Shown here piece by piece: positions 1 to 53,835 of a stretch of DNA of 53,835 nucleotides. The translations under genes and the position numbers were made by a program. Origin of the DNA: an uncultured Sphingomonadales bacterium (GTDB lineage: Bacteria; Pseudomonadota; Alphaproteobacteria; Sphingomonadales; Sphingomonadaceae). The stretch is from contig CALMZE010000052.1 of the NCBI GenBank assembly GCA_937870585.1, forward strand, positions 1 through 53,835. The letters are read 5' to 3'. The notes beneath the pieces are model-generated. The model made no database searches. It saw only the letters and a list, made by a program, of their open reading frames with translations, and was not told the origin of the DNA. Every line of letters begins with the position of its first letter. Positions within the stretch are counted from its first letter, which is position 1.

Positions 1-227
1 ACAACGTACCCATGCCAGACTGGAAGACTGTCGCCCCGCGGGAGGCCGGCTCGCTCACCGCCGCGCAATTCATCCAGCGCTTCGTGGAAGAGGGTGTGAA
101 ATGGGCACATCTCGATATTGCCGGCATGGTCTGGGCCTCCAAGCCCGGCGCAGTGTGGGACAAGGGCGCGACCGGATACGGCGTGCGCTTGCTCAACCAG
201 CTGGTGGCGGACCATTTTGAGGGTTGA
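1..227 (+). CDS. pepA: Leucyl aminopeptidase, C-terminal end (partial)
   Basis: Partial at the left edge; the reading frame enters at base 3 and stops at 225-227. The visible 74 residues match the C-terminus of M17 leucyl aminopeptidase: a helix with FVEEGVKWAHLDIAG followed by the W/G-rich tail ending GYGVRLLNQLV. This family is a cytoplasmic hexameric di-metal exopeptidase; the metal and bicarbonate-binding residues lie upstream of the window. The stop codon lies within the start region of holC, an arrangement common in proteobacteria (pepA-holC), which supports both calls. Confidence 0.9.
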   Translation, partial: NVPMPDWKTVAPREAGSLTAAQFIQRFVEEGVKWAHLDIAGMVWASKPGAVWDKGATGYGVRLLNQLVADHFEG

Positions 228-639
228 TTTCTACCATCTGACCGCGCTCCCCATTGAGCGCGCCTTGCCCGTGATTGCGGACAAGGTGCTGGCGTCTGGC
301 CAGCGTCTGGCGGTGGTGGCAGACGATAAGGATCTGCTCGCGGGGCTGGATGAAGCTCTGTGGACCTATCGCGCGGACAGCTTCCTGCCGCACGGGCGGG
401 AAGGGGATCAGCCGATCCTGCTGTGCGCACCGGAGGGAGCGGCGGGCTATCCGTTCATCGCGCTGGCCGATGGCGTGTGGCGCGATGCCGCGCTTGAGCA
501 TGAGCGGGCGTTCCACTTTTTTGATGAGGCCAGCATTGGTGCGGCGCGCGCGGCTTGGAAATCCTTAAAGGACCACGAAGGTGTGGAGCGTCATTACTGG
601 AAGCAGGATGAAGACGGTCGCTGGAAGGATATGACATGA
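217..639 (+). CDS. holC: DNA polymerase III chi subunit
   Basis: About 140 residues, the usual size for HolC. The N-terminus reads VDFYHL, followed by a central LAVVADD segment, a FLPHG stretch and a C-terminal YWKQDEDGRWKDM, all typical of the chi subunit that links the clamp loader to SSB. No ATG or GTG sits in the right place; the best start is TTG at 217, which gives MRVDFYHL and overlaps the pepA stop by 11 bp, implying translational coupling. A longer frame opens upstream at 118, but its extra residues lie over the pepA coding frame and do not look like HolC. The stop overlaps the next gene by ATGA. Confidence 0.85.
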   Translation: MRVDFYHLTALPIERALPVIADKVLASGQRLAVVADDKDLLAGLDEALWTYRADSFLPHGREGDQPILLCAPEGAAGYPFIALADGVWRDAALEHERAFHFFDEASIGAARAAWKSLKDHEGVERHYWKQDEDGRWKDMT

Positions 640-1460
640 GCAACGACGCACAGATTGATTATTGGAATGGCCGCGCGGGCGAGAAGTGGCGCGCGATGCA
701 GGATGATCTGGATGCGATGCTTGCGCCCGTCACGGCGGCGCTGATGGCGCGGACGGGGGATGTGGCGGGTGCTGCGGTGCTCGATATTGGCTGCGGCACC
801 GGGCAGACCTGTCTGCTGTTGCTGGACAAAGGCGCGGCAGTGACGGGCGTTGACGTGTCAGAGCCGATGCTGGCGCTGGCAGGTGAGCGGACAGCAGGCC
901 GCGCGGCGCTGCACAAGGCGGATGCCTCTGTATGGCGCGGCGATGCGCCGTTCGACATGGTGTTTTCGCGCTTTGGCGTGATGTTCTTTGATGATCCCAA
1001 TGCGGCCTTTGCCAATATCGCCGCCAATCTGCGGCCCGGTGCGCGGTTGCTCTTTGCCTGCTGGCGGCCCGCGAAGGAGAATGAATGGGTGTCGCGCCCG
1101 CTCTCCGTGCTCGCCCCGCTGATGCCGGAGATGCCCGCGCCCGAGCCCCATGCTCCGGGTCCGTTTGCGTTTGCGGACAAGGCCCGGCTGACGGGGATAC
1201 TGGAAGGCGCAGGCTTTGGCGCTGTGCGGATCGAGCCGCTCGATTTTGACGTGACGCTCGCGCGGTCAGGTGGAGTGGCGGCCGCCGCGCGTTTCACCAT
1301 CCAGATCGGCCCGGCAGCGGCGGCGCTGGCGGATCAGGAAGAGGCCGTGAAGGATTATGCGCGGACCGTGCTGGAAGAGGCTCTGGGCAAGGGGCTGAAG
1401 GCCAATGGGTCGGTGACGCTCGGTGGAGCGATCTGGCTTGTCGAGGCGGTGCTTCAGTAA
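636..1460 (+). CDS. Class I SAM-dependent methyltransferase
   Basis: 274 residues. Motif I of Rossmann-fold methyltransferases is clear near residues 47-56 (VLDIGCGTGQ), with an acidic residue following the second strand (VTGVDVSEPML) and a post-motif region FDMVFSRFGVMFFDDP, so this is a methyltransferase of the UbiE/type 11 class. The substrate is unknown; small molecules are more likely than nucleic acids given the lack of extra domains. It starts at the ATGA overlap with holC and so is probably co-transcribed with pepA-holC. A perfect hairpin follows 14 bp after the stop. It is probably not part of the catabolic cluster, which faces it on the other strand. Confidence 0.8.
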   Translation: MSNDAQIDYWNGRAGEKWRAMQDDLDAMLAPVTAALMARTGDVAGAAVLDIGCGTGQTCLLLLDKGAAVTGVDVSEPMLALAGERTAGRAALHKADASVWRGDAPFDMVFSRFGVMFFDDPNAAFANIAANLRPGARLLFACWRPAKENEWVSRPLSVLAPLMPEMPAPEPHAPGPFAFADKARLTGILEGAGFGAVRIEPLDFDVTLARSGGVAAAARFTIQIGPAAAALADQEEAVKDYARTVLEEALGKGLKANGSVTLGGAIWLVEAVLQ

Positions 1461-1474
1461 ACGGCGCGGACGCC

Positions 1475-1500
1475 GTCGACCCCGCCTGTGCGGGGTCGAC
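1475..1500. terminator. Perfect hairpin between convergent genes
   Basis: An 11-bp perfect stem (GTCGACCCCGC / GCGGGGTCGAC) with a CTGT loop lies between the stops of the methyltransferase and the convergent SDR. It has no T-tract on either strand, so it is either a bidirectional, weakly intrinsic terminator or a solo palindromic repeat. Confidence 0.5.
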
Positions 1501-1514
1501 GACTTGCCAAAGCC

Positions 1515-2303
1515 TCAGTTCCGCATCACCCAGCCGCCATCGACATTGAGCACCTGACCCGTCATCCAGCGGCCTGCATCTGACACAAGCAGCAGCAGTG
1601 CCCCGCACAGCGCGTCTGGCGTGTCGCGGAGCTGGATGGGCGTGCGCGCGGAAATTGCCTGAACCATGGGACTGTCCTCTGGCGTGAGGGCAAGGCCGGC
1701 ATCGGTTTTGGTCATGCCCGGCCCGATGGCGTTCACGCGGATGCCCTGCTTGCCCAGTTCGGTGGCAAGTGTGGTGGTTGCGCCAAGCAGGGCGATCTTG
1801 GTGACGCCGTAAAAGCTCTGCGCCGGGAAAGCCCCGGCAGACACCTGATTGATGATCGACCCGCCGCCGCGTTCGGCGATATGGGGTGCCACCACCTGCG
1901 CGCAGTTGATCGCACCCCACACATTGACCGCCATGCCCTTGTCGAACCGTGCCCTGTCTGTTTGAGACAGAGGCTTGTCGACAATTTCGACCATCAGCGC
2001 GGCATTATTCACAAGGATGTCGATCCCCCCGAACGCGCTTTTGGCCGCAGCGGCCATCGCTTCAACAGAGGCCGTATCGGTAATGTCGACCTGCACCGAA
2101 ACCGCCTTTCCCCCTGCTGCATTGATTTCATCGGCAACCTTGGCAGCGCCCTCTCCGTTCAGATCGGCGACGATGACGCACGCGCCAGCATTGGCCAGCG
2201 CAATGGCATAGGCCCGCCCGATCGAATTGCCGCGTCCGCCTGCGCCGGTGACGATGGCCACCTTGCCGTCAACGCGGAAACTCTCATTGGTGAAATCGGC
2301 CAT
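1515..2303 (-). CDS. SDR-family oxidoreductase (alcohol or hydroxyacyl dehydrogenase)
   Basis: 262 residues, classical short-chain dehydrogenase. Seen: the NAD(P)-binding glycine motif near residue 19 (TGAGGRGNSIG, two residues longer than the usual TGxxxGxG), VADLN after strand 2 (an Asp that favours NAD), NNAA near residue 98, a serine in INQVSAG and YGVTK as the catalytic Tyr-x3-Lys. The C-terminus VDGGWVM is typical. It ends 12 bp before the aldehyde dehydrogenase frame on the same strand, downstream of it in one transcript. The pair would oxidise an alcohol to an acid, the acid then being a substrate for the divergent AMP-ligase. The actual substrate is unknown. Confidence 0.85.
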   Translation of the reverse strand: MADFTNESFRVDGKVAIVTGAGGRGNSIGRAYAIALANAGACVIVADLNGEGAAKVADEINAAGGKAVSVQVDITDTASVEAMAAAAKSAFGGIDILVNNAALMVEIVDKPLSQTDRARFDKGMAVNVWGAINCAQVVAPHIAERGGGSIINQVSAGAFPAQSFYGVTKIALLGATTTLATELGKQGIRVNAIGPGMTKTDAGLALTPEDSPMVQAISARTPIQLRDTPDALCGALLLLVSDAGRWMTGQVLNVDGGWVMRN

Positions 2304-2315
2304 GTGTCTTGCTCC

Positions 2316-3785
2316 TCAACCAAAAATCGGTGCGCCGGTGCCGATGGTCACCGTCTTGTAGTGCAGGAATTCGTCGATCCCGGCTTTGCCGCCTTCCTTG
2401 CCAAAGCCTGAAATGCCAATGCCGCCAAAGGGCGTATAGGCATTCACCTGGAAGCCGCCATTCACATAGACGCCACCTGCGTTCAGCCGCTCGGACAAGC
2501 GGTGGACGCGCTGGATATTGTCGGACTGGATATAGGCGGCAAGGCCATATTCGCTGTTGTTGGCGATGGCGACGGCCTCTTCCTCGGTGTGGAATTTGAC
2601 CGCAACGACAGCGGGGCCAAAGATTTCCACCTGGCTGATTTCATGATCGGGATCAGCATCGACGATCAGCGTCGGCTCGATGAAATTGCCGCCTGCAAGG
2701 TCACCGCCGCAGCGATTGCCGCCGAGCAGGAATGTGCCCGCCTTGTCCGCCTTGGCGCGATCGAACATGCCCATAATCCGGTCCGCAGCAGCAGCGTTGA
2801 TGACCGGGCCAACCATGACGCTGGGGTCCATCGGGTCGCCGACCTTGAACTGGCTGATGATCGCCTGCAACTTGGCGACGAATTCGTCATAGACATCGGC
2901 ATGGACGAGCTGGCGGGTGGGGAGGGCGCAGCCCTGGCCGGAAAGGCAGCCCACCGTCCAGAACACCGCTCGTTCTGCGGCGGCCTGCAAATCGCAATCG
3001 GGGAAGACGAGGCTGGCCGATTTGCCGCCCAGTTCCATCACGCTCGGTTTGATCTCTTCGGCGCAGGCGGTGAGGATCTTGCGCGCCGTGATCGGCCCGC
3101 CCGTGAAGCTGATCTTGCGCACCTTCTTGTGGCGCACAATCGCTTCGCCTGCTTCGCCCGTGCCGGGGAAGATGGAGAGGACGCCATCGGGCACGCCCGC
3201 TTGTGTGCAGAGGCGCGCGAAGAGTTCGGGCGCGAAGGGTGTGATTTCGGCAGGCTTCACCAGCACGCAATTCCCGGCGGCGAGCGCGGCGGCGACCTTC
3301 ATGCCCAGCGAAATGAGCGGGCCATTCCAGGTGATGATGATGCCAACGATGCCGATGGGTTCGGGCATGGTGTAGGAAAATTCGCCGCGCGTATCGAATG
3401 TGCTCATCAGATCGCCAGTCAGCTTGTCGCACCAGCCGGCATAATAACGGACCCATGACACGGCGGTATCAACGCCGCGTTCGCCCACGGACAGAGTGGT
3501 GCCGCCATCGAGCGCCGCCATCTTCCCGAATTCGGTACGGTTCTCGACCATCAGGTCGGCCAGACGATTGAGAATGTCGCGCCGCGCTTCCGGGGGCGTG
3601 CGACGCCAGCCTTCGCGGGCAGCCTCGGCCCGGCGAACGGCTTCTTCAACTTCGGCAGGGCCAGCGAGCGGGATCGTCGCCTGCACCGTCTGCGTCACAG
3701 GATGAAGATGGTCGTGCGTCCCGCCTGAGCCGCTGGTGCGCTGCTCATGGCCGATGTGGAGGTGGACGACGGGCGGCTGGCTCAT
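2316..3785 (-). CDS. Aldehyde dehydrogenase family protein
   Basis: 489 residues from the ATG at 3785, which has a good AGGAGAG ribosome site; an upstream in-frame ATG at 3881 would add 32 residues that run over the divergent promoter and is less likely. Catalytic features are all present: the TWN segment (Asn153), FTGG near 228, general base Glu251 in MELGGKS and nucleophile Cys286 in GQGC. The family oxidises aldehydes to carboxylates with NAD(P) in the cytoplasm. The gene is divergent from an acyl-CoA ligase and precedes an SDR, giving a coherent alcohol-aldehyde-acid-CoA route. The shared operator-like motif lies 52 bp upstream. Confidence 0.9.
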   Translation of the reverse strand: MSQPPVVHLHIGHEQRTSGSGGTHDHLHPVTQTVQATIPLAGPAEVEEAVRRAEAAREGWRRTPPEARRDILNRLADLMVENRTEFGKMAALDGGTTLSVGERGVDTAVSWVRYYAGWCDKLTGDLMSTFDTRGEFSYTMPEPIGIVGIIITWNGPLISLGMKVAAALAAGNCVLVKPAEITPFAPELFARLCTQAGVPDGVLSIFPGTGEAGEAIVRHKKVRKISFTGGPITARKILTACAEEIKPSVMELGGKSASLVFPDCDLQAAAERAVFWTVGCLSGQGCALPTRQLVHADVYDEFVAKLQAIISQFKVGDPMDPSVMVGPVINAAAADRIMGMFDRAKADKAGTFLLGGNRCGGDLAGGNFIEPTLIVDADPDHEISQVEIFGPAVVAVKFHTEEEAVAIANNSEYGLAAYIQSDNIQRVHRLSERLNAGGVYVNGGFQVNAYTPFGGIGISGFGKEGGKAGIDEFLHYKTVTIGTGAPIFG

Positions 3786-3836
3786 GGTGAAGACTCTCCT
3801 GCGTGGTGACCCGGCTCTGGGCCTTTGCGTTGGATC

Positions 3837-3852
3837 AGTTATTGCACTAGGT
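3837..3852 (-). promoter_or_regulatory. Operator-like motif, copy A
   Basis: On the plus strand this reads AGTTATTGCACTAGGT, 13 of 16 matches to the perfect copy at 23343-23358. It lies in the divergent promoter region between the aldehyde dehydrogenase and the acyl-CoA ligase, 52-56 bp from both starts, so one bound regulator could control both directions. Confidence 0.5.
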
Positions 3853-3907
3853 AAACTATGTTGGCAAGATGACTCGCGCAATCAGTGGGGAAGGAGTTGG
3901 GCTGGAT

Positions 3908-5437
3908 ATGGCCCTGTTTACAGAAAAATTGCGGGCCATCATGGCGCTGGACCCGGCGCGGACCGAAATTGAATTTGAGGGCCAGGACCATAGTTGGGGT
4001 GATCTGGCGCGCGTTGTCGGGCAGATTGAGTCGGCGCTTCAAGCCATGGGTTTGCCAGAGGATGCGCGCGTGGGGGTGATGCTGCGCAACCGGCCCGGCC
4101 ATGTGGCGGCGATTCTGGCCGTGCTGTCAGGCAATCGCTGCCTCGTCACGCTCAACCCTGTTTTGCCCGATGAAAAATTGTTCGCCGATGTGGAGGGGCT
4201 GGGGCTTCCCGTGATCATTGCTGATGAGAGCGATGTTGCGCGGCCCGGCCTGACGGAGCATATTCGCAAGGCAGGCAGTGCGCTGATCGTGATCGGGGCG
4301 CGGCTGGAAGGCGCGCGTGTGGCGAAGGGATTTGAACGGCCCTTGGGCGCGATTCGCACCACGCCGGGCGTCGCCATTGAAATGCTAACCAGCGGCACCA
4401 CCGGCACGCCCAAGCGGGTTCCGCTGTCGCGCGCGGCGTTCGATGCCAGCTTTGTCGGCTTTTCCAGCTATGAACGCGGGCGGGATTATGTGGCCAAGCC
4501 GAAGCTGAGTTCCGGCGTGGCGCTCGTCACCAATCCGCTGACGCATATCGGCGGGATATATGGCTGCATCGGCGCGCTGATGAACGGTCGGAAAATGGCA
4601 ATCCTCGAAAAATTCAGCGTGGAAGGCTGGGTGGACATTATCCGCCGCAACCGGCCCAAGGTAGCGGGCGCGGTGCCTTCTGCCGTGCGGATGCTGTTGG
4701 AGGCAGATGTGGACAAGGCGGACCTGTCCAGCCTGTCCGCGCTGATCAGCGGTACGGCGCCGCTATCGCCCGATCTGGTGGATGCCTTTCTTGAAAAGTA
4801 CGGCATCCCGATCCTCGCCAATTATGGCGCAACCGAATTTGCCGGAGCGGTTGCAGGCTGGAGCCTTGATGATTTCCGCGCGCACTGGGCGGAAAAGAAG
4901 GGGGCGGCAGGCCGCATCCATGGCAATGTTGGCGCGCGGATTGTTGATCCGGACAGCGGAGACGCGGTGCCTCCGGGCGGCGAAGGGGTGCTCGAAATTC
5001 AGGGCGCGCAACTCGGAGGGGCGTATCCGCTTGGCAGCGCGTCATGGCTGCGCACCACAGATCGCGCGATGATGGATGAAGACCGCTTCCTCTACATCAA
5101 GGGCCGGGCAGATAATGCGATCATCCGGGGCGGGTTCAAGGTCCATCCCGATGATGTGGTGAAAGTGCTCAACCAGCATCCTGCCGTGCGGGAAGCCGCT
5201 GTGGTGGGCGTGCCCGATGCGCGGCTGGGGGCGGTGCCTGCGGCCGCGCTGATCCTGAAGGAGGGGGCGGCCCTGCCTGCGGACGATGCGTTCAAGGCGT
5301 GGCTCAGGGAGCGTCTGATCGCCTATCAGGTGCCGGTGCATTTCCGTGTGGTCGATGATTTTCCGCGTACGCCTTCGCTCAAACCATCTGCACCCGGCCT
5401 CAAGGCATTGTTTGACACAGAGGCCGCTTTGGCCTGA
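3908..5437 (+). CDS. AMP-binding acyl-CoA ligase
   Basis: 509 residues from the ATG at 3908, preceded by GGAAGGAG; an upstream ATG at 3869 would add 13 residues. The family adenylates a carboxylic acid and transfers it to CoA. Seen: the P-loop like A3 motif TSGTTGTPK around residues 161-169, NYGATEF in the middle, RTTDRAMMDED and the hinge KGRADNAIIRGGFKVHPDDVV, then a C-terminal region with a terminal lysine context TPSLKPSAPG in place of the usual SGK. The catalytic lysine position is therefore not certain. It starts the rightward catabolic operon (ligase, SDR, DUF2889). Confidence 0.85.
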   Translation: MALFTEKLRAIMALDPARTEIEFEGQDHSWGDLARVVGQIESALQAMGLPEDARVGVMLRNRPGHVAAILAVLSGNRCLVTLNPVLPDEKLFADVEGLGLPVIIADESDVARPGLTEHIRKAGSALIVIGARLEGARVAKGFERPLGAIRTTPGVAIEMLTSGTTGTPKRVPLSRAAFDASFVGFSSYERGRDYVAKPKLSSGVALVTNPLTHIGGIYGCIGALMNGRKMAILEKFSVEGWVDIIRRNRPKVAGAVPSAVRMLLEADVDKADLSSLSALISGTAPLSPDLVDAFLEKYGIPILANYGATEFAGAVAGWSLDDFRAHWAEKKGAAGRIHGNVGARIVDPDSGDAVPPGGEGVLEIQGAQLGGAYPLGSASWLRTTDRAMMDEDRFLYIKGRADNAIIRGGFKVHPDDVVKVLNQHPAVREAAVVGVPDARLGAVPAAALILKEGAALPADDAFKAWLRERLIAYQVPVHFRVVDDFPRTPSLKPSAPGLKALFDTEAALA

Positions 5438-5471
5438 TCGCAGGTCAGCATTCATAACAGGAGAGACTCGC

Positions 5472-6266
5472 ATGAAACTTGACAGCAATTTGTCCGCCGT
5501 TGTCACCGGCGGTGCGTCCGGGCTTGGCCGCGCCAGCGCAGAGGCGCTCGCCGCGCAGGGCATCAAAGTCGCCATTTTCGATGTGAATGAAGAAGGCGGT
5601 GAAGAGGTCGCCAAGGCGATTGGCGGCCTGTTCTGCAAGGTGGACATCACCTCTGAAGAGAGCGTTGTCGCAGGCTATGAAAAGGCGCGTGCGGCGCATG
5701 GGCAGGAACGCATTCTCGTTCATTGTGCAGTTGTCACCGGCGGTGGCAAGACGATCTCGTTCGACAAGGCGAGCGGCGGATATAAGCGCAACCCGACCGA
5801 AATGATCGCGCGCTCTGCCGAAGGCATCTTCACGGCCTCTTACCGCATGGCGTCTCACGCGGCGCTGGGCATGGCCAATGCCGATCCGCTGAATGAAGAT
5901 GGCGAGCGCGGCTGCATCATCATGACCTCCTCTGCGGCGTCGCAGGATGGGCAGATCGGGCAGGTCGCCTATGGCGGCGGCAAGGGCGCGGTCAACGCAA
6001 TGGTGCTGCCGATGGCACGCGACCTGATGGATCTGGGCATTCGCGTCAACGCGATCCTGCCGGGCATCTTTGCCACGCCGCCAATGCTCGCCGTTCAGGA
6101 CCGGGCACCGGCCATTTTTGCTGGCCTCGAAGCCTCTGTGCCCTTCCCGAAGCGTTTGGGCCGTCCGCCCGAATTCGGCTCGCTGGTCTGCGAGCTCGCG
6201 CGCAACACCTATTTCAACGGCCAGTGCATCCGGCTGGATGGGGCCATCCGCATGCCGCCCAAGTGA
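5472..6266 (+). CDS. SDR, 3-hydroxyacyl-CoA dehydrogenase type II-like
   Basis: 264 residues starting at the ATG at 5472, just after an AGGAGAG site. Seen: TGGASGLG cofactor motif (residues 11-18), FDVNEEGG after strand 2 (Asp, NAD-preferring), a MTSSAAS active-site serine, YGGGKGA as Tyr-x3-Lys and NGQCIRLDGA near the end. The pattern resembles HSD10/HSD17B10-type enzymes, which oxidise 3-hydroxyacyl-CoA or hydroxysteroids. It is 34 bp downstream of the ligase and 10 bp upstream of the DUF2889 gene, so one operon. Role in beta-oxidation is inferred from context. Confidence 0.85.
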   Translation: MKLDSNLSAVVTGGASGLGRASAEALAAQGIKVAIFDVNEEGGEEVAKAIGGLFCKVDITSEESVVAGYEKARAAHGQERILVHCAVVTGGGKTISFDKASGGYKRNPTEMIARSAEGIFTASYRMASHAALGMANADPLNEDGERGCIIMTSSAASQDGQIGQVAYGGGKGAVNAMVLPMARDLMDLGIRVNAILPGIFATPPMLAVQDRAPAIFAGLEASVPFPKRLGRPPEFGSLVCELARNTYFNGQCIRLDGAIRMPPK

Positions 6267-6276
6267 GGGCCGGGGC

Positions 6277-7281
6277 ATGAACCAGCCGCAGCAGTTTCCG
6301 TTTGCCCGTCAATCCGCCGGGCACGCGCCGCTGCGGCGGCTGGGCTCCATCCGGCGCACGACTTCGATTGACAGTGACTGGCCCGATGGTCTGGGCCAGC
6401 CCTGGGAGATGATCGGGCGGGCGCGTGACCTGCTGACGCCCGATGATGGCAGCGAGCCGCAGGTGCTCGGTACCGCGCGATTTCGCATCATGGCGTCTCC
6501 CATCCGCGAAATTCTCTCCATTGAAGCCACGCCGGATCATCCGCGCTTGCAGGAGATGGTGGGCGTGCGGGCGGGTGGAGCGAGCCGCAATGCGCTCGCT
6601 GAAAAGCTGGGCGATGCGCGCGGAACGCCCTTGTTTCAGCTGCTCGATGACTATGCCGGGGCCAGCCTTGTCGCAGGCTGGATCTGGTCGCGCTGGACCG
6701 ATGACTGGATGGTCCGCGCGCGCAATGCGGGGACGCGCTCCACGGCAGGCAAGGGCGGGGTGATGACCAATGTCTGCACCGGCTTTGCCGAAGGCGCGAG
6801 TTCTCTGCACGAGGATGGCAGCGGCAACACCATGGACCAATCCTACGCAGAAGTCGGTCCGCTGGAGCATCCTGACGATGCAGTGGGCTGGCATCCCATG
6901 CCCTTCCAGAAAGGCCCGCAAAAGCGCCGTGCCCGTCGCATAGACCTGTGGCGCGAAGACGGGCTGATCAAGGTGGATGCGGGCTTTCAGGATAGCGGCA
7001 GCAATCCCGATGGCGGGCGCACAGCGATTCATGAATATCGACTATTTGCCGAGGTTGAGCCTGATGGTCGGCTCGCCGCCTTGCAAGTCTTGCCGATGAT
7101 CCTGCCCTTCCGCGAATGTCCGGGGGCTTCGGTGAAGGCGACGCGGCTGGTGGGACGGAATGTATCCGAGTTCCGCCAGACCGTGCTCGATATTCTGCCC
7201 TCTACCATGGGCTGCACGCACCTCAACGATGTGTTGCGGGCTCTGGCCGATGTGCCTGTGCTCGCCGCACAGCTGCCCTGA
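6277..7281 (+). CDS. DUF2889 domain-containing protein
   Basis: 334 residues from the ATG at 6277, 10 bp after the SDR stop; the frame is open further upstream but overlaps the SDR. The C-terminal part has the DUF2889 signature: RECPGA, then LDILPSTMGCTHLNDVLRAL with conserved Cys and His. The N-terminal half (RRTTSIDSDWPDG) is also seen in sphingomonad homologues. The biochemical role of DUF2889 is not established; genes of this family recur in aromatic and terpenoid or steroid-type catabolic clusters. The Cys/His pair suggests a metal site or nucleophile, which is inference. Confidence 0.75.
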   Translation: MNQPQQFPFARQSAGHAPLRRLGSIRRTTSIDSDWPDGLGQPWEMIGRARDLLTPDDGSEPQVLGTARFRIMASPIREILSIEATPDHPRLQEMVGVRAGGASRNALAEKLGDARGTPLFQLLDDYAGASLVAGWIWSRWTDDWMVRARNAGTRSTAGKGGVMTNVCTGFAEGASSLHEDGSGNTMDQSYAEVGPLEHPDDAVGWHPMPFQKGPQKRRARRIDLWREDGLIKVDAGFQDSGSNPDGGRTAIHEYRLFAEVEPDGRLAALQVLPMILPFRECPGASVKATRLVGRNVSEFRQTVLDILPSTMGCTHLNDVLRALADVPVLAAQLP

Positions 7282-7337
7282 TCTGCCGGAAAGGGAATTT
7301 CCGCAAAGCGATTCTCCACTCTTGTATTGCTTGGTTG

Positions 7338-7353
7338 ACCTAGTTATACAACT
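7338..7353 (+). promoter_or_regulatory. Operator-like motif, copy B, over a promoter
   Basis: Reads ACCTAGTTATACAACT, 48 bp upstream of the TonB-receptor start. A candidate sigma-70 promoter overlaps it: TTGTAT at 7322-7327 and TATACA at 7345-7350 with a 17-bp spacer. A protein bound here would cover the -10 element, so repression is the simplest reading. Confidence 0.55.
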
Positions 7354-7400
7354 CATATCCCCGAGCCACAGATGCGCTCAACGACAGGGAGAGGGAGAAG

Positions 7401-9740
7401 ATGACGAAATTCGCTTCGCGGGCTCTGACCCGCTTCATGACGGGCGCTGCCATGTCCACTCTGGCGCTCGGTGCGTCTCCGGCGTTTGCCCAGACGGTCG
7501 CCAATGAGGCCAATGAGGGGGAAATCCTCGTGCTCGGCGTCACAAAGCAGGCCGAGAATATTCAGGACGTGCCGACGACGGTGACCGCGTTTGATGCGGT
7601 CAAGCTCGATCAGCAGGGCCTCAAGGACATCGCCTCGGTCGCCAACTTCACGCCGGGCGTGAACATTCGTGGCGGCGGCAACAATCCGACTGCGCTCAAC
7701 GTCTCGATCCGCGGGCAGATTCAGAATGATACGCTGGCCACGCTGGAGCCTTCGGTCGGCATCTACCTCGATGAACTCTATATCGCGCGCAACTACGGCA
7801 TTTCGGGCGAAATGGTCGATATGAAGAGCGTGCAGGTGCTCAAAGGCCCGCAAGGCACGCTGTTTGGCCGCAATACGTCCGCAGGTGCGGTCGTCATGCA
7901 GACGGCAGATCCGGAATTTGGTGCCGTGTCGGGCACGCTGCGCGCCACCTATGGACGGTTTGACGAGCGCTCTGGCTCGGGCGTGATCAACCTGCCGCTG
8001 GGAGAGAATGTGGCCGTACGCGGCGCGCTCTTCTATGCCAAGCGCGGCAATTATCAGCGCGATGTCAACACCGGCAAAGGCTATGGCAAGCGCGATATGA
8101 TCGACGGACGCATCAAGCTTTCCGCCAATCTGGCCGAGGGGCTCAACCTGTTGCTCTCTGGCGAATGGACAGACAGCGACATCAAAGGCCCGGCCTTCCA
8201 GAACACGCTCTTCTACCTTCCGGGCGTGGGCGATGTGGCAGCGGGTGATCGCGCCAAATACAAGAATGAGGACAGCGTCTCGATCACGCCCGCCACCGTC
8301 TTCACGGGGGCGCCCAAGGCTGATCTGTTCAACAGCATGAAAACCCAGACCTATATGGCCAAGCTGAAGCTTGAGACCGGGTTTGGCGAAATCAAGCTGA
8401 TCAACGGCTATCGTCACATCAAGGGCAACAACCTGATCGATCTGGATGGCTCATCCTTCCCCGGCCATTTCACGCAGGGCATCCAGAATCTGAAGCAATA
8501 TAGTTCGGAGCTTCAGGCGACCGGCAAGGCGTTCGGCGATATGGTCGATTTCGCTGCGGGGCTGACCTATATGCGCGAAACCGGCACGGACGATTCCCGC
8601 TCGGCCACGGTGCAGAACACGGCGATCTGGTCCGGCTTTTCGGGCGGACTGGATAACAATTCCTACGGCATCTACGCGCAGGCCAATGTCCATGCCAGCG
8701 ACAAGCTGAGCGTGGTGATCGGTGGCCGCTATTCGAAGGACAAGAAGGGCGTGATCGCCCAATCTGCTGTCTTCCCCGGTAACGGGACTGTGCCTGCCGT
8801 CTGCCTGCCGCAGACTTACCAGATTGCCAAGGTGCTGGCGGGCACGCTGACGGCGGCAGACTGCAATCGCAACCGGTCTGATACGTGGAACAATTTCTCC
8901 TACACAGTGGGGCTCAACTATCAGGTCAGCGATGACGTGATGGTCTACGCCAAGCAGAGCCGGGGCTATCGTGCCGGTGCGCAGCAGGCCCGCACACTGA
9001 CGCTGACCGATACGACCCCTGCCAATCCCGAAATCGTGAACGAGCAGGAAATCGGCATCAAGTCGCAATTTGCGGATCGCCGCGTCACGCTCAACCTTGC
9101 GGGCTTCCACAACAAGGTGCGGGATGCGCAGCGCAGCGTCATCCTCAACATTGGCGGCGTGAACCAGACGATCCTGGAGAATGCGGGCACCGAGACCTGG
9201 GGCTTTGAAACCGATTTCAACGTGAAGGTGACCGACGGTCTGGACCTGTTTGGCTCTTTCTCGGTGATCGACCCCAAATATACCAGTTATAACGGCTTTA
9301 CCTCGGTTGCCGGTGTGCTGACAGCGGTCGACAAGAGCGGCGACAATCTCGTCTCTGTGGTCAAGAAGACCTTCGCTGTGGGCGGCAATTATTCGGGTGA
9401 TCTCGGCTTTGCCCGATTGAACCTCAATGCCTCTTACTCATGGCGCGGCAAGTCGTTCCAGAACGGCGAACGCGGCCCCGGCTTCATTGCCAATGGCGTG
9501 CCCGCAGCGCTTGTGCCAGCCTATCTGAAGGCTGTCACCAGCAAGGCAATCGGCGTCACCAATGTGCGTGCGGCTTTGGCGTTCGGTCCCGAAGACAATT
9601 ATGAAATCGCGCTGTGGGGCAGGAACATCTTCAACGAAAGGACCGCCATTTACGCCCTCTACCTTGGCGGCCTCAATTATGTCGGCACGATGTGGAATGA
9701 TCCTGCGACTTATGGTGTGACGGCCACGCTCAAGTTCTGA
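7401..9740 (+). CDS. TonB-dependent outer-membrane receptor
   Basis: 779 residues. A signal peptide with a twin set of basic residues and an ASPAFAQ cleavage region spans about residues 1-30. A TonB-box-like segment (GEILVLGV) precedes the plug domain (QDVPTTVTAF, then GVNIRGGG, SIRGQ, LKGPQGTLFGRNTSAGAV), and the remainder is the 22-strand barrel ending in an aromatic residue (TATLKF). Such receptors import large or poorly soluble ligands across the outer membrane with TonB energy. Its place in the middle of the catabolic cluster and its shared operator motif suggest uptake of the pathway substrate rather than iron. A strong terminator follows. Confidence 0.92.
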   Translation: MTKFASRALTRFMTGAAMSTLALGASPAFAQTVANEANEGEILVLGVTKQAENIQDVPTTVTAFDAVKLDQQGLKDIASVANFTPGVNIRGGGNNPTALNVSIRGQIQNDTLATLEPSVGIYLDELYIARNYGISGEMVDMKSVQVLKGPQGTLFGRNTSAGAVVMQTADPEFGAVSGTLRATYGRFDERSGSGVINLPLGENVAVRGALFYAKRGNYQRDVNTGKGYGKRDMIDGRIKLSANLAEGLNLLLSGEWTDSDIKGPAFQNTLFYLPGVGDVAAGDRAKYKNEDSVSITPATVFTGAPKADLFNSMKTQTYMAKLKLETGFGEIKLINGYRHIKGNNLIDLDGSSFPGHFTQGIQNLKQYSSELQATGKAFGDMVDFAAGLTYMRETGTDDSRSATVQNTAIWSGFSGGLDNNSYGIYAQANVHASDKLSVVIGGRYSKDKKGVIAQSAVFPGNGTVPAVCLPQTYQIAKVLAGTLTAADCNRNRSDTWNNFSYTVGLNYQVSDDVMVYAKQSRGYRAGAQQARTLTLTDTTPANPEIVNEQEIGIKSQFADRRVTLNLAGFHNKVRDAQRSVILNIGGVNQTILENAGTETWGFETDFNVKVTDGLDLFGSFSVIDPKYTSYNGFTSVAGVLTAVDKSGDNLVSVVKKTFAVGGNYSGDLGFARLNLNASYSWRGKSFQNGERGPGFIANGVPAALVPAYLKAVTSKAIGVTNVRAALAFGPEDNYEIALWGRNIFNERTAIYALYLGGLNYVGTMWNDPATYGVTATLKF

Positions 9741-9765
9741 GCTGCTGTCACAGCGACCAAAATGA

Positions 9766-9797
9766 GGGGGGAGGGGCCGCTGGGCTCCTCCCCCTTT
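9766..9797 (+). terminator. Rho-independent terminator after the TonB receptor
   Basis: GGGGGAGG at 9767-9774 pairs with CCTCCCCC at 9787-9794, extended by GC and GU pairs around the loop, followed by TTTCTT. It lies 26 bp after the receptor stop. Confidence 0.7.
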
Positions 9798-9810
9798 CTT
9801 GATTGGGAGT

Positions 9811-9837
9811 GGGCGTCGCTCCAAACGAGCGACGCCC
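9811..9837. terminator. Perfect hairpin downstream of the minus-strand amidohydrolase
   Basis: GGGCGTCGCTC (9811-9821) and GAGCGACGCCC (9827-9837) form an 11-bp perfect stem with a CAAAC loop, 10 bp past the stop of the convergent amidohydrolase. No clear T-tract; probable terminator for the minus-strand transcript. Confidence 0.5.
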
Positions 9838-9846
9838 TTGGATTGA

Positions 9847-11070
9847 TCAGGCCGCCTGCATTTCCGCACAGCGCGCCGCGACGGCGGGCTTCAGATTGGC
9901 GCGGGCAAAGAGCTTCGCCGCATTGCCGCCCAGAACTGCAACGAGTTCATCCTGCGTCACATCTGGATTATCCACCATCATCTTGTCCACCACCTGTTTG
10001 GAGAAGGGGAAGGTGCCTTCAGCGTGGGGATAATCGGTCGCGAAGAGCAGCGCATCCACGCCCACGCCTTTGCGGATGGCCATCGAGCTGTTGCCATCAT
10101 TCTGGAGCGCGCAATGGACCTGATCGCGGACGATCTGGCTGGGCAAGCGGCTCAGCTTGGGCGTGATGCTCGGCGCGTGACCGTTATAAACTTCGTCCAT
10201 CCGCTCGGCGAGGCCCCAGAGCCAACCTGCTGAATGTTCGGCGAACAGGATGTGGGCACCCGGATTGCGATCAAGCACGCCGCCCGCGACGAGTTGGGTG
10301 ATGACATCCACGGCGTCGTTCATCTGGCGGGTATAGTTGAACAGTGCGCCGCCCGGCCCCTTGAGCGCCCGGATGTTGATGTCTCCCACGCCGGTGTGGA
10401 AGACGAGCGGGATGCCCTTTTCCGCCGCAAGCGCAAAGATCGGATCCCAGCGCGGATCATTATAATTGTTGAGGCCTTCCCACAGGCAGAAAGCGGCGAA
10501 GCCCTTTTCCGTGACGCGCTGGCATTCGGCGAGTGCAGCGTCGAAATCGATGCAGGGGATCATTGCAGCAGGGATCAGCCGTTCACGCGCGGCAGCGGTA
10601 TAGTCCCACACCCAGTCATTATAGATGCGGCAGGCTTCGGCCTGACCTTCGACATCGCCGATGCGCGGCAGCATCAGGCCCAGCGACGGGAAGACGAGTT
10701 CCGCATCCACTGCGTCGCGGTCCATATCGGCCAGCCGCAGCGTGAGGTCGCGCGCGCCCTTGCGCTTGGTGTCGACCGCGCAATCGGAGACGAAATTGTC
10801 CCCCGCATCAGTGCAGCTCCGGTCGGGCGCACCGTCATTGGTCTGCGCGTTGAAGGCGGCATCGCCTTCTCCGGTTTTGTGCTGGTGGAAGTTGGTGTTG
10901 ATCTTGAGGATCACCTGCTCGCCAATGCGTGTGATGCGCACATCGCCCTGCACTTCGCCATGGATGGCGAAATGTTTGAGGTGGGCGGGCATGGCATTGA
11001 GAAAGAGTTCGGGCGGCTCGGCCACATGGGCATCGCAGCTGAACACGAAGGGGCGGATTTTGTCGGTCAT
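9847..11070 (-). CDS. Amidohydrolase-superfamily protein (Amidohydro_2 type), first of three
   Basis: 407 residues. The N-terminus has the metal-binding Asp-x-His-x2-Glu pattern (CDAHVAEP, Asp13, His15, Glu18). A second His is seen in VFHTGVGD and the conserved Asp in FATDYPHAEG near the C-terminus. The family includes decarboxylases and hydrolases that cleave C-C or C-O bonds in ring-derived acids. About 33 residues longer than the paralogue at 13354-14469, to which it is clearly related (same SLGLMLP, NDWVWDY and DRNPGA blocks). Substrate unknown; in this cluster it could decarboxylate or hydrolyse a ring-opened intermediate. Confidence 0.85.
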   Translation of the reverse strand: MTDKIRPFVFSCDAHVAEPPELFLNAMPAHLKHFAIHGEVQGDVRITRIGEQVILKINTNFHQHKTGEGDAAFNAQTNDGAPDRSCTDAGDNFVSDCAVDTKRKGARDLTLRLADMDRDAVDAELVFPSLGLMLPRIGDVEGQAEACRIYNDWVWDYTAAARERLIPAAMIPCIDFDAALAECQRVTEKGFAAFCLWEGLNNYNDPRWDPIFALAAEKGIPLVFHTGVGDINIRALKGPGGALFNYTRQMNDAVDVITQLVAGGVLDRNPGAHILFAEHSAGWLWGLAERMDEVYNGHAPSITPKLSRLPSQIVRDQVHCALQNDGNSSMAIRKGVGVDALLFATDYPHAEGTFPFSKQVVDKMMVDNPDVTQDELVAVLGGNAAKLFARANLKPAVAARCAEMQAA

Positions 11071-11107
11071 AGCAGTCCTCCTGATTGTTGATGTCAGGAG
11101 GATGAAT

Positions 11108-11119
11108 AAAAAGGTATCT
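11108..11119 (-). promoter_or_regulatory. AAAAAGGTATCT motif, copy G
   Basis: Lies 38 bp upstream of the amidohydrolase start. The identical 12-mer is found at 14565-14576 before the GntR gene. On the minus strand it reads AGATACCTTTTTATTC, which matches the ATACCTAGTTATAC core of the main motif at 10 of 14 positions, so it may be a degenerate operator. Confidence 0.35.
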
Positions 11120-11208
11120 CTTTAATTTGATATGGGTCAAATATGGCATGAAGGCGTTATAAAATGATATTTCTCTAGACTCTCGTGGCTTCGGATTGAC
11201 ACAGACTG

Positions 11209-11292
11209 GGCTCCGGCGGAGGCCGGAGCGGTGCGGCGTAGCAAAACCATCGTTGCAAGACTTTCGCAGGGCTCCGGCTCAAGGCCGGAGCA
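11209..11292. repeat. Paired GC-rich palindromes (CTCCGGC family)
   Basis: Two hairpin-forming units, GCTCCGGC/GCCGGAGC, stand about 40 bp apart at 11210-11229 and 11269-11292. The same unit pair recurs at 15310-15395 and 25982-26066. With the next element it fills most of the 385-bp gene-free stretch 11071-11455, in which I see no coding region. Confidence 0.7.
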
Positions 11293-11327
11293 CAGGACGG
11301 TTTCGCAAAAGTCATCAGGCTCTAATC

Positions 11328-11402
11328 GTCATTCCCGCGAAGGCGGGAATCCATGACCTCCACCGAGGATGATCTTGGATTCCCGCCTTCGCGGGAATGA
11401 CG
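11328..11402. repeat. REP-like inverted pair (ATTCCCGCGAAGGCGGGAAT family)
   Basis: The unit CATTCCCGCGAAGGCGGGAA is followed after about 30 bp by its inverted copy, giving a structure able to form two small hairpins or one long one. The family appears again at 19385-19477. It sits at the 3' end of the fused acyl-CoA dehydrogenase and may end its transcript. Confidence 0.8.
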
Positions 11403-11455
11403 GCGCAAGGGGGAATGATGGGAGGAGGGGGGCGGCTTGAGATCGGCGCCAAGCC

Positions 11456-13228
11456 CTACCGGCTGCGCGGCAGGCCTAGCCCTGTTTCCGCAATCACACT
11501 GCGCTGCACTTCGCTCGTCCCGCCATAGATGGTGGCTTGCAGGCCGGACCGGCTTTCGGATTCCACCAGCGCCAGCGCGCCGATGTGCGGCTCCAGCGTG
11601 TGCGGGGCGAGGCGCGCGGTCAGGTCTGCGCAGACGGCGTGCCAGCTTTCGGTGCCGAACAGTTTGCACATCGGCCCAAACCAGCGTTGCGAGACGCCTT
11701 CATCGCCCGCCCATATCGCGCGGATCGAGAGTCCTTCGAGCAGCGCGATATGCGCATCCAGCCGGGCGAGTGCAGCGCGGATGGCGAGCTCATTTTCGCC
11801 CATGCCGGGCAGCGCGAGGATGGCGGGCAGATCGCGGGCCAGATCCTCCTGAACGCCCGCGAGCGCGCCGAGATAATAATCGCCTTGATTATGCTCCAGC
11901 GACATGGTGGCGGCGAGCACGCGCGGCCCCTTGCCGCGTTCGCCGAGCAGATAGCGGTCGGCCACGGCAAAATCGGTATAAAAGGTAATGTTGGTCCGCT
12001 CGCCCGCGAAAGTCTGCACCGGGGAGAGCGAGAAGCCTTCGCCCAAAGGCGCGACGAACAGCGTCAGCCCTTCGTCGGTGCGGGTGAGGAGCAGAACATA
12101 ATCGGCGATGTGGGCGCTGGTGGTGAAGACCTTCTGGCCATTGACGATCCATTGCTGGCCGTCGTGCACAGCGCGCGTCTTCGCGCCGAACACGTCCGAT
12201 CCGCCCGTGGGTTCGGAGAGGCCCAGACAGGCGAGCGCCTCGCCGCGCGCAAGCCGGGGCAGGATTTCGGCCTTGGCCTCATCTGTGCCGAACATCATCA
12301 GCAACTTGCCGATGGAATCGGAGACGACCAACACCGAAATCGGCCAGCCCGCGCGGGTGAGGACGCGGTGGACGGCGGAGGTCGCAAAGGCGCTCGCGCC
12401 CGATCCGCCCCATTCGACCGGCCAATCTGGGAAGAGCAATCCGGCAGCGGCGAGCTTGCGGTGCAGTTCCGGCTCGTGATTGTCGAGCGCGTCGAAGAAG
12501 CCCTTCTTGTGTTCGGCCGTGAAATGTTCGGCGAGGAAGGCGCGTGTGCGCACTTCCCACGCATCGGCTTCTGCATCCTGCGTGAAGCTGATGGGCACGG
12601 GCGCGATGGGTGAAAGCGTAGGGAGAGGTGCCGTCAGAACCCGGTCCGGATCGCCGCCGGCATAGAGTGTGTCCCGCGCCGCGCGATACAGGCCGGGCAG
12701 GGGGGAATCCTCGCTGACACCATAGCCACCGAACACCCGCATCGACGCCTTGATGGCGGGCAGGCAGGCGCGCGCTGCCCACCAGAAGGCTTGGCTGTCC
12801 AACTGCGCCGCGTCCGCCAGTCCTTCGGCGCGCGCGGCAATCGCCCGCCAGACGAGCAGGCGTGTGCCCTCCACTTCGGTCACATGGTTGGCGAGGATGT
12901 GCGCCACGCCCTGATATTCGCCAATGGGTCGCCCGAACACCACGCGCTCGCAGGCATAGGCACTGGCCTCGTCAATCGCACGGCGGGCCATGCCGGTCGC
13001 GGCGGCGGCGATGAGGATGCGCTCATCGGGGAAGGCCACCACGCCTTCTCGCCCGGCGGCTTCGGCCACAAGGGCCGCGTCGAACAGCGTACCGCCCTCG
13101 GTCAGTAGACTGGAGACGCCCAGTTCCGCCAAAACGGCAGCGGCAGGCCGATCCCCCCGATCCGCCAACGCACCCGATACGGCGTCGATCATCGCTTGCT
13201 GGTCGCTGGTGATGGAGAGGGTGACCAT
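11456..13228 (-). CDS. Fused acyl-CoA dehydrogenase (partial module plus full module)
   Basis: 590 residues from the ATG at 13228 with an AGGAAGA site; an upstream ATG at 13267 is possible. Residues about 60-215 resemble only the C-terminal helical domain of an acyl-CoA dehydrogenase (ERVVFGRPIGEYQGVAH, then FGGYGVSEDSP). Residues about 215-590 form a complete second module: WGGSG, the FAD/substrate segment LSEPTGGSDVFGAKT, IVNGQKVFTTSA and a C-terminal IYGGTSEVQR. The usual Glu of the EGT motif is Gly here. Fused two-module ACADs of this kind (FadE34-like) act on steroid-type CoA esters as pseudo-heterodimers; a similar job on a bulky substrate is inferred. A single gene, between repeat elements. 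Confidence 0.8.
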   Translation of the reverse strand: MVTLSITSDQQAMIDAVSGALADRGDRPAAAVLAELGVSSLLTEGGTLFDAALVAEAAGREGVVAFPDERILIAAAATGMARRAIDEASAYACERVVFGRPIGEYQGVAHILANHVTEVEGTRLLVWRAIAARAEGLADAAQLDSQAFWWAARACLPAIKASMRVFGGYGVSEDSPLPGLYRAARDTLYAGGDPDRVLTAPLPTLSPIAPVPISFTQDAEADAWEVRTRAFLAEHFTAEHKKGFFDALDNHEPELHRKLAAAGLLFPDWPVEWGGSGASAFATSAVHRVLTRAGWPISVLVVSDSIGKLLMMFGTDEAKAEILPRLARGEALACLGLSEPTGGSDVFGAKTRAVHDGQQWIVNGQKVFTTSAHIADYVLLLTRTDEGLTLFVAPLGEGFSLSPVQTFAGERTNITFYTDFAVADRYLLGERGKGPRVLAATMSLEHNQGDYYLGALAGVQEDLARDLPAILALPGMGENELAIRAALARLDAHIALLEGLSIRAIWAGDEGVSQRWFGPMCKLFGTESWHAVCADLTARLAPHTLEPHIGALALVESESRSGLQATIYGGTSEVQRSVIAETGLGLPRSR

Positions 13229-13252
13229 GGGTTTTCTTCCTAGATAAGCTCC

Positions 13253-13345
13253 GTTCGTCCCGAGCATGGTCGAGGGACACTTTCGAGTGCAACGAGAACC
13301 TCGCTTACGCTCGGCCTAGTCCCTCGACTGCGCTCGGGAGGAACG
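13253..13345. repeat. Palindromic repeat pair (TCCCGAGC..GTCGAGGGA family)
   Basis: Left arm GTTCGTCCCGAGCATGGTCG and a right arm containing GTCCCTCGACTGCGCTCGGG are inverted relative to each other, about 45 bp apart. The element occupies nearly the whole gap between the two minus-strand genes. Confidence 0.7.
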
Positions 13346-13353
13346 CTTTGCAA

Positions 13354-14469
13354 TCAAGCCGCCAACGCTTCGCTTGTTTGCACAGTGGGCGCGATCCGGA
13401 ACAGCCGGGCCGCATTCATCCCCAACACATCGCGCCGCACCGTGTCGCTGACATTCAGGCCCTCGAACAAGTCATCCACCAGGCGGCGGCTAACCGGGAA
13501 GGTGCCCTCAGCGTGCGGATAGTCCGAGCCCCACATCACATTCTTGGCACCCGGCAGGCCAGAGGCGGCGGCCAGGATGCAAGACCGGTCATGCTGGAAA
13601 CTCGCCCACACCTGATCGTCGATGATCTGGCTGGGGCGGCGGGAGAGTTTGGGGAAGACGAACTTGGCGTGCGCCTCTTCCACTTCATCCATGCGTTCGG
13701 CGAGGGCGACGAGCCAGCTGGCTCCGCTTTCGATGAAGGCAACCTTAGCACCCGGATTGCGATCCAGCACGCCGCCCGCGACGAGATATTGCACGCTGTT
13801 CTGCGCATCCATCGCCTGCTTGGTGTAGTTGATGATGCCAGCACCCGGCCCGCGCTCCGCGATTACGGTTTCCAGCCCGGTGCCGGTGTGCATCACGAAG
13901 ACGATGCCGAGTGCAGCCGCCTTGGCGAAGACCGGATCCCACGCCTCATCGTTGAATTTCGGCAAATTGGGTGGCGTGACCGAGGGGAGCATGGCGGAGG
14001 TGAAGCCCTTGCTCGCCAGATAGTCGAGCTCCGCCAGCGTGTTCGAAAAATCGAGGACGGGCAGCATCCCGCAGCGCACGAAGCGTGATGGATGGCCGGA
14101 GAGAAAACTGTCGTTCCAGTCATTATAGAGCCGGGCAGAGGCCGCTTCCGCTTCCGGGCTATCAAGGCAGTAGAGCCACAGGCCGAGCGACGGGAAGCAG
14201 ATTTCGGTGTCGATCCCTTCCAGCTCCATATCCTCCAGACGCCCCGGAATTTCGCGGATGCCCTTGCGCTGACTGTCTCCCAATTCCTTTTCGCGGTGTT
14301 GGCCGACGCGCAAGCGGTAAATCACCTTGTCCTGCGTGCCCGTGATCAGGAAGTCGCCTTCCTTACGCGTGTGGATGGCGTGGCGCTTCAGGCTGGCGGG
14401 CAGGCCGTCCTGGAACAGGGTGGCAGGCTCCATAATGTGGCTGTCTGCACTGAATACGAATGGTTTCAT
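13354..14469 (-). CDS. Amidohydrolase-superfamily protein, second of three
   Basis: 371 residues. Metal ligands are intact: Asp9, His11 and Glu14 in SADSHIMEP, a His in MHTGTG and Asp in WGSDYPHAEG. Related to the 407-residue protein at 9847-11070, so the two probably act on similar ring-derived acids, or one is specialised by duplication. The substrate cannot be named. It is transcribed away from the GntR regulator gene, and operator copy C lies 39 bp upstream of its start codon, nearly the same distance as the weaker motif before its paralogue (38 bp). Confidence 0.85.
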   Translation of the reverse strand: MKPFVFSADSHIMEPATLFQDGLPASLKRHAIHTRKEGDFLITGTQDKVIYRLRVGQHREKELGDSQRKGIREIPGRLEDMELEGIDTEICFPSLGLWLYCLDSPEAEAASARLYNDWNDSFLSGHPSRFVRCGMLPVLDFSNTLAELDYLASKGFTSAMLPSVTPPNLPKFNDEAWDPVFAKAAALGIVFVMHTGTGLETVIAERGPGAGIINYTKQAMDAQNSVQYLVAGGVLDRNPGAKVAFIESGASWLVALAERMDEVEEAHAKFVFPKLSRRPSQIIDDQVWASFQHDRSCILAAASGLPGAKNVMWGSDYPHAEGTFPVSRRLVDDLFEGLNVSDTVRRDVLGMNAARLFRIAPTVQTSEALAA

Positions 14470-14507
14470 GGTGGGCTCCTCCGATTCGTTTTAATGCAAA
14501 ATAGAAT

Positions 14508-14523
14508 ACCTAGTTATACAAGT
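14508..14523 (+). promoter_or_regulatory. Operator-like motif, copy C
   Basis: Reads ACCTAGTTATACAAGT in the divergent region between an amidohydrolase and the GntR regulator. Its complement contains TTGTATAACTA, an exact fit to TNGTNNNACNA, the half-symmetric pattern known for FCD-type GntR regulators. Autoregulation of the adjacent gene is therefore plausible. Confidence 0.55.
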
Positions 14524-14564
14524 GGCGGCAAGAGATTTGCTGGACGCATTGTCCATCACTCTTT

Positions 14565-14576
14565 AAAAAGGTATCT
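14565..14576 (+). promoter_or_regulatory. AAAAAGGTATCT motif, copy F
   Basis: Lies directly before the AAGGAGG ribosome site of the GntR gene, identical over 12 bp to the motif at 11108-11119. Could be a weak operator or an AT-rich leader feature. Confidence 0.3.
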
Positions 14577-14589
14577 TTAAGGAGGCCGC

Positions 14590-15270
14590 ATGGAAAAGGG
14601 CACAACATTGGTGGCGCGCACCGCGCGGGCTTTGGCGGAGATCAGCCTGTCCGTGGACGATGGCGCATTTCTGGGCGCGGAGGATGACCTGCTGACCCGC
14701 TTGGGTGTGAGCCGCCCCACGCTGCGGCAGGCTGCCAAGATTGCCGAGAATGACCGGCTGGTGAGTGTCAGGCGCGGGATCAAGGGTGGATTCTATGCTG
14801 CGCGGCCTGATGCGGCGGACGCCATCCGCACGCTCTCCCGCTTCCTCCGGCTCAAGGGCGCGACGCTGGAAGATATTATGGCAGTCAGCCGACTGGTGTC
14901 AGAAGAAGCGGCGGTGCTCGCGTGCGGGTGTGTCGATGAAGCCCTACGCACCCGGCTTGCGGCCTTCATGGCCGGGCTCGACAAGAATGACAGCGTGGGC
15001 GCGATGATCCGTGCTGAAGCCGATCTGGTGCACCTTATCGCGGCGATGAGCGGGAATGCGGCGATCGAACTGGTGATGGAAATCGGCTTTTCCTTCGGGA
15101 TGGAAGAAGAGGAGACCGGGCTCTACCGCGATGCCGGCCATCGGGGCGAGGCGCGCAAGATGCAGACGCAGCTCTGCGCTGCCATTCTGGATCGGGATGC
15201 CGATATTGCCCGGCTGTTGATGCGGCGGCGCTCGGTGATGCTTGCGGGGTGGTTGCGGGAGGCAGGGTAA
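14590..15270 (+). CDS. GntR-family regulator with FCD domain
   Basis: 226 residues. N-terminal winged helix-turn-helix at about residues 30-75: LLTRLGVSRPTLRQAAK (recognition helix) and a wing VSVRRGIKGGFYA. Residues 90-220 are all-helical with the spaced Asp/His pattern of FCD ligand-binding domains (EADLVHLIAAMSGN and later HRGEARKMQ). FCD regulators usually bind organic acids or acyl-CoA and are most often repressors. It is the only DNA-binding regulator seen in the catabolic region, which makes it the leading candidate for the repeated operator motif. A strong AAGGAGG precedes the start. Confidence 0.85.
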   Translation: MEKGTTLVARTARALAEISLSVDDGAFLGAEDDLLTRLGVSRPTLRQAAKIAENDRLVSVRRGIKGGFYAARPDAADAIRTLSRFLRLKGATLEDIMAVSRLVSEEAAVLACGCVDEALRTRLAAFMAGLDKNDSVGAMIRAEADLVHLIAAMSGNAAIELVMEIGFSFGMEEEETGLYRDAGHRGEARKMQTQLCAAILDRDADIARLLMRRRSVMLAGWLREAG

Positions 15271-15309
15271 GTCGAATTTGCGTGCGATATTGCAAACCGG
15301 AATCGCGCT

Positions 15310-15395
15310 GTGCTCTGGCCTTGAGCCGGAGCGTTGCGTGGGTCTGGCACATGGGCTGCATGACGCCGCAGGGCTCCGGCCTCCGCCGGAGCACA
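15310..15395. repeat. Paired palindromes (CTCCGGC family), second copy
   Basis: Units GCTCTGGCCTTGAGCCGGAG and GCTCCGGCCTCCGCCGGAGC, about 45 bp apart, between the GntR gene and the thiolase promoter. Same family as 11209-11292. Confidence 0.7.
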
Positions 15396-15468
15396 TGATA
15401 CTTCTCCCATAAAGGGCGGGGCTTATTTCATCCGCCCTCTAGACAAGCCGCCAACCCCATCTTATCAA

Positions 15469-15484
15469 ACCTAGTTATATAGGT
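15469..15484 (+). promoter_or_regulatory. Operator-like motif, copy D
   Basis: Reads ACCTAGTTATATAGGT, 22 bp upstream of the thiolase start. With one more base on each side it forms the inverted repeat AACCTA-N6-TAGGTT. The TATATA inside could serve as a -10 element. Confidence 0.55.
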
Positions 15485-15505
15485 TGATCCACAGAGAGGA
15501 TTCCC

Positions 15506-16723
15506 ATGGCCTGGTCCAATCAGGACAAGACAGCGATCGTCGGCATCGGCGCGACGGACTATTATGTGCGGGGGCAAAGCTGGCCGCGCACCATCAACGA
15601 TATGGCGGGGGAGGCGATCCTCAAGGCGTGCGCGGATGCCGGGATCAGCGTGAAGCAGCTCGATGGCTTTGCCTATTATTCGACGGCAGGCGCGGGCTAT
15701 CTCGACAAGTTTGATACCGCCTCTCTCATGGAAACGCTGGGGATGCCCAACGTCTCTTTCTCCGCGACGCTGACATCGGGCGGCGGCGGGTGTCCCGGTG
15801 CCATCGGGCTGGCGACGGCAGGGCTGGTCAATGAGGATTGCACCTATGCCGTCACGGTGATGGCGCTCCAGCAATTGCCGCAACATCGGCTGGGCGTCGT
15901 GTTCGGTGCGGCCGCGCCAAGCCCGGAAAACAGCTTTCTGCAACCCTCCGGACTGGTCGGGCCGGGGCATTTGATGTCGATGCTGACGCGGCGACACATG
16001 CACCTCTACGGAACGCAGCAGGCCGCCTTCAAGGAGATCGTGCAGGCGACGCGCGACAATGCGACGCGGCGGCCCAAGGCGGTGCGGCAGAAGCACTTGT
16101 CTGACGAGGACTATTGGGGCTCCCCCATGCTCGCCGATCCGCTGCGGCGGCTCGATTTCTGTCTGGAAACCGATGGCGCGGTGGCGGTCATCACCACCAC
16201 CATGGATCGCGCCAAGGACTGCCGCCACAAGCCTGCGGTCGTTCACGCCTGTGCGCATGGCGGGCAGCGCGAATGGGGCCGCGCGTTTGCATGGATGGGT
16301 ATGCCCGATCCGCATTTCGCGTCCTCAGGGCACAAGTTCACAGCGGATCGCGTCTGGGCGCAATCGGGCCTCTCCGCGAAGGACATGGATGTGGCCCTGC
16401 TCTACGACCATTTCTCCCCCATGGTGCTGATGCAGTTGGAGGATTATGGCTTTTGCGAAAAGGGCGAAGGGAGCGATTATGTCCTCTCCGGCAAGGTCCG
16501 CTATGATGCCGCCACGCAAAGCGGTGTGAATGGCGGCGTGCCTGTCAACACGCATGGCGGCAATCTCAACGAAGCCTATATCATCGGCATGACGCATGTT
16601 GTCGAAGGTGTGGAACAGGTGCGCGGCACCGCCATCAACCAGGTGAAGGATGCGGAATTCGCGCTCGTCTCCGGTGGCCCGGCTTCACTGCCCGTTTCCA
16701 GCCTGATTTTGAGGAGCGCCTGA
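15506..16723 (+). CDS. Thiolase-like lipid-transfer protein (Ltp-type acyltransferase or retro-aldolase)
   Basis: 405 residues with a thiolase fold: AIVGIGATDY at the N-terminus, a glycine-rich nucleophile-region segment TSGGGGCPGAIGLA near residue 90, and a C-terminal NTHGGNLNEAY in the place of the GHPxG motif of true thiolases. These changes are like those in Ltp2-type proteins, which cleave beta-hydroxyacyl-CoA by retro-aldol reaction together with a DUF35 partner. The DUF35 gene follows with a 1-bp overlap, so a two-protein complex is very likely. Whether it is thiolytic or aldolytic cannot be settled from sequence. GAGAGGA ribosome site precedes the ATG. Confidence 0.82.
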   Translation: MAWSNQDKTAIVGIGATDYYVRGQSWPRTINDMAGEAILKACADAGISVKQLDGFAYYSTAGAGYLDKFDTASLMETLGMPNVSFSATLTSGGGGCPGAIGLATAGLVNEDCTYAVTVMALQQLPQHRLGVVFGAAAPSPENSFLQPSGLVGPGHLMSMLTRRHMHLYGTQQAAFKEIVQATRDNATRRPKAVRQKHLSDEDYWGSPMLADPLRRLDFCLETDGAVAVITTTMDRAKDCRHKPAVVHACAHGGQREWGRAFAWMGMPDPHFASSGHKFTADRVWAQSGLSAKDMDVALLYDHFSPMVLMQLEDYGFCEKGEGSDYVLSGKVRYDAATQSGVNGGVPVNTHGGNLNEAYIIGMTHVVEGVEQVRGTAINQVKDAEFALVSGGPASLPVSSLILRSA

Positions 16724-17163
16724 TGTCTGACGCGATCCCTTATGGCCCGGCGCTCCATCTGCCGGGTGACCAGATCCGCATTTCCACCAATCCCGATACC
16801 GAACCCTTCTGGGAGGCCGCGAAGGCCCATCGACTGACCGCCTGCCAATGTGCAGACTGCGGCCATTTCCGGATGCCGCCTTCGCCCTATTGCCCCGAAT
16901 GTTCGAGCACGGCGAAGACTTGGCCCGACCTGCCCGGTACAGGCACGGTGTTCAGCTATGTGGTCTGCAACCGCAATCCCAAGGACGGCTCAGCCTATAT
17001 CTATGTGCCGGTGGTCGTCGATCTGGACGGCGCACCCGGCGCGCGGCTGAACGCCAATGTCGCGGGCTGCAACGCGGAAGATGTGCAGATTGGCATGAAA
17101 GTGCGTGTGGAGTGGACGCCCATTCAGGATGGATGGGTGCTGCCCAATTTCGTGAAGGCCTGA
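16723..17163 (+). CDS. DUF35 OB-fold and zinc-ribbon protein (partner of the Ltp protein)
   Basis: 146 residues. An N-terminal helix is followed by a rubredoxin-like zinc ribbon CADC-x10-CPEC (residues about 44-61), then an OB-fold (GTVFSYVVCNRNP, VPVVVDLDG, GMKVRVEW). In characterised systems such a protein binds acyl-CoA and is required by the adjacent thiolase-like enzyme (for example the Ltp2-ChsH2 DUF35 aldolase). The start codon overlaps the stop of the upstream gene by one base (TGATG), indicating translational coupling. All four cysteines are present. Confidence 0.85.
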   Translation: MSDAIPYGPALHLPGDQIRISTNPDTEPFWEAAKAHRLTACQCADCGHFRMPPSPYCPECSSTAKTWPDLPGTGTVFSYVVCNRNPKDGSAYIYVPVVVDLDGAPGARLNANVAGCNAEDVQIGMKVRVEWTPIQDGWVLPNFVKA

Positions 17164-17167
17164 CGCC

Positions 17168-19381
17168 ATGCTGCGGGATCTGCGGATCGTTGAAATCGGG
17201 CAGGGGCAGGCGGTTCAGGTGGCAGGGCTCATGCTCGCTGCACTCGGTGCGGATGTGCTCAAGGTCGAGCGGCCCGGCGGCGATCCGGCGCGGGGCACGG
17301 CGCGCTTTGCCAACTGGAACCGCAACAAGCGCAGTCTGGTGCTTGATCTGGATAAACAGGATAGCCGTGCCGCCTTGGCGCAGCGGCTGGATGGTGCAGA
17401 TGTGCTGATCCACCAGTTCACGCCCAAATGCGCGCAGGCGCTGGGGTTGGATGATTCGACGCTTGGCGTGGCATATCCCCGGCTGGTGGTGTGTGGCATC
17501 ACGGGCAGCCCCTATAATCACCCTGACGTCGAACGGTCTGATGATGAACTGCTCGTCGCGGCGCGCTTTGGGGCGCTTTATGAGAATGACGGCTATCGCG
17601 CGGGGCCGATTGTGTGGCGCTTCAATGCGGGGCACTGGTCTGCTGCGCATCTGGCAGCGGCGGGCATCCTCGCGCGGCTGACGGCGCGGCTGCAATCAGG
17701 GCAGGGTGGGGCGGCGCACACCTCCATCTATCAGGGATATATGGGGATGCTGCCGCTCATCTGGGCGCGCAATTCCAAGGGACCGATGCCCAACAATCCG
17801 CCGCACCCGCTGGGGCCGCGTCCGATAAGCCAGCAACTCTATCAATGTGCCGATGGCGACTGGTTGCAGGTGATGGACCCGCCGCGCCAGTTTGACTACG
17901 CAACGATGCCCACCATGTGGGACGTGCTGGCCGAAGGGGCAGAGATCGAGACGGAAGCGGGCAAGGAAGACTCGATGCGCCGCCGCCCGCTGGAAAGCTG
18001 GCTCACCGATCTTCGCGCGGCGGACATTGCGGCGGAACCCGCTTACCCGCTGGGAGAAATGCTTCGGCATCCCGAAGTGCTGGCCAATGGTTATGCGGTG
18101 GAAGTAGATGATCCGGTGTTGGGCCAGACCATCCAGCCCAATGTGCCATTCCACAGCGATGCGGAGCTGCCTGTGCCGAGCGCGGCTCCGGGCTTGGGGG
18201 AGGGGGGAGAGGAGCATTGGCCCCCCACGAACCCCAAGACAGTCCTTCGACAAGCTCAGGACGAGCGTCGCTCTCAAGGCATACTCGATGGCACCCGCGT
18301 GCTTGATTTCGGCATGTTCCTCGCCGGACCCATGGCCCCTTCCATGATGGGGGATATGGGCGCGGATGTGATCAAGGTTGAGCCGCTGACCGGGGATCGC
18401 ATCCGCTTCATGCACCGCTATTATCAGGCGGCGTCGCGCTCCAAACGATCGATTGCAGTCGATCTGACGCGGCCTGAGGCCGAGCCGATCCTCGCGCGGC
18501 TGCTGCAATGGGGCGAGGCGATCCACCATAATATGCGCTTCAAGGGCGCGACCAAGCTGGGACTCTCCGAAGAGGGCATCCGCAAGCACAACCCGGACAT
18601 CACCTTCAACTATGTCAGTGCCTATGGCCAGCGCGGCGAACGCGGCAACTGGCCTGGCTATGACTCAATCTTCAACGCGATTGCGGGTTGGGAGTTCGAG
18701 AATGCGGGGCAGGGCAACAAGCCCATGTTCAACCGCCCCGGCACGATGGACGCGATGTCCGCCCAGTCTGCACTCGTGGAGATGATGGCTTCGCTCTACG
18801 CCAAACGCAGCGGCCAACGCGGCTATACAACGCACAGCTCGCTGCTTGGCATATCGGCGCTGACGCAGGGGGAAACACTGATTCTGCCCGATGGGACTTT
18901 GGCTGAGACCTATCATCTTGATGCGGCACAGACGGGGTTCGGGCCGTATCACCGGATTTACGAGTGTGCGGATGGCTGGGTGGCCATCGCGGCGCATCGA
19001 GCCGATGAACGCAATGCGATGGCACAGCTCCTAGGGGACGAGGAGGCGTTTGAGGCAAATGCCCGCACTTGGAAACAGGCTGACTTGCTCGCCGCGCTCG
19101 AAGCGGCGGGCGTGCCGTGCGATGCCGTGACATTTGAAGATGCGCAGAACCGGTTTTTCGACACGCCGCTCAATCGAGAGCTCAATCTGATCTCGGTTCT
19201 TGAACAGCCAACATATGGGACTGTCGAGCAATTCGGGGCCTATTGGAATTTTGGCGATGTGCCGGTGGTGTTCAAGCGCGCCTGCCCCGATCTGGGGGAG
19301 CATACGGACGAGATCATGCGCGAACTGGGGTTCAGTGAGGGTGAGATTGCGGACTATCGCGCGAACGGCGTGATTGCCTGA
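17168..19381 (+). CDS. Fused double CaiB/BaiF (class III) CoA-transferase
   Basis: 737 residues, about twice the usual family length. Module 1 spans residues 1-350 (RIVEIGQGQAVQVAGLMLAA, ADVLKVERPGGDP) and module 2 about 375-737 (RVLDFGMFLAGPMAP, GADVIKVEPLTGDR, NPDITFNYVSAYGQRG). Family members are interlocked dimers; a tandem fusion probably makes a pseudodimer, with perhaps one working active site. They move CoA between acids without a cost in ATP, or act as racemases. The linker near residues 359-369 is encoded by a palindromic repeat (see 18240-18273). It follows the DUF35 gene by 4 bp and ends the rightward operon. Confidence 0.85.
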   Translation: MLRDLRIVEIGQGQAVQVAGLMLAALGADVLKVERPGGDPARGTARFANWNRNKRSLVLDLDKQDSRAALAQRLDGADVLIHQFTPKCAQALGLDDSTLGVAYPRLVVCGITGSPYNHPDVERSDDELLVAARFGALYENDGYRAGPIVWRFNAGHWSAAHLAAAGILARLTARLQSGQGGAAHTSIYQGYMGMLPLIWARNSKGPMPNNPPHPLGPRPISQQLYQCADGDWLQVMDPPRQFDYATMPTMWDVLAEGAEIETEAGKEDSMRRRPLESWLTDLRAADIAAEPAYPLGEMLRHPEVLANGYAVEVDDPVLGQTIQPNVPFHSDAELPVPSAAPGLGEGGEEHWPPTNPKTVLRQAQDERRSQGILDGTRVLDFGMFLAGPMAPSMMGDMGADVIKVEPLTGDRIRFMHRYYQAASRSKRSIAVDLTRPEAEPILARLLQWGEAIHHNMRFKGATKLGLSEEGIRKHNPDITFNYVSAYGQRGERGNWPGYDSIFNAIAGWEFENAGQGNKPMFNRPGTMDAMSAQSALVEMMASLYAKRSGQRGYTTHSSLLGISALTQGETLILPDGTLAETYHLDAAQTGFGPYHRIYECADGWVAIAAHRADERNAMAQLLGDEEAFEANARTWKQADLLAALEAAGVPCDAVTFEDAQNRFFDTPLNRELNLISVLEQPTYGTVEQFGAYWNFGDVPVVFKRACPDLGEHTDEIMRELGFSEGEIADYRANGVIA
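18240..18273 (+). repeat. REP-like half element inside the CoA-transferase gene
   Basis: The segment CCTTCGACAAGCTCAGGACG belongs to the family found between genes at 20384-20474, 45344-45466 and 46900-46990. Here it is read in frame as VLRQAQDERRS, joining the two CoA-transferase modules. Confidence 0.75.
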
Positions 19382-19384
19382 ATG

Positions 19385-19477
19385 CGTCATTCCCGCGAAG
19401 GCGGGAATCCTTGAGCACCGGCGTTGCCAAGCCGGGATCAGCTGTGTCCTTGAACCCCCGCCTTCGCGGGGGTGACG
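19385..19477. repeat. REP-like inverted pair (ATTCCCGCGAAGGCGGGAAT family), second copy
   Basis: CATTCCCGCGAAGGCGGGAA faces a diverged inverted copy (CCCCCGCCTTCGCGGGGGTG) after about 45 bp, exactly between the convergent stops of the CoA-transferase and the SDR. It may act as a bidirectional terminator. Confidence 0.75.
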
Positions 19478-19484
19478 GAGACGC

Positions 19485-20357
19485 CTACTTCTCCCGCTTG
19501 GGCAGCCACTCCCGCACAGGCTGGAATTCGGGCATCCGCAAGGAGCGCCGCAACCAGTTCGCGCCGTCCAGAACGAAGGTGTGGCCCGAACAGAAGGCCG
19601 CATAGTCCGAGCAAAGATAGGCCGCCGCCCAGCCCAGTTCATGGACCTCGCCGGTCCTCAGCGCGGGCTGGCGATTATCGAGATTGTTCCCGTCCGCAAA
19701 GCGCAGATGCTGCGCACGATCCTGATGCGGGAAGAGGCCGGGGGCGAGGCAGTTGACGCGAATATCATAGGGTGCCCATTCCACCGCGTGCGTCTGCGTC
19801 ATGTTGGTGACGGCGGCCTTGGCGGCAGCGGAGGGGGAAGTGCCGGGGCCGCCCGTCCAACTATAGGTCGCGCCGATGTTGAGGATCGCGCCGCCAATGC
19901 CGTCTTCAATGCGGCGCCGGGCAAATTCGGTCGAGCAGATCCATGTGCCATCAAGCACAATGCCTGTGACGGCGCGCCAGGCGTTGAGGCTGAAATCTTC
20001 GGACGCGCCCGCCAGATTGCCAGCTGCATTGTTGACCAGTTGCGTCACGGGGCCGAAATGCGCTTCCACCTCGTCAAAACAGGCCTTCACCGCTTCGGGA
20101 TCGCGCACGTCGAGCGCCACGCCCATTGCGCGACCCCCGGCTTCCTCAACCGCCGCAATCCCTCGCGCACGCTTGTCCGCATCGCGGCTGGCAATGGCGA
20201 CTGCGCCGCCCAACCGTCCGAATTCGGCGGCAATGCCTTTGCCCAGACCGGAGCCGCCGCCGGTGATGATGGCAACATCATTCGCAAATGCGCCTTCAGG
20301 GAGCATCCGGGTTCCGGAAGCGGGTGCGCGGCGGATGCCTTTGTAGGTGTTTGTCAT
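19485..20357 (-). CDS. SDR, 2,4-dienoyl-CoA reductase-like
   Basis: 290 residues. Cofactor motif TGGGSGLGKG near residue 33, ASRDADKR after strand 2 (Arg, NADPH-type), NNAAGN. At the position of the usual catalytic Tyr-x3-Lys the protein has SPSAAAKAAV: the Lys is kept and Tyr is replaced by a small residue, as in the peroxisomal/mitochondrial 2,4-dienoyl-CoA reductases. That supports reduction of an unsaturated acyl-CoA rather than alcohol oxidation. A C-terminal tail of about 30 residues (RRSLRMPEFQPVREW) is longer than the minimal SDR. It is the last gene of the leftward ACAD-ECH-SDR run, separated from ECH by a repeat. Confidence 0.8.
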   Translation of the reverse strand: MTNTYKGIRRAPASGTRMLPEGAFANDVAIITGGGSGLGKGIAAEFGRLGGAVAIASRDADKRARGIAAVEEAGGRAMGVALDVRDPEAVKACFDEVEAHFGPVTQLVNNAAGNLAGASEDFSLNAWRAVTGIVLDGTWICSTEFARRRIEDGIGGAILNIGATYSWTGGPGTSPSAAAKAAVTNMTQTHAVEWAPYDIRVNCLAPGLFPHQDRAQHLRFADGNNLDNRQPALRTGEVHELGWAAAYLCSDYAAFCSGHTFVLDGANWLRRSLRMPEFQPVREWLPKREK

Positions 20358-20383
20358 GAATTCTATCTCCGAAACATCAACCC

Positions 20384-20474
20384 CACCGCTCGCCCTGAGC
20401 TTGTCGAAGGGCTGTCCTTCCCGCTTGGGACCAAGGGAGAAGACAGTGCATCGACAAGCTCAAGGCGAGCGGTG
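20384..20474. repeat. REP-like inverted pair (CTTGTCGAAG family)
   Basis: Arm CACCGCTCGCCCTGAGCTTG faces its near-perfect inverted copy ending GGCGAGCGGTG; the arms are about 25 bp long and 45 bp apart. Located between the SDR and enoyl-CoA hydratase genes. Confidence 0.8.
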
Positions 20475-20481
20475 AGGGGGG

Positions 20482-21261
20482 TCATTTTCCTTTGTAAACC
20501 GGCTTCCGCTTTTCGCGCAGCGCGGCGCGCGCTTCCTGATAATCCTCGGTCTTGAACAAGGCGGTTTGCGCGAGCAATTCCTGCGCGATGCCGTTGCGCA
20601 CTGCGCCTGCATGGGCCTGATCAATCATGGTCTTGGCCATGGCGAGCGCGATGGGGGGCTTGGCAGCAATTTTGGTGGCGATCTCCAGCGCCTTGGCGTC
20701 CAGCTCTTCGGGGGGAACCAAGAAATCCACAGCCCCCCATTCGAGCGCCGTCTGCGCGTCGATGCGCTCGCCGGTCATCACCATATATTTGGTGCGCGCC
20801 GGGCCGATCAGCGCGGTCATCAACTGGGTGCCGCCGGTATCGGGCAGGATGCCGTAATGAATTTCGGGGAGTGCCATCTTCAGGTCCGTGGACGACACGC
20901 GGATGTCGCAGGACAGCGCCGTTTCGCAGCCCCCGCCAATGACCGCGCCTTTGAGCGCCGCGACGAACGGCTTGGGGCTGTCCATCACGGTCAGCCGCTT
21001 CTGCTGGTGATGGAGGACGAAGTGATAGTCGCTCTCATCCTTGGCGCGGTGGCCGAGCATGGTCGTATCCCGCCCTGAACAGAAGGATGTGCCGGCCCCC
21101 TGAAGCAGCACGGCACGCACCGCATCATCGCTCAGCGCGGTGTCGAGCGCATCCTTGTAGAGCGCCGCCGCTTCATCATCCATCGCGTTATGGACCTCAG
21201 GCCGGTTGAGCGTGATGATGCCCACACCCGCGCGAACCTCGTAAAGAACCTTGGCACTCAT
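20482..21261 (-). CDS. Enoyl-CoA hydratase/isomerase
   Basis: 259 residues, crotonase fold. Oxyanion-hole segments are seen at SFCSGRDTTML (residues 59-69) and KGAVIGGGCE (104-113). Both glutamates used by classical hydratases are present: Glu113 in GGGCETALSCD and Glu133 in ALPEIHYGILP. Hydration of a trans-2-enoyl-CoA is thus expected. The start overlaps the stop of the upstream ACAD gene by ATGA (21258-21261), so it is co-translated with the ACAD pair. The substrate would be the enoyl-CoA that pair produces. Confidence 0.88.
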   Translation of the reverse strand: MSAKVLYEVRAGVGIITLNRPEVHNAMDDEAAALYKDALDTALSDDAVRAVLLQGAGTSFCSGRDTTMLGHRAKDESDYHFVLHHQQKRLTVMDSPKPFVAALKGAVIGGGCETALSCDIRVSSTDLKMALPEIHYGILPDTGGTQLMTALIGPARTKYMVMTGERIDAQTALEWGAVDFLVPPEELDAKALEIATKIAAKPPIALAMAKTMIDQAHAGAVRNGIAQELLAQTALFKTEDYQEARAALREKRKPVYKGK

Positions 21262-22148
21262 GCAGTGTCTCCCAACAGGATGGCGCGTGATGGTGGCGCG
21301 ATGAAGGACAGAAGATGCGCGCGCTTGAGGCAGAGATGTGGGCTGGCTTCATCGGTCATGCCGATGCCGCCATGGATCTGGATGTTGGCGCGCCCATTGG
21401 CGATGGCAGCCTCCCCGGCGAGCTGGCGGACAGCGGCGATATGGAAGGCGGCATCCTCCGCCCCATCATCCAGCGCGCAGGCGGCATAGCAGAGCTGCGC
21501 ACGTGAGGCCTCGGTGCGGACAGCCATGTCTGCGGCCATATGCTTGATCGACTGGAACCAGCCGATGGGCCGGTCAAATTGTTCACGGATTTTCGCGTAA
21601 TTTGCTGCCATATCCCGCGAAGCCTCTGCACAGCCCAGCGCAAAGGCTGCGGTCAGCACTTGCAGGTGAAGGGCCGCGCGCGGATCGTCGATGAGGTTGG
21701 GGGCGGGCGCAATGTCCAGCATCGCCATGGGGGCGGACAGATCGAGCCCCGTCTCCCCGCGCGCGCTGGCGGGGACCATGATCAATCCGGCCTGGCCCTC
21801 CCAAAGGCCGATGGCGGCTGTTGCACTTTCCGGATCGAACAGGCGGATTTTGCCTTCAGCAGGCAAAGCGAGCGCAAAATGGCCCGGCCCTACCCAGCGT
21901 TGGCCGACGGCCGTGGCGAGCAGCCCGATGGGCGCGAGGTGGCGGCCCAGTTCGGCAAAGACCAGCGCTTCGGTCGCATGACAAAGCCCCATGGCAGGCG
22001 CAGTCATGCCGCAATAGCCCATTGCCTCCAGATCGGCCCAGAGCGTGGGCGTGCGATGGCGCGCAGCCTCCAAAGGCAAGGCGTCGCGGCACCAGTCTGT
22101 CGTGGCGGTGAGAAGGCTTTCCTGTTCGGGCGAAAGGCTCAGGTCCAT
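21258..22148 (-). CDS. Acyl-CoA dehydrogenase family protein, short subunit
   Basis: 296 residues, shorter than the usual 380. The N-terminal helical domain is present (LSPEQESLLTATTDWCRD), the middle beta domain is reduced and the LSEPxxGSD substrate-binding segment is absent, while the C-terminal FAD-contact region is clear (REQFDRPIGWFQSIKHM and QIHGGIGMTDE). This profile fits the second subunit of heteromeric acyl-CoA dehydrogenases such as FadE28/FadE29-type alpha2beta2 enzymes for steroid side chains. Its partner is the gene 3 bp upstream (22152-23303). Start chosen at the only good ATG. Confidence 0.85.
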   Translation of the reverse strand: MDLSLSPEQESLLTATTDWCRDALPLEAARHRTPTLWADLEAMGYCGMTAPAMGLCHATEALVFAELGRHLAPIGLLATAVGQRWVGPGHFALALPAEGKIRLFDPESATAAIGLWEGQAGLIMVPASARGETGLDLSAPMAMLDIAPAPNLIDDPRAALHLQVLTAAFALGCAEASRDMAANYAKIREQFDRPIGWFQSIKHMAADMAVRTEASRAQLCYAACALDDGAEDAAFHIAAVRQLAGEAAIANGRANIQIHGGIGMTDEASPHLCLKRAHLLSFIAPPSRAILLGDTA

Positions 22149-22151
22149 GAT

Positions 22152-23303
22152 CTACCTCGATTTGGGCAGGCCGAGCAGCCGCTCGCCGATGATGTCACGC
22201 TGGATTTGCGCGGTGCCGCCCGCGATGGTGGATGCAAAGCCGCGCAGATAATCCGCAACGAGCGTGTCGTCACCATAATGGAAATCAAGGATGTCCGGCC
22301 CGGCAAGTTGCAGCGCCATGCGTTTGAGCCTCTGCCCGAGCTCAGCGGTGAAGAGGCGGATCACGGACGCTTCCGGACCCGGTTGGCCGGTGCGGATGAC
22401 GGTGGAGATGTTGCGATACGTCATCGCCCGTAGTGCCGCCACTTCGGCACGCATCGTGGCGAGCTGTTCGGCAACACTGTCATCCCTGATCGCGCCGCTG
22501 GTGCGCGCGGTTCTCAGCAATTCTTCAATTTCCTGAGCCTGCTTCACCTGATCGGCGATGAAGCCCGTGCCACGTTCAAAGCTGAGCGTCGACATGGCGA
22601 CTTTCCAGCCATTGCCCAGCCCGCCGACCACATTGGCCAGCGGGACGCGCACATCATCGTAAAAGACTTCGGCAAATTCCACCTGTCCGCTCATCTTGCG
22701 GATCGGGCGGATGGTGATGCCGGGCGCGTGCATGTCGCAAATCACCCAGCTCAATCCCTTGTGGCGGGTCGAGCCTTCCTCTGTGCGCAGCACCAGTTCC
22801 TGCCAGTCCGCGACATGCGCGAAGCTAGTCCAGATCTTTGAGCCGTTGATGACGAGTTCGTCGCCTTCGATACGGCCCTTGGTCTTGATCCCCGCCAGAT
22901 CGCTGCCTGCGCCGGGTTCAGAAAAGCCCTGACACCAGATCGCCTCGCCGCGCAGGATGCGGGGGAGGTGGTATGCCTTTTGCGCATCGCTGGCGTTGAG
23001 GATCAAGGTCGGCCCGCCATGGTTGATGCCCACAAAATTCGCGCCGATCCATGGGGCATGGGCCTTGGCATATTCCTCCAGCCAGATGACTTGCTGGACG
23101 ATGGAAAGGCCGCGCCCGCCATAGTCCGTCGGCCAGTTGATGCCAGCCCAGCCCGCATCGAACAGGCGGCGCTGCCACGCCTTGTCAAAATCCAGCGCAT
23201 CGGTGGCGTTCATCGGGCGCTTTTCGGCGGGCACATGGGTATGAAGCCAATCGCGGCATTCGGCACGAAAGCGCTGCTCTTCGTCAGAAAATCGAATGTC
23301 CAT
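22152..23303 (-). CDS. Acyl-CoA dehydrogenase, long subunit
   Basis: 383 residues, complete three-domain ACAD: N-terminal EEQRFRAECRDWL, GWPTDYGGRG-like INWPTDYGGRG, FSEPGAGSDLAGIKT (FAD and substrate), NGSKIWTSFAH, SFERGTG in the helical domain, and the C-terminal AGGTAQIQRDII. The classical EGT glutamate is Gly, as in the class that works as heteromers or uses another base. It forms one transcription unit with the short subunit and the hydratase, giving dehydrogenation then hydration of one acyl-CoA. The best copy of the operator motif (E) is 40 bp upstream. Confidence 0.88.
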   Translation of the reverse strand: MDIRFSDEEQRFRAECRDWLHTHVPAEKRPMNATDALDFDKAWQRRLFDAGWAGINWPTDYGGRGLSIVQQVIWLEEYAKAHAPWIGANFVGINHGGPTLILNASDAQKAYHLPRILRGEAIWCQGFSEPGAGSDLAGIKTKGRIEGDELVINGSKIWTSFAHVADWQELVLRTEEGSTRHKGLSWVICDMHAPGITIRPIRKMSGQVEFAEVFYDDVRVPLANVVGGLGNGWKVAMSTLSFERGTGFIADQVKQAQEIEELLRTARTSGAIRDDSVAEQLATMRAEVAALRAMTYRNISTVIRTGQPGPEASVIRLFTAELGQRLKRMALQLAGPDILDFHYGDDTLVADYLRGFASTIAGGTAQIQRDIIGERLLGLPKSR

Positions 23304-23342
23304 CAGCAGCGGGGCTCCTCAAGCGTGATCATGATCTATATT

Positions 23343-23358
23343 ACCTAGTTATATAACT
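23343..23358 (-). promoter_or_regulatory. Operator-like motif, copy E
   Basis: ACCTAGTTATATAACT on the plus strand, containing the perfect 12-bp palindrome AGTTATATAACT, 40 bp upstream of the ACAD start. On the minus strand TTGAGT and AT-rich hexamers nearby could form the promoter. This is the most symmetric of the copies. Confidence 0.6.
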
Positions 23359-23414
23359 CAATCCACTATTGCGCGCCGTGTTCATTCGAATGAGGTTGGG
23401 CTAAGCGCAAGGGC

Positions 23415-23858
23415 ATGGATCAAGCAGAGTTCCTTGCCAAAGTTCATGCGGCCATTCCCGAAGCCGTGCCGTTCAGCCCCGGCAAAGAGGGCGCGCGTGG
23501 GAAGGGGGGCTATATCCTGCTCATCACGCTGGCGGCGCCTGTGCCGTTTGAACGCAAGGCGCTGGGCGCACACAGCCTCACTGGCCGACTTCTCTATGTT
23601 GGCAGCGCGCGCGGCGGCGGCGGCATTGCTGCGCGGGTGGGGCGGCACATGCAGCGGGGCAAAGGGGTGCGCTGGCATGTCGATGAACTGACCAACGCTG
23701 CACAGTTCGCCTCCGCGCTTGTGCTACCGGGCGGCGATGAATGCAGCATCGTGGCACGACTGCTCGCTTGCGGTGCGTTTGAAGCAGCCGTACGCGGCTT
23801 TGGCAGCAGCGATTGCAGTCTCTGCCCGGCGCATCTTTTGCGCCCTGTTGCCGATTGA
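23415..23858 (+). CDS. DUF123 / GIY-YIG-like nuclease-family protein
   Basis: 147 residues. Seen: GYILLITLA, then LLYVGSARGGGGIAARVGRH, with the short YxL...YVGSA pattern and a conserved His/Asp-rich block RWHVDELT typical of DUF123, a GIY-YIG relative often annotated as endonuclease III-related. Two cysteines in the C-terminal CSLC may bind metal. Function in the cell is not established for the family. It stands alone, divergent from the ACAD operon, and does not look like part of the catabolic pathway. Confidence 0.75.
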   Translation: MDQAEFLAKVHAAIPEAVPFSPGKEGARGKGGYILLITLAAPVPFERKALGAHSLTGRLLYVGSARGGGGIAARVGRHMQRGKGVRWHVDELTNAAQFASALVLPGGDECSIVARLLACGAFEAAVRGFGSSDCSLCPAHLLRPVAD

Positions 23859-23946
23859 TTTCACCATCTAAGTCAATTGACTTGACCCCGCCGCTATTTT
23901 GGGTGGACACTGGCAGCAACACCACATTTGAGAGGATTGCATCGCC

Positions 23947-24981
23947 ATGGATACCACCCAGTTTCGCTATCGGCTCGCCCCGGAAGACGAGTTCACGCAC
24001 GAACCCGGCAGCGCGAAGAATTACAATGAAAGCATGTATTTCAACGTGTTCGATCACGCGCGCAAGGCGGGCGGCTGGTTCCGTATCGGCAACCGGCCCA
24101 ATGAGAATTATGCCGAAGTCAGCGTGTGCGTTTACCTGCCCGATGGGCGTGTGGGCTTCACCTTCGCCCGCGCCGACATTGCGGGCAATGACAAGATGGA
24201 AGCGGGCGGCCTCAAGGTCGAAGTCGTCGATCCTTTCAAACACCTTCGCGTGACCTTTTCTGGCCAAGTGTTGCTTATGGAACGCCCGTTTGAGATGGCC
24301 GATCCCAAGACGGCCTGGCGCAACAATCCGCAAGTGCCGTGCACGGTCGAGATCAACTATACCGGACAATCGCCCATGTACGGCGGCGAAGTGGAGCGGA
24401 TTGACGGCACTCCCATCGAGATCGACCCTGAAAAGTCGTTCGCCAAGGCGCATTATGAGCAGCTCTGCGCAGGGTCTGGCCGGATCACCGTGGGCGATGA
24501 GACGATCGAGATTGATGGCCATGGCTTGCGGGACAAGAGTTGGGGGCCGCGCCACTGGCAGGCGATTGACTGGTATCGCTGGTGCCCGGTCAGCTTCGGC
24601 CCGGATTTTGGCATGATGTTCACCGTGATCGGGAATGGGCAGGGCGGCGCGAACGGTAGCGGCATGGTGTTCAGCGATGGCGGTTTCGATCTGATCAACG
24701 CCTGCACAATTGAATCAAGCTGGGATGAACATGGCTATCAAACTGGCATGACCGCAGAGATTGGCACTGAAAGTGGCAAGAGCTACCGGGTAGAGGGCAA
24801 TGTTCTGTCGCTTATCCCGCTCCGCAACCGCCGCGTCGCGCCTGATGGCACCACGCTTCATACCCGCATCACCGAAGGGATGACCGAATATCGCTGCAAT
24901 GGGCGCGTTGGTTATGGCATGAGCGAATATCTGGATCAAATCGTTGATGGCCAGCCCAATGGCAAGCTGTTGGGATTCTAA
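23947..24981 (+). CDS. DUF7064/DUF7065-like (CrtC/AttH lipocalin-type) protein
   Basis: 344 residues, soluble, without a signal peptide. The middle contains HGLRDKSWGPRHW (around residues 190-202), the hallmark of a lipocalin-like fold related to hydroxyneurosporene synthase (CrtC) and AttH proteins; two beta-rich halves are visible. Members of this set are common beside ligases and amidohydrolases in sphingomonad and actinobacterial catabolic clusters, but the reaction is not known to me. Hydration of a double bond, as in CrtC, is only a guess. Single gene, with an inverted repeat after the stop. Confidence 0.6.
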   Translation: MDTTQFRYRLAPEDEFTHEPGSAKNYNESMYFNVFDHARKAGGWFRIGNRPNENYAEVSVCVYLPDGRVGFTFARADIAGNDKMEAGGLKVEVVDPFKHLRVTFSGQVLLMERPFEMADPKTAWRNNPQVPCTVEINYTGQSPMYGGEVERIDGTPIEIDPEKSFAKAHYEQLCAGSGRITVGDETIEIDGHGLRDKSWGPRHWQAIDWYRWCPVSFGPDFGMMFTVIGNGQGGANGSGMVFSDGGFDLINACTIESSWDEHGYQTGMTAEIGTESGKSYRVEGNVLSLIPLRNRRVAPDGTTLHTRITEGMTEYRCNGRVGYGMSEYLDQIVDGQPNGKLLGF

Positions 24982-25011
24982 AACTCGATCGGCATTTCGG
25001 AAATGTTGATG

Positions 25012-25048
25012 GCCTTCCGCCAATGCGGGCATCGTATTAGCGGAAGGC
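25012..25048. repeat. Inverted repeat after the DUF7064-like gene
   Basis: GCCTTCCGC (25012-25020) and GCGGAAGGC (25040-25048) form a 9-bp stem with a 19-bp loop, 30 bp past the stop. No T-tract. Beyond it, up to 25232, I see nothing distinct. Confidence 0.4.
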
Positions 25049-25232
25049 AGCGGCTTGACTGGCGGATACGCAATGAGATTGAAGGGAATGCATCTGCGTT
25101 CGTCAGCACAGCAATGCTCTTCAGAGCAACGTCATGAGGCAATCCTTGGCGTGTTGCATTTATCCTTTATCAGTTGGTAACCTCATCTTGCTACGATCTG
25201 CACGGCTTCGTGAACAAGGCTGATCGTTTCCG

Positions 25233-25961
25233 ATGAATTTTGTTGAAAAATTGATGCTTGCGGGATTGGGCCTGGTGCTGGCGAACAGTGCCAAGGACAC
25301 CTATGAGATGCAGCGCACGATCGATCGGCCTGCTGTGGAACTCTACACGGATCTGGCCACTTCACGCCATCTGCCGGGCCGTAAGCGCACGGTTTACGGG
25401 AAATCGGGGGTGGTCAGTCAGGTTCTTGTGACAGGCGATGGTCGCGAGTCTGTCAGCTGGGAAATCATGAATTCCGGCGAGGTCGTTTCGCGCTTTTCGG
25501 CCAAGCTGATCCCGGTGGGGACGAACAAATCCCGCATCGAATGGGATGAGGAAGACATTACCGATGAAAAGGCGAAGCAGATCGCGGAAGAGGATGAAAC
25601 ATCCTCTGCCATTGATCTGCTGGAAGGCGTGATCAAAGAACAGATTTCCGCTGCGCGAGACAATCGCCCGTTTGATGAAGCGGGGATGGATGCCAAGGCC
25701 AAAGGCGCGGGCTTCACCTTTCCAGAGCCGGGCGCTCTGGCGCGCAAGGCCGAGATTGAACGCGGGCAGGGCAAGGCTGCACGGGATGTGCAGGCTCATG
25801 CAGCCTCGACGCAGGCTGCGGGAGATGCTTCCAATGCGAGCGATGCTGGATCGAATGAAGCGGCCCCTGCGCCAACGCAGACGACCCAAGCTGAGCCCGA
25901 GCGCTGGATGACGATTAAGTCTTTTCGCCCTGGCCGAAGCGGGCCGTGCCGCGACCGGTAG
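25233..25961 (+). CDS. SRPBCC-like protein of unknown function
   Basis: 242 residues. After a short hydrophobic N-terminus (LMLAGLGLVLANSA) comes a START/SRPBCC-like stretch, residues about 28-115: EMQRTIDRPAVELYTDLA, then SWEIMNSGEVVSRFSAKLIPV and RIEWDEEDI. This is followed by an acidic helical part and an Ala/Thr/Gln-rich low-complexity tail from about residue 180. Such folds bind hydrophobic ligands, but no specific function is recognised. It may be anchored by the N-terminal segment. Isolated gene; GC and codon use agree with neighbours. Confidence 0.6.
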   Translation: MNFVEKLMLAGLGLVLANSAKDTYEMQRTIDRPAVELYTDLATSRHLPGRKRTVYGKSGVVSQVLVTGDGRESVSWEIMNSGEVVSRFSAKLIPVGTNKSRIEWDEEDITDEKAKQIAEEDETSSAIDLLEGVIKEQISAARDNRPFDEAGMDAKAKGAGFTFPEPGALARKAEIERGQGKAARDVQAHAASTQAAGDASNASDAGSNEAAPAPTQTTQAEPERWMTIKSFRPGRSGPCRDR

Positions 25962-25981
25962 AATGAGCTGATGTCACGCCG

Positions 25982-26066
25982 TGTTCCGGCCTTGAGCCGG
26001 AGCCTTGCGCGAGTCTGACGCATTTTTCTTGAAGCGGAACCGGCTCCGGCCTTCGCCGGTGGACAG
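25982..26066. repeat. Paired palindromes (CTCCGGC family), third copy
   Basis: TTCCGGCCTTGAGCCGGAG and CCGGCTCCGGCCTTCGCCGG, about 40 bp apart, between the SRPBCC-like gene and creD. Same family as 11209-11292 and 15310-15395. Confidence 0.65.
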
Positions 26067-26193
26067 GGGGTGTTGATCCATGGCAACCGCGCGTCCGGGC
26101 CACGCATAAACCCTTTCGTTCATCTGCTATTCATCTTTTACGCCTCAGACGAAGCGTTATTTTTTATCGACGAAGCGTTTGGGGAGTGCAGTT

Positions 26194-27603
26194 ATGGCCA
26201 AGCCGCAATCACCGGGATTCAAGCTGTTCATCGCCGCCGCATTGGCCGTGGCGCTCGCGATCCCGCTGCTGATAGTCTATGCTCTGGTCTATGACCGGCA
26301 GGAGCAATCCGCCACCGCGCAGAACGCCATTGCCGCCGGATGGGGCGGGGCGCAGATCCTCACAAGCCCGGTGCTTGTCATTCCCTATGAGGCCGAGAGC
26401 GTTGAGACCTTCACCGAAAATGGCAAGGAAAGCCACCGAACGGTCAAAACGATCGAGGAACTCTATCTGGCGCCGGAAACCAATCGACTGACGACAGAAA
26501 TCAAACCTCAACGGCTGAAGAAGAGCATTTATGAAAGCGTGCTCTATGATGCTGCCAACAGCGGTGCGGCCCGGTTTGCGCTGCCTGCCGACTTTGATCG
26601 CTATGGCATTCCCCGCGCAGCGTTGCGGCTGGGCAATGCAGAACTGCGGTTCGGCATTTCGGATGCGCGCGGGCTTCAGGCGGAAAGCAAGGTGAGCGTC
26701 AATGGCGCGGCACTGGAACTTCAACCGGGTAAGGGGCTGGCGGCCTCCAACAATTCGGGCTTCTTCACCTTTGTTGACTGGAGCGGGATGGAGCCGCTTG
26801 AGGTCCGTTACGATTATGTCGTGCGCGGCAGCAAGTCGCTCACGCTGGTGCCGCGCGGCGGCGAAACTGTGTGGGAGACGAAGTCGGCCTGGCAGAGCCC
26901 CAGTTTTCAGGGGGATTTCCTGCCTGTAGACCGCAAGATTGGTGAAACTGGCTTCACGTCGCGCCATGCCGTGACCAATTTGGCGCTGGGTCAGGCGCTG
27001 GTGATGACGGATGATCCGCGCGGCCCCGCTGAGGAGGATGACGGGGATGAGATACGGGCCACCGAGCCTGCACTCGGCACGGTGGTTCAAAGCGTCAGTC
27101 AGACGGCGTCCATCGGGCTGGTCGAGCCGGTTGATCTTTACAGTCAGGTGGATCGCTCGGTGAAATATGGGTTCCTGTTCATCGGCTTCACCTTCCTCGC
27201 CTTCCTGATGTTTGACGTGATTGCAGGCGCGCAGGTGGCGGCGGCGGAATATCTGCTGACCGGTGCGGGGTTGGTGCTGTTCTTCGCGTTGCTGCTGGCC
27301 TTTGCCGAAGTCATCGGTTTTACCCCGGCCTATCTGGTGGCGGCTGGCGCGATCACAGGCTTGCTGACGGCCTATTCCGCCGCCGTTCTCAAGAGCTGGC
27401 TGCGGGCACGGATCATTGGCGGGCTGCTGGTGGGTCTCTATGCCACGCTCTATGTGCTGCTCAATCTGGAAGCCTATTCGCTGCTGATCGGATCGGTGCT
27501 GCTGTTTGTGGCCTTGGCAGTGGTGATGTGGGCCACGCGCCAGATCGACTGGAGTGCGCCGCGAGTTGAAGAAAGTTTCGGGCCGCCTGCCGTGGCGGTC
27601 TGA
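26194..27603 (+). CDS. creD: Inner-membrane protein CreD
   Basis: 469 residues from the ATG at 26194, preceded by GGGGAG; a start at 26179 is also open. One N-terminal transmembrane segment (FIAAALAVALAIPLLIVYALV) leads to a large periplasmic domain with the CreD block QILTSPVLVIPYE and later FVDWSGMEPLEVRYDY, then about five hydrophobic segments at the C-terminus starting KYGFLFIGFTFLAFLMFDVI. CreD is an integral cytoplasmic-membrane protein linked to envelope stress and beta-lactam response in enterics and Stenotrophomonas. No creBC genes are near. Not linked to the catabolic genes. Confidence 0.85.
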   Translation: MAKPQSPGFKLFIAAALAVALAIPLLIVYALVYDRQEQSATAQNAIAAGWGGAQILTSPVLVIPYEAESVETFTENGKESHRTVKTIEELYLAPETNRLTTEIKPQRLKKSIYESVLYDAANSGAARFALPADFDRYGIPRAALRLGNAELRFGISDARGLQAESKVSVNGAALELQPGKGLAASNNSGFFTFVDWSGMEPLEVRYDYVVRGSKSLTLVPRGGETVWETKSAWQSPSFQGDFLPVDRKIGETGFTSRHAVTNLALGQALVMTDDPRGPAEEDDGDEIRATEPALGTVVQSVSQTASIGLVEPVDLYSQVDRSVKYGFLFIGFTFLAFLMFDVIAGAQVAAAEYLLTGAGLVLFFALLLAFAEVIGFTPAYLVAAGAITGLLTAYSAAVLKSWLRARIIGGLLVGLYATLYVLLNLEAYSLLIGSVLLFVALAVVMWATRQIDWSAPRVEESFGPPAVAV

Positions 27604-27701
27604 ACGCTGCGCGGCAACAAGGGCCTCCTGAACGGATTGTAGAAAAGGGCGCGCAGAAGGGCTGGCGCAATCAAGGATACGCAATTTCATCCGGGCGGCG
27701 A

Positions 27702-27729
27702 TTGTCAAAGTCGGCTTGCTGTGTATCAT
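27702..27729 (+). promoter_or_regulatory. Candidate sigma-70 promoter of the second ligase operon
   Basis: TTGTCA at 27702-27707 and TATCAT at 27724-27729 with a 16-bp spacer, 42 bp upstream of the ligase start. Confidence 0.5.
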
Positions 27730-27748
27730 CTGGTCAAGAATAACCAGA
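27729..27748. promoter_or_regulatory. Inverted repeat at the expected transcription start
   Basis: TCTGGT and ACCAGA (6-bp arms, 8-bp spacer) lie directly after the -10 hexamer, where a repressor would block initiation. It differs from the ACCTAGTTATA motif, so this operon may have its own regulator. Confidence 0.4.
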
Positions 27749-27770
27749 ATGCACGACAGGAGTGGGACCG

Positions 27771-29318
27771 ATGGGCTGGATCAAGAGCGGCGCGCGCACG
27801 ATTGACGCGGCGGATTTCGAGCAGCGCGCGCGCAAGGCGGCGCAGGTCGTTCAGGATTTCGGCGTGGAAAAGGGCGAGGGCATCGCGCTCTATCTGCGCA
27901 ACGACATCGCCTATTTTGAAGCGGTGTTTGGCGCAGGGATGCTCGGTATCTATCCGGTTCCGGTCAACTGGCACTACACGCCGGATGAAGCCCATTATCT
28001 GCTGACTGACAGCGCGGTGAAGCTGCTGCTGATCCATGCCGATCTGTATGAGCCGGTGAAGGATGCGATCCCCGCGGGCCTGCCCGTGGTCATCGTCGAT
28101 ATTCCTGATGAAATCCGCGAATCCTATGGTCTGAGCGACGTGTCTGTGCCCGCTGATCTGCCGCGCTGGGATGCGCTGGTGGATGCGGCTGTGCCTTGGG
28201 CCGGGGAGGCCGCACCCGCGCCGAGTTCGATCATCTATACGTCCGGCACCACAGGCCGCCCCAAGGGCGTCAAGCGCGCGGCCTTTACCGAGGATCAGGC
28301 GCTGGCGGTGAATACCATGCTCGGCTGGTCCTATGGCTATACCGAGGTGCTGGCGGGCCAGCGCGATCCCGCGACCATCACCACGGCAGTGATTGGCCCG
28401 GTCTATCACTCTGCGCCCAACGCCCATTCGGCCTTTTCGATCCGGGTCGGCGCCAATATCGTCATCTGCCCGCGCTTTGACGCCGAAGGCTTGCTCGCGC
28501 TGATCGAGAAGGAGCGCATCACGCACCTCAACATGGTGCCGATCATGTTCAACCGGCTGCTGCGCCTGCCGGAGGATGTGAAGCGCAAATATGATCTCTC
28601 CAGCCTGCAATATGTCACGCACGCCGCCGCCCCGTGCCCGCCGCCGGTCAAGCGCGCGATGATCGAATGGTGGGGGCCGGTGATCAACGAATATTATGGC
28701 TCCACCGAAATGGGCAATGTCACCAACATCACGGCGGAGGAGTGGCTGGCGCATCCCGGCTCGGTCGGCCGCGTCCAGCCGGGCGTGAATTTGCGGGTGG
28801 TCGATCCGGAGGGCAATGACGTGCCGCCGGGCACCATTGGCGAAGTGATTGGCGCGGGCCGCCATGGCACCGGCTTCACCTATCAGAATGCGCCCGAAAA
28901 GCGCGCCTCTATGGAGAAATATGGCCTCATCACGCCGGGAGACATGGGCTATTTCGATGCCGACGGGTTCCTCTATCTGTGCGACCGCATCAACGACATG
29001 ATCATATCCGGCGGCGCGAACATCTATCCAGCGGAGATCGAAGCCGAACTCCACAAGCTGCCGGGCGTGGCGGATTGCGCAGTGTTCGGCATTCCGGATG
29101 AGGAATTTGGCGAGGCGGTCCATGCCGTTGTCCAGCCGATGCCGGGCGTCACACTCGATGCCGCAGAGCTGCGCGCGGGCCTGCGCAAGGTGCTGACGGG
29201 CTATAAAGTACCGCGCACGCTCGACTTTGCAGACGCCTTGCCGCGCGAAGATTCGGGCAAGATTTTCAAGCGCAAGCTGCGCGCACCCTTTTGGGAAGGA
29301 CGGGAGACCAAGATATGA
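27771..29318 (+). CDS. AMP-binding acyl-CoA ligase (FadD-like), second
   Basis: 515 residues from the ATG at 27771, nine bases after AGGAG; a GTG at 27762 is also possible. The nucleotide motif YTSGTTGRPKG, the YYGSTEMG segment, TPGDMGYFDADGFLYLCDR, the hinge MIISGGANIYPAEIE and the catalytic lysine region REDSGKIFKRKLR are all present, so the enzyme should be active. It begins directly with the adenylation domain and lacks an extended N-terminal segment. It is translationally coupled (ATGA) to the following amidohydrolase, which suggests the two act on the same or consecutive intermediates. Confidence 0.88.
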   Translation: MGWIKSGARTIDAADFEQRARKAAQVVQDFGVEKGEGIALYLRNDIAYFEAVFGAGMLGIYPVPVNWHYTPDEAHYLLTDSAVKLLLIHADLYEPVKDAIPAGLPVVIVDIPDEIRESYGLSDVSVPADLPRWDALVDAAVPWAGEAAPAPSSIIYTSGTTGRPKGVKRAAFTEDQALAVNTMLGWSYGYTEVLAGQRDPATITTAVIGPVYHSAPNAHSAFSIRVGANIVICPRFDAEGLLALIEKERITHLNMVPIMFNRLLRLPEDVKRKYDLSSLQYVTHAAAPCPPPVKRAMIEWWGPVINEYYGSTEMGNVTNITAEEWLAHPGSVGRVQPGVNLRVVDPEGNDVPPGTIGEVIGAGRHGTGFTYQNAPEKRASMEKYGLITPGDMGYFDADGFLYLCDRINDMIISGGANIYPAEIEAELHKLPGVADCAVFGIPDEEFGEAVHAVVQPMPGVTLDAAELRAGLRKVLTGYKVPRTLDFADALPREDSGKIFKRKLRAPFWEGRETKI

Positions 29319-30355
29319 CCGAGACCATTCTGAACCCCGAACTGCCGGTCATCGATCCGCACCACCATCTGTGGGACTGGAACGCGCGCGTGGCGCATCT
29401 GCCGCCGCAAACCCACCCATTCGATGCGATCCTCCGCCAGTCTCCGCGCTATCTGCTCGATGAACTGCTCGCCGATACCGGCAGCGGCCATAATGTTGTC
29501 GGCACGGTATTCGTCCAGTGCGGAGCCTTCTATCGCGCCGATGGTCCCGAAGCGATGAAGCCGGTGGGTGAGACCGAATTCGTGAACGGCGTCGCGGCGA
29601 TGGCGGCCAGCGGCGTCTATGGCAGCACAAAGGCGTGCGCGGGCATTGTTGGCCATGCTGACCTCGGGCTGGGCGATGCTGTTGCCGAAGTCCTCGACGC
29701 GCATATCGCAGCAGGCAATGGTCGCTTCCGGGGCATTCGCCACATGATGGCGCATGATCCGGACCCCGCGCTGCTCGGCCCACTTGCTCATGCCGCGCCC
29801 GGATTGTGCAGCGATGCGCAGGTGAGGGCGGCCATCGGCCATTTCGCAGCCCGTAATCTCTCACTCGATCTCTGGGTGGTCGAACCGCAACTGCCCGAAC
29901 TGTTGGACCTCGCGCGGGCTTTCCCCGATGTGCCGATGGTCGTCGATCATGTCGGCACGCCGGTGGGTCTCGGCGTCTACGCAGGCAAGCAGCAAGAGCG
30001 GTTTGCGGGTTGGGCGAAGGACATCAAGGCGCTCGCCGAACTGCCCAACGTCCATATGAAACTCGGCGGCCTTGGAATGCCTTTCCCCGGCTTGCCCGGC
30101 ATGGGGCCAGACATCCGCCCAACTTCTGAACAATTGGCGGCGCTGTGGAAGCCGTACATCGAAACCTGCATCGAAGCGTTCGGCGCACACCGCTGCATGT
30201 TCGAAAGCAACTTCCCGGTAGACCGCTGGGGCGCGGACTATCCCACGCTCTGGAACGCCTTCAAACGTATCGCATCGGGCGCCAGCGAGACGGAAAAGGC
30301 CGACCTGTTCGCGGGGACGGCCAACCGATTCTATAGGCTGGAAGGGGTGCTCTAA
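29315..30355 (+). CDS. Amidohydrolase-superfamily protein, third (COG3618 type)
   Basis: 346 residues starting at the ATGA overlap with the ligase. N-terminal metal site DPHHHLWDW, central VVDHVGTP, and C-terminal CMFESNFPVD where many relatives have an Asp in GSDxP. The sequence belongs to the TIM-barrel amidohydrolases with lactonase, pyrone-dicarboxylate hydrolase and related activity, and is distinct from the two DSHxxEP-type paralogues at 9847 and 13354. Probable hydrolysis of a lactone or ring ester in the pathway; substrate unknown. The element att site begins 8 bp after the stop. Confidence 0.82.
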   Translation: MTETILNPELPVIDPHHHLWDWNARVAHLPPQTHPFDAILRQSPRYLLDELLADTGSGHNVVGTVFVQCGAFYRADGPEAMKPVGETEFVNGVAAMAASGVYGSTKACAGIVGHADLGLGDAVAEVLDAHIAAGNGRFRGIRHMMAHDPDPALLGPLAHAAPGLCSDAQVRAAIGHFAARNLSLDLWVVEPQLPELLDLARAFPDVPMVVDHVGTPVGLGVYAGKQQERFAGWAKDIKALAELPNVHMKLGGLGMPFPGLPGMGPDIRPTSEQLAALWKPYIETCIEAFGAHRCMFESNFPVDRWGADYPTLWNAFKRIASGASETEKADLFAGTANRFYRLEGVL

Positions 30356-30362
30356 GGGAGAG

Positions 30363-30376
30363 TGGCGGACAGGGTG
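30363..30376 (+). repeat. Left attachment site (copy of tRNA-Ser 3' end)
   Basis: TGGCGGACAGGGTG, identical to 38715-38728. It starts exactly at the complement of the tRNA CCA end, and similarity stops on both sides, as expected for an att core. Confidence 0.75.
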
Positions 30377-30386
30377 TCCGCCTTTT
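30364..30386 (+). terminator. Hairpin plus TTTT, overlapping the left att site
   Basis: GGCGGACA (30364-30371), loop GGG, TGTCCGCC (30375-30382), then TTTT. It would terminate the ligase-amidohydrolase transcript 30 bp past its stop. One arm is tRNA-derived and the other lies in the element. Confidence 0.6.
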
Positions 30387-30484
30387 GTGGTTCCAGCACT
30401 GGCTAAGATGTTCCGCTAAGTCAACGGAAAACCGGCATTTTGTAGCATAGTTTGTGCTTTTCTGTTCCGATTGATTCCGCTATC

Positions 30485-30517
30485 GTCCAACATATTATGT
30501 TGGTTGAAATGTTGGAC
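30485..30517. promoter_or_regulatory. Nested inverted repeats at the integrase start
   Basis: GTCCAACAT (30485-30493) is inverted at ATGTTGGAC (30509-30517), and CCAACATATTATGTTGG is itself a 17-bp palindrome covering the first start codon. Looks like an operator or a leader hairpin that limits integrase synthesis. Confidence 0.45.
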
Positions 30518-31741
30518 GCGATGCCCGGATTGAAGCCGAAAGGTCGCCACAAAGAGAAATCGCTTACGGCTGCCACCGTTCGCAGTCTGAACGACGCTGG
30601 CTTTTATGGTGATGGCAATGGCCTTTATCTGAAAGTTGACCCGTCGGGGGCTAAGCGTTGGATACAGCGGCTGGTTATTCATGGTAAGCGCCATGACATA
30701 GGATTAGGTTCTGTGTCGCTTGTCAGTCTTGCCGATGCACGGGAAGCGGCCCTACAGAACCGAAAGGCGGCAAGGGCTGGCGGCGATCCTTTGGCAGCCC
30801 GCAAGCAAGTCGATGAAATCCCAACATTCGCTGAAGCCGCGCAAAAGGTGCATGACTTGCACTTGCCAACGTTTCGCAACCAAAAGCATGGCCAGCAATG
30901 GATTAACACGCTTACCGAATATGTTTTTCCGCACTTTGGCAGGAAGCGGATTGATACCGTTTCCAGTGCCGATGTGCTAACTGCGCTAACACCCATATGG
31001 AATACGCGCCCCGAAACAGCGCGGCGCATAAAGCAGCGTATTGGAGCGGTGTTGAAATGGGCTGTTGCCCAAGGTTGGCGCAACGACAATCCAGCCGACG
31101 CTATCAGCAAGGCATTGCCCAAACACGACAAGTCCAAAATCCAGCATAGGCGGGCATTGCCTTATGGTGCTGTTGGCGATGCAATTGCTGTTGTTCATGC
31201 TAGCGACGCTGGCTTTTCAACGAAGCTGGCATTTGAATTTCTGGTTCTAACAGCGACCCGTTCTGGCGAAACACGGCTGGCAGTCTGGCAAGAGTTTGAC
31301 TTGGCCAATAGCGAATGGATCATTCCAGCCGAAAGGATGAAGGCAAAGAAGCTTCATCGCGTGCCGCTTTCCCCGCGTTGCATTGAAGTTTTGCAACAAG
31401 CCAAGGCGCTTAAAGACGGTCATTCAGACTATGTTTTCCCCGGCACAATTGCAGGCAAGCCGCTGTCTGACATAACGCTTTCCAAATTGTTGAAGGAACT
31501 TGGCATTGGTGCTGTTCCGCATGGCTTTCGGTCTTCATTCCGCGATTGGGCTGGCGAACAAACCAACTTCCCCCGCGAAGTTTGCGAATTTGCTTTGGCG
31601 CATGTCATCAAAGACAAGGCTGAAGCTGCTTATGCGCGTTCAGACTTGTTCGATAAGCGCCGCAAACTCATGGACACATGGGCAAGCTATCTGGCGTTGT
31701 CGGCTGGCAAGGTAGTCGCGCTGAAGGGTAAAAGCGCGTGA
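30497..31741 (+). CDS. int: Tyrosine integrase, P4-like (DUF4102 arm domain)
   Basis: About 414 residues; ATGs at 30497, 30509 and 30521 are all possible starts because none has a clear ribosome site. The N-terminal arm-binding domain has GLYLKVDPSGAKRWIQRL; a SAM-like core-binding domain follows. The catalytic set is complete: Arg in ATRSGETRL, His-x2-Arg in PHGFRSSFRDWAG, His in FALAHVIKD and the nucleophilic Tyr in AAYARSDLFDKRR. Such enzymes insert elements at tRNA 3' ends, in accord with the repeats found. The gene is next to the left end of the island, distal to the tRNA. Confidence 0.92.
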   Translation: MLVEMLDAMPGLKPKGRHKEKSLTAATVRSLNDAGFYGDGNGLYLKVDPSGAKRWIQRLVIHGKRHDIGLGSVSLVSLADAREAALQNRKAARAGGDPLAARKQVDEIPTFAEAAQKVHDLHLPTFRNQKHGQQWINTLTEYVFPHFGRKRIDTVSSADVLTALTPIWNTRPETARRIKQRIGAVLKWAVAQGWRNDNPADAISKALPKHDKSKIQHRRALPYGAVGDAIAVVHASDAGFSTKLAFEFLVLTATRSGETRLAVWQEFDLANSEWIIPAERMKAKKLHRVPLSPRCIEVLQQAKALKDGHSDYVFPGTIAGKPLSDITLSKLLKELGIGAVPHGFRSSFRDWAGEQTNFPREVCEFALAHVIKDKAEAAYARSDLFDKRRKLMDTWASYLALSAGKVVALKGKSA

Positions 31742-31998
31742 AGGATAGGCCGCAATATCAAATTGAAGACGGTATAGCGATGCCGTTGAACATTTACGAG
31801 CAATATGAAAATTTCGACAATAGCTTAATTGAAGCTGCATTGGTCAAACGTGTTGCAGAACCCATGCGTTCTATAACGAGCATATTGAATGAACTTTTGG
31901 CTGAAACTAATGTCGCAATTCATAATAGAGATGACGTTGATTTAGATTCACATATTAGGCGTATAATAGAACGAATGAAGCGCCGAACTTTAATCTGA
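31738..31998 (+). CDS. Small hypothetical protein
   Basis: 86 residues from a GTG overlapping the integrase stop (GTGA); an ATG at 31780 would give a shorter form. Predicted mostly helical and charged, ending DSHIRRIIERMKRR. No family recognised. Position between integrase and AlpA-type regulator would suit an excision or regulation accessory, which is only inference. Confidence 0.45.
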   Translation: MKDRPQYQIEDGIAMPLNIYEQYENFDNSLIEAALVKRVAEPMRSITSILNELLAETNVAIHNRDDVDLDSHIRRIIERMKRRTLI

Positions 31999-32028
31999 AC
32001 TGGACATCCGTGACATCGGATTTTCACT

Positions 32029-32250
32029 ATGCCAATCCCTTCCAATCCATACTGGAAAGGACTCATAGTGACCGACAAGATTTTACGACGCAAAGACGTT
32101 GAAGCCCATATCGGGCTTAGCCGTAGCACCATCTACCAAGCCATGTCTGAAGGCAACTTTCCCAAGCCTATTCGGATTGGCCGTAGGGCAGTCGGCTGGC
32201 CACTATCAGCTATTGAAAACTGGTTAGCCAGCCGCCCGCAATCCAATTGA
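32029..32250 (+). CDS. AlpA-family helix-turn-helix regulator / excisionase
   Basis: 73 residues, or about 60 from the GTG at 32068. The core DKILRRKDVEAHIGLSRSTI, then YQAMSEGNFPKPIRIGRRAVGW is the MerR-like wHTH of AlpA proteins, which activate integrase or act as directionality factors in P4-like elements. The C-terminal SAIENWLASR completes the family pattern. It precedes the replication genes and may control them too. Confidence 0.85.
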   Translation: MPIPSNPYWKGLIVTDKILRRKDVEAHIGLSRSTIYQAMSEGNFPKPIRIGRRAVGWPLSAIENWLASRPQSN

Positions 32251-32260
32251 GGGGGCGGGT

Positions 32261-32503
32261 ATGTTTTTCGATGATGAAGGCGGCAAGCCCAACCCATTTG
32301 CTGTGTTCGATGGCCTTGCGGTTTATCTTGTCGCTGTTCCGCACGGGCGGAAAATTTTGACCAATGGCAAGGTGCTTGGCGAAATAGTGCCCAATGTTCA
32401 CGACGCCTATATCGGCATGTTGTTTGACCGTGCCATGCAGAACAAGAAGCGATGCACAAAGCCAGATAAGCAGAGGGAACAGGGCAATGAACCCCAATCT
32501 TAG
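32261..32503 (+). CDS. Small hypothetical protein
   Basis: 80 residues, 10 bp after the AlpA-like gene, overlapping the primase start by 17 bp. Contains FDDEGGKPNPFAVFDGLAVY and a basic C-terminus. No family recognised; retained because it fits tightly between neighbours in the same orientation. Confidence 0.45.
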   Translation: MFFDDEGGKPNPFAVFDGLAVYLVAVPHGRKILTNGKVLGEIVPNVHDAYIGMLFDRAMQNKKRCTKPDKQREQGNEPQS

Positions 32504-33317
32504 TTTGGCGCTTGTCTATGCCCGCAACTCCGTAACAGTTTTTCCATGCCGGGAAGCCGGTGAAAAAATGAAAAGCCCATACATCTCCAACGGCTTTCAT
32601 CGTGCATCATGCGATGAAAACTTGATTGGGCTTTGGAATGGCGTTTACCCAACCGCGATTTACGGTTTGCCGTGTGCTGGCAACAAGCTGCTTGTGCTTG
32701 ATGCTGATAGGCATGGCGCGGGCGATGGCGTTCAATCGCTGTTTGCCTTGTTCGATCATCATGGCTTTGACTGCAATTCAATCCCGATGGTTGAAACACC
32801 GCGCAACGGTGTTCATGCGATTTTCCAACGGCCAAAGCATTTGGGCAAAGCCAAGGGCAAACTGTGCACCGCTATCGACGTAAAGGATAATGGCTACATC
32901 ATTGCGCCGGGGACGATCATGCCCGATGGCCGCGCCTATCACTTGCTGAACGGCACGGTGGAACAACTGGCTTACGCCATTGGAACGGCAACTTTGCCAG
33001 TCGCGCCATTTTGGTTGACGGCTTTGCTTGAAGCCCAATTGGCAACGCCAACGGAAACGCGCCAATCGAACTTTACAGCCGATGGCCTTGAAAATTCATT
33101 GCGCGGCTTGGTGCGCAAGGTCGTTGAAGCACCTGAAGGCAGTCGCAACAGCATATTGTATTGGTCTTCATGTCGATTGGGTGAACTGGTTGCCCAAGGG
33201 AATGTTGACCAAGATACGGCCTTGGGATTGCTGATAGAAGCTGGCCAGCAAGCCGGTTTGGCACGCCATGAAGCGGTTGCTACCGCAAAAAGTGGACTAC
33301 AACAACATGGACGCTAA
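32487..33317 (+). CDS. Bifunctional primase-polymerase (Prim-Pol) domain protein
   Basis: 276 residues from the ATG at 32487. The AEP-type core is visible: LVLDADRHGAGDG (Asp72 and Asp74 as metal ligands), a later VETPRNGVHAIFQRP with the conserved His, and IIAPGTIMPDGRAYHL, where family members have a conserved GSxxHxxGxxY-like block. The C-terminal part is helical and may contact the next protein. Such enzymes make primers for satellite or plasmid replication. Its stop lies over the start of the DUF3987 gene, so the two are probably one replication module. The longer frame upstream overlaps another gene and has no ribosome site. Confidence 0.82.
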   Translation: MNPNLSLALVYARNSVTVFPCREAGEKMKSPYISNGFHRASCDENLIGLWNGVYPTAIYGLPCAGNKLLVLDADRHGAGDGVQSLFALFDHHGFDCNSIPMVETPRNGVHAIFQRPKHLGKAKGKLCTAIDVKDNGYIIAPGTIMPDGRAYHLLNGTVEQLAYAIGTATLPVAPFWLTALLEAQLATPTETRQSNFTADGLENSLRGLVRKVVEAPEGSRNSILYWSSCRLGELVAQGNVDQDTALGLLIEAGQQAGLARHEAVATAKSGLQQHGR

Positions 33318-34827
33318 TCCCGCTAATCCTGCTTTTCAGGATGCGCAAAGCTTTGCCCGAACGGTTGCTGAAGAAATCAAAGCGCCGCAAGAGAAGCGCC
33401 CCCTTTGCCGCGAACTGCCACCACCACAGCCATTCCCGATAGATGCTATGGGGCCGCTGAAGGATGTTGCTCTTGCCATTCATCATGCAACGCAAGCGCC
33501 ATTGTCCATGTGCGCGCATTCGGTTTTGGCCGCCGTCACCATCGCTTGCCAAGGGCAACGCGACGTTCAGCTACCGGGCGGCGGTCGCAAGCCGCTTACC
33601 GGCCTGTTCATATCCATTGCCGAAAGTGGCGAGCGGAAAAGCACAGTCGATAGGCTTGCCGTCGCCGGGATACGCCGGGTTGAAGACCAATGGCGGGCGG
33701 CATGGGAAAGCGAACGGACACATTACTGCAATGCCAAAGCCGCATGGGATTCGGCAAGAGCCGAAGCCTTACGCAAAGTCAAAGGCGATATGCAGGCACG
33801 CCTATCTGCATTGAACGCAATTGGTCTTGAACCAAAAGCGCCGCCCCATCCCATGTTGCTCATAGCCGACCCTACACCTGAAGCCTTAATCATGCACCTT
33901 GCCGATGGCAGGGCGATTGCAGGGCTATTTACCGATGAAGGTGGGCAGTTGCTTGGTGGGGCCGCATTCAACGATGAAAGCAGGATGCGCACCGCCGCCT
34001 TGCTGAACATTCTTTGGGATGGTGCGCCAATTAGGCGTTTGCGGCGGTCAACCGGAACAACATTTTTACCCGGTAGGCGTTGCAGCGCCCATATCATGCT
34101 TCAACCAATCGTTGCCGACACATTGCTAGGGGACAGCATGGCCGATGGGATTGGCTTGATAGCCCGTATGCTAATTATTGCACCTGAAAGCACAGCCGGG
34201 ACGCGGTTATTCAGGGAAGCCAGCCGCGAAAGTGAAGCTGCATTGTCGGCTTACCATGATCGCTTGGCATATTTGCTTTTGCGCCCCCCGGTCTATCAGG
34301 CCGAAAGCCCCGATGCGCTTGACCCGCCAGTGATGCAGCTAGATGATGATGCAAGGGCTGCATGGATTGCGTTTTATAATGACTGTGAACAGGCCATAGC
34401 ACCTGAAGGCCCGCTTGCATCAATCCGGGCGTTCGCAGCCAAACTTGCCGAACATGCAGGGCGATTGGCGGCTATGTTGAACCTGTATCATGGGCCGGAT
34501 GCCATGAATGTCCAACTTGCGGCCATGCAGTGCGGCGTTCAGCTTGCCCGCTTTTACGCCAATGAGATGCTTCGCCTGCATGGCAGTGCGTCCGTTGCCC
34601 CCGAATTGCGCATGGCGCAAATTCTGCTTCGATGGTGGCAGTTGCAGCCTGAAAAAATGCAATATCTGGCCAGACTCTATCAGTTCGGCCCCAACGGATT
34701 ACGCGAAGCCGCCAAAGCAAGGGCGGCTGTCAAAATTCTTGAAGACCACGGCTGGATTGAGCGCCTACCGCCCGGTATCGAACTGGACGGCAAGCCCCGT
34801 AAAGAAGCTTGGAGGCTATTGCCATGA
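33307..34827 (+). CDS. DUF3987 protein (helicase-like replication partner)
   Basis: 506 residues from the ATG at 33307; an ATG at 33268 would add 13. The protein has the DUF3987 layout: PLKDVALAIHHATQAPLSM, the phosphate-loop-like IAESGERKST near residue 104, LLIADPTPEALIMHL, FTDEGGQLLGG, and LNILWDGAPIRRLRRSTG. These are found in YfjI-type proteins next to primases and are thought to be RecA-fold helicases. The Walker A motif is non-standard (SGERKST). Co-translated with the primase and overlapping the next gene by ATGA. Confidence 0.8.
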   Translation: MDANPANPAFQDAQSFARTVAEEIKAPQEKRPLCRELPPPQPFPIDAMGPLKDVALAIHHATQAPLSMCAHSVLAAVTIACQGQRDVQLPGGGRKPLTGLFISIAESGERKSTVDRLAVAGIRRVEDQWRAAWESERTHYCNAKAAWDSARAEALRKVKGDMQARLSALNAIGLEPKAPPHPMLLIADPTPEALIMHLADGRAIAGLFTDEGGQLLGGAAFNDESRMRTAALLNILWDGAPIRRLRRSTGTTFLPGRRCSAHIMLQPIVADTLLGDSMADGIGLIARMLIIAPESTAGTRLFREASRESEAALSAYHDRLAYLLLRPPVYQAESPDALDPPVMQLDDDARAAWIAFYNDCEQAIAPEGPLASIRAFAAKLAEHAGRLAAMLNLYHGPDAMNVQLAAMQCGVQLARFYANEMLRLHGSASVAPELRMAQILLRWWQLQPEKMQYLARLYQFGPNGLREAAKARAAVKILEDHGWIERLPPGIELDGKPRKEAWRLLP

Positions 34828-35252
34828 GTGACGGCAAAACATGGCCAGTTGCTAATCCTGCTAACCAAAGCACTCAATTAGCGGATGTAGCGGCTTTAGC
34901 CGAACCGCAACCGCCCGAACAAAGGGATGCCCAAGGCCGTTTTCTATCGGGAAATAACGGGGGAGGGCGCAAACGGGGCAGCCGCAATAGGCTAACGGAA
35001 ACATTCATTGCGGCCATAGAAACGGACTGTGCCGAGCATGGGCCTGAAGCATTGGCCAAACTTCGCAACGATGATCCAGCCGCCTATTTGCGAATTGTAG
35101 CGTCACTTGTTCCCCGCGACTTGATCCTGAAGCGGGAACAGGCTGAAGACTACAGCGAACTGTCTCCTGAAGAAATAAACGAAATGATGAAACGCGAACA
35201 CCACAATGGCATGATTGCCCAATGGGTTGAAAAAGCGAGACAGGGCCGTTGA
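34824..35252 (+). CDS. DUF5681-like protein
   Basis: 142 residues from the ATGA overlap. The centre has GRFLSGNNGGGRKRGSRNR, the Gly/Arg-rich motif of DUF5681, found in phage and island proteins, often before terminase genes, then a helical LTETFIAAIETD and a C-terminal ELSPEEINEMMKREH. Possible small-terminase-like or DNA-binding role, not established. It is the last gene of the rightward replication run and converges on the AIPR gene with a 10-bp gap. Confidence 0.65.
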   Translation: MSDGKTWPVANPANQSTQLADVAALAEPQPPEQRDAQGRFLSGNNGGGRKRGSRNRLTETFIAAIETDCAEHGPEALAKLRNDDPAAYLRIVASLVPRDLILKREQAEDYSELSPEEINEMMKREHHNGMIAQWVEKARQGR

Positions 35253-35262
35253 ACCGCTTGAC

Positions 35263-37047
35263 CTAATCGGCAGACCAACGATATTCGAACGCCTCTTGCG
35301 GCAAAATGGCTGCATCGTTCAGCCGTTTTTTCATTTCCGCGCCACCGGGCATCACGTTTAGCATATTGCTGTAATTGCGTATCGCCATGTTGATGTTCGA
35401 CAAGCAGCCCTTGGTCTTAATCCAGTTTTGCGGGCTGAATACTCGGTTAGGCGGTTGCGGTTCGTTCGCAGCGGCTTCAAGTGCCATGTTCAAGCTAATG
35501 CCACCAAGCTTCACAATTTCGTCAACCATGCCAGTGGCTTCAGCAGCTTTCCATGCGCTGGCAGGGCTTGGAACTCGATCAGGTTGATTGCTGGAAATCG
35601 CAAAGCACATGGCAACGGCGTATAGGTGATGATAAGGTGCATATGCCTTCATTGCCAACAAGGTTTCGTTCAGGCTAAGCGGGTTGGCCGGAACCCAGGT
35701 GTTCCGAACAGCGTTCATCCACTTGTTTAGCGCCATTACATTTTCAGGTAGATAGTCCTTATTTTTGAACAAGGTTTCAAAATATTTGTCGAAAATCTTG
35801 GTTTCGCCGTAGGAAAGGTTTGGCCTTAAAGTCTGCCAAGCGATAAGGGTTTTTGCATATTCTGAAAGCTCAACGATTTCCGAATGGTTGCGATCAGCCG
35901 GGGCAGTTTCTCCTCGCTTGGTGATGAAATAGCCAGTCGGATATTTCAGCTCAAATGCCTTTTTCAACGCCAAAACGCGCTTGTCGTTTGAACGCAAATC
36001 GCGTGCTTTCACAGCACTTTGTGAGTTGGTGTTGATAGAAATTTTGTCCGCACGTTCGCGCTGTGGAATCTCATAAAAGCGGAACAGGATAAAGGCATCA
36101 TCCACCTTCTTGACCGTTTCGCTACATGATAGGATGGTGTTGAGAGATTGACAGCCGTTGACGACACTTAAGCCATGCAGGGATAGTGACTTGCCTGCTT
36201 CATCATATTGCAGCTTGTTGCAAAGCGCCGTTACGCCATTGTGGAAAAAGAAGAAATCGCTGCGCTTGTCTCCCATGATTGAGCTGCGAATGCCTTTGTT
36301 GACGGCATTGCTGGAACCAAGGCTTTGCCGCACATTTTTTTGAAACAAGGTGCCATCCTTGATGCCCGGCAACTTGATGCACTCCTTCAGCGGTAGCGCA
36401 GCGACAACAACCGGCGTTCCTGCAATCTCGTGATACATGTGTTTCGCGCCAGATAGGTTCAACTTGTAGTTCAGACTTGGGTTATCGGCTAGAACGGCAT
36501 AATCATATCGGCGCTTCAGTTCATCAGCATCAATCACATGAATGGTTGCATCGAACGATTCGTTTTCACTTAGCTTTGTCAGTTCCTCTTGGAATGTCGC
36601 CAAATCGGCCTGTGCAGCGGGTGTAAGCGTGCCAGTCGTTATAAGCTCGAACGAAACTTCGTAATCATCGTCAAGCGCCGTCGCCAATTCAGACAGCTTG
36701 GCCTTCAGCTTGTTGTTGGCAACGTCCTGAAGTCGCGCCAAATCCTTGATTTGAATCCATGATGAAAGCACTTCTCGCAACGGTTCAGCGTCAACGCTTC
36801 CGCCACCGATAAATTTGCCTTGAATGATGTGAACAACAGATTTGTCATCGTTAACAATGATGGCGTCAATCTGCTTGTCATCCGCACCATCAGTTATGTC
36901 AGCTTTTGTCTCATTCATATCGCGGAACAAGATATTGCGCAGATACCACGCCACGAATCGCTGTCCATCATTGGGGAAATTTTGCTGAAAATAGTCGCTG
37001 GCAACTTGCTCTTTGATTTGTTCGAACACGTGTTTTCCCCGATTCAT
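35263..37047 (-). CDS. AIPR-family protein, probable phage-defence effector
   Basis: 594 residues. The AIPR domain is recognisable: FFFFHNGVTALCNKL, LHGLSVVNGCQSLNTI and RERADKISINTNSQSAVKARDL. The N-terminal 100 residues look like a restriction-type nuclease fold: DGADDKQIDAIIVNDDKSVV followed by HIIQGKF, with Asp61, Gln76 and Lys78 in a D-x-QxK arrangement. AIPR proteins are abortive-infection factors; a nuclease-plus-AIPR form would be an effector that acts on nucleic acid after phage sensing. It is the only long leftward gene in the element, the usual placing of cargo. No partner methylase or antitoxin is seen. The start has a weak ribosome site. Confidence 0.78.
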   Translation of the reverse strand: MNRGKHVFEQIKEQVASDYFQQNFPNDGQRFVAWYLRNILFRDMNETKADITDGADDKQIDAIIVNDDKSVVHIIQGKFIGGGSVDAEPLREVLSSWIQIKDLARLQDVANNKLKAKLSELATALDDDYEVSFELITTGTLTPAAQADLATFQEELTKLSENESFDATIHVIDADELKRRYDYAVLADNPSLNYKLNLSGAKHMYHEIAGTPVVVAALPLKECIKLPGIKDGTLFQKNVRQSLGSSNAVNKGIRSSIMGDKRSDFFFFHNGVTALCNKLQYDEAGKSLSLHGLSVVNGCQSLNTILSCSETVKKVDDAFILFRFYEIPQRERADKISINTNSQSAVKARDLRSNDKRVLALKKAFELKYPTGYFITKRGETAPADRNHSEIVELSEYAKTLIAWQTLRPNLSYGETKIFDKYFETLFKNKDYLPENVMALNKWMNAVRNTWVPANPLSLNETLLAMKAYAPYHHLYAVAMCFAISSNQPDRVPSPASAWKAAEATGMVDEIVKLGGISLNMALEAAANEPQPPNRVFSPQNWIKTKGCLSNINMAIRNYSNMLNVMPGGAEMKKRLNDAAILPQEAFEYRWSAD

Positions 37048-37200
37048 GGCATTGGTATTTACTGCACATTAATTTGCTGCAACGCAATGCTGGCATTCAA
37101 AACATGATAAACCACTCAAAGAGATAGCGACATTTGTTGTCGGTCAATCGAAAGCGTGCCATAGGCATAGTGCGGCGCGGCCAATTCCGCCCGTGGGGCT

Positions 37201-37315
37201 GATAATCCCTTCAAACACGTAGGCCGGTCAAGGTTTCTTGGCCGGGCGGCGGGCGCGTATGTCCAAGGCTTCGGCCCAAAGGCGTCTGCGCCTTGTGCTA
37301 CGTGCAGGGATTATC
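37201..37315. ncRNA. Candidate structured RNA or replication-origin structure
   Basis: A long closing stem joins 37201-37210 (GATAATCCCT) to 37306-37315 (AGGGATTATC) and, after a small internal loop, 37216-37222 (CACGTAG) to 37298-37304 (CTACGTG). Inside are a bulged CAAG/CTTG hairpin, a GGC-TTCG-GCC tetraloop hairpin at 37268-37277 and the perfect AAGGCG-TCTG-CGCCTT hairpin at 37279-37294. Strand cannot be fixed; the downstream plus-strand gene makes plus more likely. It lies in the 316-bp gap 37048-37363; the part before 37200 shows nothing clear apart from the AIPR promoter region. Confidence 0.4.
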
Positions 37316-37318
37316 ACG

Positions 37319-37335
37319 CCCGGCTTGTTGCCGGG
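37319..37335 (+). other. Hairpin following the structured region
   Basis: CCCGGC-TTGTT-GCCGGG, a perfect 6-bp stem, 4 bp after the closing stem at 37315 and 28 bp before the secreted-protein start. No T-tract, so not a typical intrinsic terminator. Confidence 0.45.
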
Positions 37336-37363
37336 TTGCCTCCATCCAAGGGAAGGGGGCGCG

Positions 37364-38143
37364 ATGCCATTCAAATTCAAAACCGTCTTCATGGCTGCCT
37401 TGCTGCCCGCTTTTGCTGTCGCGTCATCCATTCCAGCATTTGCGCAAACCCAAGCACAGCAAGACCGCTTTGACCTTGTTGCAAAATATGTAGTGACGGC
37501 AAAGCTGTGTGAACGGTTGGGCATGACGCTTGATCCTGCATTGCCCGATAAAGCCAATGCTGCATTCGATGCTGAAGCTTCCTCTTGGGGCCTCCCCGCT
37601 GCCACTGTCGAACGGCTGAAGGTTGAGGCAATATCACGCCAAGGCGCAATACTGAAAACCGATTTAGACGCGGCTGCTAATGCGGCAAAGACCGATGCAC
37701 AGCTTCGCAATGTTCGTTCAATTCTGCTTGGCTATGGCCGAACCTGTATGGCTGCAACCGTCGATCCAATCTTTTCCGGCCTAATCGTTGCACCGCCCGG
37801 TTACGATTTGGAGAAGGGGGCAACCGACTTAGCCGATTCGATGCTTGAAGCCGGTGGCTTGGCGAGCTGGCAAACACCTCAAATTCAAGCGCGCGGCGAC
37901 ATTATGATGTTGGCTGGTGCTTGCAGAACCAAGATTGGCGCGGCGCGATCCGATGCACTTGTAAGGGAGTTTGGTCAATCGGATGATGCGAGAGTGCGCA
38001 ACTACTACACCAAGTCGTTTGACGAAGGGCTTGCCGAACCGGACTTCATTTCAACGTTGGCAGGCTGCAATCGGGCTATTCAAAGTTTTCGCCTGAAAGC
38101 TGCCAATTCCAACCAAGCCGCACGCCAAGCTGGGAATAAGTAA
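37364..38143 (+). CDS. Secreted hypothetical protein
   Basis: 259 residues from the ATG at 37364, preceded by AAGGGGG; an upstream extension through 37238 runs over the structured RNA candidate and is unlikely. A standard signal peptide (KTVFMAALLPAFAVASSIPAFA) directs export. The mature protein is helical, with cysteines in KLCERLG, GRTCMA, GACRTKIG and AGCNRA that could form disulfides. No known domain. It forms a pair with the lipoprotein gene 12 bp downstream, a typical envelope-modifying cargo. Confidence 0.65.
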   Translation: MPFKFKTVFMAALLPAFAVASSIPAFAQTQAQQDRFDLVAKYVVTAKLCERLGMTLDPALPDKANAAFDAEASSWGLPAATVERLKVEAISRQGAILKTDLDAAANAAKTDAQLRNVRSILLGYGRTCMAATVDPIFSGLIVAPPGYDLEKGATDLADSMLEAGGLASWQTPQIQARGDIMMLAGACRTKIGAARSDALVREFGQSDDARVRNYYTKSFDEGLAEPDFISTLAGCNRAIQSFRLKAANSNQAARQAGNK

Positions 38144-38155
38144 GGGGGCGTTGAA

Positions 38156-38617
38156 ATGCGCATCAAATTTCAAACAGCTTTGGCAATTTGTCTGGCAACC
38201 GCGCTTGCAGGTTGTGGCGGCGATGTTCGTGACACGAGGATTGCCGACATTGGCTTAACGAACATGGCTGAAGTTCAGAAAGTGGCGAACAAGCTTGAAC
38301 CCGATGAACGCGCCGCATTTGGTGTGTATGTTATGAACCGAACGGTTGGTTCGATGATAATGCCGGGGCAAGAGATTGTCAGAGCCGATGGAAAGGCACC
38401 TGAAACTGTGCGCGAAGCGATTGCGCTGGCCAAGGTGCGCAAAGCCAAACAGGACAAGCGCGGCAAACTTATGAGTGAACGCAATGCACTTATTGACCGT
38501 CACAATGCCTTAATGCCCGATGATGGCAGCGGCTTGCGCGAAGCGGATAAAGCCGAATGGGAAAGGCTGGAAAAGCAAATTGCCGTATATGACGCAAAGC
38601 TTAAAGCGTCCGAATAA
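38156..38617 (+). CDS. Putative lipoprotein
   Basis: 153 residues. The N-terminus KFQTALAICLATALAGC ends in a clear lipobox (LAGC), so it should be lipidated at Cys20 or near it. The mature part is highly charged, with heptad-like helices in the second half (RKAKQDKRGKLMSERNALID, then WERLEKQIAVYDAKL), suggesting coiled coil. Function unknown. With the secreted partner it might alter phage adsorption or helper-phage release, which is inference only. Confidence 0.65.
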   Translation: MRIKFQTALAICLATALAGCGGDVRDTRIADIGLTNMAEVQKVANKLEPDERAAFGVYVMNRTVGSMIMPGQEIVRADGKAPETVREAIALAKVRKAKQDKRGKLMSERNALIDRHNALMPDDGSGLREADKAEWERLEKQIAVYDAKLKASE

Positions 38618-38658
38618 TTCCAGCCCATGCCGCTTCAAAATGTTGGGCGCATTGTAGG

Positions 38659-38673
38659 GCAAATTCAATTTGC
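38659..38673. repeat. AT-rich palindrome near the right end of the element
   Basis: GCAAATT-C-AATTTGC, 42 bp inside the right att site, on the 3' side of tRNA-Ser. May act as the new tRNA terminator stem or as an integrase arm site. Confidence 0.35.
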
Positions 38674-38714
38674 TCTATAAATAATCAACAAAATCAATTG
38701 CTTATAAAATTATT

Positions 38715-38728
38715 TGGCGGACAGGGTG
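38715..38728 (+). repeat. Right attachment site (tRNA-Ser 3' end)
   Basis: TGGCGGACAGGGTG, the complement of the last 14 nt of tRNA-Ser, identical to 30363-30376. Confidence 0.75.
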
Positions 38729-38804
38729 GGATTCGAACCCACGGTGAGCTTCCACCCACGGCGGTTTTCAAGACCGCTGCCTTAAACCACTCGGCCACCT
38801 GTCC
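38715..38804 (-). tRNA. tRNA-Ser (anticodon UGA)
   Basis: 90 nt on the minus strand with a full cloverleaf: acceptor GGACAGG/CCTGTCC with a genomic CCA, anticodon loop CTTGAAA giving UGA, a long class II variable arm (GTGGGTGGAAGCTCACC region) and TPsiC loop GGTTCGAATCC. The 3' end is at 38715 and faces the island, which restored the last 14 nt on insertion. The gene stays functional by sequence. Confidence 0.97.
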
Positions 38805-38897
38805 TTGGTGAGCCGCCTTTGGCCGGAAACGCTCTTTCGTGCAAGCCTTGCGATGAAGGGGATTGGGGGCGGGGGCGGATTGTGGCATGGCTGCGCG

Positions 38898-39971
38898 ATG
38901 AGTTTTTCGCTTTCTCCCATTCGTGTGGCGCTGATCGGTGCGTTTTTTCTGGTCGGCTCACTGGCGTTGCGCCCGTCTGATGCGCTGCGGGCGCAACAGG
39001 TGCCTGCAAGTCCGCCAGAGAGCTTTGAGGCCTATAAGCAGACGCTGATCCGCCGCGCGCAAGCAGAGGGCGTGCGACAGGCGACGATTGATGCGGTTAT
39101 TCCGGCTCTCATCCCCAATCAGCGTGTCATCGCGCTGGATCGCAACCAGCCCGATGGTTCGCCCAATAGGCCGATCCCCGATTTCGCGCCCTACCGTCGC
39201 AGCCATGTTGATGCGGCGCGGATCAATGGCGGTCGCGCCAAATATGCGCAGCTGAGGCCATTTCTGGAGAAAGTGGAGCGGGAAACGGGCGTGCCCGAAG
39301 CGATCATGATCTCCATTTATGGCAATGAAACCCATTATGGCCGCGTGACTGGCAATTATGATGTGCCCGAAGCGCTGGCGACGCTCGCATGGGAAGGCCG
39401 CCGCCGCGCGCTGTTTGAAGGCGAATTCATTGCCACGCTCAAGATGATGGACAGGGGCGTGCCCCGTTACAAATTGAAGGGCAGTTGGGCCGGAGCCATG
39501 GGCTATCCGCAATTTCTGCCCAGCGTCTATATTCGCCTCGCGCGCGATGGTGATGGCGACGGGATGGCTGATATCTGGTCGAGCGAAGCAGATGCGCTGG
39601 CGTCCATCGCCAATTATTTCCGCAACTCTGGCTGGCGGTCCGGGCTGGACTGGGGGATGGAAGTGAGCGTGCCATCGGGGCTGGATCGCGCGGCCATCGC
39701 CTCGCGTCAGGTTGCGCCGCGCTGCGCCCGCGTGTTCGGTCGGCACAGCATGTGGAAGAGCGTGGGCGAGTGGAAGGCGCTTGGCGTGCGCTCTTTGGGC
39801 ACAGGCAAGTCTTTGAAAGACAGTGATTTAGCCACTTTGCTGGAGCCCGATGGCCCACAGTCAACCGGATTTTTACTAACCGGGAATTATCGTGTGATCC
39901 TCGACTATAATTGCTCGAACTTTTACGGGCTCGCAGTAGGATTGCTCTCAGATGCAGTGGAAAGCCAGTAA
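38898..39971 (+). CDS. Lytic murein transglycosylase (MltB family)
   Basis: 357 residues from the ATG at 38898; other in-frame starts begin inside or near the tRNA. An N-terminal hydrophobic stretch (RVALIGAFFLVGSLAL) is a signal peptide or anchor. The catalytic Glu144 is in ISIYGNETHYG, followed by EALATLAWEGRR, KGSWAGAMGYPQFLPS and the EF-hand-like RDGDGDGMADIW, all MltB hallmarks. The enzyme cuts the glycan strand of peptidoglycan with 1,6-anhydro product. A C-terminal cysteine-bearing region (DYNCSNFYGLAVG) is typical. Its end overlaps the rlpA-like gene by 20 bp. Confidence 0.9.
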   Translation: MSFSLSPIRVALIGAFFLVGSLALRPSDALRAQQVPASPPESFEAYKQTLIRRAQAEGVRQATIDAVIPALIPNQRVIALDRNQPDGSPNRPIPDFAPYRRSHVDAARINGGRAKYAQLRPFLEKVERETGVPEAIMISIYGNETHYGRVTGNYDVPEALATLAWEGRRRALFEGEFIATLKMMDRGVPRYKLKGSWAGAMGYPQFLPSVYIRLARDGDGDGMADIWSSEADALASIANYFRNSGWRSGLDWGMEVSVPSGLDRAAIASRQVAPRCARVFGRHSMWKSVGEWKALGVRSLGTGKSLKDSDLATLLEPDGPQSTGFLLTGNYRVILDYNCSNFYGLAVGLLSDAVESQ

Positions 39972-40914
39972 GCTCGCCGGAACGGCCGCAATCGCGCTCA
40001 TGGTTTCAGGATGCGGCGGGGGCAAGGGCGACAAGGCCCGGCCCGATCCGATCCGTCCGCCTGCGGGGCAGGCGGACGTCAATTGGGGGCAGGATGGCCA
40101 GATCCGTCTGGGTGATCCCTATGAGATTGATGGCAAGCGCTACGAGCCGCGCGACGATGTGACCTATGACGAAGTGGGCTATGCCACTGTCAGCGGCGGC
40201 TTTCAGGGGCCTGCGGCGGGTCTGATCGCGCTGGTGCATCGCACGCTGCCGGTGCCGAGCTATGTCGAGATCACAAATCTGGAAACGGGCAGGACGATTC
40301 TGGCCCGCGTGGTCGAGCGCGGCCCCTATCGCAATGATCGCGTGGCCGATCTGACGCCTGCTGCAGCGCAATTGCTGGGGCTTGCCGGAGACGGCGCGCC
40401 GGTGCGCATTCGTCGCGTCAATCCGCCTGAGGCTGAAAAGGGCGCGCTGCGGACTGGACGGGCAGCGCCTGCGCGGCTCGACACGCCGCCTGCCTTGCTC
40501 ACTGCGCTGCGTCGCAAACTTAATGAAGGCGCGCCGCCGCCTGCTGCTCAAGCGGATGGGGCACCCGCTGCGCCGGTTGCTGCCCCGCCGCCGGTCGTCC
40601 ATCGCCCGACGCGTCCCGTTGTTAAGCCCCGCAAGCCGGGCGCGGATTTCAGCAGTGCTACACCAACGCCGCCCGCAGCAGCGGAAGAGGGCGCAGCACC
40701 CACGGCAAGCGGTGGAAGCTGGTATGTGCAGCTGGGCTCATTCGCAGAACGCAGCCGGGCCGAAGCGCTGGCGAAGCGGTCTGGTGCAACCGTTCAGGCG
40801 TCTGGCAATCGCTACCGTGTGCGCGTCGGGCCATTCTCATCGCGAGAAGAGGCGGAAGGCCCCCTTGGCCAGATGAAGAGCAAAGGCTATCCGCAGGCGA
40901 CTATCACGCGTTGA
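39952..40914 (+). CDS. rlpA: RlpA-like septal-ring lipoprotein with SPOR domain
   Basis: 320 residues. A lipobox (LMVSGC) ends the signal peptide. Residues about 75-160 hold a double-psi beta-barrel (VEITNLETGRTILARVVERGPY is its most conserved piece), then a Pro/Ala-rich linker and a C-terminal SPOR domain (GSWYVQLGSFAERSRAEALA) that binds denuded glycan. RlpA proteins cut naked glycan strands during septum splitting. The catalytic Asp/His pair is hard to assign here. Placed between a transglycosylase and a D,D-carboxypeptidase, an apt cell-wall set. Confidence 0.85.
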   Translation: MQWKASKLAGTAAIALMVSGCGGGKGDKARPDPIRPPAGQADVNWGQDGQIRLGDPYEIDGKRYEPRDDVTYDEVGYATVSGGFQGPAAGLIALVHRTLPVPSYVEITNLETGRTILARVVERGPYRNDRVADLTPAAAQLLGLAGDGAPVRIRRVNPPEAEKGALRTGRAAPARLDTPPALLTALRRKLNEGAPPPAAQADGAPAAPVAAPPPVVHRPTRPVVKPRKPGADFSSATPTPPAAAEEGAAPTASGGSWYVQLGSFAERSRAEALAKRSGATVQASGNRYRVRVGPFSSREEAEGPLGQMKSKGYPQATITR

Positions 40915-40941
40915 TTCGCGTCGCCTGAGGAAAGGGTCCCG

Positions 40942-42099
40942 ATGAAGGGTCTGACTGCGGCTGTTGCCGCCGCATTGCTTGTCGTTCCCGCTGGTGCTGC
41001 GGCACCGCCCTTCCAGACGGCAGCGCCGATTGCCTATATGGTGGATCTGTCTTCGGGCGCGGTTTTGTTTGCCAAGGATGCCGACCGGAGGATTCCGCCT
41101 GCCTCCATGGCGAAGATGATGACGACCTATCTCGCCTTCAAACTGGTGAGCGAGGGCAAGTTCAAGCTGACCGACAGCTTCTCCGTGCGCCCGGAAACCT
41201 GGACCAAATGGCACGGCCCGGCGGCGGGTTCGACCATGTTCCTGTCTCCCAATGAGAAGGTGAAGGTAGACGATCTGCTGCACGGCATCGTTACGCTTTC
41301 GGGCAATGATGCGTGCGTTGTGCTGGCCGAAGGGATGCTCGGCAGCGAAGAAGCCTTTGTCGCGCGGATGAATGAGGAAGCGAAGCGGCTGGGCCTTACC
41401 AATTCGCACTTCGGCACTTCGAATGGCTGGCCAGATGAAGGCCGCACTTATGTGACAGCGAAGGATCTCGCCGCGCTCGGCATGGCGACGCTGCGCGATT
41501 ATCCGCAGCTCTACAAGGATTTCTACGGCAAGACGGATTTCACCTGGGGCAAGTCCATGGGTGGGGCGGCCATCACGCAGCCCAACCGCAATCCGCTGCT
41601 GGGCAAGGTCGCGGGTGCTGACGGCATCAAGACTGGCCATACCGATGAAGCTGGCTATGGCTTTACCGGCTCTGCCGAACAGAATGGCCGGCGCATCGTG
41701 ATGGTCGTTGCGGGGATCGATAGCTTTAACGGGCGGATCGCGGAATCGGTCAAGTTCATGGAATGGGGCTTCAAGGCGTGGGAGGCCAAACCGCTTGCGC
41801 CTGCTGGCAAGCTGGTGGGCGAAGCGCGCGTGCAGATGGGCTCCAGCGCGGATGTGGGCCTCGTCACGCAGAATGCCGTCGCCTATTCGGTGCCGACCGG
41901 CCAGTCTGGCACGCCCAAAGTGTCGGTCGTCTATCAGGGGCCGATCAAGGCCCCCATCGCCAAGGGCCAACATGTGGCCGATCTGGTGGTGAAGATTGAT
42001 GGCTTGCCCGATCAGGTGACGCCGCTGCTGGCTGAGGATGAGGTTTCCGAAGCCGGATTTTTCGGTCGCGCCTGGGCTGGTTTGCTGTCATTCTTCTAA
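40942..42099 (+). CDS. dacC: D-alanyl-D-alanine carboxypeptidase (PBP5/6 type)
   Basis: 385 residues. Signal peptide in the first 21 residues. The three penicillin-binding motifs are complete: SxxK as Ser55 to Lys58 in PASMAKMM, SGN in TLSGNDACV and KTG in DGIKTGHTDEAGYG. A C-terminal beta-sheet domain is followed by an amphipathic GFFGRAWAGLLSFF that anchors the protein to the inner membrane. It trims the terminal D-Ala from pentapeptides. The symbol is by family (dacA, dacC and dacF cannot be told apart here). It begins 27 bp after rlpA and is 2 bp upstream of tmk. Confidence 0.9.
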   Translation: MKGLTAAVAAALLVVPAGAAAPPFQTAAPIAYMVDLSSGAVLFAKDADRRIPPASMAKMMTTYLAFKLVSEGKFKLTDSFSVRPETWTKWHGPAAGSTMFLSPNEKVKVDDLLHGIVTLSGNDACVVLAEGMLGSEEAFVARMNEEAKRLGLTNSHFGTSNGWPDEGRTYVTAKDLAALGMATLRDYPQLYKDFYGKTDFTWGKSMGGAAITQPNRNPLLGKVAGADGIKTGHTDEAGYGFTGSAEQNGRRIVMVVAGIDSFNGRIAESVKFMEWGFKAWEAKPLAPAGKLVGEARVQMGSSADVGLVTQNAVAYSVPTGQSGTPKVSVVYQGPIKAPIAKGQHVADLVVKIDGLPDQVTPLLAEDEVSEAGFFGRAWAGLLSFF

Positions 42100-42101
42100 A
42101 A

Positions 42102-42725
42102 GTGACTGGCAGATTTATAACTTTAGAAGGCGGCGAGGGCGTCGGCAAATCTACGCAGATTGCGCTGCTGGCTGACGCCTTGCGCGCGCAGGGCAAGACG
42201 GTGGTGACGACGCGCGAACCCGGCGGCACCGAAGGCGCGGAGGCCATTCGCGGCCTGTTGATGACGGGCAGTGTGGATCGCTGGAATGCGCCGACCGAAG
42301 CCTTGCTGTTCGCCGCCGCCCGCGCGGACCATGTCGCCAAGCTGATCCGTCCGGCCTTGGCGCGCGGTGACTGGGTGCTGTGTGACCGCTTCATCGATTC
42401 CACGCGCGCCTATCAGGGCGGGGCAGGCGGCATGGCTGATGCGGACATCATGGCGCTGCACCGCGTCGGCAGCGGCGGGCTACTACCGCATCGCACGCTG
42501 GTTCTGGAAATTCCGGTGGAGGAAGGCGCGCGCCGCGCCGCCGCGCGGGCAGGCGATGCGCCTGACCGGATGGGCAGCAAGGATGCGGCCTATTATGATC
42601 ATGTCGCGGCGCGTTTTCGCACGCTCGCCGCGCAGGAGCCAGACCGGTTCCGCCTGATCGCGGCGGATGGTGCGCGGGAGCAAGTCGCCGCCCGCCTGCT
42701 CGCCGCACTGGATGATCTGCTGTGA
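42102..42725 (+). CDS. tmk: Thymidylate kinase
   Basis: 207 residues from a GTG. P-loop GGEGVGKST at residues 9-17, DR(E/Y) motif as CDRFIDSTRAYQG, and a lid region containing RMGSKDAAYYDHV. It phosphorylates dTMP to dTDP. Followed at the GTGA overlap by holB; tmk-holB is a common order in bacteria, which supports both. Confidence 0.95.
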   Translation: MTGRFITLEGGEGVGKSTQIALLADALRAQGKTVVTTREPGGTEGAEAIRGLLMTGSVDRWNAPTEALLFAAARADHVAKLIRPALARGDWVLCDRFIDSTRAYQGGAGGMADADIMALHRVGSGGLLPHRTLVLEIPVEEGARRAAARAGDAPDRMGSKDAAYYDHVAARFRTLAAQEPDRFRLIAADGAREQVAARLLAALDDLL

Positions 42726-43750
42726 GCGACCCGCTGTTCGGCCATGAGGCGGAAGCGCATGAGTTCCTCTCGGCCATGCGCGGGGACAGGCCCCATCATG
42801 GCTGGTTGTTCGTGGGGCCTGAAGGTGTTGGCAAGGCTTCGTCCGCGCTCGCTTTTGCCCGTCGCGCTTTGGCCGAAAGTTCGGGCATTTCCGTACCAGG
42901 CGAATGCTGGGTCGTGCCGGAAGAGCATCCCACCGCGCGCTATATGGCGAGCCATGCGCATCCCGATTTCTATCTGCTCGAACGACTGCCCAAGGATGAG
43001 AAGCTTCACGGAAAGCCGCGCACCGACTGGCCGGACAAACCCGAACTCGCGCGCAGCATTAAGGTCGATCAGGTCCGCGCACTGACGGCCCGCTTTGCCA
43101 CCAAACCGAGCCTGTCTGAGCGGCGGATTGTGGTGATCGACGCCGCGGACCATTTGGAAGTTGCTTCGGCCAACGCGCTGCTGAAAGTGCTGGAAGAGCC
43201 GCCGCAGGGAACGATCTTCATCCTGATCAGCCACGCGCCGGGGCGCTTGCTGCCCACCATCCGCTCCCGCTGTCGCGTGCTCCGCTTTGCGCCACTGGGC
43301 GATGACGCCATGACGCAAGCGCTGCGCGCCGCTCTGCCAGAGGCGAGCGCGGACGAACTGGCCTCGCTCGTGCGGTCTGGCTCCGGGGCTCCGGGGCAGG
43401 CGCTGCAATTTGCCGGGCTGGGGCTGGGCGAGCTGACGCAGCAGATCGAAACGCTCACCCAAGCAGGCGATCCGGGCCTCGCGCTGCGCAGCACGCTGGC
43501 CCAATCGCTGGCGGGCAAGGCCGCGCAGGAAAAATATGAGGCATTCCTCTCGCTCGTGCCCGCGCATCTCGCCGGACTGGCGCGGCAGGCTGAGGGTGCG
43601 CGGCTCCCGCAAGTCATTGCCGCTTGGGAGAAGGCGCGGGATCTGTGCCAGATGGCCATTCCGGGCTCTTATGATGCCTATATGATTGTGATGGAACTCG
43701 GCAGCCTGCTCGCAAGCCTTGCTCCGGAGCGGAGACACGCTAAAGCCTGA
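42722..43750 (+). CDS. holB: DNA polymerase III delta prime subunit
   Basis: 342 residues from a GTG overlapping the tmk stop. AAA+ clamp-loader fold: [19 protein letters not shown] (modified P-loop), a [22 protein letters not shown] segment with the sensor residues, and SRCRVLRF at the box VII arginine. The zinc-binding Cys set of the E. coli protein is largely missing; the insert reads [16 protein letters not shown]. It supports loading of the sliding clamp. Ends 4 bp upstream of metG. Confidence 0.9.
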
Positions 43751-43754
43751 CCCC

Positions 43755-45299
43755 ATGTCAGGCGAACCTTTCTACATCACCACCGCCATCGCTTACCCGA
43801 ATGGCAAACCCCATATCGGCCACGCCTATGAGGCGATTGCCGCAGATGCCATTGCGCGCTTCCGCCGTTTGCAGGGCCGCGACGTGCGGCTGGTGACCGG
43901 AACTGACGAACATGGCCTGAAAATGGTCCAGACGGCGCGCGCGGCGGGCCGCGAAACCATCGACTTTGCCGATGAAATGGCCGGGCATTTTCAGGCGATG
44001 TGCGCCAAGCTCAACATCTCCTTCGATGCGTTCGTGCGCACCACCGAAGAGCGGCACACCGAAGCGAGCGTTGCGATCTGGAAAGCGATGCAGGCGAAAG
44101 GCGACCTCTACCTTGATCGCTATGAAGGCTGGTATTCGGTCCGCGATGAAGCCTTTTACGAGGAAAAGGAACTGACCGAAGGCGAGGGTGGGCAGAAACT
44201 CTCTCCGCAGGGCACGCCTGTGGAATGGACTGTGGAGGAAAGCTGGTTCTTCCGCCTCTCGCGCTATCAGGAGCCTTTGCTCAAGCTGTTTGCCGACAAT
44301 CCGGACTTCATCCAACCGGATAGCCGCCGCAATGAGGTGATCCGCTTTGTTGAGGGCGGGCTGAAAGACCTCTCGGTCTCGCGCACCTCGTTCGATTGGG
44401 GCGTGCCGGTGCCCGATTCTCCGGGGCATGTGATGTATGTATGGGTGGATGCGCTCACCACTTACATGACGGGCGTGGGCTATCCGAAAAAGGATGGCGA
44501 TTTTGCGCGCTACTGGCCAGCGGACGTGCATCTGATCGGCAAGGATATTGTCCGCTTCCACACCGTCTACTGGCCCGCTTTCCTGATGTCAGCGGACCTG
44601 CCCTTGCCCAAACAGGTGTTCGGGCACGGCTTCCTGCTGGCGCGCGGCGGCGAGAAAATGTCCAAGAGTTTGGGCAATGTGGTGGACCCGATGGATCTGG
44701 CCGAACAGTTCGGCGTGGACCAGCTCCGCTACTTCCTGCTGCGTGAAGTCAGCTTCGGACAGGATGGCAGCTATAGCCCGGAAGCCATTGTAACGCGGTG
44801 CAATGCTGACCTTGCGAACAATTTCGGCAACCTCGCGCAGCGCAGCCTCTCGATGATTGCCAAGAATTGCGAGGGCAGGGTGCCCGCGCCTGTGAAGCCC
44901 GACGCGGCAGATGATGTGCTGGCCGATGCCGTGCGCGACGCCATGAGGTCAATCACGGCGGCGATGGACGGTCTGGCGATCCACACGGCACTGGAAGCGA
45001 TCTGGGGGGCAATGACGATTGCCAATGGCTATTTCGCTGATCAGGCCCCGTGGAGCGTGCGCAAGACCGATCCTGAGCGCGCGGACACGATCCTCTACAA
45101 GACGGTCGATGCCATCCGCGCGTTGGCGATCCTTGCGCAATGGGTGATCCCGGATGGAGCGGGGCGCATTCTCGATCTAGTGGGCCAGCCTGTGGATCAG
45201 CGCGGGTTTGAACATCTGAATACGGCGCTGGTGCCGGGCGCAGAATTGCCTGCGCCGTCTGGCGTGTTCCCAAGGTTGGAACTGCCTGCCGATGTGTAA
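43755..45299 (+). CDS. metG: Methionyl-tRNA synthetase
   Basis: 514 residues from the ATG at 43755; an upstream frame from 43719 overlaps holB. HIGH motif as PHIGHAYEA near residue 18, KMSKS as [10 protein letters not shown], plus the anticodon-binding helical domain. The zinc-knuckle insert of the long forms is absent (the region reads [14 protein letters not shown]), so this is the short, MetG2-like type. No C-terminal dimerisation EMAP domain. It charges tRNA-Met in the cytoplasm. Confidence 0.95.
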
Positions 45300-45309
45300 G
45301 TTCCCTTAT

Positions 45310-45500
45310 CTCGCGCGAAGGCGCGAAGGCGCGAAGGGTTTTTCAAACTCCGTTCGCCCTGAGCTTGTCGAAGCCTGTCTTGAGCTACGCCGAAGGGGGC
45401 TGTCCTTTCCTTTTCGCATGACAAAGAACAGCAGTGCTTCGACAAGCTCAGCACGAGCGGTGGAGAGGGAAACCGTCGCGCCTTCGCGTCTTCGCGCGAA
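45310..45500. repeat. Nested palindromic repeats between metG and tatD
   Basis: Inner pair: CGCCCTGAGCTTGTCGAAG facing CTTCGACAAGCTCAGCACGA (within 45352-45460), the CTTGTCGAAG family. Outer pair: TCGCGCGAAGGCGCGAAGG at 45311-45338 facing CGCGCCTTCGCGTCTTCGCG at 45477-45497. Two families are inserted one inside the other in a 216-bp gap. Confidence 0.75.
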
Positions 45501-45515
45501 ACTGGCCTTGTTTCC

Positions 45516-46292
45516 ATGCTGATCGATTCGCATTGTCACCTCAATTACAAGGGCTTGATTGAGGAACAGGACGCGGTGTTGGCCCGCGCGCGTGCAGCAG
45601 GCGTATCGGGAATGCTCAACATCTCCACGCGCGAGTGCGAGTGGGATGCGATCATCGCAACGGCCGATAAGGCGCCTGACATCTGGGCGTCGGTTGGCAT
45701 TCATCCGCATGAGGCGGATAGCCATGCGCATGTCGATACCGCCAAGCTGGTTGCAGCCGCCGCGCATCCCAAGGTTGTGGCCATCGGTGAGACCGGCCTC
45801 GACTATTATTACGACCATTCAGACCGGGCGCAGCAGCGCGCGGGGTTCCGCGTGCATATTGAGGCCGCGCGCCAGACTGGGTTGCCCGTCATCGTTCACA
45901 CCCGCGATGCTGAGGCGGATACGGCGGCCATCTTGCGTGAGGAGATGGCCAAATCTCCGTTCACCGGTGTGATCCACTGCTTCACGGCCAGTGCGACCTT
46001 CGCCCAGATCGCACTGGATCTGGGGCTCTTTATCTCGCTGTCTGGCATCGTAACCTTCAAGAATGCCAAGGATTTGCAGGATATTGCTGCAACCATTCCT
46101 GAAGCGCGGCTGCTTGTGGAAACCGATGCGCCGTTCCTTGCACCCGTCCCGCATCGCGGCAAGACGGGGGAGCCTGCTTTCGTTGCCGATACTGCACGCA
46201 AAGTGGCAGAATTGCGCGGCGTTGACGTGGAGACACTGGGCGCGCAGACCAGTGCGAATTTTTTCCGTCTCTTCAGCAAGGCCCGCCTATGA
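45516..46292 (+). CDS. tatD: TatD-family metal-dependent DNase
   Basis: 258 residues. Metal-binding DSHCHLN at the N-terminus, GETGLDYYYD, VIHTRDAEAD, GVIHCFTAS and the terminal VETDAPFLAP, all family hallmarks. TatD-type enzymes are 3'-exonucleases or deoxyribonucleases linked to DNA repair and quality control. Located after metG as in many alphaproteobacteria and overlapping the next gene by ATGA. Confidence 0.92.
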   Translation: MLIDSHCHLNYKGLIEEQDAVLARARAAGVSGMLNISTRECEWDAIIATADKAPDIWASVGIHPHEADSHAHVDTAKLVAAAAHPKVVAIGETGLDYYYDHSDRAQQRAGFRVHIEAARQTGLPVIVHTRDAEADTAAILREEMAKSPFTGVIHCFTASATFAQIALDLGLFISLSGIVTFKNAKDLQDIAATIPEARLLVETDAPFLAPVPHRGKTGEPAFVADTARKVAELRGVDVETLGAQTSANFFRLFSKARL

Positions 46293-46888
46293 ACAGCAGC
46301 CCGGACAGCACTGGGATCATCTGGTATACGGTCATGGTTGTGATCGCTTTGTCCGCGCTGATGGCGCGTCGCATCCCGTGGCGTCAGGCCTTCCCGATGG
46401 TTGGCGCGTGGTTCGTGATTATCGCCTTGCTGTTTGTGGGTTTCAGCTATCGTGAGCAGGCCAAAGCGGTCTGGGCTCAGGTTACGCAGGATTTTCGCGA
46501 TGAACCGCGCACGGATGAAAGCGGCATCGTGCGCATTCCGCGCGATGAGAGCGGCCATTTCATCGCCAAAGCGCAGGTCAACGGGCAGGATGTGGCGTTT
46601 TTGATCGATACCGGAGCCACATATACAAGCTTCCCGGAGGCGATGGCGCTTGATCTGGGGATTATCGTCGACAAATCGGGTTTCCCCACGATATCGAGCA
46701 CGGCCAATGGCGATGTGAGAGACTGGCGCGCGCGCGTGTCTTCGCTCCGGGTGGGTGGTATCGTCCGCAATGATTTCCCGGTGCGGGTGACGGAAGGCCA
46801 ACTCTCCGAAGCGCTGCTCGGGATGAACTGGCTCTCCACGCTCAAAAGCTGGCGGGTTGAGGGCAGCGAGATGGTGCTGGAGCCTTGA
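46289..46888 (+). CDS. Membrane-anchored retropepsin-like aspartic protease (TIGR02281 type)
   Basis: 199 residues. Two hydrophobic stretches near the N-terminus (WYTVMVVIALSALMA and MVGAWFVIIALLFVGFSY) place the rest in the periplasm. The protease motif is FLIDTGATYTSFP, with one catalytic Asp per chain, so it must act as a dimer, as do single-domain clan AA proteases. The C-terminus has ALLGMNWLSTL as the second conserved block. Substrate unknown. Co-translated with tatD. Confidence 0.85.
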   Translation: MNSSPDSTGIIWYTVMVVIALSALMARRIPWRQAFPMVGAWFVIIALLFVGFSYREQAKAVWAQVTQDFRDEPRTDESGIVRIPRDESGHFIAKAQVNGQDVAFLIDTGATYTSFPEAMALDLGIIVDKSGFPTISSTANGDVRDWRARVSSLRVGGIVRNDFPVRVTEGQLSEALLGMNWLSTLKSWRVEGSEMVLEP

Positions 46889-46899
46889 TGACCAATCTC

Positions 46900-46990
46900 C
46901 GCACGCCCTGAGCCTGTCGAAGGGCTGCATTTTCTTCTGCACAGATGCGTGAGAAAGAAAACAGTGCTTCGACAGGCTCAGCACGAGCGG
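46900..46990. repeat. REP-like inverted pair (CTTGTCGAAG family)
   Basis: CGCACGCCCTGAGCCTGTCG faces CGACAGGCTCAGCACGAGCG about 45 bp away, between the convergent aspartic-protease and DAHP-synthase genes. Confidence 0.8.
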
Positions 46991-47014
46991 TTTGGGAAGA
47001 CTCAGAATGGCGGT

Positions 47015-48403
47015 TTACGCCCCCGCCTTGCCCTTCATTTCCATCTTGAGCATGTCCGCCAGCTCAAATGCCAACTCCAGCGACTGACCGGCGTTGAGGC
47101 GCGGGTCGCAATGGGTGTGGTAGCGTTCGGCGAGCGCGGATTCAGACAGATCCATTCCGCCGCCGGTGCATTCGGTTACGTCCTGCCCGGTCATTTCGAT
47201 ATGGATGCCGCCGCCATGCGTGCCTTCGGCGCGGTGGACGGCAAAGAAACCACGCACTTCGGCCAGAATCCGCTCGAACGGGCGAGTCTTATAGCCATTG
47301 CCGGCCTTTACGACATTGCCGTGCATCGGATCGCAAGACCAGACGACTGGGCGACCTTCCGCCTTCACCGCGCGCACCAGTTTGGGCAGATGCTCTTCGA
47401 TCTTGTCATGGCCATAGCGCGTGATGAGCGTGATGCGGCCCGGCTCGCGGTCCGGATCAAGCACGTCGAGCATCTTGAGCAGCGCGTCCGGCTCAAGGCT
47501 CGGGCCGCATTTCAGACCGATGGGATTGATGATGCCGCGCAGGAATTCGACATGCGCCGAGCCTTCGAAGCGAGTGCGGTCGCCAATCCAGAGCATGTGT
47601 GCGCTGGTATCCACATAATTGTGGGGTTTGCGCGAATCCTCGCGGGTCAGCGCCTGTTCGTAGGGGAGCAGCAGCGCTTCGTGGCTGGTATAGAAATCAA
47701 TCGTGCGCAGATCGGCGACGCTGTCAGACGTGATGCCGCACACCTTCATGAAGGCGAGCGCGTCTTCGATGCGGGCGGCAATGTCTGCGAACTTCTCGGT
47801 CCAGGGGTTCTGGCCCATGAATTCCAGCGTCCAGCTATGGACGTTTTCCAGATTGGCCCAGCCGCCCTTGGCAAAGCCACGCAGCAGGTTGAGCGTGCCC
47901 GCCGACTGGCTATAGGCACGCAGCATCCGCTGCGGATCAGGGATGCGGTCATCCTCGGTGAAACCGATGCCGTTGACGATATCACCACGATAGGAGGGTA
48001 GTGATACGCCGCCAATATCCTCAAAGTCGGACGAGCGCGGCTTGGCGAACTGGCCCGCCATGCGGCCCACCTTCACCACCGGCACGCGCGCCTGGAAGGT
48101 GAGGATCACCGCCATTTGCAGCAGCACCTTGAAAGTGTCGCGGATATAGTTGGTGTAGCTGATCTCTTCACTCAGCGAGGACGCAAAAGGTTCGGCGCAA
48201 TCGCCGCCCTGAAGCAGAAACGCTTCGCCTGCTGCCACCTTGGCGAGATCGGCCTTGAGCGCGCGCGCTTCATCAGCGATCACCAGCGGCGGAAAGCGAC
48301 GCAGCGCCTCCGTCACTTCCGCGAGCTTCGCGGAGTCGGGATAGGTCGGCATCTGACGCCCTTCGGCGTCCTGCCAGCTTTGCGGGGTCCAATTCTGTGT
48401 CAT
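47015..48403 (-). CDS. aroF: 3-deoxy-7-phosphoheptulonate synthase, class II
   Basis: 462 residues from the ATG at 48403 ([10 protein letters not shown]); an ATG at 48445 is possible. Class II (plant-like) features: [51 protein letters not shown] and [18 protein letters not shown]. It condenses PEP and erythrose-4-phosphate as the first step to aromatic amino acids. The symbol follows the class II usage and could be aroG in other schemes. Single gene, 60 bp from the carbonic anhydrase on the same strand. Confidence 0.93.
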
Positions 48404-48463
48404 GACGCGGCGGGCTTTGGCCGTATCGCGCGCGAATTGCAACAAATTGGTGTAACAGGCGCG

Positions 48464-49102
48464 TCAGGCGGGCATGAATGCGCCGGTTGCTTCGTCCATC
48501 ACCTGCAACACACCGTCATCAATGGCGAAAAACGCGCCATGAAGCTGAAGCCGTCCATCGGCCTCGCGCTCGCGGATGCATTTGAAGCTGCGCAGGTTGT
48601 GGAGAGACACGCGGACAGCGGCCAGTTCCATTTCGCGGTGCGCTTCCGGGCTGTGCAGATCGGCGAAACGCGCTGCCACGTCCGCGCGGGCCTCATCGAG
48701 CATCGAGATCCAGCGCGCGATAAAACCGCCTTCGCCGGGCTCTGCCCCTTCAAAGCTCTGGTGGAGCGCGGCGCGGCAGCCGCCACATCCGCCATGGCCC
48801 ATAACGACGATTTCACTCACTTCCAGCTGAGTCACAGCAAATTCCAGCGCCGCACTGACGCCATGACGTGCGCCATCGCGTTCGAACGGCGGCACCAGAT
48901 TGGCGACGTTGCGCACCACAAACGCCTCTCCGGGGGAGGTGTCGAAGATGGTGGCCGGGTCCACTCGGCTGTCCGAACAGGAGATGATCATCACCTGCGG
49001 GCTTTGCCCTTCGGCGAGTTCGGCCCAACGGCTACGCTGGGCAGCCCAGCCGGAAGAGCGGAAGCGGCGATAGCCGTCGATCATGGCGCTGAAATCAATC
49101 AT
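48464..49102 (-). CDS. can: Beta-class carbonic anhydrase
   Basis: 212 residues. Zinc ligands are seen as Cys42, His103 and Cys106; Asp44 and Arg46 make the dyad (SCSDSRVDP and MGHGGCGGC). This is the usual set for type II beta enzymes. It converts CO2 and bicarbonate in the cytoplasm. It is separated from aroF by 60 bp and divergent from lipA. Full length for the family. Confidence 0.93.
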   Translation of the reverse strand: MIDFSAMIDGYRRFRSSGWAAQRSRWAELAEGQSPQVMIISCSDSRVDPATIFDTSPGEAFVVRNVANLVPPFERDGARHGVSAALEFAVTQLEVSEIVVMGHGGCGGCRAALHQSFEGAEPGEGGFIARWISMLDEARADVAARFADLHSPEAHREMELAAVRVSLHNLRSFKCIREREADGRLQLHGAFFAIDDGVLQVMDEATGAFMPA

Positions 49103-49167
49103 GGCGTGCGATATAGGGCGGCGCGCGGGACTGGCAAGGCCGGGCGATCATCGTTAAAGGGCAGGGC

Positions 49168-50091
49168 ATGAATGCACCGCACCCCGTAGAGCGAGTCCGC
49201 AAGCCGGACTGGATTCGCGTCAAGGCCCCCACTTCCAAAGGCTATCAGGAAACGCGGGCGCTGATGCGTTCGAAGAGCCTTGTGACCGTGTGTGAAGAGG
49301 CGGCCTGCCCCAATATTGGCGAATGCTGGTCCCAGAAACATGCAACCGTTATGATCTTGGGCGATACCTGCACGCGCGCCTGCCGCTTCTGCAATATCAA
49401 GACAGGGATGCCGCGTCCGGTTGATCAGCTGGAGCCGCAGCATGTGGCCGAAGCCGCTGCCGCCATGCAGTTGCGTCATATCGTCATTACTTCTGTGGAC
49501 AGGGACGATCTGCCCGATGGTGGCGCGTCTCAATTTGTGAAGGTGATTGCCGCCGTGCGCGCCGCAGCGCCTGAAACGACCATCGAAATCCTGACGCCAG
49601 ATTTCCGCAACAAGCCTGAAGCCGCGCTTGAGTCCATCGCGATCGCGCGCCCGGATGTGTTCAATCACAATCTGGAGACGGTGCCGCGCAATTATCCGGC
49701 GATCCGGCCTGGCGCGCGTTATTACTGGTCTCTGCGCCAGCTGGAGCAGGTCAAGCGGCACGATCCGACCATCTTCACAAAGTCTGGCATCATGGTCGGT
49801 CTGGGCGAAAGCCGGATGGAAGTGCATCAGGTGATGGATGACATGCGCTCGGCCGATGTCGATTTCCTCACCATTGGCCAGTATCTCCAGCCCACACCCA
49901 AGCACGCCAAGGTGCAGGAGTTTGTGACGCCCGATACGTTTGCGGCCTATTCTGCCATGGCGCGTGCCAAGGGGTTCCTGCTGGTTTCCGCAACCCCGCT
50001 CACACGGTCCAGCTATCATGCTGACCGCGATTTTGCTCAATTGAAGGAAGCGCGCGCGGCCAAGCTCGCCAAGGCTGATGCCGTCTCATAA
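49168..50091 (+). CDS. lipA: Lipoyl synthase
   Basis: 307 residues. Auxiliary cluster cysteines C42-x4-C47-x5-C53 ([12 protein letters not shown]) and the radical-SAM C68-x3-C72-x2-C75 (CTRACRFC). It inserts two sulfurs into protein-bound octanoate. The pattern and length are exact for LipA. Its end overlaps the coq10-like gene by 14 bp. Confidence 0.97.
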
Positions 50092-50548
50092 GGAAACGCG
50101 CCTTCTGCCCTGGAGCGCCGAGCAGATGTTCGATCTGGTCGCCGATGTGGGCCGCTATGGCGAGTTTCTGCCGTGGGTCAGTGCCGTCCGTGTCCGCACC
50201 AACAGCGACACCGAGATGGTGGCGGACCTGATCGTGGGGTTCAAGGCGCTCAAGGAGAGCTTCACATCGCGTGTGACGAAGGATCGGCCCAACCGCGTCT
50301 ATGTGGAATATCTCGATGGGCCACTCAAATATCTGCACAATGAATGGCTGTTTGCCGATGCAGAGGGCGGGTGTGCGGTGAGCTTTTCAGTCGATTTTGC
50401 CTTCCGCAACCGCATCTTTGAAGCGATTGCGGGGCAGTATTTTGACAAGGCGCTCCGCAAGATGACCGACGCGTTCGAAGCGCGGGCAGCCGCGCTTTAC
50501 GGCGTTGCGCCGGGCATCAGCAGTTCGAGCGCCACGAGCGCAGCCTGA
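50078..50548 (+). CDS. Coq10/RatA-type START-domain protein
   Basis: 156 residues. The SRPBCC sequence runs from [22 protein letters not shown] to [21 protein letters not shown], typical of Coq10-like proteins, which bind ubiquinone and support respiration; bacterial members are often annotated as ubiquinone-binding or RatA toxins. The tail beyond residue 140 ([13 protein letters not shown]) runs into the convergent gene. lipA followed by this family is common in alphaproteobacteria. Confidence 0.88.
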
Positions 50549-51006
50549 AGCCGGATCGAATCGCGGCCTTCGTTCGGGAACAATTTGGTATCAGCAATCA
50601 CGTCTTCGGGATCGGAGCCGCGCACGGCGCGCGCGAACACCACCGTGCCCACCGGCTTCTTGTCCGTGCCGCCATCCGGCCCGGCAATGCCGGTGATGGC
50701 CACGGCAATATCCGCCTCTGATCGATCGAGCGCGCCCTGCGCCATGGCCCAGGCCGTGGCGATGGAAACAGCGCCGAACGTCTCCAAAATGTCGCGGTCC
50801 ACGCCCACAACCTTGCGCTTGATCTCGTTCGAATAGGTGACGAACCCCACTTCGAACACGTCCGACGAGCCGGGAATGGAGGTGAGCGCGGCGGAGACGA
50901 GCCCGCCCGTGCAGCTTTCGCACAAGGCAATCTTGCGGCCGAGCGCGCGGTTGGCGGCCAAGGCAGCCTCAGCCGCCGCCATCAGTTCAGGAGGAAGGAC
51001 AGACAC
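50497..51006 (-). CDS. CinA-family nicotinamide-nucleotide amidase (PncC-like)
   Basis: 169 residues, single CinA C-terminal domain: ALCESCTGGLVSAALTSIPGSSDVF, GFVTYSNEIKRKVVGV, AVAITGIAGPDGGTDKKPVGTV. The active-site serine lies in ESCTGG. Deamidates NMN in the NAD salvage pathway; the N-terminal pyrophosphatase module of full CinA is absent. Convergent with the Coq10-like gene, with the last 52 bp overlapping it. The C-terminus is short ([10 protein letters not shown]). Confidence 0.9.
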   Translation of the reverse strand: MSVLPPELMAAAEAALAANRALGRKIALCESCTGGLVSAALTSIPGSSDVFEVGFVTYSNEIKRKVVGVDRDILETFGAVSIATAWAMAQGALDRSEADIAVAITGIAGPDGGTDKKPVGTVVFARAVRGSDPEDVIADTKLFPNEGRDSIRLQAALVALELLMPGATP

Positions 51007-51020
51007 GAAACGTCCGATGC

Positions 51021-51581
51021 TTATTTGGAGGCCGGGGATGCGCCAGACAATGCGCGCGGGCAGATGGAGAAATTGCTGCCCGGCTTGTTGAATTTCTGCG
51101 AATTGCCAACTGCCTGCAGGATGATGCCCAGCAGATTGGACATGTTCTGCGGCGGCAGAGGAGAGAGTTGTTCGAGCACATCGCTCACCATCTGGCAGCT
51201 TTGCGGTTTCACGCTTTTGCCCAGTTCGGTGCTGATGCCTGCGCCGATCAGCGCCTTGGTGGCTTCATCGGGCAGGGCGGCCATCATTGCGCCATCCTTG
51301 CCGGCAATCTTAACGATGGCGGCCTTGGCGACCGGCCAGCTGCTATCTGCCGTGGTTCGATACCGGGCAACAAGCTCCGCGCCAGACCGCGTCAGATAGG
51401 CCGTGGGGGCGAGTGTAGGCTTGCAGCTTTTCGCCACTGTATCGATCAAATCGGGCAGGGCGAAGGTGACGAGCCCTTGCGCTTCTGCTGCCGTCATGCA
51501 GGGCTTGGCCTCTTGCGCCATGGTGGCGACGGGGAGCGATGCACCTGCGAGGGCGAGCGCCAATGCGGGAAGGGCTTTCAT
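51021..51581 (-). CDS. Secreted hypothetical protein
   Basis: 186 residues. Signal peptide with AGASLPVATMAQ near the cleavage site. Mature protein helical with Cys pairs at KPCMT, KSCKPT, QSCQM and SICPRA that may form disulfides; no known domain. Its ATG follows the ispDF stop directly (TAGATG), so it is translated from the ispDF message. Widespread in sphingomonads as a hypothetical, as far as I know. Confidence 0.65.
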   Translation of the reverse strand: MKALPALALALAGASLPVATMAQEAKPCMTAAEAQGLVTFALPDLIDTVAKSCKPTLAPTAYLTRSGAELVARYRTTADSSWPVAKAAIVKIAGKDGAMMAALPDEATKALIGAGISTELGKSVKPQSCQMVSDVLEQLSPLPPQNMSNLLGIILQAVGNSQKFNKPGSNFSICPRALSGASPASK

Positions 51582-52724
51582 CTAGTTCGTCTCCTGAATC
51601 CTGATGGTGGCGATGGCCTGCGCTGCGATTCCCTCGCCCCGCCCCGTCATCCCCAACCGCTCGGTTGTGGTGGCCTTTATGCTAACTTGGCCGGTGGAAA
51701 GCTGCAACAGCTCTGCAACGCGCGCCTGCATCCTGTCTCGATGCGGGCCGATCTTGGGCGCTTCGCAGATGAGTGTGAGATCGACATGATCAAGGATACC
51801 GCCCGCATTGCGGATCAGATCGCGCGCATGTTCAACAAAACGGGAGGACGCCGCGCCCTTCCATTGAGGATCGGACGGGGGAAAGTGCGCACCAATATCG
51901 CCCGCTGCAATCGTGCCCAGCAGCGCGTCCACCAGCGCATGGAGCGCCACATCGGCGTCACTATGGCCGGACAGGCCATGGCTATGCTCCAGCTTGACGC
52001 CACACAGCCAAAGCGCCTCGCCCGCTTCGAGCCGGTGGACATCGAAACCCAGCCCGGTTCGAGTTTGCCACTGATGAGCCATCATTGCCTCCGCACGGTC
52101 AAAATCAGCCTTGTAGGTGAGTTTGAACAGCGCCGGATCACCCTCCACCAGCGCCACATCATGCCCGGCGGCGCGTGCAATCTGCGCATCATCGGTGGCG
52201 GCTGGGCCAGTCCAGCTTTCATGGGCGGCCAGAATTTCGGCTGTGCGAAAGGCTTGCGGGGTCTGGACATGGACGAGGCTTGCGCGATCTGTCACGTTGC
52301 CCAGCACATCGCCCTTGGCCGCGAGTGTATCCACGACCGGCAGCACGGGCACTGCGCCGTAGTGGGTATCCAGCGCGTCGATCAGACGATCAATCACGGC
52401 ATCGGGCAGGAAGGGGCGCGCGGCGTCATGGATCAGCACTTTCTCTGACTCGGCAACCGTTTCGAGCCCCTGCAACACGGAATCCTGACGTTCTGCGCCG
52501 CCGGTCACCCATTCATGAGGCGCACCGCGCAACGCCTCTGCCAGCGGATCCTGCTGCCCGTCAGCGATCACGATGATGACGCGATCAATGCGTGGATGGC
52601 GCACCAGCCGTTCCCAAGCGTGCGCCACCACCGCTTTCCCGGCCACGCGTTCGAACTGCTTGGGACGGTCTGTCCCCGCGCGTTCGCCTTTTCCGGCGGC
52701 AACGATGATGGCAGCGATGCTCAT
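51582..52724 (-). CDS. ispDF: Bifunctional IspD/IspF isoprenoid enzyme
   Basis: 380 residues from the ATG at 52724; a longer frame to 52826 overlaps dusB. Residues 1-220 are IspD: AAIIVAAGKGERAG (cytidylyltransferase loop), PKQF and VLIHDAARPF. Residues about 224-380 are IspF: GLGFDVHRLEAG and LSGHSDADVALHALVDAL hold the metal ligands, with ATTTERLGMTGRGEG at the end. It catalyses two steps of the MEP pathway. The fused form is common in alphaproteobacteria. Divergent from dusB with an 82-bp spacing. Confidence 0.95.
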   Translation of the reverse strand: MSIAAIIVAAGKGERAGTDRPKQFERVAGKAVVAHAWERLVRHPRIDRVIIVIADGQQDPLAEALRGAPHEWVTGGAERQDSVLQGLETVAESEKVLIHDAARPFLPDAVIDRLIDALDTHYGAVPVLPVVDTLAAKGDVLGNVTDRASLVHVQTPQAFRTAEILAAHESWTGPAATDDAQIARAAGHDVALVEGDPALFKLTYKADFDRAEAMMAHQWQTRTGLGFDVHRLEAGEALWLCGVKLEHSHGLSGHSDADVALHALVDALLGTIAAGDIGAHFPPSDPQWKGAASSRFVEHARDLIRNAGGILDHVDLTLICEAPKIGPHRDRMQARVAELLQLSTGQVSIKATTTERLGMTGRGEGIAAQAIATIRIQETN

Positions 52725-52806
52725 GCGCGGTGCGCATAGGCGCATCCTTGCTTGCGCGCCAGCGGCGTTCGGATTATGGGCTGCCCAATTTTTAGGCAAT
52801 CCTGAC

Positions 52807-53805
52807 ATGACCATGATCCAGCCCATTCAGATCGGCCCCGTCCGCATCGCCGCTCCGGTGATCCTTGCGCCCATGACCGGCGTAAGCGATCTGCCGTTTC
52901 GGCGGCTGGTGCGGCGCTTTGGCTCCGGCCTGAACGTCACAGAGATGATCGCGAGCCCCGCTGCCATCCGCGAAACGCGGCAATCCGTGCAAAAAGCCGC
53001 TTGGGATCCGATTGAAGAGCCCGTTTCGATGCAGCTCGTCGGCTGCGAGCCGGAACAGATGGGCGAGGCCGCCAAGTTGAATGAGGATCGCGGTGCGGCG
53101 ATCATCGACATCAATATGGGCTGCCCGGTGCGCAAGGTGGTGAATGGCGATGCAGGCTCGGCCCTGATGCGCGATATTCCGCTCGCCTCTGCGCTGATCG
53201 AGGCGACTGTGAAGGCGGTTTCGGTGCCGGTGACGGTCAAGATGCGCATGGGCTGGTGTCATGACAGCCTGAATGCGCCTGAACTCGCACGGATCGCTGA
53301 GGATCTGGGCGCGAAGATGATCACTGTTCATGGCCGCACGCGCAACCAGATGTACAAAGGTCAGGCAGATTGGGCCTTCGTGCGGTCTGTGAAGGATGCT
53401 GTCTCCATCCCCGTGATCGTCAATGGTGATATTTGCGGGCCGGACGATGCCCTGACTGCGCTGGAGCAATCGGGCGCGGATGGGGTGATGATCGGACGCG
53501 GGGCCTATGGCAAGCCGTGGCTGCTCGCGCAGGTGATGGCTTCGCTGACTGGCCAGACGGTGCCTGAAGACCCGAGCATCGAGCAGCAATATCACATTAT
53601 TACAGAGCATTATCGTGACATGCTCAATCATTATGGCACGCAGACTGCGGTCAATCTGATGCGCAAGCATATTGGCTGGTACACCAAGGGCCTGCCCGGC
53701 TCCGCCGAGTTCAGAAATGGTGTGAACCAGATTGCGGACCCCAAAGAGGTGCTCGACCGGCTGGAACGTTTCTATGCCCCTTGGGCCGCGCGCGGGGCGG
53801 CATGA
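52807..53805 (+). CDS. dusB: tRNA-dihydrouridine synthase (DusB/NifR3)
   Basis: 332 residues from the ATG at 52807; a second ATG at 52813 is possible and a longer frame is open through the ispDF start. FMN-binding APMTGVSDLPFR, catalytic Cys106 in NMGCPVRKV, KMRMGW, and VHGRTRNQMYKGQADW are all family hallmarks. It reduces specific uridines in tRNA. dusB with ntrB after it (nifR3-ntrBC) is the alphaproteobacterial order. Stop overlaps the next start by ATGA. Confidence 0.95.
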   Translation: MTMIQPIQIGPVRIAAPVILAPMTGVSDLPFRRLVRRFGSGLNVTEMIASPAAIRETRQSVQKAAWDPIEEPVSMQLVGCEPEQMGEAAKLNEDRGAAIIDINMGCPVRKVVNGDAGSALMRDIPLASALIEATVKAVSVPVTVKMRMGWCHDSLNAPELARIAEDLGAKMITVHGRTRNQMYKGQADWAFVRSVKDAVSIPVIVNGDICGPDDALTALEQSGADGVMIGRGAYGKPWLLAQVMASLTGQTVPEDPSIEQQYHIITEHYRDMLNHYGTQTAVNLMRKHIGWYTKGLPGSAEFRNGVNQIADPKEVLDRLERFYAPWAARGAA

Positions 53806-53835
53806 CGTCCCCCGCCATTCCCGGCCCGGTTGATG
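53802..53835 (+). CDS. Start of the next gene, probably ntrB (partial)
   Basis: Only 11 codons are visible (MTSPAIPGPVD), beginning at the ATGA overlap with dusB. The product cannot be told from this sequence. The call to a nitrogen-regulation sensor kinase rests only on the dusB-ntrB-ntrC order in alphaproteobacteria. Confidence 0.4.
   Translation, partial: MTSPAIPGPVD

Follow-up and report, generated by a model that had tools for sequence, protein, structure and literature searches.

Results

A 16-bp motif recurs along the window, the whole 53.8 kb stretch of DNA that was analysed. We consider it probable (about 0.7), from sequence comparison, that this motif is the operator of one Sphingomonadaceae regulon. 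Its predicted binder is GntR-B, an FCD-type GntR protein encoded elsewhere in the same genome (C57:5628-6386), and a second GntR protein encoded inside the window, GntR-A (14590..15270, plus strand), appears to be one of the regulon's targets and to have a second operator of its own.

Operator copies in the window

Scanning the window with ACCTAGTTATAYAACT recovered all five intergenic copies, at the positions and on the strands originally predicted. These are ACCTAGTGCAATAACT (3837..3852, minus), between an aldehyde dehydrogenase gene (ALDH; 2316..3785, minus) and an AMP-binding acyl-CoA ligase gene (3908..5437, plus); ACCTAGTTATACAACT (7338..7353, plus), in the promoter of a TonB-dependent receptor (7401..9740, plus); ACCTAGTTATACAAGT (14508..14523, plus), in the divergent region between amidohydrolase 2 (13354..14469, minus) and GntR-A; ACCTAGTTATATAGGT (15469..15484, plus), in the promoter of a thiolase-like gene of the lipid-transfer type (15506..16723, plus); and ACCTAGTTATATAACT (23343..23358, plus), adjoining the start of an acyl-CoA dehydrogenase (ACAD) gene (22152..23303, minus). 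The ALDH, ligase, receptor and amidohydrolase 2 genes are predicted regulon targets, and the thiolase-like gene is the first of an apparent operon with OB_ChsH2 (16723-17163) and a fused CoA-transferase III (17168-19381). Mismatches to the pattern number 3, 0, 1, 2 and 0, respectively; ACCTAGT is common to all five copies and ACCTAGTTATA to four, as had been noted. A sixth match (23347, minus) is the mirror image of the 23343 site. No further copy with up to three mismatches was found in the 53.8 kb. Dinucleotide shuffles of the window gave a mean of 0.03 matches, and none of 100 reached six.

Gaps between site and start codon were 21 bases for the thiolase, 47 for the TonB receptor (83 with the coding-score start), 39 (or 108) for ACAD and, from the 14508 site, 38 (or 74) for amidohydrolase 2 and 66 for GntR-A. 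The 3837 site, the weakest copy at 16.3 of 30.4 matrix bits, lies 51 bases from ALDH and 55 from the ligase with coding-score starts; in the longest open reading frames ALDH starts at 3881 and spans the site, and the ligase starts at 3869, 16 bases off. In two relatives, L178 and L191, a site of this type matches the pattern perfectly and adjoins an orthologue of the divergent ligase. The 23343 site had been assigned to the ACAD promoter and does adjoin the ACAD start, but in relatives this site type is directed at a rightward NMO/ACAD gene rather than at the ACAD; that rightward gene was not found at the 23343 site in the source genome.

Conservation of the motif

The original prediction proposed scans of the whole genome and of related sphingomonads. 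Among the relatives, every one of the 24 sphingomonad loci that have the window's CoA-transferase contained the motif, as did all 20 genomes with this cluster; it was kept in homologous promoters of different genera, and it was rare in genomes lacking the cluster. The 139 distinct sites with up to two mismatches mostly grouped into orthologous promoter classes, 126 of them having a predicted start on the same strand within 120 bp; sites in PET50 span 74 kb. In the source genome, a slightly relaxed pattern found nine sites, four in the window, three on contig C57 and one each on C41 and C193. Allowing three mismatches was uninformative, with no excess over control (13 matches versus 34), and the bare 11-mer occurred five times versus three in the control. 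The signal is one of clustering and of the tight pattern. A chance repeat is ruled out by the shuffles, by 121 copies versus 7 control matches in the 20 cluster genomes and by nine sites versus none in reversed controls of the source genome. The motif is recurrent, intergenic, conserved at orthologous promoters and accompanied by a regulator, as is the operator of a bacterial regulon. The view that it unites separate operons in one regulon is supported; the operator joins the five promoters first named, but the regulon is larger than these and extends to the C57, C41 and C193 sites.

Promoter geometry and symmetry

In the thiolase class, T[AG]GACA-N17-TAnnnn is followed by the operator in 19 of 19 promoters, with the predicted -10 directly before the site (in the window, TAGACA at 15440-15445, N17 and TATCAA at 15463-15468, directly before the 15469 operator). 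In the TonB-receptor class all 18 promoters show TTGTnn-N17-TATAYA with the predicted -10 inside the operator (TTGTAT at 7322-7327, TATACA at 7345-7350). The MaoC class had no clear -35/-10. Because the -10 position differs between the thiolase and TonB classes, no single promoter element fits both, and the idea that the motif is purely part of the core promoter was rejected. At these two classes of promoter the predicted -10 elements place the site as a repressor operator would be placed.

The best dyad among the 139 sites was that at 10.5 (90% of 6 pairs); among 12 distinct sites from genomes found with a widened pattern, the dyad at 10.5 (64%) tied with one at 8.5 (65% of 8 pairs). Most sites depart from the FadR-subfamily palindrome: GT-N3-AC arises only if position 12 is C (21% of the 139 sites), and position 5 is A in 96%. 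The published subfamily consensus is TKGT-N3-ACMA, unlike the core here, AGTTATATAACT, with its one-sided ACC, and the subfamily includes members with atypical operators (PMC4494728).

Co-occurrence with GntR-B

In a survey of 397 family genomes, with unequal cut-offs of 1e-50 for GntR-B and 1e-30 for GntR-A and with genomes of one genus not independent of each other, 11 of the 12 genomes with the strict motif held GntR-B and six held GntR-A. With the widened pattern the counts were 19 of 19 and 8 of 19; this pattern was chosen post hoc, once sites near GntR-B were known, so that the 19 of 19 is not independent evidence, as the strict count is. The motif occurred in none of the four genomes with GntR-A only, in 11 of 16 with GntR-B only (strict, five), in eight of 10 with both, and in none of 367 with neither (strict, one). 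The motif-bearing genomes that lack GntR-A belong to genera g38, g42 and g73, together with G210 (g63, an odd single copy) and G347 (g1, incomplete). Seven of the 26 GntR-B genomes lack the motif, three of which (G264, G366 and G381) hold a homologue of 50-54%. Weaker matrix matches in the motif-less G264, G381 and G214 (best 22.9 bits, in G264) were left uncounted, since most score within reach of the reversed controls of other loci. The 20 cluster genomes cannot discriminate between the regulators, as both are present in all (GntR-A at 40% in two).

These counts bear on the original proposal that GntR-A binds the motif, and on the reading that it is autoregulated through the 14508 site. In the window, and in 19 of 20 relatives that have both genes, amidohydrolase 2 and GntR-A do flank a copy (L038 has a degenerate one only), the thiolase operon has GntR-A as a neighbour in 20 of 24 loci, and GntR-A co-occurs with the strict motif (six of 12, p 5e-7). 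However, GntR-A is missing from six of the 12 genomes with the strict motif and from 11 of the 19 found with the widened pattern, all four GntR-A-only genomes lack it, and the motif tracks GntR-B instead. We therefore regard GntR-A as probably the wrong regulator and its role as cognate binder as unlikely; on these comparisons, the motif is most likely controlled by a repressor of the GntR type whose gene lies beyond the window.

In nine of 11 GntR-A-less loci checked, GntR-B follows an ACAD gene at a distance of 29-84 bases, and a site found some 90-105 bases upstream is directed away from GntR-B. The site at C57:5544 in the source genome likewise precedes GntR-B and points away from it, as do the recognisable sites found within 150 bp upstream of only 12 of 35 GntR-B homologues. 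ACCTAGTTAGAYGATA was found upstream of three of five paralogues of 40-42%. GntR-B matches PF00392 (GntR winged helix, N-terminal; 7.2e-19, 67.6 bits versus a cut-off of 27) and PF07729 (FCD, C-terminal; 7.1e-16, 59.2 bits versus 24.3), and its predicted model has an all-helical C-terminal domain and a NanR/FadR-like fold. Residues H158, H228 and H232, candidates for the ligand/metal pocket histidines of the FCD domain, are kept in 21 of 21 sequences.

A second palindrome for GntR-A

GntR-A, a divergent protein of the FCD-GntR type, scores below the Pfam cut-offs (GntR, 23.1 versus 27 bits; FCD, 22.2 versus 24.3), and despite this its predicted fold matches FCD-GntR structures; its C-terminal domain lacks conserved histidines, a further point against it as the cognate regulator. 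Its promoter carries a different conserved palindrome, AAnAGRTAYCTnTT (18 matches versus 1 in the control), which in the search was confined to the GntR-A and amidohydrolase 1 promoters. The window copies, AAAGGTATCTTT (14567..14578, just before the GntR-A start) and AAAGGTATCTCT (11110..11121, before amidohydrolase 1, 9847-11070), are candidate GntR-A operators. G366 has GntR-A and this palindrome without the main motif. No motif was found in the upstream DNA examined for distant GntR-A homologues (30-36%), and their loci L231-L233 gave no matrix match.

Overlapping specificity, in which GntR-A and GntR-B would both bind the motif, each as a homodimer or the two as a heterodimer, is also unlikely, a shade more so than GntR-A as the cognate regulator. 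Most members of the two proteins share a helix segment, SRPTLR[QE]A, dual-regulator genomes mostly carry the motif, and in several Sphingopyxis loci AGATACCT, the core of the GntR-A palindrome, shares bases with the operator (AGATACCTAGTTA); but the restricted distribution of the second palindrome and the retention of the main motif in GntR-B-only genomes argue against it. Although co-occurrence by itself is no proof of binding, it is very improbable that GntR-B merely travels with the cluster while an unlinked or unrecognised factor binds the motif, as comparison of the GntR-B-only locus L209 with seven others found no other recognised transcription factor common to more than two of the eight (a weak HTH_29 protein was in two; a 476-residue gene common to four was left out of the domain scan). 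The TetR of the PET50 cluster (L148:17166-17729), found in only three searched loci including its own, and a 410-residue gene near GntR-B, which is a riboflavin enzyme, were rejected as candidates.

Discussion

GntR-B resembles E. coli NanR (24% identity in structural alignment), FadR and PdhR and Agrobacterium VanR in domain layout and predicted fold. FadR-subfamily (FCD) repressors have divergent target genes and act in carboxylate or acyl-CoA catabolism, and their operators lie near the promoter, as does the motif here. A GntR-B dimer would occupy the operator, block RNA polymerase, and be freed by an intermediate of the pathway, most probably a carboxylate or an acyl-CoA. The regulon would serve to import one substrate, activate it with CoA and oxidise the acyl-CoA; judged by gene content, this substrate may be an acid of branched, alicyclic or steroid/terpenoid-like structure. 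GntR-A, under the main operator, would probably act through the second palindrome at its own and the amidohydrolase 1 promoters. More tentatively, we suggest a two-tier circuit in which GntR-B is the master repressor of an acyl-CoA catabolic supercluster, its atypical operator being fused with elements of the core promoter, and GntR-A, a paralogue with a degenerate sensor domain, may run a small sub-regulon below it.

The literature search, by motif letters and by regulon and cluster terms, covered mostly papers outside subscription and found no description of this regulon; by their titles, the papers matching the motif letters were unrelated. Partial parallels exist. BioR, also a GntR protein, has an atypical TTAT...ATAA palindrome (TTATMKATAA) but differs in spacing and in serving biotin genes (PMC4494728). 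PheR of Sphingobium SHPJ-2 is a sphingomonad catabolic-operon repressor that affects TonB-dependent uptake genes and whose operator spans the start site, but it is of the IclR family, with a GCAACG core, and concerns phenanthrene (PMC13273656). Rhodococcus rhodochrous pGD02.2.1 carries together a CoA-transferase (44%), DUF2889, amidohydrolase, thiolase and ECH, but with TetR-type regulators and ABC transporters; the 42 kb examined there contain neither a GntR gene nor one for a TonB receptor.

The regulon ties numerous operons, those on other contigs included, to one pathway and one candidate regulator; they form a sphingomonad catabolic supercluster that seems not to have been characterised before. 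The GntR protein with priority for assay shifts from GntR-A to GntR-B, and the operator set offers a handle on the substrate, namely whatever would free GntR-B from DNA.

Occurrence of the motif in the window and in the genome

The five copies of the 16-bp motif were recovered by a scan of the window at the positions given by the original prediction, 3837-3852 (minus strand), 7338-7353, 14508-14523, 15469-15484 and 23343-23358, with 3, 0, 1, 2 and 0 mismatches respectively. A mirror match was present at 23347, no further copy was found in the window at up to three mismatches, and shuffled sequence gave a mean of 0.03 matches. The organism's own genome (3.80 Mb, 233 contigs) contained the 11-mer ACCTAGTTATA five times, four of these in the window, against three matches for the reversed control. 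Pattern ACNWRGTTWTAYARST, built after the sites had been seen, gave nine matches against none for the control: four in the window (the whole of contig C52), three on contig C57 (1096, 5544 and 6406), and one each at C41:189 and C193:8726. A scan of the whole genome for the motif with three mismatches allowed yielded 13 matches versus 34 in the control, so weak copies are not credible from sequence alone. The 3837 copy matches only at this setting; it was retained because a perfect copy adjoins the orthologue of its ligase in two relatives (L178 and L191).

By Pfam, the window cluster encodes an ALDH, an acyl-CoA ligase, a DUF2889 protein, a TonB receptor, two amidohydrolases, a fused ACAD, a thiolase with its OB_ChsH2 partner, a fused CoA-transferase III, an SDR, an ECH and a pair of ACADs. 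Elsewhere in the genome, the C57:1096 site precedes a FAS1/MaoC-type hydratase gene, from which a ligase-like gene diverges; the two are orthologous to the Sphingopyxis sp. PET50 genes at 950434 and 948877. C41:189 adjoins an enoyl-CoA hydratase gene, and C193:8726 is close to another MaoC-type hydratase. The 23343 site is followed by a small DUF123 ORF (23415-23858) and a DUF7064/7065 gene (23947-24981), unlike in relatives, where an NMO- or ACAD-type gene follows, which suggests that this end of the cluster (23303-24981) is rearranged. Positions 30452-37047, encoding a tyrosine integrase, a Prim-Pol primase, a DUF3987 protein and an AIPR protein, are apparently an integrated element adjoining the cluster.

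Conservation and promoter geometry

A search of named genomes for the CoA-transferase returned 65 loci, 24 from sphingomonads (at least 64% identity) and 41 distant. All 24 sphingomonad loci carried the motif (up to three mismatches), with one match to the reversed control, while the distant loci gave two motif versus nine control matches in 640,835 bases. Of the 24 source genomes, 20 were scanned in full (one mismatch), and the motif was detected in every one, with 121 matches in sum against 7 for the control; G132 and G136 gave a single match each. On the closed chromosome of PET50, all eight matches fell within 946,362-1,020,455. Among 139 distinct sites gathered with up to two mismatches, most lay in orthologous promoter classes (11 lacked a recognised neighbour); a predicted start followed on the same strand within 120 bp at 126, only a divergent start was found at 8 and neither at 5, and two were inside predicted ORFs. 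Strict sites are rare in the family (3/119 and 12/397 genomes, own genome counted). From recurrence, conservation and position, we put the probability that the motif serves as operator of a dedicated regulon at about 95%.

At thiolase-class sites, T[AG]GACA-N17-TAnnnn abuts the motif start exactly in 19/19 cases, a count reflecting mainly conservation since orthologous sequences are not independent. In the TonB-receptor class, TTGTnn-N17-TATAYA places the -10 within the motif in 18/18 (window counted). No clear box pair was seen in the MaoC and remaining promoter classes. These two distinct overlaps with the polymerase site would fit a repressor operator; this geometry and knowledge of the family make it quite probable that repression is lifted by a pathway intermediate.

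Candidate regulators

GntR-A, encoded in the window (14590-15270), adjoins the thiolase operon in 20 of the 24 loci; the four exceptions include two short contigs, L029 and L039. A second FCD-type GntR protein, GntR-B (C57:5628-6386; GntR domain 7e-19, FCD domain 7e-16), occurs in the same clusters. Both were present in 20/20 cluster genomes searched, which therefore cannot discriminate between them. We searched 397 family genomes for the motif, GntR-B (E <=1e-50, 26 genomes) and GntR-A (E <=1e-30, 14 genomes). Of 12 strict-motif genomes, 11 encoded GntR-B and 6 GntR-A; the one without GntR-B, G210, also lacks GntR-A and contains only one copy of the motif, an odd one. A pattern widened post hoc, after ACTTAGTTAGMTAWGT-type sites were seen near GntR-B (the strict count is not post hoc), gave 19 motif genomes, all with GntR-B and 8 with GntR-A. 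The widened motif occurred in 0/4 genomes with GntR-A only, 11/16 with GntR-B only, 8/10 with both and 0/367 with neither.

In nine of 11 GntR-A-less loci checked (G140, G199, G037, G242, G279, G311, G342, G255 and G291; not G343 or G214), GntR-B lies 29-84 bases downstream of an ACAD gene, with a site ~90-105 bases upstream of the ACAD gene, oriented away from it and toward the divergent gene. Comparison of the genes of one GntR-A-less locus with seven others, GntR-B itself being called in six of the eight, recognised no other shared transcription factor, one 476-residue gene (four loci) falling outside the scan. Against GntR-B, seven genomes encode it without the motif (G285, G161, G214, G264, G277, G366 and G381), and only 12/35 homologues have a site within 150 bp upstream. 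On co-occurrence and gene neighbourhood, GntR-B is nevertheless the likely candidate for binding the main motif.

GntR-B paralogues (40-42% identity) carry ACCTAGTTAGAYGATA ~140 bp upstream in three of four loci (L138, L139 and L141 of L138-L141), hinting at a wider operator family; a fifth, L027, is without it. In six genomes (G140, G199, G242, G311, G342 and G037), a third site, ACTTAGTTAGCTATGT, lies outside the GntR-B cluster, with a predicted gene ~100 bp off in two of three loci scanned (L239 and L241).

A second palindrome upstream of GntR-A

Alignment of GntR-A upstream DNA revealed a second conserved palindrome adjoining the start codon. ANAGRTAYCTNT matched 18 times in 38 loci, including one site counted in both of the overlapping loci L024 and L155, versus one reversed-control match; 17/18 were outside predicted ORFs. 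Of the 18, 10 precede GntR-A (14567-14578 in the window) and 8 amidohydrolase 1 (11110-11121). Counted from individual rows, AGRTAYCT, separate from the main motif, is upstream of 20/28 GntR-A homologues and 0/35 GntR-B homologues. It occupies the place of the main motif in L038, and is present in G366, which has GntR-A and no main motif. GntR-A therefore probably binds the second palindrome and is itself controlled through the 14508 site; the palindrome probably marks a separate small regulon.

Relation to known regulators

AlphaFold2 models of GntR-A (pLDDT 90, pTM 0.76) and GntR-B (pLDDT 86, pTM 0.67) match FCD-GntR structures: NanR (6on4), CGL2915 (2di3), GntR (6az6) and FadR (1hw1). NanR is the closest solved relative of GntR-B by sequence (1.4e-13). 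Three histidines are invariant in the C-terminal domain of GntR-B, and none is conserved in GntR-A. GntR-B is an ordinary FadR-subfamily GntR. The main motif departs from the subfamily operator consensus, TKGT-N3-ACMA (PMC4494728), as do the BioR and NanR operators.

A cluster on Rhodococcus rhodochrous plasmid pGD02.2.1 (L199) is partly similar (CoA-transferase at 44%, DUF2889, amidohydrolase and thiolase) but, unlike the window cluster, has TetR regulators; it is perhaps the same pathway under other control in another phylum. Our literature search found no description of the motif or its regulon. The regulon is new, and its kind is already known.
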